From positions 9,036,204-9,100,203 of the forward strand of contig CM066925.1 in assembly GCA_033964015.1 (NCBI GenBank): DNA of 64,000 nt. Reading direction: 5' to 3'. Under the pieces are notes generated by a model, which had not been told where the DNA came from, searched no databases, and was given only the letters and a program-made list of their open reading frames with translations. The position numbers were made by a program, and so were the translations under genes. This document shows positions 1 through 64,000 of the stretch, one piece after another; the first letter of the stretch is position 1; the number at the start of each line of letters is the position of its first letter. Origin of the DNA: Scolanthus callimorphus. Lineage: Eukaryota > Cnidaria > Anthozoa > Actiniaria > Edwardsiidae.

Positions 1-118
1 GGTTACAACAGATGTTGCGCGCGACATTGTTTTTTGCGTTGCTTAACCGGGAAACACGAAGAAAACATGTGTCCGGCTACAATTTTGCGCGCTGCATGTG
101 TCCTAGTTTAGCCAGGGC

Positions 119-1162
119 TTAAGGGAAACTCTTGCCTGTTTTGGTCAATGTTAGTCCCATTTTCTTCAAGACCTGTGGACTTGAAAATGTGTAGAGGATC
201 GGATTGATGGATGAGTTTACTGGGAGAACGAACACGGCGATCCAAGCGTACGCCTCGCCAGACGTGTCGTGAAAATTTTCCGTCAGCGACAGAGCACCTA
301 GCAATATAACAGGCATCCAACAACAGAAGTCTGTCATTATCACAAACAGTACTCGCATGGCCAGAGTAGAGTCTCTCTTCATGGATGAGCGAACACTTTG
401 AGATGACTTTTGCACTTTCAGGAATATTGCAATGTAAGATAGAAGGATGAAGAGGAATGCGAGTCCATTGAAAGTAATGAAGATCGCCACTGAATACTCC
501 CACCCTGCGGGCTTATCTGGCGAGAGCTGTAGTGGAAGGCAAACAGTGGAACGGCCGTAGAAGCTAAACCCTGATTTGTTGTCAGTAAAGTAACTGGGAA
601 TAAATAGCGGAAGAAACGACATCACCGCACCAATTATCCAAATAATAGCACAGACTGCTTTTGCGTATTTCATGTTGAAGTGGCGAGCGGAGAATCCTAG
701 TAGAATACTGTTGACTCTGTCTGCTGTGATGGCGATCAGAATCATGACGGATACTTCCCCCGACAGTGTAGATAATGCACCTGCTAGTTGACACGTTAGT
801 CCCGATCTCCAATCCACATCATGGCGGAAGTACTCGCCCTTCCACATAACATTATGCGAGCGGCCACCGTGATAAGATAGACTCCCATTAGCAAGTCTGC
901 CGCTGCAAGATTGCAGAGAAAGAACGCTTGTATTCCGCCTTTTCCTTTCAACTGTAAAGCATTCTCTGACAGTATTGTCCACCACACTATTACTGCTAGG
1001 TTGCCAAGACAAGCCAGAGTACCAAGGATCCAAATACACGCCTGGATTGCCACGTTTTTGAGCATGTCCTCACAGCTGGAGAACTGGTTGCCAGGGGAGA
1101 TACACTCTAAGCCCGGAACAGACTTTGTTGCGTAACAACACAATATGAAGCTGTCTAGAGTC
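119..1162 (-). CDS. Gene A exon 36: hinge and seven-transmembrane domain, with an apparent 1-nt frameshift
   Basis: Final exon. The hinge reads TLDSFILCCYATKSVPGLEC then FSSCEDML, typical of LGR receptors just before TM1. TM1 has CLGNLAVIVW, TM2 LAAADLLMGVYL. The frame then breaks near 835-865 and resumes at GEYFRHDVDWRSGLTCQLAG. TM3 ends ITADRVN (a DR version of D/ERY), TM6 has FCCWMPV, and TM7 has NSSINPILYTFS with the NPxxY motif. Cysteines for the ECL1-ECL2 disulfide are present (LTCQL, STVCLP). The tail is short (to LTLTKTGKSFP, stop at 119-121). The first frame ends 1 base out of step with the second. Family: rhodopsin class, relaxin receptor/GRL101-like. Confidence 0.85.
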
Positions 1163-1810
1163 CTAGAAATCATAAAAGTCGCAACAGTATGAATTTACGA
1201 AACCGTTTGTTGAAGTAAAATACGTTATCTATTTAAATTAGCGTACACCGTAGCGTTGGACACCAACCACTTATTATACGGATTTCACGTTTTCTATGAA
1301 GTTTAACTGTAGATAGACTTTTAAAGGAAGCCTGTCACGCAACTGCGCAGCTGTTCTGCGCATCTCTCAAATAAAAAAAGTATCGTCCCGTAACGATGGC
1401 CAGAAAAGGCTAAAAACCTCGAAAAAGAAATCGTATATAGTATCGCTACTTCTCAATCCATCCGACCATGCTTTTTAGCTTCACATATTCTAAAATAGTT
1501 ATCTGATAGGATGGTCTTATTAGTTTTGCTGATAATCCAGTGATCGCTCCTGGAGCATGCGCGTATCATGATAGGCTTCTTTAAATGAAAGCAAGACGGA
1601 AAAGACACAAAAAGGGCTATGCGATAGTGCATCATCAATCTCCTATACATAACAACAATATAATAACAACATAATTTTTAAAACGCGCCTAACAACTCAT
1701 CTTTTTAAACAAGCATTTTTATAGAATATTATTATTATAGATTCTTATTTTTTAATTGTAGCATTGTAAAGCGCCATAGAGCAGTTAATGTATATGGCGC
1801 TATATAAATC

Positions 1811-1853
<43 letters not shown>

Positions 1854-4800
1854 AGCGTAGCAAAATAATTTTAACCAATACATTTTCTACAAAACAGCAG
1901 TAACCTACAGCTTTTGCAGACCAGTCAGATCTCCAAATACATCTTGTTCCACGTTCCTCTCTTTTATAGGGTTGTCATGTAGTGTCCTAAGAAAACAGCA
2001 GTGATAGGATCAGAACATTTTTCATTGTGAATGCTGAATCACCCTGTCCATAAAGCATATTGTTTTTGTTTACATGGTTCGTGCATAAGAAACTCACCTT
2101 ATGCGAATGATTTGAAAGACGTTTATAAGAGTTCGCACGATCGTGTGGCAAAATATGTTTAATTGACAAAAATGAAACGAAGGGTTGCAACTATATTCGA
2201 TGTGTTCTATCGGAAATGGCAACGACGAAATAAATTATGTTCAGGCAGGGACTTATATATTAAGTAGGGGCGTTCCTCTGATATATATTCTTCATAACAC
2301 GTTTTGACAGACCTAGTTATTTTTAGATTGGTATTTACTCTTGTTTTTATGCCGCTGCGGTCACGAATATTTAGAATAACAATAGCTGAGAACAAAAAGA
2401 AATCAGCGCTTGCACGTGCATATCTTGCAAATGACAGTCGACTGTAAAGCTACCGAGAAGAACGAGTTTGATTGGCTAGTAAAACAAAAGCTTTACAATT
2501 TTAGCGGTAAAACCGTTCTAAAAGTAACTACATTGTAGGTCTGTCAAAATGTCGCATCCATAGGGCAATACTAGAGAGGGACGCCCCTATTTATGAGCCA
2601 CTGGGTCAGGGTGATTCGTCTCTTTCAGACGAGGATGCTCTGGAGTCATGTTATTGTGTTTGTGTCGAGTTCTGAAAAGCCTTCCCGACCATTGGGGCCC
2701 CACTTAGGGGTCCGCCATCGAGCAGGAATGCCTCGTGCTACAGAGTCTGTGACAAGCCACATTTGCAGTGTCGCGGTAGAACGCACGGGTCCTACAACAT
2801 CCACTTCGTATACGGCTGAGGTGCACCCAGGCCTTACGCACGGTCCAGCTGGTGGTCGCTAGGCTTGGCGGAGAGAGAAAGGCCTACGGCAAACGCCGAA
2901 CTTCAGTCGCTCTTCTTCTGTCGAACCTTTCCTTCATTATACTTTATAGTCAATAAATTTCTATTGTTTTGTACTGGAACGGCGCAACTCCGGCACGGCA
3001 TTTGCCTGGGCCTAAGGGTGATTGATTTAATTGAAAAAAGCAAAGCTCACTTACAGCACATTCAGCAAGGCCATGCCTTTGAACGTCGATCTCCTTATTG
3101 CATCGATCTTATTGTTATGTAGATACCTAAAATATTTTCAATATTTCAACATTAATCAGAACAAAATGTTTATGCAGACAGTTTTGTTAGCCAAGCAAAT
3201 GACGATAACATTTGAAATTGCTACTTGTCGGCAAAAAAATTATATGCACATGAGATCAATTGTTCACGTTTCTAGCACGTCTTGCAATGGACGCAATTGC
3301 TCGTCCTTCGCGATTGCTGGAAAATGTCCTTGTGAATCTTGTTGCATCAAAACGACTACCGTTTTGTACACGATCGAACGAAATATTAAAATCGGTCACG
3401 AGATTCGCTTTTCGAGATCAAATCGACTTAAAATAGTGGAGCCTACCACAATCCATTTTCCTAGTTTCACTCGCGAGAAAGACGAGGACGGGAAACATTC
3501 CTCAAATTAATATTCGTGTGTGGTTATTCTGTACAAACGACGTACAAAAAATGACAAGAACGCACAAGTGGTAATACACTTACAAAAATCTTAAGTTCCT
3601 GTTTTGCTCAAACATTCCATCAGCCAGGTGCTGGAGTTTATTTCCTCGAAGGCTCCTGGAAGATTAAAAAAAAAAACGAAAAACCTTTTGACGACATTTT
3701 TCATAATTCCGCTGCGAACTCAGCACTACATTCGCCTTTGCCACGCGCCGTCATTTTGTTTCCAGAATGGCCCGAGCAGAAAAAAGCAATGAGCCAATCA
3801 ACTTTTTGGTTCTAAATACGAGTACTTTTTGGTAGCTTGGTAAACTTTTGTACCATAAATCCCAGCATCAGGCTTCGCTTTCCAACATGAGCAAAACCCG
3901 CGCCCTGCTTCGCCTCGTTTACATGCTGAAGAAATCGGCTGAAAAATTTAAGATGGCGCTTGTGTGACAAAGGCGAATGACCCGTTAATTTTATTTCAAA
4001 GTATTCACTGAACCTTTGTGGTTACTAAGTGTTGACTGTTGATAAAAAACGATTTGACTGATGTTGCTTTCTAATTCGCAAAATCATGAAAACCGCAGTA
4101 AAAAATCAAGTATTGTTTAGAGACACACTTACAGTAATCGGAGATTCCTCAACATCTTGAACGATGAACCATTAAGGCTACTAATGATATTTTGGGCGAT
4201 ATCTCTGTGAAATAAGAAAATAAGTGATGGTTTTACTTTGAAACTCTTCTTGTAGGAACTCGCAATCAATTTGGCTATTGCTCTAATTAACAATACCATA
4301 TTTTCAGAAGTTTAGCGCATTTTATGCTGTCGCTTTGGCACTTGCCATCCTGTTATTGTCCGCTAGTTTTTTCCGTGTTATGCTATGCGCGCTTGCGCCA
4401 CTGCTTCTGTGTTTGATTGTTAATGAAACCTGCTGACCAAATGAAACTTCAATTGACTAGTGTCTAACCCGAAAACCGTGGATGCATTTCTGAAGAAATT
4501 TTGTTTGTGAAATTTCGTTTGTGAAGTGTAACCGACAAACAAGCCTGGAAAAAAAAATACTTGAGGCGAGGCTTCACTTTACATCATAGGTGACCGGCCA
4601 AGTAATGATATTAATAAATAATAATAGTTTTCTGGTAATATTAACTTACAATTGTTGTAATGATGGAATTTCCTGAAACATTTCGTGTGTGAATTTCCTC
4701 AGGAAGTTGCCTCCGATGCGTCTGAAACAGATAGCAAAAGTACTTCGAACATGAGTAGTATAGAAGGGATAGAATTTGCCCTTTTTTGTGGAGCCAGGCG

Positions 4801-7800
4801 CGGAGCCATGACGTCGCAAATGAAGAGTCCATATTTGGCAACCTATTGTATTTGGAGACAATAGAAGGATAGCCCCATCCCTCTACTTTCTCAAGACACA
4901 ATAGAAGGACACCCACCCCACACTTCCTCAAGATACAATAGAAACAGATAAGAAAAGTATTCAGGTTAATTACGTCTGTTTTACGTTATCAGAAAGCCAT
5001 TTGATATAAAATATGAATGCAAAGTTCATATTAAGAAGTAAAAATTCAATTCTTTGTTGTGCCTATATCTATTTATTTTTAGATGTAACGTCATGTGTAG
5101 CGTTAAATAGCCCTCAAGTTTTTCTAAATATCATAAAGGAACACACACATTCGATTTCTGCAGAAACACGTTGATGCACATTCATTTTCATGGGAAAAGC
5201 GGAAATTACCATGACAAAAGAATTGTAATATATAGCTTTCCCATGAATGGGTAATGCTGCAGAAGTTTCAAAATCATAATTTAAAAAAACTTGATCTATT
5301 GTAAAGGGCCACAATACCGGTAAATGCTAATGAGCTCATATATTCTCCCCTGTAAAATTAATTAATCAATTTTAGAGCGGATTTCACATGACCGTCAACC
5401 CTTGTTATGTAATTGCGATTGCTTGGCGTTCTCATTGGCTACTCGTTTTTTTCAGCCAATCAAATGCTTTAGTAAATACAATTGCGTAATTACTTAGTAG
5501 AATTGGTTCGGCTTGTGATTGGCTGAGAGAAAAGCCATTTAGGAGCAAGTGGTGATTTCTCTCGATTCTGATTGGCTAGTGATTGCTCAATTGTAATTGT
5601 TTTCACGACAGTCATGTGAAATCCGCTCTAATTATTAAAACAATAACATCGCACCAAGAGTAAAATCGGAATGGAAAGGTTTTACTTTCCCTGCTTGGTC
5701 AATATTCAGGACATATGATTGTACAGAACCTCAGATTCCCTAAATCGTTATGCTAATTAGGCGAAAAAAGTACACAGATATCCGCCTATTGTTGCACATG
5801 ATTACAAGGCATACTTACAGTGAAATCAGTGCTGGTAGATTGGCGAATGCGCGTTTGCCAACTTCTATGATATGGTTGTATCGCAGATCACTTGAAGAAA
5901 AAATCACCGCTTAATATTTCTTTAATTTACGAAACAAAGTCGGTGGTATAACTACCCAAATATCATTGGAATATCCTCCCGGCATGATGTCTACGCTAAT
6001 GTCCGGTGCATACTACCGACATAACGACATAAGGACGTTATGTTGCAACGAAAAGAGCACGGGAAAATAATTAATATTTTCCATGGATCATCATTTGCCA
6101 ATGCAATCTTATGTTATGTTTTATGGACTTAACGTTTTGAAACCATTTCAATTTTGTTCCCGTGATAATTTTCTTATTCCGTTATGTCGCTAGTGTGCAC
6201 CAGGCATTAGCGACTTACACGTGCGTCAGCTTTTCAAAAAAGGCGAAGTCTCCTTTTTTGACAACGAAAATCTTGTTTCCAGTGAATATTCTGCAAAGAA
6301 AATTGTCTTAGAACGATGAAGTAACATATGAAGTCTAAAGTTCTGGTTAAAAAATAAAGAACGAAGTGCTACTCAACATTTTGTTAAGGGCTACAGTAAA
6401 TATTTATCACAGCGAAAAAATATCGTTGAAAACAGTTGAAGTTGGTTATGTTAAATTTCGTTTTGAAACCATTTAACCAGTTGACTTATGGTTGCGTCCG
6501 TGTATTTTTAGCTGAATTAAAAAAAAAAAAACGGCCCTCATCTTTAATCATCCTAATACCCATGAACAAACACCACTGAGTAAGTACATTGGTGTTAGGA
6601 AAGGTTCATGATTAAACAAATCTCATATAACATATATATTGATATGGTTATTACATGGAGTATATATCAGAAGGTAGCCTCTTTGGGACAGTCAACAGCT
6701 GCTGTGATTTGATCAGCACACCTCGATCGTCTTTGAGTTTCATACACTGGCAATCTGGCGGGCAGTCTGGAAAAGATCGAGAAAGGTTTAAAGAGTTGGT
6801 TGTAACATCCATAGGTCGTCCTGCAGATCTTTGTAGAAGCACATCAATGCTCTAGCCAATTTTCTAAACAAAGTATTATACCTTGCACACAAGTACCATC
6901 CGTTTTTCCTACGAGATAGAACAATGTGTTATTAGAGTAAAGGGTATTTCATGACTTCCATAACAGGAACAAAACAACAAATGAAATGAGATCTTAAGAA
7001 GTTTTCAATAAAGTTAGTCACGCTCAAAGAGAAAACGTGCAAAGCTAGTGGTACACGAAATTATGTATCTATCAGGTTTTCTTTCTGCGTGAGGAACTAA
7101 TAAAGATAACACTAAATATCAAGTGACTGTAATAAAACCAGATACACCTGGTAGCCAGTAATGAATGAACGAGAGAAAAAAGAAGTTGATGCTGAGTGCT
7201 TTCCCCGCTTGCCAATAACAAGCAAAGGAAACCATGAGCCAATCCAAGCAAGATCACTTATTGCGCGGTACGTACGTGATCATTTCAAACACTACTGTGT
7301 TAGTTCATAGAACTGAGCGACCAATAAGAATGACACTGATCTGAAACCTCTTTAGTTACGTCAGTCATTACTTACTTTTGACCATACGATAATAAACCTG
7401 GAATCCGGTTCTTACACCCTTGAAATCGGTTCTGAACACCAGCGTGACAGAGTTGTAGGTAGACCTGATGCTTGTAGGATATCTAAACGAAAGAACATTA
7501 ATTAATGCTGCTTCGAGAACATGTGAGAACTACCAGTAAAATCTTACATTAGGCTGTTCTATTTTATATCCGTTACCCCCTTGAAATACCACAGGGGTTG
7601 CTGTGTTTGATCCTGGAATTTCCACATGGCATTTGTTTTTACCCCGGAATGTCCACAGGGTATTCAACTTTGGAACTTCCACAGGCCTACAAGAGAATGA
7701 ACTCCCACAGGGGTGGCTTCAAATGTCGACAGAAGTTGTATTTGGAGTTCCTGACGGTTCCTCGATAGGGGGTACGGCTATTTTTTGAACAGCCCATAAC

Positions 7801-10800
7801 GCCCAAGACGAGTGTGGTCAAGCGCAACCTCTTTCGAGAAGAGGGACAGTGCTGTAAGGCTCGAATTTCGCTTCCACGAGATGGTAGCGGCCTTTTATCT
7901 CGAGAAACCCGGCGATCCCCTAAGCGATCTTGAGTTTTTGCCCGCGCGTGGCCTTGTCGTGGAGAAAAATCAAGAGGAGCAACGCTCTTCCATCTGCAAG
8001 CGGGCTACAATGCTATGCATATATCACTAGGAAATTCTACAGAAACCCATCCATGGAAAAAGCTGAACTTCCCAATGCGCACGTATGCGAAGTGTTTGGA
8101 ATTCGCATGGATAGCCATGGGAAATCCGAACATACCCATTCTTCTACCATAGGAAAGTCAGCTTTTCCCATGGATGGGTTTCTGCAGAAATTCGCTGTGT
8201 ATTCTGCCCCCATTTGGAAAAGAATATCATTATGTCCTGATGCTCAGGTAAATCTAAATCCTCACCGGGCGCCACAGTAACGTCCAATCCTCTCTGACGC
8301 GCCTCGATCGCTTTGCCAAACTTCAAGATGGTCAGCTTTACATCCATAGCTCCATTCCAAATAAAAGTCCATAAAATGTATTTCTATCACGTGACCCGTT
8401 ATAGCAGCTATGTTCCAAGTACAATGATCTTCGTTTCCATAGTAACCTGGGTAGTTTGGGGAAATTATGTATCCAGTCTCATTTCTACGTACTTCGTCAC
8501 ATGCTGTAAAAAAGTAAGCCTCAATTACCACTGTATGCATTGCTACGCGACCTCAAAATTACATGTTGCGATCTAATCTAACGAAAACGCTGGATTCGGT
8601 TACTTCAGTGGGTCGAAATTGATTGCCACATCAACGAAAATGGTTTTAAGCTATCCTTTGTTTTCCTTGCGTCAAATGTTTAACTTTCTGGTTCATGAAA
8701 ATTTACATTACAATTTTCTTGCGTAAAATCGCCAATCGCAAAAGTGAATTTTGAGATTGCGTAGCAATGCATACGGTGGTAAAAATTCGGATCTGACAAA
8801 TACAAAAAGTAATGTTCTTCATAGCCAGGAGCGTATCAAAAGTAGCCTTCATTTACTCCATTAGGTCTAGCCATATGCACTGGAGTAGAATGATATATTT
8901 TTAGACGAAGATTTTAGATTTAAACGGGAAATTAGTTCTTTTTGGGAGCGAGAAGGTTAGGTTCGACACGTGTAGAGCGTGAGATGGCGGTGCTGATTTG
9001 AGCCAACGTTCTCTTGAGGGGACATAATTAGTAACCATGACAACGAATTCTTGCGGGATTCAAAATCTATAAAAAAAATCATCTACTCCTGTGGTTGGAC
9101 GGCACGCCCTCCAGTAGGTGAGGCTCCTATTGATGGGCTTTGTTTCAGCTCACCCCTTTTTGCATATGTAGGTACCGTGTCGCACTTTTTCTCGGTATAG
9201 TGTAGTCCCCCAATAGCAATCAGTGCCTTTCCTGAATGACTTTCACCGGTGAGAATTATCTGTATGAAAAAAAGGCAGGCAGACATTACAGCGGATTTGT
9301 CGAGATTCGAGATGACTGTCGAATGTAAATCAGACTCGTGTTTTCAACACGTTCCTACTGGTTAAGGTCTTAAGGTCGTTTGGTTTGGTTTAGTTTAGTT
9401 TAAACCTTTAAAGTGGTTTTCATCCGACTGTGGAACAAATACTAATAGTCAGTGTTTAATAGTGCCTACTGCTCATAATTAAACAGGAGAATACAATAAA
9501 AATGGCTTTCATAGTGTATAGCAGTGCGTATTTTGTTAGCATCTATTCCACAGTCGGATGAAAACCACTCTAATTTGGATGGTAACCTCTAGATGACCAG
9601 GCGAGGTTGTTCACGCCTCTGAAGCTAGTTGGAGGGGGTAAACCCCCGTATCCGGAGATACTAAGTTTTGATTCAATTATTATAGTACATTACCACCTGG
9701 ATAGATGAATTTCCATAAACTAGTTTAGTTTAGTTTACAAATAAAAGTCCGAAGGAAAACCAAAACGTCGCGATCTTGTTCTCTTGAAGGACAGCAACGT
9801 GTCACAGTCCTTCACAGTCCTCATCGGCGCACCAGGGCTAAAAATATCGCATAAATACCTGATATGCAGTTACTGCTGTCAAAGGCACAATTCCTTCCCG
9901 CCAAATGGAAGTTGAATTGTCATCATCTTTCCAGACAGGCCTGGCGGAATAAGGTTTGTCGACAAGCTTTTGAAGGATAGTCAGGGACTTCGCACCGGTG
10001 CCGCACAATTTATACATAAACCTGAGACATTTGATAGGGACGTCCGATGAACTCTTACGCGGGCTTATAATGATTGCTCTATTCGGGTGCTGATTGGTTG
10101 TCTTCACAATGCCGAGATAGCCATCTGGTGAATAAACTCTCTCTCTCAGTGATAATATGGCTTAGGGTCATTCTCGAACCCAAAGCTGACCAGCTCGTTG
10201 CCTCGCAAGGGAGGCTCTGGTGACATCCATTTGAATGCCTTCTCTGATTGGCTGAAATGGCGGGCAGGCGTACATAAAAGTAGCTTAATCTCGCTTTAAT
10301 AGAAACGTATATGTCAAAATAAGACGACTGGCATTCGTTTCCTAGTCGTCTTTTCAACCTATGCCTTCGACTTGAACGCTCTAAAAGTTATTGTGAGACA
10401 AAAAAACACCATTTTCTTTTTCACATGCGTCGGTGGATGTCACCAGAGCCTCCCCCGCGAGGTGACGAGCCGGGGAGGTCTAATTACGAGAATGGCTTAG
10501 GGCCGGTTTCGCTTGAACGCATGCGCAAACACAAAAGCAATCATATCGAGCTGGTACATTTCTTTTTTGGGGATTCACACCATTTTCGCAGCAAGAGCTT
10601 CCCTGCTAGTTAACTCGCGAGGGAGGCTCTGCCGGTAGCCATTTGAGGGCCTTTCTTGATTGGCTGATTGTAAAGTAAGTGCATGCGCAGAAAGTACTCT
10701 CTTTCAAAGGCTCTCTGTCAAATCTGGCGCTGGAATCAATGACCGCCACCGCTAGGCGACAAACCGGGGAGCTCTGAGTACGGAAATGGGCGGAGAATGG

Positions 10801-13800
10801 AGGGCAATAATTTATTTTGTCATTATTGTTGTTATCGTTATTGGCTTTTTAATTGCTGTTGCTGTTTGCCAATATTGGCTTCGATTTCCGTGTAATTTCC
10901 GTATATATGGCTTCCTCTTATCATCTACAAAGCATCTGGTGTCTAGACTAAGCTTTGTACAAATGTGAACTATAACATATCAGACCAGCATAGAAATGTT
11001 TAGAATTGTCCTGTGTGTGGTGATCTGATTGTATTTGATAAACTTCCCAATTGAGTATTACACGCAAAAGACGTACTTGTTTTTCCTCGGCACGAAGACG
11101 TGACTTTGCTGCTATCGTTCAAGCTGTTTAAGAAATATTTCCAACTGAACAAGTTCCCAGAATCTGGCAGTTGACAGGAATATGAACGAAAGTAGATATG
11201 ATCTTCAAGAAGCACGTGACTCCACAACTGGAACTTGAAGATTCGTATGACAGCAGGCCACGACGAATTAACCACTGACTTTAGAATTACATTGAGCGTG
11301 TTGCCGTCTACAATAAAAGCAGCGAATAATTTTTGTCGCCAAAAAATATTATTATACATCGGAGTTGATATTCTAGCTAAAATTCGCCTAACACGAACAA
11401 AACCATAAAGCTTTTTGCTATCGGAAATGGAGGGCGAAGCAATGCATCATGAGCAGAGTCGGGTCTTTCAGATGCGAACGTTGCGAACGAGGTTTGTCCT
11501 TGACTCGTGCGATCTCTTCGACTGTTGTGTAGCTATCTGGTTGATCCTGCCAGTAGTCATATGCTTGTCTCAAAGATTAAGCCATGCATGGCTTTGTATC
11601 ATGCAAAGCTCTGCAAATGCGAGTCGCTGGGGTCTATCTAGCCTAGTTAGCCTGAGCATAGTCCCACTGATCTATCCTGATCCTCATCCACCACTGTAGG
11701 GTACGTTAAGTACTTCCTACCTTCGCGTCTGATTAACGTTTTACGCTTATTGTGGTCTAAGCAAGGTAAGTCGGGTACCCTGTAGAGAGTAGTCTGATTG
11801 TCATCCGCTACGGTAGAATTCGTTGGTACTTCCTACCTTCGCGTCTAAGCAACGTCCGGGGTCAAGTGTTCTACCAGGCCGATTTGGGACAAGGAATGTT
11901 GTTTTTGATTTGTTCAAATCACTGAAAAAAATTGCTGATTGATTTCTTTCGAAAATCATTAGGGAAAAAGCTATCTACTAATTAAAAGCTGAATCGGCGA
12001 AACTGTTGTATCTGTTGAGGTATAAGTTGAGCTCTGATTGGCCGATAGAAGCTGGAGGAAACTTAAAACTTCTTTGTGATTGGCCGATATTGTCCACGTG
12101 ATCCCACCCCGTGACGTTGAGGTAGGAGGCGCCAACGTCATCTACCGTAGCGGATGATAATGAGGCTAGGGACTATCATAGTAATGGATCATAGTAAAAA
12201 GACGTAATCCGTGCACTTACAGGTGAGTTTCCTTGATTGAAGCAGACCTACTCCTTGCTTTAGAATTGAACCTTCTTTATAGAGTCTCCATTCTCCAAAC
12301 AAAGACCTCCACGTATAACAGAGGTGCTCCCATTGGTGTGATCTGCTAGTAAGATGATATATTTCTAGTTAAAGTGCTTTTGTGGGTGGAAATACTGGGC
12401 TATTATTATACAATTGTTACGTCCATTCACATATTATATATGGTCAAAATTTAGCGCAGCCATAATTACACATATAGTCATATATAGGGGCGTTCCTTTG
12501 AGATATATTTTTGTAAGGCGTTTGACAGACCTAGTTATTTTGAGATTGGTATTTAGTCTTGTTTCTAGGACGCTGACAATTGTAGCAGAGAACAAATCGA
12601 TGTTTGCACGTGCATATCGGTTGTTAATGAATAGCTGCTGACAAACGAACATGATTGGTTAGAAAAACAAATTTACAATTTACAATTAGCGATGAAACCG
12701 TTTTAAAAATAACTAGGACTGTAAAGATGCTTCACGAATAGACGAAATCGGCTAGCGGTATTTACACCTTGTTGCTACCCAATTAAGATCATGTGATGAT
12801 TCATTTGGTGGATACTTTTGTTAGTTCTGCACATACATTCGTGCACTCGGCCAAGTGATACCAAACGGACAATTGCAACCACCCAAAGGAACAACCACAT
12901 GATCTGAATAGGCCTCTTTACTTTGGGCGTAATGTTGTTCCTTCTTTGTTAATTTTCTGCTACGCAGAATATATGAATGTGGAAGCATGCCAAACAAACA
13001 AAGAATGCCACGTGATCTGAAATTGGACAACATTACGGCCAAGGTAAAGAGGTATATTGGTTTGCAACAAGATATAAACACCGTTAGCCGAATTGGTCTA
13101 TTCGGCAATACCAGAGCGAACGCTCCTATCTATGAGCCCCTGCCAAAAGCCGTATTACACGATTCAAAGTCGTATTCGATGTAGCAAACCAGTTGCGAAC
13201 CGGTAGCCATGCCTATCCATTGCAAACAGTCATGTAGCTTTGTTGTTACCTTTGAAATGTTTGATTGCTCATTGTGGTTTCCCTACTCAGATATTTATAC
13301 GACATCACCATGGTAACAGGATTAACCAGTTTCATCCAGGTGCAGAGAGAAAACTCTGATAGCACCTGAGTCAAGGGAATATTTATCACACAGCCGCTTT
13401 CACTTTGGCATCCCATCAGTAGTCCATCATGCTCTAAAATGAGAGAAATGTAATCCATGAATAGGCGGCTAATTTTTGCTGATGAAGTGCAACCAAAAAG
13501 GCGCGAGAGTCTATGTCACCTTGACGCCCCAAAAATAGAGGTATACCAATCCTTCTCTGTTTTGCGTGGCACTCTCGAGGAAATCTTGCTTGCTACATCA
13601 TGAATTTAATATACTGGCATACATTGGGTCACATGAAAGAAAACAAACACTCTGAAATGACAAAAGGTAACCAATCCCCCAAAAATCGGTTTGTTGTTTC
13701 TGGTTTTTGTTCAAAGGGTTCAGACGTTTCGGTATTTCGGTGACGATGCCGAAATGTTCTGTTGCGTTACTCGCCTTCCTTATACTGGCAGACGTGCTTA

Positions 13801-16800
13801 CGTACAATGCACGCCGACAAAGTGAAGAGGAACAATAACATCCACTTTTACATACCTTTTACACACCTTTTACATACCTTTTACATACCTTTACATACCT
13901 TTTATATACCTTTTACATACCTTTTACATACCTTTTACATACCTTTTACATACCTTTTACACCTTTTGGTTGCTTAGATGACGGAACTAGCGAGTCACTG
14001 ACAAGGTCGATTTCGCTCGAGTTAGTAACAATTCTCCACTTTTCGTAACTTTGCACGAACTTCCACTTGTCCCAAAAACTTTGCACGGTTATACGCTTAG
14101 TATCTGAAAATAATTTGGAGAAATGAAAACTTGGCTGTTAGTATTCGTGGAACGGGATTGTGAACTCTATTCTCTGTAGATTATCAAAAAAAAAAAAGAC
14201 AGTATTCATTTTCACAAAGAATAATAGAAGTAAAGAGACTGCTGGAAAAGATCAAACGGGACACAATTGAAATAAGAAAGCTGGAACAGCAAGAAATCGA
14301 TTCTTGAAAAACAAGTGTTATACCATTATATATTCATTGTATATTATCTGTTCCTTGTTAGGTAAAAATGGCATAACTCGCCAAAAAAACGTCCTGACAA
14401 TTTAGTGATACCTCATTGCAAAGAGCCGATTTCTTTATGTCCCTTGGATTTTGTTAAAGCAACAGGAAATCGGATTTTCAAAAATCCGCGACAGTTTTTA
14501 AAACACTTCTAAGCCAATGCCAAAATTTACTCGTGAGTTTTCCAAAAAGCTCAAATACTTATAACAGCTCAAACAAGATGGTGCAATTAATTCTAAACTG
14601 ATCTCAAACCGTTATACTTACCTTGGCTGTCTTTCGTGCAGTACATTGCTTGACAAATCGGGGTCCGTTTAAATGTATACACGTAGAATCCGTCACAATT
14701 TCGTACTTTAACTGTTGTGTAGTGGCCACAGCATGACCTTGACCACCATCCTCTGTGGAAGCAAACCTTTCTTGTTACAATTCCATCTTCAACAGATGGG
14801 TGAGAACCGTTGAGCCATCCTTGATAAAACGTCGAGCAACCAAATCTTTTCCAACAAGAGGTCGATATCTGGTCACCTGCAGCCCCGGTAACGCGATACC
14901 AAGCGGTAAAATCCAGGTTTAAATCACAAAGTGCGTGACTAGACTTCGCATAGTTCACGTGCCGATCTGCATGGTTTAGAAGGCGGTAGTCTTGACACTC
15001 TGGTCCTAAAACTGAACAGGAGCACTCCAGACAATGAACACGGTGTCAGTGACACACGTACGCTTTCTGACAAAATCGAGGATTTTCCAGGAGTTTATAT
15101 GGGGCAGAAATGCCCCGCTTCCCCATCCGCCAAAAAAACACACTTTAAAAGGAAGCTGCTTTACAATATTAGACCGATATACGGCAACTCCTATTGCAGT
15201 ATGATAATTAAGCATTAGAGCACAACTTTCTATGATTTTATCGGCGCAATTGAGCATGTTGGGAGAGACACGAGAACGTTGTAAAATCACGAGTCGCCTC
15301 TTGATGCTCTCTTTGGAGGTGTGCGGTGAATTACGGAAAAAATCCCATAATCCTTTGCGCGCCTACTTAAGTAACGCAATACTATCAGTAACAGTCTAGT
15401 GACGTTTAAACGCACTAGAAAGGGACATAACAGTACAGGATGTAAAATAGATAAGAATAAATTTGAATTTATACCTGGCGTGCTTTTGCACTCCTCCTTC
15501 GAGAAAGAAATGTCATCGATTGCCAGACGAGCTAGTTCATGTGACCTGATTCCCTGCAGCGTTATCTGAAGAAGAACAACGAGAAACACATTATTAATTA
15601 TATAAACTAACAAACGATAACACATTTATATTCAACTTCAAGTTCGAGGTGCCAACTTTTCTGCAACAACTATTATCATTTGGGGAGGTCATAGGTCAAT
15701 CTTACTCTCTTTCTTTTGTGTGAAATTATAAAGGTACCAAAGGATGTAACGGAGGTACAAATTACATGAAGTCCAGCAGCCACAACAGCCCCGGTAATGA
15801 AATGGATTGAGTTCTCAAGCAAATTATTTCTTCAATCGAGAATACATTTTTTGGTGTTTTATTGTATAGTTTTGGTGGAAGGCAAGCAAAAATAGCAACC
15901 AAGCAAAGGGCAGCAACCAAGCAAAGGCAAGCAGCAAACCAACCAACCAAATAAATAAATAAATGAATAAATAAACAAATCTATAATAAAATAAAGTGTA
16001 CCTTCAAAAAATCCACTCCAGGGAGCGTGAGATTGACCTGGACAAATATCCACTTGTCAGTAACACGCGCCAGACTCCACACTGTGCGCGTTGAGTTAGC
16101 AATGATAAACTGCACTGATAGCTGCCGTTTGAAGAACTTGTTTCCACTGTAATACCAGAAGCGAAAACACTTCCAGTTCTGAGCCTCGATACGTAGACTA
16201 GAGAAGTTACCAAACACATTTGGTTTCGCTGCTAGTTGTAGATAGGGCGGGTCGGATACTAAAAGGCACAGACGAAAGAAATACAGTAATCCAGTCAGCC
16301 ATGTCACGAAAAGGATGTACTACAGGCGCTAATAAATAGGGCGTTCCTCTCTGTTATTGCCCTATTGATAAGGTATTTTTGCAGACCTAGTTACTTTTAG
16401 AATGGTTAGAATGCTAATATTAAAGCTTTTGTATTTCTAGCCAAGCAATTTCGCTTGATGAGTAGCCTTGCAGACGCCTGTCATTTGCAATTGATATGCA
16501 CGCGTAAGTAAACTGATTTCAGCCATGTCCCATTTCAGATCACGTGGCATTCTCATGAATATTCCGCTACGCACCGCAGGATATATGACTATAGAAGCAA
16601 CACAAACAATGGAACAATATTCAAATGAATGCCACGTGATCTGAAATGGGACAGCATTTCGCCCAAGGAAAATTAAGAGGTTAATGGTCATGCATAGGAC
16701 ATTCAAGAAATGCAATTAAAAACGGGATCAAGACTCTAGCCTTATCCCTAGGCTCCTATTGGCTGAGCGGCATGTCGGTTAGTGACGTCATGGATGATTT

Positions 16801-19800
16801 GCCGCTTACGAGCACAAAAGATAACGAACAAGCGAGCCTGCGTGACACGAAGAGCTGCCACAAGAAGTCTGGGAACGAGACCAAGATCACAACATGCTCG
16901 TCTTTGCGCATCTGGACTGTTATTACAAAACATTTCACTGTTTGACGAATTATTTAGGAAATTAAAACAAGTAAGAAATTTGCTATTTCTCCCCTCAGAA
17001 TGTGTGGCTAATGCGTGATGCAATTCGAGGGAATCGACTTAATTAAGTGCTTTCTTACGAAAGTGCTCTTTGGTTCCTTCCAATTCCAGCCTACGGATAG
17101 ACCATCCACTATCGATGTGCCAGTTACACATCCCATTGTCGAAGAAGCATGATGGATTCTCTATAAGAATGAAAATGAGTCGATATCGGTGTCTACTGAG
17201 AAGGTAATTAAATTTAAATTAATGTAAAATTAAATCGCTAAAGTCATAATCAATCTGAGTTGAAATTGATAGGCAAACATATTGTATTTTTCTCAGAAAC
17301 CAATAGAATGCAGGCAGGAAATCATACCCCGAAAAACAACAGGAGGACAATTGTGAGGGGTTGCATCAAATTCCAGATCATCGATGGCCACAAAATCCCT
17401 CTCGTTACCGCCCACTCTCCCTAGGAAAATAAGCTGAAAGCAAAAACAAAACAAAATACAGAAAACGAACCGTTTAGTAGTTTTGATAATTGTTTCCTTG
17501 GAACCTTGGAATACCTGCGCACTTTCTTACATTTCCTGTTTCGCCATTACGTGACAGCTTAAATTGTGCGTAAGACCAGTCTTCCGTTGATACATTTGTC
17601 ACTTTCCACAATAAATATTGCCCACTTGCGGTATTGAGCAAGACCTCTAATGTCGCTTCATCCTGACATTGTATGTAATACCAGAAGCGGACGCAGATTT
17701 CGGGTTCTGTAAAGCGGTTTTCTTTTTGTAATAATGAGACACTTTCTCCAATGGCGCTCCCTCTTAGAACCAGGTATGTCCCTGAGAAGTAGAGAAATTA
17801 ATGTCAAGGATTAGATGCATGTGATAGACAAAATCAGCTAACGGTGTTGTTGCCACCCAATGCAGTTCATGTGATGATTCCTTTGGGTAGTTACAAATTG
17901 CCAAATTCTTTACGCACGACAGAATGCACGAGTGTATGTGCAGTACTAACAAAAGCATCCACCCAAAGGGATCATCACATGATCTGAATTGGGTGACAGC
18001 AAGATGTATAAACGCCGATTTGGTCTGTTGAGTAGGAATAACTAATCACGTAAAAGTCAACTACCCTACACGCAGTAAGGTTAACTGTGTTTCTTCCAAC
18101 GTGCTGTGCCTGCAGGGGCGCCCCTACCAATACGCAAAGTACGCAATTGCGCACCTAAAATTTCAGTTTGTCAGCTAGCATAATCTACCTAAGATCTATT
18201 ACTTCGGCCATGAGAATCCAGCAAAATCTAGTATAAGCAAAATCACTTTATCATGGCATGTCAGTGGGCGGGTGTGTGCCTGACAACAATTAAGTTTAAT
18301 GTTGGGTTTGGACAGTATACGTGATTTGGATTCTGTTGGCAATATTATGAGCTGGGACTTTGGACCCTGGTAGACTCAAATTTGCGGGACTTGCGGGACA
18401 AATGAATTGCAGGGTTAATTTTAACCTTTGACCAAACGTAGCTGTATGGCGCTTTTATTTTGTGTCTTTACGATTTGTAATTTTAACTTTCCCTTGTAAA
18501 AACAAAAAAAACTGGTAAACAAGACCTTGTGCGCAACACAGGGCAAAAAGGATATGCGAGAGGAGTATACATATATATGCCATTAAAATATTTATTAGGG
18601 GTAGATCATATAGTAATTGGAGAGTGGCAATTGTTTTTCGGGGATCATGTTGTGCAAAATCTTTTTTCCGGAATTTATTTTGATGTTTTTGGAAGGATTG
18701 GCCATGCTCGAATTGCTTTTGGAAGAAATTGCCATCCACCCTCTAACGGTCCACCCCTTAGCTCAATGGATGACGTATTCGAAAATCACCCAATCACAGA
18801 GGGTCTGTCACAAGTGACATATAAAGATACCTTTTGAGCTCATTGTGGTGTGGTCAAATTCGGGTAAGCTATCTTTTTGTTTCCGACCGTTCGCTGGAGT
18901 CATGAATTGCCAAGCTACTGTACCATTTCCAAGAGTTTCAATTCCACACGGACCAGTTTCAAATCCACAAATTCCTGTAAAGATTGGATCAACGGTGATG
19001 AGAGTTGATGAGAGCTAATGAGAGCTCCAACTATCATCCTCTCTCATCTACTCTCACGGGAAGCGATCAAACGGTGATGGGACTTGATGAGAATCAGCGT
19101 GAGCACTAGCAACAACTTGTAATTCCTCTCTAACGAAAGATCTTTTCGGCGCGCCATTAGAGAGGTAATACAATACAGGAGTTCCTCTACGCGGAGGAAC
19201 CAAATGAACCTGCAGTACCTTGGGCGGCAGCTGCCGACTGAACAACTCTCATCCGCTCGATCAAACGGTCAAAAACTCAAAGTGTTCAAAGTGCTTGAGA
19301 GCGGATTAGAGTGAATGAGAATCGATAAGAGTTCGAGATGAAACGGGAAAACTCTCATCACCTCTCATTAGCTGTCATCAACTCTCATCAACTTTCATCA
19401 CCGTTTGATCCCTGATTAACAGATGAAACAGTAGAAGTTCCTTTACAATGATTAATAAAGAAAATAACCTGAGTGGATTGAAATTGCGCCCCTGTTTAAG
19501 GTTTCATCATCTCTGGAAACGATCACTTCCGCTGTGCATTTTTTAGATGTTGCCGTGAAAAAATCGTGTGAGCGTCCCTGCCTTGGGGAACAGGGGCTGG
19601 ACAGTTTCAGACTTGAAATCGTTGCGCTCGACCTTGGCTCAAGCATTTTCGCTTCGCTCACGAAAACATTGATAAATTATAACTGTATATATTAAGATCA
19701 AGGACGTAGTTGCAGTTGAGATGTAGGGTATTGTTGTATTATCCAACCAGAGAGGAGCTTTAAGCAACTATGTACCGACCCTAGTTTAAGGTAGCAAAGT

Positions 19801-22800
19801 GTCTAAAATCTACAAGAGCCAAAAGCTTGTTCTGGTAAGACATGGGAGTAAAATGTGTTTCGTTGGGTAGCAAAACCCATGAAACTGGAACACTTTAACT
19901 CGATAGGAAACATCAAGGAAGCTCAAACCAAGGCGGTGTAATATGATTCTCAATTAAAGATAAAGCTTTGAAAGCTTTATGGGGCTGAACGTGTAGAGTT
20001 TTTATCGCGGAAAACCTAGTCGGTTCACTGGTCGGTCCCCATCTTCGATTTTGAGAGCGCACGGGCACCCGCTTACCGCCTTTATTATATCCTTGATGCT
20101 CTTAAATATAAAAGAAAACTTTTTTAAAGTATCTGCAATTGTAGATTACCGAGGGCTGTTGTACATAGGTCAGGCGTTTTTGCAGTTCCGTTTGGTGATC
20201 GCCGCAGGCCTGTGTAATCCATTAGATCTTGGAAACAAAAGATAAATAGAATAAATGCATTCGAATAAAACTACGTGATCGTTAATTTGTAAAGTATATA
20301 TATGTTATTTACCGGCTGGGAGGTCCGGATCGTGAAATACCGTGACCGAGGTCGGAGACCGGAGGTCGAGGTCAGTATTTTCAAGGCCGAGGTCACGGTA
20401 TTTCACGATCTGGACCGACCCCAAGCCGGTAAATAATATATTTATTTTTTTGCTTTCACTGAAACAGCATAAAACTTCACTCGAAATTAGCGCGCGCGCG
20501 ATTCATCCGGACCCGGGGTCCGGATCGTAGGATTCCGGCCCGGTCGCGAGCCAATCAGAGCGCGCGATTTGATGGATACCGGACCGCTGAAAAAATAAAG
20601 TATCGTAAGTGCGTGGAACCTAAAAGCATATCTTACTGCAAATGATTAGCTTCTCAATATCTCCACAAGCTTGATCCGCCATGCATGCTTTGAGCAGAGA
20701 AATGCACGAGCCATTGTAACATTGATGTCGTTCATTGCACTGGTTATCTGCCAAGAAACAAAAACAAAAGCTATAAATTTCTGAACCTTTGAAATATCTG
20801 CTCAGAATAAAGGATTTACTCTTGGAAAATGACTAAAGCGACCATTCACTGCAGCAACCCTGCTGCATATGGGCCATTAAACGTACTACAAATGATATAT
20901 AATCCAAACTTATACGATCGTAAACTACAGTATGAAAATGCAGTCCGAATCTTCTCACAACTGGAAATCGCATATATTAATTTCCGGTATAGAGCAGATT
21001 TCACATGACTGCCGTGAAAGTAAACGCAATTGTGCAATCACTAGCCAATCAGAAACAAGAGTAATTACAACTTACTGCTGAATGGTTTTCTGCCCAGCCA
21101 ATGAGGAGCCGAACCAATTGACTAGTAATTCCTTGCTTGTAATTAGTTCGCAATTTGATTGGTTGATAGAAATAAGCAGCCAATGAGAAAGCAAACCAAT
21201 TGCAAACACGACGGTCATCTGAAATCCGCTCTATAACTGGCAACATAGTCATTTTCTATCGAATGAAATACTAGTACGCTTACAACAATGCAGCTCATCC
21301 TCCCCGTCCTCGCAGTCCTTTATCCCATTGCACAGTAGTGTGTGGTGTACACACCTCCCGCTAGAGCAGGAAAAGGAGCCAGTGGAGCATACGCAGCCCT
21401 CCTCATCAGAGCCATCAATGCACCCGTCACGTGCTCCGTTACACCTTCGTCTGCCATCAACACAGTAGCCATTCGCACACTGGAATTCCTCGCTGTCACA
21501 TATGAAACCTAGAGTAAAAAACGACTATCTTTGCGATTGGACGTGATAACTTTACAGCGTCATTCATTTGAATAACCTTATCTTTGTCTGGAAGGCTTCA
21601 ATATTCATATATCCTGCGATGCTCAGAAGGAAAGAAAGAATACTCATGGAATGCCACGTGATATGAAATGGGAAAAAATCCAATAGAAAGTGGTATAATA
21701 GAACAGAAAATAAAAAATATGTTCATTACCAACTATTGTAGGAGTAAGTTCTCAGAAACAAGCTGAATAATATGGATAAAGTGAGTAAATAAGGGGTAGA
21801 CCATTAGACCATTAGACCATTGAACATTCTTGCAGCTAGTAAAGAACATCAGTTCTTGCATAACCTGACTCCGAAAAAAAAAATCATGCGCAAAAATTTG
21901 CCACCCCTCCTCCGATTTCTAACGGTCCACCCCCATAAGTAAATCCAATGTAGCCATGACTAATTGCATGTTATAGCATCATTCCATTTCTAACGGGGAG
22001 GGGTGAAGGGAGTCGTGTTGTCATGTTTGTTCTGAGGAGGACTTTCCAATTGCATCACTAGCGTTCGAAAGATTTGTTTGAACAGTTGCCTAGTTCTTGT
22101 CAGCTGGCGCCCGTTTCTCGAAACGCCCGAGAATTCTCGGGCCCGAGAACTTTGTTTTGAATTTTTTATGGATTTATCAAAAAAGATTTTCGTTTTCTTT
22201 TCTACCCTGCTGATTTGAATAGTCTATAACTCCCTTTTCGTAGTTATTTATATTCTATAGCCTTTATAGAATTACGTTAGTTTAAACCGAACTTTTCGGG
22301 CACCCGAAATACTCGGGTGAAAAACAATGGAAAGTTTTCGGGAGCAACTGACCTCCCGAGACTTTTCGGGTGATTTTTCTTCGATTTGAGGGTTTAAATG
22401 AAATCGGAAATTTCTTTTTTGAGACGTAAACAGTATACATATTCACGGACAGGAAGTTCTAGACTACTTAAACCATCAGGGTAGAAAAGAAAACGAAAAC
22501 TTGGGATCAATCTATTAAAATTTCAAAACAAACTTTTCGGGCCCGAGAATTCTCGGGCGTTTCGAGAAACGGCCCCCGGACCTTTGGCAACAAGACATAG
22601 TGCAAACGCTCATAATAGCAAAAATATTTTATGTTCAAATACACAACAAATCACGCCACCATGCGATCATCAGTTACTATAAAGCCTGACACTAATGGAT
22701 ACCTGATTTTGCGAAAACAGGATGTGCTGAGCAGCCTTCCGTTGTTATTTCGACGTTCCCTAACGCGATGCCAGTTACATTAGTGACGGATGAATATCCT

Positions 22801-25800
22801 TGAAAGATAATCTGTTTACAGGGAATAGTATGAATGCAAGCTACACTCGGTGTGGCTACATAGCAGAAGCATTACACAAACTTTGCGCCCCGTTTTCTTT
22901 TGTTTTGATCCATTGTTTTTCGGGTGCTCTGATTGGCTAAGAGTCCGCAAAGGCTGTCGGTTGGTGATGGGCCTTTAAGAAAATAATCAGCGTAAAGGAG
23001 GTTTAGATAGGCGATCATCATTTGCAAATATTTTATTCCTGTTTTATCTCGAAGTGAAATGAATTGTTCGAGAAGCTATATCAAACACTCAATAGTGTTT
23101 TTCATCAGAATTTCAAAACACCTCGGAATCCGTTAAAAAAATCAGCTCTGCCTCGTTTTTTTTTAAACGACTTCGCGGTGTTTGAATGTAATTTATAAAA
23201 TGCGCGACTGCGTGTTTCATCAACCGAATGCACGCAGGGCAGAAAGCCGTGCAGTGACGCCAAATGTTTTAAGAGGAAATCCGCTGAAATATCGAGTAAT
23301 CTTGACACAAAGTGGAAACAATTTTTAGATAGAGTATTACAAAACCAATTTCCTTGTTTCTAGCATGTTATGAAAGGTATTGATAAAATAAAGAATTGGC
23401 GATAACACCAAGAAGAAATTCCCAAGGAAACCTGAGAAATAATTTTTCAAAGTTGTGAAGATGTGGTGTTGGCTGTTGATGTTCATTTCATAGTGCTGTC
23501 ATTTCAGGAGTCATTTTCGATGAAATGATTTTTTTAGATCAGATATCAAAAGCAGTAAGACAGTAGTCTACAATATGATGTAAATAACTGTGTTCCAATA
23601 ATTTTTCCAATCGTTACTCGATTTTCAAATGGATTACGTCTTAAAGTAACGTGCCTTACACTAGTTTATTACTAACAGTGCTTACGTTGAATCTCTTAGT
23701 TGCTTGTACTGGCACTCTCGCACTTCCCCAAGTCTGGCCATGGTAGCCGCTAATACGCCATACAAGTTGAGGGGACGTTTCGTCCACATGAACATGAAGA
23801 CTGCAAGTTGAGTTCGATGGAAGGAGGTACGAAAACTTTAGACATAGGGTGATATGCCTGTATGAAGACCTCCATGGGAATGAGCTGAACGACAACGAGG
23901 AATTTCCATTGCTGGCCAGAGTCATGTAGCCACCTTGGTAGATAAATATATATTTTGCTGTTGCATAGATTGTATATTGGTTCGTTTAATAAAGGCGGTC
24001 TTTTTTCAGACATTGAGCCATTTTCCAGCTATCTAAAAAAACTGACTTATAATGGAAAAAAAGTGTTCCATGCTGCAAACTATTCGCGTTACGAAAAGTA
24101 CCATATTTGGAAATGACAACGGCTCATGTTTACATCAGCGAACGCGCTAACAAAACAAGCAAATCTCACGCGCACCAAAATAATAATTGTTTTTCAAATA
24201 ATATGATATTTTGGTGTCGCGTACAGTTCGCAGCACATTTTTCAACTCACTATGTATGTTTCTGCATAAACCTACATACCGCGCTTTATATTTTGTATGA
24301 CTGAATTTACCTTTGGTCCAGTTCCATTTTGTGGATTGCCCGATTACTTTCCAGTCTTTACATAGACCTGCCTTAAAGTCACAGGAATACACAGATGACG
24401 CTAAAACAGAAGAGAAAGTATTTCAGTATTTCAAGATGACATATCACAACAAAAAAATGACATGTCACAACACCCGGTACCTGACACCTTGATGGTCTTC
24501 ACGATAGTCGTGTGTCTCTTCCAAGATATAACGTCTTCAGGAAAGTAGTAAGAAATCTGCCAAAAAAATTATTAGGTTTTGCAAGATGCAGTTTGAAATG
24601 ATGAATTAGATTGTTCGATTCACTGGTTAATGATTGTTCTTCTTCTTACACTTCTTCTTTTTTAAATATCACAGTGCATCACAGTAAAAAGTTTTCTTGA
24701 TAAATAAACGCTGATTTTATCTATGATTTGATGATAGTTAATAAAAACAATATCTTATTGTTTTCTACTTTTCAAAAGCTTTAAAATAGCATATAACACA
24801 TGTTGCTACATGCTACAGAGTGAGACAGAGCGGAAATGACCAAAAATGAAATGTCTAACTTCGCCATATTTCAATATAATACGCTCAAGATTCCGTATAC
24901 AAAGAGTTTCTATGGCTAAAAGCTTAATTCCAAATTTTTGAGAAAATTGAAGAATATGAATTTTAGATATGATTGAGCAAAGTTTGCAAAATTCCTGATC
25001 AAAGTACTAATTCTCCCATAAAATGGCACAGAAACCAATGTTTAAAGTCTAATATCTCAAAGACGGATCCATTAGAAAAAAGTCATTTTTGATATTTTGT
25101 TTTTAATCAGACAAGGAGTCTGTATGCAAAAAATGAAGCTTATCTGAGCTAACCTGACCTTATTATTTGAAATTTAGTGATCTAAGCAGGTCATTTCCGC
25201 TCTGTCACAGAGTGACAACTATTTTGCCAAAGGACCACTGGAACCTTTCCAAATACTTAAATAGCCCGTGTCAGCCACTCCTTTGTTATTGTGTTCGTTA
25301 GATATTAGAAGACGAATTACGTGTAGAAGCCTTTAAATCTATATCTAAAAACAAAGTTTCCGACTTTATTTAAGTTGAATCGATAAATAGCTCTAAATTC
25401 TCTAAATCAACCGATGGAAATGGATGCTTTCTCCTACTTGGTATGTTGCTATGCTGTCAAAATGGCAGCTGACACAGGATCTTTAAAGGCCCATAAGCAA
25501 CTAAGTTGCATTGCAGACTCACAAGAATAAAACGCAGTCGAAAACTCGACGCAAATTTTGAGTTTTGAACTGTGTGAAATGCAAAGAACAATAAGAAACT
25601 CTTTGGGACCTACAGTATCAGCCAATCACAGCTGCTGAAGGACAATAGATCCAATTGAAAACAAAGCACAAAGGTTCCCGGTCAAAACTAGGATCATCAA
25701 CTTACCCAAATGCTGTAGTTTCCAGGCTGCACCAAGACATCCATCGATTGATAAGATGAGTTTCTCTTACAGTTCAGTTCCACGTGTTTATTAATAATGA

Positions 25801-28800
25801 TAACATCGTTGAGGGCATGTAACCGAAGACTGAGAGGACATTGGGGACAGTAGACACCACGGCAGCAAAACCTGTAGGATGCTTGAAGCAAACAAAAACT
25901 ACAGTTTGGGCTGTGTCATGGTTGTTTCAACAAAATGAGACATGTGGTCTACTTAAATGAGCCAGAATCCTATTAAAATTTCAGAAAGAAAGAAGGAATT
26001 AGAATTTGCATTATAACCATTTTTTTAGAAAGATTGCGAAATAGCTCTCGCTTATCTAGTTTGTAAGCTGTTCATAATTACATACCGTTAAGAACAAGCT
26101 GGGATCCAAGGTTGACTTTAGTATTGATCACATTCATAATGGTGAATTCCAGAACTCTATTACCTACAGAAAGAGGACATCATAACCCGTAAAACCTGCG
26201 ATGTTGATGTTGATACTGAAACCCGTTATCCAATTATAGACTGCAATAAGTAGATTGGAAAGTAAAAGATCATTGCAAGAAAGCAAGAAATCAATCCAAG
26301 CGATCGCTAAAAAATAGAATATTGCTTTCCCGCGGTTGCTTTACTTTAGAGCCATGAAGCCAGATATGGAAGCTTAGTTGAAGTATTGTGTTCTTCGAAA
26401 GCCTTACGAGAAAATAATGAAGTATCGGAATAGATTCCCGCGAAAATTAAAATCAGATTTCATGCATTCTTGTTAAGTTCTCAACACCTGATGACCGACC
26501 CTGATCTCTCGCGGTGAAACGAAAAAGGTAAAAAAAAAATTCGAAACAACTGTCATTTCCAAGATTGTACGCCTTTTCGTTGACGGGAGTACTAAGACGG
26601 TCATGACGCTGGTTGAGATTTAAGTTTCAGCTTTGCAACCATACTTCCCCCGGAACCCAAAAGCTTTGGTTTCCCATAAGGTGCCAAAGAGGTCATCCAA
26701 TAACACTCTCTGATCTCTAGCCAGGGATCACTTAGACGTTCAGATATCAAGACGTTTCTTGATTTTATTTAAGAAGAGCATTCAGCAAGAAAACCAAAGT
26801 TTCGAAAAGATCCATCTTCTGGGCTAGCCAGGTGACCACCTTTTCCTTTTCATTGGACATCCGTGAACTTGATCGTGAATATCAGGCTCAGGACCTCATA
26901 ATTTCAAAACGTACGCTATGTTAGTATGTACTTAGTAGAAATATTTACAGTCATTACTATAGCATGGTGTGGCAATAAAGCGTTATTTGTCTTGTAAGAA
27001 GTAGCAAGAATGGTACCATGGAGACACATGGAATTTCTGCAGAAACCTATTTTTGGAAAATGCTGAATTTCCCATGAAACAAAAAATGGGAAGCATTCTG
27101 CCTTCCCTTATGGCAATTCCGAACACTTCCCATTCTTGTGCCATGGGAAATACAGCTTTTCCCAGGAATGGGTTTATGCAGAAGTTCCAGAGGCTCGAGG
27201 GCCGCTTGAAGGTCGCGAGGAGCTAAGCGACGCCCACGACTATTTTACTACAAGAAACAGGGCAAAAGCGATCCTGAGGCTCTGGTCACGTTAGGGTACA
27301 AGTATGGTGTCCTTACCAGGTATTTGCCAGAACGTCATGTTCAAAGGAAAAGGATGAATGTTGTCATCAGTCTGTCGAGGAAATCTCAACCCCAGCGTGA
27401 AATGATTGAAACCAGCGTCAACCTTCAGATAACTCCCCAAGTAATACAAATGACATTTACTTAACAGCACGCTTTTGCTCTGGTCTGGAGTACTAGAAAT
27501 AGAAAGTTGGAAATTGTTGGAAATTCCACCAGTTAGATCCGTTACAATCTGGAAGAAATGCTAATGAATTTAAGCTTGTAGGCATAATTTGATCCTACAA
27601 CAATAATTCAGAGTTTATAAAAAAGGCTATAAGTATAGGTAATCATACGACTTCGAGTGCAATTTGAAATTAATTTGCACGAGTGAGTTTTTCAAAAAGT
27701 ATCAAAATTGCACGAGCCCGTTAGGGCGAGTGCAATTTGAGCTTTTTGAAAAACTCACAAGTGCAAATTAATTTCAAATTGCACGAGAAAAGTCGTATGA
27801 TTACTTATTAATAATATACCTGCAAAAATTTGAATAAAAGTTTGAATAAAATGAACTTGACACAACAATTTCATTTAAAAGGAACAGGTGGAATTCTGTT
27901 TTGTCAATCATCAAATTTATTTCCGATTCCAAGGTAAAATAACATATCAGCGCCTGAATTTACTGGTAGGTTTCTTTCAGTTTTGATTTTGAATTGATTT
28001 TGAATATTACCAAAATAATTGTTTGTGTTCGGTCAACCAAAACAAGTAAAATATTGTCCAGGTAAACATAGCTTCCACAGAAGACATACCTGAAGTCTTA
28101 GCTCTTGTGTAAACTTTCTTGTAACAGCTAAACAACGAAGTTTTACCGGCAGGTGTAAAGTACAGGTCACAGGTCGCAGGTCGCAGGTCGCAGGTCACAG
28201 GTCGCAGGTCGCAGGTCGCAGGTCGCAGGTCGCAGGTCGCAGGTCACAGGTCACAGGTCGCAGGTCGCAGGTCACAGGTCACAGGTCACAGGTCGCAGGT
28301 CACAGGTCGCAGGTCACAGGTCACAGGTATTTTTACGAAGGTAGATTGACTTCTATAAAAATAACACCCCTCTCTACATCCTGTTCTCTTTCAAATGCGA
28401 TGTTTATTACAACAATGCGCATTATTGATTGTGGGCGACTGCAGGGAGCCCACGAGACTTATCTCGACAGGGCTTCGGATCACAGGTCATATTTTTAGTA
28501 CTCATATAAAAATACACCTGAACTTCTCTTTGTACTTTTGCTCGAAGATCGGTTTGCTAATTACCCATAAAATTCGCAATGCTGTATCGCCAGGTACTTT
28601 TGGCAATTGGTTGTCATTCATTTTTACGTACTAATATCTACAAATATCTACTATCTACATGATGTCAGCCTAGCAACATACCGAGACAGAAAGCATCAAT
28701 TTCCATCGGCTGATTTAGGGAATGTATTGCAATATTTCTGATTGAATTCGGTAAACGAATAATAAAACTTTGTTTAAAGAAGACTATTTCAAGATGTCTA

Positions 28801-31800
28801 CACGTAATTCATGTTTTGGTATCGACTGAAAACAACAACAAAAGAGTGGCTCACTAGGGCTGCACTTTTAAAAAAGTGCAGGATAATTAGACACACGGTG
28901 CATTTAATGAGGATTGTAATTATACATAAATAAAAAATAAGACTACATCAATAAAGGGAAGAACTATGTTTATTCCAGATAAACATGGATACACAAATAT
29001 CAAGGACTTCAAATTTCGGCTGTCGTCGCAACGTCCATCGAATGTAAATGTATAACTAACTCAGTTCAGTACAAACGAATACAGTAAAAACCCGCATATA
29101 AGAACCTGAATTTGAAGAACCTGTAAGGCTAGAATTATCCATATTGTGTAAAAACCCATGTTTCCTAATTTATTTTAGGCTAAAATTCTAGGTTCTTATA
29201 CTCGGGTTTTTACAGTACCAGTTCACTTACCAAAATATAACATGTTTTTCTTCAACAACGCACTCAGTTCAGTGTATCAAAAAATGTTTACAAACGAATA
29301 CGAAATTGACTTACCAAATGAAGTCAAGATGGCATTGTCTTTTAGTATAATCTGTAATGTTAACAACATAACATGTTGTTCTTCAACGCACTCAGTTCAA
29401 TGTTCAATGTTTCAAAAAATCTTACAAACGATTTTTTTATAAAAGTCATACCTTCTTAAAAATACCTGTGACCTGTGACCTGCGACCTGTGACCTGTGAC
29501 CTGCGACCTGCGACCTGCGACCTGCGACCTGCGACCTGTGACCTGTGACCTGCGACCTGTGACCTGTGACCTGCGACCTGTGACCTGTGACCTGTGGCCT
29601 GCGACCTGTGACCTGTACTTTACACCTGCCGAAGTTTTACAGGAATTTGACCCCGGGAATCTTTCCGTATCAAGTGCTTTCGTGTAGACTTGTGCACTTC
29701 ATTTTTCCCGCTAGATTCACAGTCAACGAAGATTTTCCTTCATTTCCTTCCATAACAAAGAACCCAAACTAAAACAAGTCTTGCTTAAGTCCATAAGGAA
29801 TTCACATTTTGCTTTCCACAAGTTTCGGAAGATGAATTTCATGAAAAGAAACCGATTTTTCTCCCTCCATGCAATCGATCTCCATCTTGGCTGGCTCAAA
29901 AGAATCGAGTGGCGTGATTCAGCTAGCGCGCATTTGATTGGCTCGTACGCAAAATCCATTGTTGTATAAGCCAATAAGAAAGCGAGAAATTTGTAATTTG
30001 CACTGAAATTACATTTTTTTGCACTGAAATTACATTGAAATTGCACTACTCTCGACCAATCAGAATCGAGAAATTTTTGCGTGTATATTATTATATTAAT
30101 AATAATACAATAATACATTTAAAAGCATTTATATCGCGCCGGCTGCATTGTAATATGATCGCCGCCGCGTTACAATCCGTGGAAAAAAAATATAAAAAGC
30201 CTAGGTTTAAATGTACATTCTTAAAATATATACATTAAATATCTTAAAATATATACAGTATATTTCCAAAAATCTTTCTAATAAAAATAACTATCTTAGC
30301 GCAGACCGTGTACAAATTTGGTAAATTATGCAACGGGAATGTAACAAACGTTTTTCACAAAAAACGTTTCAGATAACTGAAGCCGAACTAACTGTAAAGA
30401 CAACAGATCGCCAAATGCCATTTCCGCTCTGTCATTGCAATGTGTACACTGCTCCTTTTTTCGTACCTGAAAAATTTACTTTTTTCATTCTTTCTTTGTC
30501 ATAGAAACAAAGATATTTTTGACAGAAGTATGCCTCATCTGTAAGTACACATTGCAACCAATTGTAAAATTGCGTCATTTGATACTCACATTTCATAATT
30601 ATTTTGTAACACAGGAATCGAAGTTTTGATAATGAGCTCCTTCTCAGATCCCTCGTCATACAGACCGACCTCAGCACACCTTCGTAGCCAGACTTCACAT
30701 TCAAATGAACATGCTGCCATCAATGTGTAGTCTCCTTGAGTTATAGGCTGAACATGGACACATATTCACTTGTAACCTCAATTAGCCTCAATTTGTCTTG
30801 GGCTAGCAAATGATCTCTCTCAGATTCGCAGAATTTATCCATTGCTCAGAATGCTCCTCTCTGCAATTTCTGCAGATAACTTAGATAACTCAGAAGGAGG
30901 TGATTAATAATTCATAGGCTTCACGGTAGAACGAACCTACATATGTCATGTTAGCCATGTAGCTTTAATGAATTATTAATCACCTCCACTGTGAGTATCC
31001 CATCTAGCCACGACCATTCGAAATAATAGCTTAGCAGTGCTATGAACGCACCGCTAAATTAGGACGACGATTGCTCTGGAAAATATGTTTTACTTGGCTG
31101 CCATCAGATCAAGTGTTTAAGGGTTATGAAACCTAACACCATGCAGGAGCCTAGGAGGATTACCTAGGAGAGCGTCCATCTAAGGGTGGGAAGGTGTAAC
31201 ATCGAATTGGAAAATGAAGCAGGTCTGAAGTTATTGCTCGTAGTGAGCGGAGAGCAACACTAATCTGCTACAGTAGCTTATTACCTAGGAGCGTCCATCT
31301 AGGGGTAGGAAGGTGTAACAGCGAATTGTAAAATTAAGTAGGTCTGAAGTTATTGCTCGTAGTGAGCGGAGAGCAACACTAATCTGCTACAGAAGCCTAA
31401 TTACCCAGGAGCGTCTATCTAGGGGGGGAAGGTGTATCAGCGAATTGGAAAATGAAGCAAAATTTTAGAACAATTAGATTTGTCGCTAAAATAAGCTTCT
31501 CTGAACAAAGCATTCTAATTGGCTGAGCGAATGTGTGGCGTAGGCTTGGCGTGAAAACTTGAAACTAAAAATTACTTCATTAGGGAGTCATTTTCTAATA
31601 CGTGGTAGATTGACGCTCCTAGGTAATGAAATCCTGGAACAAGATAAAACATACTTACGATGACAAATGCCTCAGTTCTTGCAGCCCTCATTTCAATGGG
31701 GAAATGCATTTGGTTGTATTTCTCAAGGGCTGCAAACCGGTGATAAATTAGTGAATCATCAGGCTTCGAGTTGAACTTGTGGTACGTCTTTAAGATATCG

Positions 31801-34800
31801 GGCATTCTTCTAATCTCGTACCATCCAACCTTCCAATGGCTATAAACCACTCCATGGAAACTTTCCCAAGAATCTAATGTTGAACATATCAAAAAAGTAT
31901 ACACGCATTTACACATAGCGTAACTAAGCGTCCGTAGAATAAAATGAGTAGTACTCACCAATAGCAAAAACGTCTATTCTGCATATCGACAGCCTGACAT
32001 CGTTCCCCCTCAGGGTGACATTAACCGTGCTTGTCCTAAAATCCACTGCACATCTCACTGTATACTCCAAGTTTTGTACCTCTAGCGCTTTACACTGAAT
32101 GGTTAAACCGTCACCAGTGTTCGTCCCCAAGATGATGTCAGTGGTATTTAGCTCAGTCGAGTTGCTGAGTTTCGCATTGAAGAACACCGTAACAGTGTGA
32201 ATATAAACATCACTTGCTAGCTTTGCAGCAAACCATGGCCTCATTTCCTGTGATATGGAGGGAAATCAAATGAACACACCCATGCTCCTGATAAATTGAT
32301 GAGCCCTGTCAAGCTTAAAGAACCCAAATAAATAATTCCATTTTTTCGATAAAAAACTCAAAAGAAGTTCAGAATTGCCGTAAAAAACTTTATAAGGGAC
32401 CAGTGGTTTAAGAGCGCATGACTGTAAGTGAAAGCAATTCATGAGTAATTCGCTATCCAAATCAGATGCAATAGTATGACTTTCAACAACAAACCAATCA
32501 GAGAGCAGGGAGACTCACAATCTCTCCTTTTCGCGAGCGAAGAATGAGCAAAGTTATCACAAGTAATTGTGTAATTGTTTTCTCTATGCAAATTGATTGG
32601 CTGAAGGATCAAAGGTCATGTCCACGCCCAATCACAACCCGAAGCAATCGCAATTACAAAGTAATTTGTTATTACTCACGACAGTCATGTGAAAACCGCT
32701 CTATTTGAGTCGGATGGGATGGTGGAGGAGAAAAGGTAAATGGTGAAAAAAAAAAATAAAGACCCCCTGCCCTCTTTCTAGGTCATGGATAAAGGGGTAA
32801 CTCAGAAGGACCTGATTAATAATTTATAGGATAAACAATCGAACGAATACATGGCATATGTAGGTTCGTTCTACCGTGAAGCCTATGAATTGTTAATCAG
32901 GTCCTTCTGACTCATCCCTTTAAGCAACGACCCCCTTTCTAGCGTTTGATGTTTTTTTAGTAGCCCCTCTTATATTTATCTCCAAAAGAGTCGATGATTC
33001 GAGGATTTGAAGACATCCCCTAAAGTTTTTATTTCAAAGCCCCCAATGTTCTAGTTAATTTTATTTATGGCTATCCAATTTCTCCTCTATCATCCCCTCC
33101 GACTTAAATAATGACCGGTCCCTAAAATTGACTCCCAAATCTCTGCTTTGACGTGCAAAATTTGGATGCCCAATACCATCAGTGTTTAGATACTTCAAGT
33201 AGCTACATTATTGTCTTGAAAACATTAAACCTGGACTTTATTTACACACGGTACAGATATCAGTTATACAAATAGCTACTTTTTAAATTTCAACGTGTTG
33301 ATCCCGCAAATCGTAGGGGTTGGTACCAAAATGAAACATTTTAAATGAAATATTTCAATCGCGGGGCCCAAATTAATCAAAGAACGTAACTCTTGTGTGG
33401 AATCTGCAATAATATCTTCTATGTCTGAGGTTTTATTGTTGTTCCTTTTTCTCAACGTGCCAAATTCAGATAGTTTTTTCTTTCAAGAAATCATTGATGA
33501 AATTAAACGGGAAAGAAATTGAAAGCAATTTGCCAAAAACGTTGGTAATGGAATTAATTCTATAGAGACTACAAATTGTGTGTGCGCAGATGCGCTCAAA
33601 TTTAAAACTAGTGTACACAGAGGAGACAAATGTAACAAAAGAGGCTTTGTGGCTGAATAGATTCAGTTTTTAGAAATTTCCTAGAGATTAAATGGATATT
33701 TACTGAGTAAGTGAACATGGTATTTTTTACTTTGAGTTACGCCACATTATTGGACCAAGCAGGCTTAAAACTGTTGCTTTTGTAGATGTTGCGCAGATGC
33801 ACTCAAAATTAAAACCAGTGGACATAAGAGACACTGTACGAAATAGGCTGTCAATAGGTTCAGTTTTCATTTTTCCTCGAGGACTTAATGGATATTTGCT
33901 GTGTAAATAAAAAATGGTATTTTTTCAAAGTCAAACAAGCTTACTGTAATGATCTCAAACTCATTTCGATAATTCATCGAACTTAAACAAAGAAAACCAT
34001 GTGCGCATAGGTTGGAAAACGCGGCCTTAATTTGCAATTCCTTCTTTTTCTCGACATTAAATGGTTCTTTTTCATCAATATTTCGAAACACCTCGAAGCC
34101 GGCTAAAAAACCTCGGGTTTGCCATGTTTTTTCAAACCACCTCTCAGTGTTTGATATATTGTAGGTTAATCCATTACCTGATTAGGGAATTCCACACTAA
34201 ATCTCACGCGAAAAATCGATATCGCCCGCTCGCGCAGCGACAAGGGCGATATCGATTTTTCGCGTGAGATTTAGTGTGGAATTCCTGAGTCGGGTAATGA
34301 AATTTCTTTGAAATCCCATGCCGGAGGTTTTATTGATTTAACAATTTACAAAAAGGGCTTTAGGAAGCCATTGCCAAACTGTTTCATTTTCAGGAAAATG
34401 CAACTTAAAAATCTTGCTAGCGAAGCGTTTACGAAAAGGCGTTTCATCTGTTTGACAGAGTTTAAACCTTTAGAAAGTAATTGTTCTCGCTTTGTACTTT
34501 TGCAGCCATGTAATTCCGCAAAAAAACTCTCTCGATTTCAGCCAATCAGCACGCGAGATAGAGTCATAGCATGGGATTCTACATGAAACGTGTCCTGTCT
34601 CGTGTTTGATATAAGATAACTTGGGATCTCGGCAACATGCATCACAATTTGTATGAAAATCAGCAGTCTTGCCAATAAAACTTACCTGCATTACATATTA
34701 GGCGGATATTTAACCATTATCCTGCGAGATTGCGCAGAATATTGTCTGATACTTAGCCGACGAGGGACGAAGTCCCGAGTTGGCTAAAATCAGACGATGT

Positions 34801-37800
34801 TCTGCAAAATCGAGCAGGATAATAGTTTTGTTATTCAGCACATCGATAGCACAAAAAACCCCGAAAAAAAAGACTTTTGTGTATTATTTACGGGCTCAAA
34901 ACATCATATTTTCCTCAGAGACGGATATTGCAGGATAGCTGTCATGTACAGAAGACAGCTATTGGCGCTCCAATGACCATATTTGGGCAGTGCATCGATG
35001 TGCTGAATAATAACAAGGGATATAAGTGTGTAGGGAAAAAGACATTCAAATAAACCGTTAAACAGCCCTTCTGAAAATATCATTTGCCAACATTACCCGC
35101 TCTGTGATGAAGCACCCGTCAAGACTTTCAGTGAGCACAGCTTCCGGAGGGGCGCTGTATGTACCCATACTTGAAAATTCGGTTTTGTTTAAGAATCCAA
35201 CTGCAACTAGTACATGGATAGGGAGACGACAATTAAGAATGTTCAGTAAGGATCCCATTTAACAATTAGACTACGAGTTCGAGTATTCTATGAGTTAAAA
35301 TTGAACTTCAACCGACACCGCATATCTATTTCATTTTAGTATCATCCAACTAGTGGACTATTGCCAATGCTGCATTCTGATTGGCTACGCTACTAGGGGA
35401 CTATTATCAATAGACCTCTAGTAGCGAAAGCGCCGATTTTGAACAGGAAAAGCCAATGGCGGCCGCTTCTCGTTTTGTCGAGATTTCTGGTGATTTTTAA
35501 AACATTTTTTCACTTTTTTTGACCAACTAGTTGGGTGATACTAAAACAATTAGACCTCTCGCCCTCAAGGGCCACGGGTCAATAGGCCCTTTCGAGCTCG
35601 AGGTCTAATTGTTAATAAGCCAGAGTTTGTGGTATCGTGACACTGCGCTGATGCTAATGTTGGGGTTGCTACAGTGAAGAGCATTTATAATTCGAATGCC
35701 AATCTCAAGTTCCTTTTTGCACAAAAGGCTCCTGCATAACAGGGCACACCCAGGTGCATGTCAAATGAAACGTATTTTTAATTAAGCAATAATAGTACTT
35801 TCCGTGTGCTCTCTGCTTTCTTACAAACACGAGGGGGATGTTGAGAGAACTGATCAAAACTTGAAAGACACGAGCCGAAGGCGAGTGTCTTTTAAGTTTT
35901 ATCAGTTCGACCAACATTCCCCGAGTGTTTGTAAGAAACCAGAGAGCACGCAGAAAGTATTTTTATTGCTATTAGAAAATAACATACACACGCGCGACAG
36001 CGTTACGTGACAATCGTGTTTTTCAGGTCTCTTACAAACACGCTTTTTAACCAATCAGAATGCGCACATTCACAATACAACATAGGTGTTATTTTCTAAA
36101 CATTTTTGAAACATGCAATATTGTCAACAAAGTTTAAAACAGTGAAGAAAGAAAATATTTACATGATTTTAGTACGCATCCGCGTACTTTGCGAATTTCG
36201 TAGGGCAAATCCTTTTCTTGGTTTCCACGTGACGTCATGAAATTCTAACTTCAAAACTTAAAACTCTACAGAGACGAACAATTGTTTACAACTCATCCGG
36301 GCGAGCCTTCACACAAAATTTCATATTATTGTCATTCTTATTTTGATTTTCTAATATTAATTATGCACCACCTCTGCATCCTATCTCGCTTTTTTCGTAC
36401 TTTTATTTTATTTTGCTTTGTTTGTATACTCGTCGTGAAGTCTTCCCTGTGCTTTTTCCCTCTGCAACACACAATCTATAGTACCATCAGTGTTCCCTTT
36501 TCTCTCCGATACATACATTACAATTTTTCCAATCTTAAGCGCACCCTAGCTCGATTAGTCTAGTGCTACACTAGGTTGCCTGTACAAACTATTTTATGTC
36601 AGATTTTGCACCTATAAACTACCTGCCTGCCTTACCTTAACTATCTTTTTTATAACCAAATGTAAACTGCAAAGTACAAAATAAAGATTGTTGTTGTTGT
36701 TGAGTCACGCAACACGAGTCACGTATTTCAAAGAGCCGATTCGTACACTATTTCTCTAAATTCACTTTGTTCTTTAGTTTGAAAGGATCCATCATTTAAC
36801 TAAGTTGTTACTGAAACATGTAGATAACATCTTGGTCCATATTCTTGGTATTTGTAGGCATTTAAGAAGGTTGGTAATTTGGCGGCCATGTTTGTGCCCC
36901 CAGCAGGAGCACAATCATGGCGGCGGCATACTTTTACTACAACAAATCGCATGCGTTCAAACACTTATATCTCGGTCGTGAAAAAACGCATGAATTTTTT
37001 CTCCAAACATTATTTTATATCTTCTTTACACTTATGGGGTTTATTTGGCATCCAGGGCAAGAGTTCAGGAGATAGTTTTAGTCACGTGACATGTGAAAGC
37101 CAAGAATAGGAGTGATACAAAGTAATTGCGAATTATCGCCAGCGATAATGGAAGAAGTTATCATGCTCGAACTCGTCACAAAACTGATTAAGCGTCTTTG
37201 AAATGGCATGGGTGCAAACGGTTGGGGGCAACATAAATTGGAGATTTTAAATGGCCACTTCAGTGGCGTTTAATTATTAAACCAACATCGATTATAACCG
37301 AGTTTGGATACGCCACCCGCCACACCATGAAGGCAACTGCTGTATTTCTCACATTACGTACCTGAGGGATATCCGCAGCTCAGGCCCCACAAGAACGTAT
37401 ACCTGTACGGGTAATAGGGATATTCGTGTGTGCATTCGAATAGCGAAGATTCGTTGCCATAACAACGTACAATAAACATCAATGCGTCTGGGCGTGGCCA
37501 CTCATAGTACGAAATATTCTCCCGTGTCCGCGCCACCCAAGCATTTTGCAGCAAATCTCGGCGATCACATTGAACTGGCAAACTGATCGGCTGGATTTAC
37601 ATCCAATACCACCCCATCGACCGTTCACAAAGACCTCTACATCTCCTTGATTTGGTGCCCCGCCATTTATTAACCGTATTCCTAAGAAGCGAATACATTT
37701 TGTCAAACATTTTTTATACTTAGGCTGCGCGCGCGCTTATTTTGTTTTTATTTTCGTGGTATTTCCTCTTATATACCACCGAATGACGTAATAAAGTGGT

Positions 37801-43307: not shown

Positions 43308-44662
43308 GGCAGAGCGGAAATGACCTGCTTTGACCACTAAATTTCAAATCATCGCGCAGAATTCTATTGTTCTGTGCGACATCAGGCTTATAGCCCGATA
43401 ATGATATGCAACCAAAACATTTGAAATACCCGAGCGAGCTTTTAGCTGGGTTGTCTGTGATTGGTAGTTACTCAGATAACTATTTACATTTGAAAAGACC
43501 AAGCACAAAAGAAATAAAATCTTTTGCCCTTGCTTTTGTTTCACTCTCCTTTGTTTTTAGTCCCGCGGGAGATATGGATTGATTTCTTCTAATTAGTATG
43601 CGGATTTGAGTGAGCTTAAAGCGGGACAGTTGAATTAATTTAGAGCACTTCTTATGACTGAATCACAAAAATGTATTTCTCACTGAAGAATCTAGACTAA
43701 GAAACTGTAAAAAACACTAAAACTGCCATTCCCAACGTTTGTTCTTGTGATATTTTGTTGATAATTTTATTTTGCAATCGTTTTTAACGTCAATACGAGC
43801 TGTAAACCGATGAAGTTGTGTGAATTAAATATTCATCGGCGGGAGAGTTGAAATCCAATATGGCGAAGTAATTTAGGCAACTACGAGAAACATCCCTCAA
43901 AATTGTAGAAATACGCAAGTTATCATCTTAAAACAAAAGCACTGACATCTTAAGATATAGTCCTAACTTTTCCCTTCTGTAACATTTTATGTAGGCACTT
44001 TGTTGAGGAGAAAACTAACTTTGAATATTTTCTCCTAACTAAAAAAACTAGGAAATACATAGATTTCAAGCTCCTAAAAGTTGTTTCAAAGTTTAAGTTG
44101 AACTAAACATACTGCATGGAAATTCTTTATTGGTCTTTCAATGGCAAAATCCCTAGTGTAGAAAATTCCTAAAGCCAGAAGCTTTCTCAAAATTTGCAGT
44201 ATTAGATTCCAGGATTGCCGTTTTGCTCCGTTTTCTTTGTATTTCTATCTAATTAGCGTTCAAATCCAGCGCCGGTGACCTTGAAAATCCCGGATGTATG
44301 TCGCGTCATTCTGCCCGATGTAATAAGGTCAGGTTAGCTCAGATAAGCTTGATTTTTTGCATACAGACTCCTTGTCTGATTAAAAACAAAATATCAAAAA
44401 AGACTTTTTTCTAATGGATCCGTCTTTGAGATATTAGGCTTTAAACATTGGTTTTTTGTACCATTTTATGGGAGAATTAATACTTTGATCAGGAATTATG
44501 CAAACTTTGCTCGATCATATCTAAAATTCATATTCTTCAATTTTCTTAAAAATTTGGAATTAAGCTTTTAGCCATAGAAACTCTTTGTATACAGAATCTT
44601 GAGCTTATATATTGAAATATGGCAAAGTTAGACATCTCATTTTTGGTCATTTCCGCTCTGTC
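43308..44662. mobile_element. Mutator-like element, TIR GGCAGAGCGGAAATGACC, 9-bp target duplication (long form)
   Basis: 1,355 bp with the same ends as the 383-bp element at 24824-25206 and the same subterminal sequence over about 340 bp at the right end, plus about 950 bp of extra interior with no recognisable transposase. Flanked by the perfect duplication AACGTTACA (43299-43307 and 44663-44671). It begins 61 bp downstream of the gene B stop codon. Confidence 0.85.
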
Positions 44663-44723
44663 AACGTTACAAATAACAAGATGGTGTAGCCTACTCGATC
44701 TTTGCGAGGGCCTCGATGCTTTT

Positions 44724-46928
44724 CTAGCAGCTTGATCCGTCCCCGTTGCACACTCCGCATTGGTCGTTTACCGCCGAAGAACCAAGCACGTTATCGCACC
44801 CGAGTTTCTGAGAAATACAGAACAAAATACGGCATAAAGACTTAATCCAAATGATAGTGACGGTATTTCTGTGTTTTGGATTAATTTACAATGGAATGAG
44901 CCTTTCTAATCCTTACAGCGAAGTCTAAAAAAATGTACATGAGCGAGTTTGTGATATTCAGAATCACATCAAGAAAAGAGTTCTCGATTTTTTTTTACGA
45001 AACCGTGCGGTATGCCTTTGGTTTTCAAACGTCGATACCAGGCCCTTTTGCCTAGCAAAAAAAAATAAAACAGAAAGGAGACCAAGAGACCAATGTCCCT
45101 TGATCATCTGAAAATTCGACCGCAACATTGAATTTAGAAGGTTTCGTAGCAATGCATACAGTGGTAACTTCCAAGATATGAAGCAATCTCGTTCCCAGAG
45201 CCTCCCTTTAAGGGAGATTTCCGCCTAAGAGAGTTTTGCAACATCGGCAGGGCTACGAAATTTTCCCCTGTTCGTTCATGTCATATTTAACAATTAGACC
45301 TCAAGGCCGAATGTGCTATGATGAACAGACCATGAGGCCGAAGGCTGAATGGTCTATTGATATCATAGCACACGAGGACGAGAGAGGTCTAATTTTTTAG
45401 TATAAACCAACTAGTTGCTGGTCGGTTTTGGCAATGGATTCCATTATTTTATGCAAAAAAAAGGTGGTGCAAAGAAAGGTGGTGGTTTTGCCAAGTACGG
45501 TCTATCACTAATAGACCATTAGTAGCTCAGCCAATCGGAATGCAGGATTTGTAATAGACCATTAGTTGGTTTATACTAACAAGAATTAGTCAAATCACAC
45601 TAGTGGTCTATTATCAATGCGGCGTTCTGATTGGTTGAGCTACTAGTAGGCTTTAAGTAATAGCCTACTAGGTAGCGAAAATTGGAAATACAGAAAATGG
45701 CAAATGACCAGAACAAAAACATTTTTTTGCCAATACAAATTGACAAACTAGTGTGATTTGACTAAAACAATTATTCCTCTCGCCCCCATGGCCTCTGAGT
45801 CAATAGCCCATTCGGCCTTCGGCCTGTGAAAAAGTCCTTGTAAAACGTCGCTTTTCTCCACCTCCATATATAGAGGATACTACACGATATGGTAGTAGCA
45901 CATACCTTACACTCGCCATTGTTGATACACATCCCCGGGTCACCGGCACCATCACATCTTGAGCCGTCAATCACAGGACCAAATAACATGTAGTAGTTAC
46001 CACTGATGCACTTTAAAATGCACCGCTCACTTGGTCCTTAAAGATATGCATAAAGGATATTATATGGGCACGTGGAGATACAAATTGTTTTGTTTTAGAG
46101 TGTTGAAAATGTATCTGACGAGTGTCAGAGCGCAGCGACCACAGGGGGGTACTCAGAGATAAAAATGATGAGGAGGTCCGACGTATTTTTTTGGGTATGA
46201 AATTTGTAGTAAAAGTATTATTTTGGGTTGAAGATTCTACCAGGTATTTTTTGCGGTTGAAAAATCCACGGGAATTTTTTTGGGGTTGATCATCAAAATA
46301 CTAGGCTATTTCCGGGCAACATAAGCAGCTCAGCATTATGTGTATGCTGGTATTTTGGGAGCAGGTATTTTTTGGGTATAAAATTTATAGCTCAGGTATT
46401 TTTTTGGGTATGAAATTCGGAGCTCCGTCGGACCCCCCGTTATTTTATATCCAAGTACCCCCCAAGTACGCCTCTTTGTGGGAGTCTCAATGACATAGAA
46501 GCCAGATGCAATTTATTCATGCAAAAAAAGTCACTGGATTATAATCGCACCTGGCTGATATTAGCATGCATAGTTTCTATCTCTCGTCGAGTCATCAAAT
46601 TTGCATAAAACATTGACCTTAGATACGGAGGCAAGGATGTTTTTTCCTTATTTGTTCAAGCACAACTTTCAGTCCACGTTCTCTCCTCTCAAGGGTCCAA
46701 CTTTAAAGGATGTCTTGAAGAACCTTTTCTTTTGTTTTGGTTCGCATTCTCTCGAGAAAATACTCCATTTAGCTGCACTATATATAATTCAGTAAAACAA
46801 TAATCTACAAATACAAACAAGGTACCACTGGGTTGACTGTATACGGGGTCGTATGACCACGATAGACTATAAGCCGTCTGAGCTTGGCACTGGGTTTGAC
46901 GGGTGTTTGGGGTTCCGCTAGGGCACGC
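44724..46928 (-). CDS. Gene B exons 16-18: ADAMTS cysteine-rich domain and stop
   Basis: Exons 46826-46928, 45906-46036 and 44724-44807. Signatures: [20 protein letters not shown] then [28 protein letters not shown] with [14 protein letters not shown], and [20 protein letters not shown] ending NGDGSSC and TAG. This is the standard end of the cysteine-rich module; the spacer that normally follows is absent. A Mutator-like element begins 61 bp after the stop (ends at 44662, with its target duplication to 44671), so the original 3' end may have been displaced or truncated by insertion. Confidence 0.87.
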
Positions 46929-49900
46929 CTGAAAAAGTTAAAACAAAAAAACGTCTTGGTTAAGGTGGCCCGCAGGTATAATTATTTGTCTAACGAAACT
47001 CATTTTGCAAGGCCAGTTATTGGCTCTCAAAGTATCTGTTCAACCCAACATTTGGACACCTCCTGATTTTTAAACGGACACAACATGCTTGGAAAGAAAA
47101 CTTTCATTTTTAGCAAATGACTTGCGAATCACTTCGTATACGGAACTATTCTGCGTCCATGAAGCAAAATATACTCTAAATGAGATCCTACATTTAAAAA
47201 AAAAGTCACATTGCTCAGCATCAAACAGATAAATATACGTCCTATTAATATTTAGCTAATGTAAATAGCTAAAATTGTAGTGCTAAAAATGCGTGCGCAT
47301 ATGCTACGCTAACCTCCTGGAAAAAATAAACGGAAGCTTTATTTACCGCGTTGTCGCAGTATTTGTAATCTTTATCAGATCCCACGCACAGTGCTCCGTG
47401 ATTTTGAGGCCTAAAATGAGATAAAAGATAAACAGTAGCCAGCATGCAGGCGCTAGTTGGTTAGAAAGAGATTTTTCTTTTTGCGCGCGAACCGCGGCCT
47501 TGGAAAACCCCTTACGATATCAACCGCTTGAGGCGAGCTTGCAAGCGTAGCGCCTTTAACCATCTCTGTTGTGTTGATTAAACTGCAAACCAACTGATGG
47601 CAATACCCACTGCAAAACAGGGACAGTACCTTGAATCAAGAAAACAATTGACTGAAAAGAATGTGAAAGATGTTTCACTTCGGCAACACGTTTGACGTGT
47701 GCTTGAACACACCTAAAGAGCCTAAATGCTTGATATGCTCAGCAACCATACACACACGCAAACACACCAATCAACAACCTACACCTGTTTGTTCTCTTGT
47801 TTGTGTACCGTGTACAGCCTCAAAGAATTTAAAGGGGCACTCGCACGCTTAATTTTTGGACAACCTGTCAAAAAATAAGTATAATTCTAATCACCAAAAA
47901 TACATTTAAGTTTACCGGGAATAACCAAAATAACAGTCTAGGTAAGTTAAATGACCTTTTAGTTGTTAAATCAATAAAAATCTATAGTGTTTTTATCTAT
48001 TATCAAGAGGATGGAATTGGATTGCGATTTGCATTATTTGCTTGTCAGGCAAGCGTGCGAGTGCCCCTTTAACGTTATCTCTCGAGACAGTTATTATTAG
48101 GGTACTAGAATGGTCCGAGCATAGATCATTGCGATTTTGAGCAAACCATTGTCTCTACAAACGTCACTCGTTCACAGGCACGCTGCTGAGCCAATACGAA
48201 AATAATGCGAAGCTTGGAGACTTTTGAATTTGAAGCTTGGAGACGCAGTCTGGTACCCAGGGTTGTGCGAGTAGCGAGCACTTTAATAGCGGAGCTCCTT
48301 AGCGGCCGAAGGCCGCAGAGCGGAGCACCATAGATTTCGCAGGAAGAATACAATAGAACTCCGGTATACGATCGACTTCACTTTTCATGGTTCAGCGGTA
48401 TTCCCATTTGGGTATCGGGGGCGCGTCCGTGTCAGCGCGCCCCTACCGCAGGCAACCCAAACCGTATTTCATTTCCGCGGGAAAATACTGCGCGTCCGTT
48501 TAGAGAAAAATACGTAACCGGGAGCTCCGCTTTGAGCCAGTAGCTAAATCTATATAATAAGGAATATTTCGATCACTTTTCGGGAGCATTACCAACCAGC
48601 ATTGCTTATCATCGACGAGCAATCGAGCATCGAATAATATACTCCGCGAGCAAGCGAGCACCGCAAATTTCATCGCCGCGCGAGATGTGAGCATAATCGT
48701 TTTTTGATAGACCATTGGGGGCCCTATTGTTGGTACATACGCAGGATTTGTGCAAGCCCGCGACCTTATTTGTACCCCTCCACCGCAGGTGTGTGAGCAG
48801 CTTCCCCAGGCGCCCCATTCTCCCCAACCCCCGTCTATAGGAGCCGGTCCTGAGGATCCTGTGTCAACGCACTGGCCATAGCGACACCACTGAGAAGAGA
48901 AAAAGATACAGCATGAGGCACAAGGCTAGAGCCAGCCAGCCCGAGAGAGACAGACAGAGTGCCAGACAGACAGACAGAGCTCGATACATAAACAACAGGC
49001 AGATAGACAGAGCAAGATAGACATAGGCAGATCCAGCCAGCCAGCCCGAGAGAGACAGACAGAGTGCCAGACAGACAGACAGAGCTCGATACATAAACAA
49101 CAGGCAGATAGACAGAGCAAGATAGACATAGGCAGATCCAGCCAGCCAGCCCGAGAGAGACAGACAGAGTGCCAGACAGACAGACAGAGCTCGATACATA
49201 AACAACAGGCAGATAGACAGAGCAAGATAGACATAGGCAGATCCAGCCAGCCAGCCAAACAAACAAACACGCATTTAGACAATATATAGACACACAGACA
49301 GAAGCAGAGAACCAGCCAGGTACATATAGACAGACACAGAGACACAGCAAATCCGACTGACAGACAGTGCCAGACAGATAAAAGGAGACAGCCAGAAAGA
49401 TCAACGCGATAGAAATGCAGGTAAACAAAGAGATAGACAGATTCTTCCCCTTTACCTTTCCATCGCCGCATGTCGTACCCTCGGCTGCCGGTTCGTATGA
49501 TGTAGAACAGGAGGAGGAGCTTGAAGTCTTGCAATATAGCCTATTGCAGATTACCTACAAACAAGCGCATTTTTGTGAGTCTGGGCTAACGAAGGATGGA
49601 GTGGTGGTCGTAAGGTCTACAAGACGTTTGTCGCTGGTCGCCATACGAATTGGTGAAAATATTTCAACTTTCGACCGACAGAAGGCCAGGGGGGATGGGG
49701 TGGGGGTACTCCCTCATGTCGAATATACGGGGATGCTCCGCCCGACGGGGGCAGGGTTTTGAAATTTCACTATATAAAAGGGTAGCAATTTTGTGAATTT
49801 TAACTATATAAAAGGGTTGAAGTTAATTAGATTCTGTTGAAGTAGAGAAAAGCGTTATTAATAATAGTGCTACGTTTTTTTTAGCTTTCAACGCTTATTT

Positions 49901-52900
49901 AAAATGGCTTTTTTTGCTGAAATTTCATTACTTCACAAGTGAAGACCATGCTACAGCGAAATAATACTAATGTTGCAACCATTTGAGGTTATTCATCAGC
50001 ATAGGAAATGTGACCATTATTTACGTGATTATCTTAATAATCACAAATAATATCTGAATAATCACGAATAATATCTGAAATCAGTTTTAAGGAGCTGTTG
50101 CAGGATTTTCACAAGAGTTGTTCAGGATAATTTTCCGTCTTGTGAGACCATTTTCGATAACGGTTCAAGCTTGAATACAATTTTTATAAATGATTACATT
50201 CCTGATTTTGTGAATTAATGATGAAATTCGATCCAGGAGTTTCAAGTACTGTCCAGGAGTACAATAAAAGTGCAGGACTTTCCAGGTTTCCAAGAGCAAT
50301 AAGAACCCTGAAAATGTGCGGAGCTCCTTAGCGGCCGAAGGCCGCAGAGCGGAGCACCATAGGTATCGCAGGAAGAACACAATAGAACTCGGCGGTATAC
50401 GATCGACTTCATTTTTCATGGTTCAGCGGTATTCCCATTTGGGTATCGAGGGCGCGTCCGTGTCTGCGCGCCCATACCACAGGCAACCCAACAACCGTAT
50501 TTAATTTCGGCGGGAAAATACTGCGCCTCCGTTAACAGAAAAATATGTAACCGGGAGCTCCGCTTTTAGCCAGTGGCTAAATCTATATATTACTGACTTA
50601 CTCCATCAGCATAACTGCTTCCTGAGCAGTAGCTTGCCGATGACGTATGGATCATTCTACACTGGTCGTCTTTGCTGTACGTTTCACCGGGTAGCTCATT
50701 AGTAGATGGGAAAGACTCCTCTTGTGTTGGTGCGTCATTCAAACAGCTGGAGCCACCACTGTTAAAGAAAATAGAATGACAACTTCCCAGGGGGTACTCG
50801 GATATAAAAATGAGGGGGGAGGGAGGTATTTTTTGGGGTATGAAATTTGTAGTAAAAGTATTTTTTGGGTTGAAAATTCTACCAGGCATTTTTTTAAGGG
50901 TCGGGGAAGGGGGGGGGGGGGGTGAATGAATCAGCGGGTATTTTTCTGACAGGCTAGTTGATTATCAAGATACTGGCTTAAGCTGAAGCTATTTCTGGGA
51001 AAATAATGGGATGGGCATCATGTGTAAGCTGGTATTAGCCTTTTAGGCTAAAAAAGTTGGGTATTTTTTGGGTATTATGCTCTAACTCTATTGTGATTCT
51101 TTTTTGTATTGTATGGGTTATTGACTATACACTTTGTTTCACGGGATTATGGAAAACACTCTAAGTGACTATTTACAACATATTAGATATCAACATAAGT
51201 AGTTATTAAAAATACATTCAATAGACAATTTAGAAATAATGCCATGAAACATAATACTTTATTTTACCAAAAATTATTTAACACCAAAAATCCAGTTACT
51301 CAAATGAAGAATATAATTATAATATATATAACTTTAAAACATTGTACGCACGTGTTGAGGTAGGTTTGGATGTCTTTGCACGAGCAAGGCGACCATTCAA
51401 AAGCTGTAGCTGCACCACTAGCACCAGTACCAGACATAATGTTTACTCCATCGGGACAGACATACGTGCCACTTGCATCATGTTCGGAACCAAGACTGTA
51501 AAATAAGAAAAATGAGCCAATCAAGGGGCCCGTTTCTCGAAACCCCAGACAATTATCGGCCCCTAGTTTATCGTTGTAATTTTCCCCTGCTTTCCTGTGC
51601 GAGAACCGGGCTATTTTGTAAGAAGTTAAGATTTCATAAGCCAATCAGAAAGCGAGTGATTCTCTTTTCTCTAAAAATTGTGAAAATTATGAGCAGATTA
51701 ATTATGAGCAGAAAATTATGAGCAGAAAATTATGAGCAGACACTTCAAAACACTTAATTACTTATTGTCTGTCGTATTCCAGGTATTAAATGTCCTGAAA
51801 ATGGTTTGAATCTCTGAATAGCAAACTTTTTACGGGATGGCCTGTTTGACGTAGTTGCAGAGTAGATAGTCTAGATTTCCGTTTAGTGGATACTTATATC
51901 GTTTTTTAATTCCCACATCCATTCGCCTTTGTCACGCGCCGCCATTTTGTTTCCAGAACGACCCGGCAAAGCAGAAAAAAGCAGTGAGCCAATCAACGTT
52001 TTGGTTCTTAAACTAATAAGGAGTGCTTTTTGGTAGCTTTGTCAACTTTTGTACCCCAAATCCCAGCATCAGGCTTCGCTTTCCAACATGAGCAAAACCC
52101 GCGCCCTGCTTGGCCTCGTTTCCATGCTGAATAAATCGGCTGTAAAATCAAAGATGGCGCTTGTGTGACAAAGGCGAATGAACAATCACTCGAACAGTCT
52201 CGGGATAGCAGCAAAATAAATCTCAGCAATAGCCGACAAAGTTATGAATGCGGCTTCGCTTCATTGTTTGCATATTGCTAGCTCTGCCTTGTCTTTTCGA
52301 GGAGCTGACATGGCTGATAATAGCACACCCACAACCTAGTCCCTTGGGCTTCCTGTGCTCGGAGATGAACCGTGATGATGCGAAAGCATTGGGCCGCAAG
52401 GCACACGTCTTACCAACCACAGGAAGCCCACCCAGAACGCCAAGGACTAGGATTGCTCATCTCAAAGCTCCACCATGGCATATAACTAATCATACTGGGC
52501 CGTCACGCCACTAGAGTGTCACGTCACACAGGTATTACCAACCACAGGAAGCCCACCCAGAACGCCAGTGACAAGGATGGCTCATCTCAAAGCTCCACCA
52601 TGGCATATAACTAGTCTTACTGGGCCGTCACGTCACTAGACCACGTCACACAGGTATTACCAACCACAGGAAGCCCACCCAGAACGCCAGTGACAAGGAT
52701 GGCTCATCTCAAAGCTCCACCATGGCATATAACTAGTCTTACTGGGCCGTCACGTCACTAGACCACGTCACACAGGTATTACCAACCACAGGAAGCCCAC
52801 CCAGAACGCCAGTGACAAGGATGGCTCATCTCAAAGCTCCACCATGGCATATAACTAATCTTACTGGGCCGTCACGTCACTAGACCACGTCACACAGGTA

Positions 52901-55900
52901 TTACCAACCACAGGAAGCCAACCCAGAACGCCAGTGACAAGGATGGCTCACCCCAAAGCTTTACCATGCATGGAGTATTAACTAAACTTACTTGTGCCCC
53001 GTTTCGTGCGCAATTGTGAAGGCAGACTGCAGACCCTTGTCTCGATTGATGGTACAGCTCCTTTGGTCAACACACATTCCCTTCACTCCCGCCAGACCTA
53101 AACAAACAATAGACACCAACTGGGGCATTCATCTACTACACTCAAGCCATATGCCATGTGCACATTTAGTAGTATAATTTATGTTTAGATGGGTTATATT
53201 ATATCCGCGACCTTTGAGAGTGAGAATATAGGTTAAGGAGAGGGGCGCATCTTTGTGGTGATGCGCATATTAGTTGAACTCCTTGCTCAAGAGAGCGTTT
53301 GAACCCGTATTCGTTTTAAAGTTACGTATTTTGCTGTGAGCTCTTGCTAGCACTTCAGGCATTCAGGATATCAGATGACAATATTTCATGTAATCTGTTT
53401 TCACCCTACAAGGCGAGATTTTAAAAAAATGACGAATTCGGCTTCTTATACCCTCCAGACATGCAGCAGAGAATTCAAATAAATAAAAATAAAAATATGT
53501 AAGGTTTAAAATACTTCTATAAGTACAGTAAGTAAGTTAAGCTTTAAACGTTATCGCGGTCATAGTCTTTTGTACCGAAGCAAACAAAATGATGCGTTAA
53601 ATAACATTACTACTCGCATGCGAATGGACAATTCCAGCTATAACGCACGCGCGCGCTGCATGTCGGTAGGTTGGACATTTGTCGGACAAGCTGCTACAAT
53701 TGTGTGCGCTGCATTCTGGTAGTTGTGGGGTGCGGCTTGGGCATTTCTGAATAAGGAAAGTGCGCGCGCTTATAGCTGGAGTCGTCCATTAGCTAGCCGC
53801 AAAATTCATGAATTTACGAGCGCATAGCTTCACGGCTATTTATCAAATCACTCGCAAAATTGCTCAGCATGTTTGTCTAGTAATGATCTATCCAGAGATC
53901 CGTAAACTGATTTCGTTACATATGTTAAATATCATAGCTGTGCTCCGGTGTGATCCTGAACCAATTCAAATGAGGAAAACATAGTAGCTCATGTTAAGAA
54001 CCACTTATAGAGCGGATTTCACATGACTGTCGTGAAAACAATTGCAATTGAGCAATCACTAGCCAATCAGAATCGAGAGAAATCACCACTTGCTCCTAAA
54101 TGGCTTTTCTCTCAGCCAATCACAAGCCGAACCAATTACTAAGTAATTACGCAATTGTATTTACTAAAGAATTTGATTGGCTGAGAAAAACGAGTAGCCA
54201 ATGAGAACGCAAAGCAATCGCAATTACATAACAAGGGTTGACATGTCATGTGAAATCCGCTCTAAAATTTGTCTTACTTACCTAGAACATTACCTCCTGA
54301 CCAAGATCGCCTAGAACAAAAGAATAAACATATTTTAATGGCCCAGCATCAACTGGTAGCTTTTGCGTACCGTTTTGCTGTCAAATATGTCGTCAAGAGG
54401 GGGTGCTCGTCGGGAAAATACAATTTCAACCCTAAAAGATAACAATCTAGGCCTGGTCAACCAGAATTTTTACCCTTAAAAGATACCATTTTCCAACATG
54501 GCTCTCAAATTCCAGCCACGATCGCGCAAGAACCAGTACCGAGTACCAACACTAGCGTCTCGCATTTTTGCCGCGAACATGTACACCCTAAAAGATACCA
54601 CTTTCTGGGAAAATTGGCCTTTTTTTGTCTTATGCCCTAAAAGATACCTGGAACCCGAATTTTAACCCGTAAAAGATACGACGAGCACACCCGCCCGACG
54701 ACATATGGGAGTCCCCCGCCGCGGTGACAGCCTCGTACTCCTACCTCGCTATCAGAGTAGCGTGATCGTAGTGTACCGGTTGTGAGTCATCTTGGTTATT
54801 GTTTGTGTGACTCCACTGACAGAAACTGTCAAGTGTTTGGTATGGATCATCACTGACTACAAGTCCGCTCTGCAACCAATAAATATATATGAAATATCAC
54901 CATACCAAGAAGAGGTGTCGTTGTGGCCATTGCTTGCGCGTACGCGACGCGGGTTACCTGTGTAACTAGTGCCAGGCTCTTGGGGCCAGCCGAAAAACAA
55001 AGATGGTGGCCTACATGAACAGCTTTTCTCTTAGTAAATCTGCAAGTTTTGACGATTTTTTATGCAGTTTACAGAAAGAAATAATCTAGAGAAATGACAT
55101 TAAACGTTTAAAAAGTACAGAAAAAAAACCCGCGTATAAGAACCTAGAATTTTAGCCTAAAACAGGTTATTATTTGATACAAGGAAACATGGGGTTCACA
55201 AAAATATAGAATAATTCTAGCCTAACAGGTTCTTAAAATTTAGGTTCTTATAGGCGGGTTTTTACTGTATAACAAAAAAAGAGGGGCTGGGAGTTAGAAA
55301 ATAACTTTAGGCCTTTAACAAATGCTTTATCAAAACGGCAAGTCTTAAAAATTTAAAGAGATTGTATGTGTACCACTTACAAAAGTAAAACTAATGGAAC
55401 CCCGGAAAACAATAGAATGGAATGAAATGCATTAACAAGGACATTCAATGACAGCAGTCACGCAATGAAGTGGACCGCTGCCCGGCCGGATGTCAATGAG
55501 AGTGCAGGGAAAGAAAAGAATAAACAACATGCAAGAGGGGGAAACATAGAATTTGGGTGACGATGGAGTATTAGTGGTTATTGGGAAAGCTCTTTCATAC
55601 ACCTATTTCAGGAGAGGTTGCGCCGTCACAATTGTCTGTTGTAGCCCGTGATGCATCATGGGAGTGTTACCTCGAGCTGGGGAGCTCTGCTGGGTTTGAG
55701 ACATTCTTGTATCGAGAACTCCCCGGCTCATCACCTCGCGGGGGAGGCTCTGGTGACAGCCACCGACGCATAATCATATATGGTCACTGTTTTTTTAAGA
55801 TAAAAATGATGTCGAAGTCGTATAGCAATCCTAAAACTATGAAGCTATACTTTGAGCATACCAATACTCACTCACCTGCGCAGCTTCATGTATTAGGAGT

Positions 55901-58900
55901 TTGTTAATGACGTAGTCAATCTTGGCACCGATTGAATTATCGGCAAGGAGGCCATGTACCTTTTCAAGAGACAGAAACTACTGACTTAGCAACCAACAAG
56001 CGATCGTACGATGGTTGTCATCAAGGTCTGTGTTCCGTACAATATACTTCTTTACCTACATATGCAAATAGTCCACTTTCGACTATGTTCTACCAATGAA
56101 TAGGCATTTGCGGCACATAAATACAGTCGGAGCCTCAGTTTGAAGTCGAGAAAGTTGCGAATACCAACGAGTCCGAAAAGGTTCCAGAAGTTTATCTGTT
56201 GCTCAAGCTTCTCTAGTTTCTCGTTGGTATTCACAACTATCTTAACTTCAAACTGAGGCTCCCACTGTATTAATGCGCCGCTGATGCCTATGCAGCGGTA
56301 CAGAGAATATTGCCTATTTTAAACCACGTGATGTTTACAGGAAGAAAAATATTGTCTTTCTGACATTTTTTTCGGCATTTTCACGTGGATATGGAACCAT
56401 TTCAAAAGATGAAAACATCACATGATTTGAAATGGGTAATTTGTATACGGAGGTAACGAGTCTATTGTGCAGAGGTAAGCGACAAAAACAATAACTTAGA
56501 TCACACAAGCTCTGGATAATGAAAGCAAGTGAAAGAAGAGTTAATGAGATAATTTTTTACGCCTGGAAGAGGAAGTAACTCGGTGGTTTGAGCCGATTTC
56601 TTTCCGATAATTTCTAGGAATATTTATTTCTTCAAAAACTCGCGTTTTGCGTTTTGAATACAAATTTGAATTTCACGCCACAGAGATGTTGATCCTACGA
56701 CAGCTGAGTAACAACTGACTCATAAATGTGGGGGGCTTGCTCCTTTTATACCGGAACCTCGTGTTTAATTAGTATGAGACGAAGCAGTACTTACGATGTT
56801 AAGCAAAACAGGAAGCATCGCAGTGACACTCGCTACACCATGATGGGATGTCATACTGTCGTCCACCACGACAAGGGTCTCCACGTAAAACGTCTTGTTT
56901 CCGAAGTTGTTAGAACAGACAGGGACCGAGGAGCTACGTTTACCGGGTATTGGATCATCTGAAAGAGTAGTACAAACACAAGAGTCAGCTTTTTAATCCC
57001 GAACTCCCAGCCAAGCAAGCACTGCTCAGGTGTGTTAAGGCCTGATTTGAAAGGAGGCAGGGCTTATACGCGGATTCTTAAGGCAAGAACCAATTTTTGC
57101 AAATAACCACAATAGGAAAATAGTTGCAGGGATGGAACCTTGTATGAGTAACACGTATCCCAGCATTAACTGTTCCATAAGCAGTGCTCGGGAAAAACAA
57201 CTTTAGAGTATCTGTAAGTACCGTTTGAAATAAGCTTTAAATAAAAAACGAGGAAAACTTGTTGCCAATTTTCCTACTTTCTAACCCTAAATTCGTAATC
57301 GTCTATTCATTGACTATTACCAGAAACATATTACTTAGTTGAAACATGTAACGGCGATCCAAGCTGTAGACTATTGAGAGATGAATTTATGACCATATTT
57401 GGTCAATAATGAACTCTCGACTGCTAACCCAAGTAGGTTTTCTCTTAATACTATATCATTTTTCGCTCATATAAAGTAGAGCAATAGTGGTAAGTGATAA
57501 TAGACTAACATTTAACACCTTGAAGTCTTGCAACAACATTATTTTCAAAATCTGTTCAATTGTTTATTCTGCGAATATTCCGCAGCTTGGCACTAAAGTA
57601 ATATATGTTTGTTACACGTTTCAACTCACTTATATGTTTCTGCTATTACGAGATGTTCGCAGTTTAAATGGTCCTTTTTTCGTAAAACAAGGTTGGCTGC
57701 GTCATACACCACCCCAGCGAGTCCCATTCGAGTACAGATGTTTTGACCACTTAGGCCTAGGTTGATGATGTCATTTTAGTTCCGGGGGTGGCTTACAAGG
57801 ACAAAAGGGCTGGATACGCCCGTGCTTAATATCAAGAAAGTGCTGTCGTTTTTATGGCAAATCCGCGCGGGTTGCCTGTGGTGTTCATAACGTGACTCAG
57901 GCCCCTCGACGTGGGGTAAAAACAAAATGGCGACTAAGAGAAGGATGTTTCTCGAGTATCTGCAAGTTTTGGTCAATTTTCCTGCTTTTTTCGCTAAGAT
58001 ATGAGGAAAAGTACTTACAGACTTTCCAAATAAGGTAAGGGGGGATTTCCTAATAAGGAAGTTTTGCAACGTCGGCAAAACGACAGCTTTTGGCGAAATT
58101 TTCTTGATATGTCTTTCCTTTAGGCTGGGGCCAAACGAACAATGTATTTATGAACAAGCAATTTTGCATCGCTGTTATTATCCGCATCGCAATCTTACCC
58201 TTAACACCGCACCAGTGGCTGGGTTTCTTGGACACGCCCATATCACGTGCCAAATGTTGCAATTGTCCAGCAGATGTTTTGACGATCACGTGGGCTCGTT
58301 TGCTGTTTTTGTCTTGTCCCAGACGTAGTGGAAGAGGATTCACCATAAAGGTGCCCCTTTTGGTGCTGATGACGCCAGACTATAGAGTTAATAAAAAAAT
58401 TAAGAAAAAAACAATTTAAACAAAAAACAATGTGTAGTAACAGTAGGAGACGATGAGTAAGAGCTTTCATCTCACAAACTAGGCTATGGAGGCAGCATTT
58501 TGACTGACCTAGCTATTTTTAGAAGATGTTTTCTATTGTTTTCCAAAAGTCTGATTCCTTTGAAGGGCACAAAAGTCTTCATTATGGTCGGATATTGTTT
58601 AATATTCGTTTGCAACAGTGTTGCTCTTTTAATGTTAATAGTTATGCAGAATTCTAGCCTTGCCACAGCTGACTTACGATGAACAATAGAACACTGTTTC
58701 TAAAAATAGCTTGGCCAGTCAGAAGGCTGCCTCAAGAATGTATCTCAGATGGAAGCTCCAACTCATGCGCTCCTGATGATCATAGATGCACGTCAATGCC
58801 CCTTGCAAGATCCAGCACACGAAATGTTGGCCATCGTTTGAGATTTCCCGAACTTCATAGCCATTTCACTCTATCAACTATGGTCCTTTAGATACCCACT

Positions 58901-61654
58901 TACTAGCTCGTCACAATCCATTGCTGATCCCAGTCTTGCCAATAATCTGACCCTTGGACAGAATATTGTGGATTGTCAATACCCCTCTTAACATGCAGCC
59001 CAAGAAATGTTTGGGCATCGTTTGAAGTTTCCCGAACTTCATAGCCGTTTCACTCATTAACTATGGTCCTTTAGATACCCACTTACTAGCCCGTCACAAT
59101 CCATTCCTGATCGCAACTTTGCCAATGATCTTACCCTTGGACAAATGATTTTGGACTGACAATACCCCTCTCAACATGCAGCCCACAAAATTTGGGCATC
59201 GTTTGGAGTTTCCCGAACTTCATAACTTTCACTCTATTACTATGATCCTTTAGATGACCCACTTACCAGCCCATCACAATTGCTGATCGCAACTTTGCCA
59301 ATGATCTGACCCTTGGACATCGCATCTCCTAGATAGTGACACATTTTAGCTCTTTTCATTCGCCGGGCTCGTCCATGTTTGTCAACTACCTCGACAGCAA
59401 ACCGTGGTGTGAACAGCTTCGTATTTGGCACGGCTCGGATGTGCAGATCCTCTCCAAAAGCGGCAACCTATAGAAAGGACAAGAAAGAAAGTGTCTTCTC
59501 GTCATCGTGGGGGAACTCAAAGCGGTCCAAAGACAAGGAGGACTTAACGGGCTGCATTGAATAGCGCAAATTGCTGCCAGGCACGCCATGCAGCTTACAA
59601 TCATGCAAATGACTGATTTACATTATATGCCTCCGAGGACCAGGCCATTGCACCGGGAGACAATCCCCTACTCTTACGAAGAGTGCAATGGGCTCTTTAG
59701 CGTCCACCTTGAACAGGTGTTAAAAGCCAGGGGTCAGTTCCTAGAAGGTCAGTTAAGAGTTATCTGTAGATAAACGCTTATTCAACGGATAAATCCTGAA
59801 CAAAACCTATACAACAGATAACTTTTATCCATGGATAACTTTATCCAACCTTTCAGGAACCGGCCCCAGGAAGGCAATACGGGACCTCGGTTGATTGTCT
59901 CATCCGAAATAGTTTCTCATACATCGTGTGCAGGCTGAAGAAGATTAGAAATTTGTGGTCCCTGCATTTTCACTATCCGGCCTCCCCTTTCTGAAATTCC
60001 TGGATCCGCTCCAAGCGTGCATCAGTAATTTAGCTACTTTTATACCTTGAAGAAGGCTGGCTCTGGCTTTTCGCTGCTGTGAAGAGATCGCTGTCGCAGC
60101 TCGAGTCCATGGGATAAGTCATTTGACAGGAAATCCCCTCTTTCGTTAACCCGAATTGGATGGATGATTTCATAATCTAAAATGTTAACGCGTGTCGTTA
60201 GCGTGACTCAGAATTCGTCGTAGGCGAATCAAACCATGACCCTTTTCATTTTTACTCTCTTGTTGTTAAGTTTCCGGTGTGGTTTGTATTAGGGGTGGAC
60301 TACTATTACAGGGAAATTCAATGTCAAGAGAAATTCTATCTAAAAATGACTCCCACACGGCAAACTTGTAGGAATTTGTGTTAGTCCCGTTAGGAAATCT
60401 TGATCACAAAGGGGGTATATTTAGAATATATAGGGATTTGTATAGAAAAGTATCCACACCCTTCAAAAGGCCGAATACGAATCGAATTGATGCACGCCTT
60501 AAAAAAAATATTTTTTTGGCCACACGTTGCTCGAATAACTAAAAACAATTTGTTAACAAGTAACACGCTTACCGTCAGTTTCATCAAGTTCTCGGCCGAA
60601 AAATCTTTCTTGGTATGCTTGTGTCACGTTCTCGTTAAGTTTCTGTAAATTGAAATAGAAAGGTTTTAGTTAGTGGTAATTTATTTATGGAAATGCTTGC
60701 TTTATATCCAAGTTGAGAAGCCACGTGATTGTATAACACTTTTTAGTATATAATTACTCATAAGCGATTCCGCGCGCTGATTGGTCGAGACGTTCGGAAC
60801 ATTTTGCTATATTACCCTTTAGTATAAACCAACTAATGGTCTATTACAAGTCCTGCATTCTGATTGGCTGAGTTACTAATGGTCTAATGGTCTGGCAAAA
60901 CCACCACCTTTCTTTGCAAGAAAACTTTATTTTTTCAACATAAAATAATGGAATTCATTGCCAAAACTGACCAACTAGTTGGTTTATACTAAAACAATTA
61001 GACCTCTCGTCCTCATGTGCTATGATATCAATAGACCATTCGGCCTTCGGACTCATGGTCTATTCATCATAGCACATTAGGTGAATATAACTTCGAAAGC
61101 ATTTATTACGAGAAGCTAAAAAAATTCCCCTCAATCCAATTTTTTTGGTCAAAAAAGTTCAAAGTCGCTCGAGTAATTATACTAAAACAATTAGTCGCCT
61201 TAGGCTCGGCAAATATCGGCGAAATGTCACCTCGACTTCGTCTCGGTGACTATTGGCCGATATTTACGTCGCCTTTGGCGACTAATTGTTAAATACGAAA
61301 AAAGGGGTCGCATTAACACTAAAACCTCACCGTGCAAAAGAAAATAATAAATTTTAATCTCAGTGCCATTTTTATTCCGGTTCCATTCAAAAACTGAAAA
61401 TAAAAACAGATCCTTTTTTGTGTCCTTTTTGTGTTCTTTTCCTTTTTTCACAAAATACCTTTAAACTCGCCTGGGAAAGATAGACCTAATCATTCGTAAA
61501 TGTCGTAATTGCTTCCATGCCTTATTTTATTGTTAAAGAAAGCATAAAAGGGATATAGAGAAGAAAAAAACATACGGAAAAATACCTGAAAGCTTTTCCC
61601 ATGCACTTGGATGAGATAGCACACAGAGATTAAGACAAAAAAGACACGGGCCAT
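44724..61654 (-). CDS. Gene B: secreted ADAMTS-type zinc metalloproteinase, 18 exons, 680 aa, no spacer
   Basis: Extracellular protease of the ADAMTS family (cleavage of matrix or secreted proteins). Exons: 61586-61654, 60573-60642, 60046-60176, 59267-59467, 58247-58379, 56795-56958, 55876-55959, 54745-54869, 54282-54310, 52992-53097, 51352-51495, 50602-50758, 49456-49554, 48741-48889, 47347-47410, 46826-46928, 45906-46036 and 44724-44807. All phases match and the sum is 2,043 nt, exactly 681 codons. Order: signal peptide, propeptide, catalytic domain, disintegrin-like, TSP1, cysteine-rich. Catalytic residues are intact. Usual ADAMTS proteins continue into a spacer and more TSP1 repeats; this one stops at CNGDGSSC. 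The start ATG at 61652-61654 opens a clear signal peptide. No frameshift was seen, unlike in gene A. Confidence 0.88.
45290..45600. mobile_element. Palindromic element, AGTATAAACCAACTAGTTG family
   Basis: Contains TAGTATAAACCAACTAGTTG and, inverted, CATTAGTTGGTTTATACTAA, next to a palindrome around TGTGCTATGAT. A reversed, rearranged copy lies at about 60820-61085, and a relative at 35340-35620. Confidence 0.55.
46146..46460. repeat. Dispersed repeat GGGGTACTC...AAAATGA (copy 1)
   Basis: Runs of TATTTTTTGGGTATGAAATT-like units; a second copy lies at 50788-51085, both in introns of gene B. Related GGGGTACT-edged sequences occur near 49697 and 54400-54720. Confidence 0.6.
47347..48889 (-). CDS. 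Gene B exons 14-15: end of the disintegrin-like domain and the thrombospondin type 1 repeat
   Basis: Exon 14 (48741-48889, phase 0-2) has [15 protein letters not shown] and the TSP1 start [20 protein letters not shown] then RACTNPA; the WxxW tryptophans (here W..W..W) and the CSxTCGGG motif are intact, suggesting C-mannosylation and O-fucosylation sites. Exon 15 (47347-47410, phase 2-0) completes it with [20 protein letters not shown]. Six cysteines fit the family. In ADAMTS enzymes the central TSP1 helps substrate and matrix binding. Confidence 0.9.
47831..48070. mobile_element. MITE, TIR AAAGGGGCACTCGCACGC
   Basis: 240 bp bounded by AAAGGGGCACTCGCACGCTT and its complement, in the intron between exons 14 and 15 of gene B. 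Confidence 0.75.
48288..48540. repeat. Dispersed repeat GGAGCTCCTTAGCGGCCGAA (copy 1)
   Basis: About 250 bp, highly similar to 50325-50575 and including GTATACGATCGACTTC and CAACCCAA. Ends GGAGCTCC / GGGAGCTCCGCT are weakly inverted. The two copies flank exon 14 and lie in introns of the same gene. Confidence 0.7.
48931..49245. repeat. 105-bp tandem repeat, three near-identical copies
   Basis: Units start at 48931, 49036 and 49141 with GCCAGCCAGCCCGAGAGAGA. The 105-bp period is a multiple of three, so long open frames arise on the minus strand in more than one frame. It sits in the intron between exons 13 and 14 of gene B. Confidence 0.9.
49456..50758 (-). CDS. Gene B exons 12-13: ADAMTS disintegrin-like domain
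   Basis: Exon 12 (50602-50758, phase 2 to 0) encodes [20 protein letters not shown] then [12 protein letters not shown] (family CL.d.P.....LPG..Y....QC...FG). Exon 13 (49456-49554, phase 0-0) encodes [16 protein letters not shown] then [12 protein letters not shown] (family iC..LwC.....C.T...paadGT.Cg..k). It runs on into WCRYGQCV in the next exon. The serine run is unusual but in frame. Confidence 0.85.
50325..50580. repeat. Dispersed repeat GGAGCTCCTTAGCGGCCGAA (copy 2)
   Basis: Second copy of the 48288-48540 repeat. It ends about 20 bp from the donor of disintegrin exon 12. Confidence 0.7.
51352..56958 (-). CDS. Gene B exons 6-11: ADAMTS catalytic (reprolysin) domain
   Basis: Starts at [20 protein letters not shown] (about residue 222), continues [20 protein letters not shown], then a DSFCQWSH segment and [26 protein letters not shown], and the zinc site HETGHNLGSEHD (His366, Glu367, His370, His376), formed across the exon 10/11 junction (AA+T gives Asn). 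The Met-turn is VNIMSG. The C-terminal [13 protein letters not shown] matches the family W..CS...I..FL. Exon 9 (54282-54310) is a 29-nt microexon encoding part of [10 protein letters not shown]. All ligands and the catalytic Glu are present, so activity is expected. Confidence 0.9.
51920..52180. mobile_element. MITE, TIR CATTCGCCTTTGTCAC family (copy 2)
   Basis: About 261 bp, bounded by CATTCGCCTTTGTCACGCGC and TGTGACAAAGGCGAATG, close in sequence to 3729-3979. Confidence 0.7.
52412..52980. repeat. 122-bp tandem array next to the zinc-site exon
   Basis: Units recur at 52412, 52537, 52659, 52781 and 52903 (125, then 122-bp steps), each containing ACCAACCACAGGAAGCC and TCTTACTGGGCCGTCACG. Read on the minus strand, each unit has GGCCCAGTAAGACTAGTTAT, resembling the real donor region of exon 10, GGCACAAGTAAGTTTAGTTA. 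Confidence 0.85.
54008..54264. mobile_element. MITE, TIR TAGAGCGGATTTCACATGAC family (copy 3)
   Basis: 257 bp, TA-flanked, ending 17 bp before the 29-nt microexon of gene B (54282-54310) and 11 bp from its donor signal. Confidence 0.75.
55115..55270. mobile_element. MITE, TIR ACAGTAAAAACCCGC (copy 2)
   Basis: Ends ACAGAAAAAAAACCCGCGTA and the complement of GGCGGGTTTTTACTGT, with inner AAGAACCTAGAATTTTAG. In the intron between exons 7 and 8 of gene B. Confidence 0.65.
58247..61654 (-). CDS. Gene B exons 1-5: signal peptide and reprolysin propeptide
   Basis: Signal peptide [19 protein letters not shown], then propeptide residues to about 201. Recognisable family strings: [17 protein letters not shown] (family ye.v.P.r....G.fls), [20 protein letters not shown] with PRFAVEVV (family af...l.L.L.pn..fl.p.f), the cysteine-switch region [12 protein letters not shown] then VAISNCDGL, and [20 protein letters not shown]. 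The propeptide keeps the enzyme latent. I see no canonical RxKR furin site at the boundary; GKRS after HDPIP is the nearest basic motif. Exon 4 has degenerate tandem copies of its 3' edge in the following intron. Confidence 0.85.
58800..59266. repeat. Tandem partial copies of propeptide exon 4 edge
   Basis: Donor-like ACTTAC blocks occur at 58898, 59082 and the real 59261. In each, the sequence beyond reads as a degenerate copy of the last about 60 bp of exon 4 ([17 protein letters not shown] region). The two extra copies have a shifted frame and end in stops. Confidence 0.75.
60820..61085. mobile_element. Palindromic element, AGTATAAACCAACTAGTTG family (copy 2)
   Basis: Inverted relative of 45290-45600, including TTAGTATAAACCAACTAATG and the TGTGCTATGATATCAATAGA palindrome half. 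In intron 1 of gene B. Confidence 0.55.
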
Positions 61655-62033
61655 TGCTGCAACAATCAATGAAGTCAGATGTGTTCTGCTCGACTTGCGA
61701 ATGTCTTGCAGACTGACCAAAGATCGTTGAATTCAACATTATTTAGCTACGTACATGTCCGTGTAACAAAGAGTGCTTTACCGACTGAGGAGTTGATATT
61801 GTGCTTCTAGGAAACGGCTTGAGTTTGGAAAACTTTTTACAACGTCGCTTGGGGCGGAACGTGGACGAAAACATTAATTGCTGTTTAATACTTTTCTGTA
61901 CTACTTTCAGGTGGGTACTTAAGCAGTCATTAAAAACTGGTAAAACAATTGTAAAACAGTAAAATGTGATACTTATTTCCTGAGCCCATCATGCAAAGTG
62001 TTAACACAGGGCCGTAGCAAGCTTCGCAAAACT

Positions 62034-62065
<32 letters not shown>
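62034..62065 (+). repeat. Poly-G run, 32 bases
   Basis: An uninterrupted run of 32 G, followed by TGGCAGAGGGGGCACGACAT. It creates a polyproline open frame on the minus strand. Exact length is likely to be unreliable. Confidence 0.9.
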
Positions 62066-62066
<1 letters not shown>

Positions 62067-62591
62067 GGCAGAGGGGGCACGACATCTAAAAAAGTATTGG
62101 GGAACGTTGAAACTTTTGCGCGCGAGCGCGCAGAAATGTAGACCCCAGCTTGTGAAATTACCGCATGTTTGGGGGACTTTGATATGCAGGGTGCAAAATC
62201 GGGAATTTTAAGGATTGATTGGGGAAAATGGGGGAGCACGGTACCCCCGGCCCCTAAGAGCGCCACGGCAATTCCAATGCTTCTATAAGCTGTCGACACC
62301 TACTAAGACAGGTTTAAAGAGCCTCTGTCAGCCTCCATTTTGTCAGCCTAGCAACATACCGAGACAGAGAAAGCACCATTTCTTTCGGCTGATTTAGGGG
62401 ATGTAGTGCAATAATTCCGATTGAATTCGATAAATGAATAATAAAACTTTGTTTTTAGAAGACTATTTCAAGATTTCTGCACGTAATTCGTTGTCTGATA
62501 TCAACTGAAAACAATAACAAAGGAGTGGCTGACAAGGGCTCTTTAATACATTCCTTCGATGAGAAACGAAAAAATAAATCACTTTAAAGCC

Positions 62592-63220
62592 AAAGACGCT
62601 CAAGCGTCCCCTCCCCCCTAGAGTGCAATAATGAGTCGATTCTTGGAATATCTCCATTATTTGATTCAGATTCGATTCAGTAATGCATTCGGCATGGGAA
62701 AACGTTTTTCCATTTGAACTCGGGTTTCGGCTAGATTATCTTCCTGACATCACGCTCAGGCTTTATGCTTCCTGCAATATCCCTGGTAATATTGATCAAC
62801 AACTTCTTCACTAAATGATCGAGGTCGAGGGAGAGATTTATCAGGCTCGTAAAGTCTACCAGGCCCGCCACATAGGCGATTGTTTTGTTTACATTTGAAA
62901 AGCTTCAACAACCCTGCAGAATGATATGGAAACAGGTCAAAACTTCCCTAAGAGTAACAAATTAAGTTATCGTGAGCTTTTCGTTGTATTTTTCAAAGCT
63001 TAATTTAGCTTTGTTTAAACTCTAAAACAAATGGCTCCCTGTTGATTTTTCCATATATGAAGCACATCCGTCGTCTATCGGCCATTCAAAAAGCGAAAAC
63101 CCAGTTCAAATCTAAAGACGTTTTCCCGAAGCCGAAAGTATTATTGAATCGAAAAATGATCCAATATTCTAATAATCATAACTCATTAGTGCCCCCTAAG
63201 GGGGACGCTTGAGCGTCTTT
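62592..63220. mobile_element. Inverted-repeat element, AAAGACGCTCAAGCGTCCCC
   Basis: About 630 bp with ends AAAGACGCTCAAGCGTCCCC and the complement; complementarity continues inward as ATAATGAGT...GATTC. No coding potential recognised. Confidence 0.65.
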
Positions 63221-64000
63221 CGCTGTAAAGCTGACTATCTTCTTGTGTGAGCGCAGAATCTTATAAAGCATTGATTCTTTTTATACCTTGAATTGTGAAT
63301 TGTGATTCAGGACATTTTGGAATTAGCGCTATAATAAAAGTTACCTTGATTGTGAATTGTGATTCAGGACATTTTGGAATTAGCGCTATGATAAAAAGTT
63401 ACAAGAAAACAGCCCGTCACTTCGTGACGCTAGAAGACTCAACCTGAGTGCCCCCTTCCATAAACTGCTTTTTACTAATGACCTCCCTTTAAGAAAGTCA
63501 CCCTGCCCCATGCCTTTTTTGTATGTTTTGCACTGGTCTCCCTGATTTTTTGGTGTCTGTCGTCCGAAGAACGTGCTAAAAATTGAAAACGCAAGCCTAT
63601 TACACAGAAAACCCATTTGACATCGGAATTGTTTGTATGCTTATTATATCTCAGTAAGGGAAGAGAAGAAACAGGTAAAGTAAAATTGTTCTAAGAAATT
63701 TTTAGTTTATCATAGGACTTTTTTTAGAGAATTTCATTCATGGCTTAGCGTGCGCTCTGTAAAGGCAGTGCCAGTGGTGTAAGCTTGTACAAACTTGAAT
63801 GAGAATTTTTCTCAGCTCAAATCTTTCGAATTAAAATTATCCCTGCACATAATAAGTAATAGTAAGTGTTCTGTAATAGAACCATTAAGTTTGGATGTCT
63901 ATGGTGCTTTTGGCTGAGGGAAATGAGTTCTTTCTTAGTTTACGTGGGAGATTTCAACATGGCCGCGATGGCGGCTTTGTCCCTCGCTGAAAAAAACGCT

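What the first reader, a model, noticed from the sequence alone, without database searches (positions are those of the whole stretch)
119..38793. A relaxin-receptor-like GPCR with a giant mosaic ectodomain
Thirty-six exons with matching splice phases join a signal peptide, SRCR, F-type lectin, PA14, an unknown module, four MAM, three LDLa, D8C, pentraxin-like and CUB domains to an LRR plus seven-helix receptor. Relaxin receptors normally have one LDLa and about ten LRRs. The CUB-to-LRR-cap junction is phase-matched and has no start codon or signal peptide between, which ties the mosaic part to the receptor. A receptor that couples lectin-like and adhesion modules to G-protein signalling could sense microbes, symbionts or matrix; that function is inference.
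Basis: partly seen in the sequence, partly recalled or inferred. Interest (0 to 1): 0.92.

Follow-up and report, generated by a model that had tools for sequence, protein, structure and literature searches.

The report
Mosaic anthozoan LRR G-protein-coupled receptor gene
A sea-anemone- or coral-type animal gene joins a long string of scavenger-, lectin- and adhesion-type modules to a hormone-receptor-like G-protein-coupled receptor; related anthozoan proteins keep the same order of modules, so it is real, but what it senses is unknown.

Summary
On the minus strand, 38793 to 119, I rebuilt about 40 coding exons (about 2,260 residues): signal peptide, SRCR, F-type-lectin-like, PA14, an unnamed conserved module, MAM, two clear LDLa plus a degenerate third, MAM, MAM, D8C, pentraxin/LamG-like, MAM, CUB, LRR cap with seven LRR exons, and 7TM. 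It is one gene: long anthozoan proteins match it colinearly across the CUB-LRR junction. Nematostella LOC5515157 has nearly the same architecture.

It is a type C LGR. The closest solved receptor is RXFP1, but it falls among anthozoan, GRL101-like receptors, not classical relaxin receptors. Simpler mosaics are in print (Nematostella LGR with CUB and fibronectin II; snail GRL101s with a C-type lectin near a schistosome-resistance signal). My searches showed no paper on this architecture.

Caveats: two in-exon frameshifts (assembly error or damaged allele); the 3' end may continue past the window.

Most likely a recognition or adhesion receptor signalling through G proteins; an insulin/relaxin-like peptide receptor is the main rival. 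In passing: many relatives carry a kinase-like C-terminal tail, not reported in the papers I searched and not seen in this window.

The parts
38703..38793 (-). exon 1: start codon and signal peptide (MTSLSVIASLVSYLILLLGTKSRA...)
   Evidence: hydrophobic N-terminus, donor score 4.4; no meaningful homology support
37362..37681 (-). SRCR exon, with a frameshift near 37487
   Evidence: Pfam SRCR 3.8e-9; tblastn to P0003 in two frames, 6.5e-6; frameshift
31959..35200 (-). F-type-lectin-like module, exons 35200-35097 and 32247-31959
   Evidence: local HMM seeded partly with the window itself (circular); 26% identity to the P0003 module; neither exon passes the single-exon test
27317..31633 (-). PA14 module, exons 31633-31576, 31053-30984, 30747-30590, 27492-27317
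   Evidence: P0003 tblastn 27488-27300 E 6e-4; two of four exons pass
24481..26163 (-). unnamed conserved module X, exons 26163-26086, 25881-25706, 24556-24481
   Evidence: P0003 tblastn 25888-25709 E 6e-7; middle exon z = 21, the two others do not pass; no Pfam match
22703..24400 (-). MAM 1, exons 24400-24311, 23933-23686, 22811-22703
   Evidence: Pfam MAM, 4 stretches in all; two of three exons pass
20637..21508 (-). LDLa 1 and 2 (21508-21284) and a degenerate third LDLa (20747-20637)
   Evidence: Pfam LDLa, 2 stretches; both exons pass
17328..18974 (-). MAM 2, exons 18974-18831, 17781-17531, 17433-17328
   Evidence: Pfam MAM best stretch, model residues 797-955; two of three exons pass
15475..17160 (-). 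MAM 3, exons 17160-17059, 16258-16002, 15565-15475
   Evidence: all three exons pass
14622..15005 (-). D8C (uromodulin-like) exon
   Evidence: Pfam D8C_UMOD 3.9e-12; P0001 5.8e-28
11077..14103 (-). pentraxin / laminin-G-like module, exons 14103-13954, 13433-13250, 12342-12221, 11307-11077; one short exon probably missing from the model
   Evidence: Pentaxin 0.033, below cut-off; orthologs pass Laminin_G_3; two of four exons pass
9154..10124 (-). MAM 4, exons 10124-9859 and 9259-9154
   Evidence: both exons pass
7376..8503 (-). CUB, exons 8503-8266 and 7482-7376
   Evidence: Pfam CUB 3.1e-25; both exons pass
6767..7375 (-). intron joining CUB and LRR cap; 609 bp, no AATAAA/ATTAAA
   Evidence: P0001, P0003 and P0121 have CUB, LRR and 7TM in one protein, in this order
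1909..6766 (-). LRR cap exon 6766-6655 and seven LRR exons: 6290-6219, 5890-5819, 4721-4650, 4204-4133, 3655-3584, 3126-3055 (72 nt each), 1986-1909 (78 nt), joined by phase-2 introns
   Evidence: 7 of these 8 exons pass (not 6290-6219)
119..1162 (-). last LRR cap, hinge and 7TM exon, with a frameshift near 837-860; stop at 121-119
   Evidence: Pfam 7tm_1 1.9e-30; P0121 3e-109 in two frames; RXFP1 3.1e-65

Best explanation
One gene encodes a type C (GRL101-like) leucine-rich-repeat GPCR of an anthozoan whose roughly 1,700-residue mosaic ectodomain is the recognition part. Shown: the gene, its module order, its conservation in relatives, and a rhodopsin-class 7TM with CWMP and NPILY stretches. 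Inferred: SRCR, F-type-lectin-like, PA14, MAM, LDLa, D8C, pentraxin-like and CUB modules bind surface, microbial or matrix ligands; binding or pull is passed through CUB and the LRR arc to the hinge and 7TM and activates a G protein. The slowly evolving 7TM is the fixed output and the faster-evolving outer modules the changing input.
For: Relatives with the same modules in the same order through the junctions. Identity to Nematostella P0003 is 25-35% for SRCR, FTP, PA14, X, MAM and LamG, 38-42% for D8C, CUB and LRR, 53% for 7TM; the two LDLa, 57 and 47%, break the gradient. The 7TM is closest to RXFP1, solved with Gs. Snail GRL101-like receptors with LDLa, LRR and a C-type lectin domain form a cluster in a schistosome-resistance region (PMC12297450, passages). 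The Actinostola gene model P0128 runs from a 7TM end into three SRCR and an FTP-like part, which fits tandem copies of this gene type.
Against: No ligand, expression or signalling data. The identity gradient may be plain drift. The fucose-binding motif of F-type lectins (recalled) is not apparent in the FTP-like part. In the snail study the validated and top variants lie in a non-GRL101 gene inside the cluster. Type C LGRs with known ligands bind insulin/relaxin-like peptides. Two frameshifts question whether this copy works.
Confidence: 0.5

Rival explanations
1. It is a peptide-hormone receptor: the LRRs bind an insulin/relaxin-like peptide as in RXFP1, LGR3 and LGR4, and the mosaic part only positions the receptor or traps the peptide.
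For: Closest solved receptor is RXFP1. Veenstra proposes GRL101 as a second IGF receptor (PMC8286064, passages); Roch and Sherwood suggest insulin-like peptides of cnidarians might bind their type C LGRs (PMC4079206, passages).
Against: The LDLa tethered to the LRRs that RXFP1 needs for activation (PMC4837482, start of abstract in the listing) is replaced by CUB, with the LDLa far away. Several paralogs with differing ectodomains exist within one species (six Oculina and five Nematostella proteins among the first 24), which fits varied ligands better than one hormone.
Confidence: 0.3
2. This copy is a recently damaged allele or pseudogene; the intact function lies in orthologs or in another copy.
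For: Two frameshifts in about 6.8 kb of coding sequence, in the SRCR exon and in the 7TM exon.
Against: A complete series of exons with usable splice sites could be chained without any other break, and the 7TM stretches read intact; a small indel error in the assembly would look the same.
Confidence: 0.2
3. Two adjacent genes: a secreted or membrane mosaic protein upstream and an ordinary LGR downstream, fused only in the model.
For: A 609-bp intron with an ATG and a partly hydrophobic frame at 7235; gene models in tandem arrays can be fused wrongly (P0128).
Against: 22 of the 24 best relatives, from several genera, have CUB-LRR-7TM in one protein; the junction is phase-matched; no polyadenylation signal in the intron. 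The relatives are predicted proteins, so a shared mis-fusion is not strictly excluded.
Confidence: 0.03

Closest known systems
Nematostella vectensis LOC5515157 (P0003, 2940 aa, uncharacterized protein)
   Same: Module order SRCR-FTP-PA14-X-MAM-LDLa-LDLa-MAM-MAM-D8C-LamG-MAM-CUB-LRR-7TM; same supported set of ten rows in the 7TM tree; no kinase-like tail
   Different: Six SRCR instead of one; 53% identity in 7TM, 25-42% in the other modules except LDLa
GRL101 (type C2 LGR, first from Lymnaea)
   Same: Rhodopsin-class LGR with several LDLa and six LRRs (PMC8286064, passages)
   Different: Lymnaea GRL101 has twelve LDLa; the related Physella protein P0028 shows only LDLa, LRR and 7TM in my scan; the Lymnaea sequence itself was not examined
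Relaxin receptor RXFP1
   Same: Closest solved receptor; type C LGR
   Different: One LDL module and nine LRRs (PMC9545775, section 7), none of the other modules
Biomphalaria SudRes2 GRL101-like receptors
   Same: LRR GPCR with LDLa and a lectin-type module, proposed for host-pathogen recognition (PMC12297450, passages)
   Different: C-type lectin instead of SRCR/FTP/PA14/MAM/D8C/CUB; molluscan
Nematostella Nvec-LGR4 (CUB and fibronectin-II modules)
   Same: Anthozoan type C LGR with LDL and CUB (PMC9545775)
   Different: The legend names CUB and fibronectin II; SRCR, PA14, MAM or D8C modules are not named in the part of section 7 that I read

Membership tests
Type C LGR (LRR-containing class A GPCR) | rhodopsin-class 7TM preceded by LRRs | tested here: met
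   7tm_1 1.9e-30 and LRR_8 1.5e-21 in the model
Type C LGR (LRR-containing class A GPCR) | closer to RXFP than to type A/B LGRs | tested here: met
   RXFP1 3.1e-65, FSHR 8.2e-41, TSHR 8.3e-32, LGR4 2.0e-31; the eight FSHR/TSHR/insect LGR rows split off 100/100 in a midpoint-rooted tree
Relaxin receptor (RXFP, type C1) | one LDLa tethered to about nine LRRs | tested here: not met
   two to three LDLa separated from the LRRs by MAM, D8C, LamG and CUB; seven LRR exons
Relaxin receptor (RXFP, type C1) | binds relaxin-family peptide | not testable with these tools
   needs a binding or signalling assay
GRL101-like (type C2) | several LDLa plus about six LRRs | tested here: met
   two LDLa pass, third degenerate; seven LRR exons
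GRL101-like (type C2) | groups with bilaterian GRL101 to the exclusion of RXFP | tested here: inconclusive
   only one RXFP row was at hand, on a branch of 2.34; fork 93/77
GRL101-like (type C2) | kinase-like C-terminal tail seen in many relatives (a feature I propose, not one from print) | tested here: inconclusive
   not in the model, and only 118 bp of the window remain; absent from P0003, present in P0001
Adhesion GPCR (class B2) | GAIN/GPS domain before a secretin-type 7TM | tested here: not met
   no GPS, GAIN or 7tm_2 among the 12 families at E up to 0.1

The most novel reading that the evidence does not exclude
Anthozoans hold a family of class A GPCRs, with counterparts in many bilaterians, that act as pattern-recognition or self/non-self receptors: fast-changing mosaic ectodomains of scavenger, lectin-like and adhesion modules feed one conserved LRR-7TM output, and in many members that output includes a built-in C-terminal pseudokinase. 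The window gene is the SRCR- and D8C-bearing branch of this family.
Probability: 0.3. Interest if true: 0.88.

Novelty: new variant of a known kind. Interest (0 to 1): 0.66.

Why it matters
Animal pattern recognition is usually thought of as Toll, C-type-lectin, NOD or scavenger receptors (general knowledge). [quoted passage not shown] The family is testable in Nematostella and Exaiptasia, where relatives sit in public databases as uncharacterized or GRL101-named proteins, and the snail resistance region gives an outside reason to test it.

Tried and rejected
Two-gene reading: rejected on colinear relatives. A short intron instead of a frameshift in the 7TM exon (model, intron 970-903): rejected because relatives read straight through there. 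A first signal-peptide guess near 38125: rejected, it gave no model. An exon of minisatellite at 29625-29466: rejected as repeat. Exon start at 27548 for PA14: given up for 27492, which fits P0003's spacing. Adhesion-GPCR reading: no GPS/GAIN. Search with residues 1-1300: 10 proteins of 3176 candidates, mostly LDLa proteins such as LRP, one MAM-LDLa protein and one Acanthaster mosaic receptor (P0247); it did not list P0001 or P0003, so the ectodomain shares too few exact words for this tool and absence of close orthologs cannot be concluded. One search scored only the 7990 candidates sharing most words and listed 120 of 634; no vertebrate RXFP was listed, so C1 against C2 is untested beyond one row. 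The VIA-align rows cover only residues 1-354 of the model; the tail was barely tested there. Rfam: no match. The genome search on the window's own assembly did not complete, so the species, the frameshifts and the 3' end could not be checked there.

Papers: seen as listings with starts of abstracts; as passages PMC8286064, PMC4079206, PMC12297450, PMC12716839, PMC6267866, PMC2246102, PMC9545775 (also section 7, part 1 of 2), PMC11521371, PMC11863921. 'Not in print' rests on those searches of an open-access library only, most of them lists capped at 8-20 papers of up to 1,094 (30,231).

Full report
What was checked. The window is 64 kb without N, eukaryotic by its gene structure. I rebuilt the minus-strand gene with a dynamic program over splice sites, codon bias and seed peptides that I picked by eye from the translations before any homolog was fetched, letting an exon change frame once at a cost. 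One search gave 39 exons and 2239 residues. Adding one LRR exon found with a relative (5890-5819) and relaxing the splice thresholds gave 42 exons, of which I drop two small ones (20227-20150, 20100-20077): 40 exons, about 2,260 residues.

Module content. Pfam on the 2239-residue model: MAM (four stretches, 3.8e-60), 7tm_1 (1.9e-30), CUB (3.1e-25), LRR_8 (1.5e-21), LDLa (two stretches, 1.2e-19), D8C_UMOD (3.9e-12), SRCR (3.8e-9); pentaxin only 0.033 and under its cut-off. PA14 and the F-type-lectin-like part have no Pfam match in the window; they rest on local profiles seeded partly with window sequence (so circular for the window), on their place between modules that match P0003 and, for PA14, on tblastn (6e-4).

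One gene. With the LRR-7TM part as the scored region and the whole model setting the length range, 133 proteins of 7513 candidates passed and 120 were listed; 23 of the first 24 are anthozoan by the names given. Of those 24, 22 have CUB directly before LRR and 7TM, 12 have the FTP-PA14-X block, two have D8C (P0001, P0003) and one has SRCR (P0003). tblastn of P0001, P0002 and P0003 runs down the window in order to 7TM, apart from cross-hits among LDLa and MAM copies. Exon by exon, 29 of 40 exceed all 40 of their own shuffles against six relatives; 3 of 60 intron segments do. Of the 29, the signal-peptide exon is a meaningless match. The 11 that fail are both F-type-lectin exons, two PA14, two X, one exon each of MAM 1 and MAM 2, two of the LamG part and the first LRR. 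The CUB-LRR intron has no AATAAA or ATTAAA.

Which receptor. Among solved structures RXFP1 is first (3.1e-65), ahead of FSHR (8.2e-41). In a 65-row tree of 7TM parts the window sits in a supported set of six (100/98) with two Exaiptasia and three unnamed rows, then in one of ten (100/98) with Nematostella LOC5515157, Actinia and Actinostola; the last of the ten, a Lingula row, has a branch of 1.91 and its place is unsure. The one RXFP row has a branch of 2.34, so type C1 against C2 is not settled by the tree. The ectodomain speaks against a classical relaxin receptor. The species is probably a hexacorallian, by this placement only.

State of this copy. Two exons change frame (SRCR near 37487, 7TM near 837-860); relatives read on without a break in both places. 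The model forbids stops inside exons, so their absence is not a test, but the rest of the gene could be chained without another break. Error and recent damage cannot be told apart here. After the stop at 121-119 only 118 bp remain. A GC-type donor-like site at 136/135 (seen by eye), and P0134, whose frame runs similarly up to KTQSKG, make a further exon possible.

Mechanism. Shown: gene, modules, conservation, 7TM. Inferred: the outer modules bind surface, microbial or matrix ligands, and CUB plus LRR pass this to the 7TM. Identity to P0003 falls from 53% in 7TM to about 25% in the PA14 and F-type-lectin-like parts, with LDLa (57, 47%) as exceptions. Snail GRL101-like receptors with a C-type lectin module lie in a schistosome-resistance region, though the validated variant there is in another gene of the cluster (PMC12297450). 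The rival, an insulin/relaxin-type peptide receptor, is supported by proposals for GRL101 and cnidarian type C LGRs (PMC8286064; PMC4079206).

Novelty. In print: cnidarian LGRs with several LDLa (PMC4079206), Nvec-LGR4 with CUB and fibronectin II modules and nine Nematostella LGRs outside types A-C (PMC9545775), C-type-lectin GRL101s in snails (PMC12297450), and SRCR, CUB or lectin modules on amphioxus adhesion GPCRs (PMC2246102). Searches for GRL101 with coral (6 papers) or anemone (4) and wider, capped ones showed no paper whose title, listing or opened passages describe this architecture. Hence a new variant of a known kind.

A second thing. Many relatives carry a C-terminal kinase-like tail. 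Of ten proteins that I scanned, chosen mostly because their listed domains hinted at it, eight match Pkinase or PK_Tyr_Ser-Thr at E up to 0.01, six of them above a curated cut-off, and two (P0003, P0128) do not. A single anemone tail (P0021) finds 30 of 250 held proteins at E up to 1, itself included: mostly anthozoan, four hemichordate at 2e-10 to 1.4e-6 and a starfish at 0.003 (E-values for 250 proteins); it finds none of the ticks or molluscs. The iterated profile reaches 50 of the 120 proteins then held, ticks and molluscs among them, and not the window, but iteration may overreach. The tail of Porites P0178 is predicted with block means of 74-96 pLDDT (residues 401-660; whole model 79.4, pTM 0.51), and JAK1 kinase chains appear among the fold matches from 2.5e-8 on, with rmsd 6.6-11.8 and no aligned range shown. 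In P0001 and P0002 the likely catalytic-loop stretch reads HNGITPANI and HNNISTRNI, so it looks like a pseudokinase (motif knowledge recalled). [quoted passage not shown]

Noticed in passing
relatives P0001, P0002, P0005, P0124, P0178 (anthozoan), P0030, P0044 (hemichordate), P0064 (annelid): GRL101-like receptors carry a C-terminal kinase-like tail that seems to lack the usual catalytic motifs and is predicted to fold like a kinase. Not found in the papers searched.
   Followed up: partly
P0128 (Actinostola sp.): Gene model runs LRR-7TM and then three SRCR plus an F-type-lectin-like part: looks like the end of one copy fused to the start of the next, i.e. a tandem array.
   Followed up: partly
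window 48500-51644, minus strand: Upstream neighbour looks, by eye only, like an ADAMTS-type metalloprotease gene (LGSEHD zinc-site-like stretch, thrombospondin type 1 repeat).
   Followed up: no
window 28000-28310 and 29380-29760: Minisatellite-like repeats reading VTGHRSQ and PVTCDLR inside an intron of the gene; a third tandem-looking array at 48930-49290.
   Followed up: no
P0003, P0001 and others, before the first MAM; window 26163-24481: A conserved cysteine-containing module of about 110 residues (SYRFCCxGxxCP) without a Pfam family.
   Followed up: partly
window 119-136, minus strand: Possible GC-AG donor just before the stop codon, so the coding region may continue beyond the window.
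   Followed up: no
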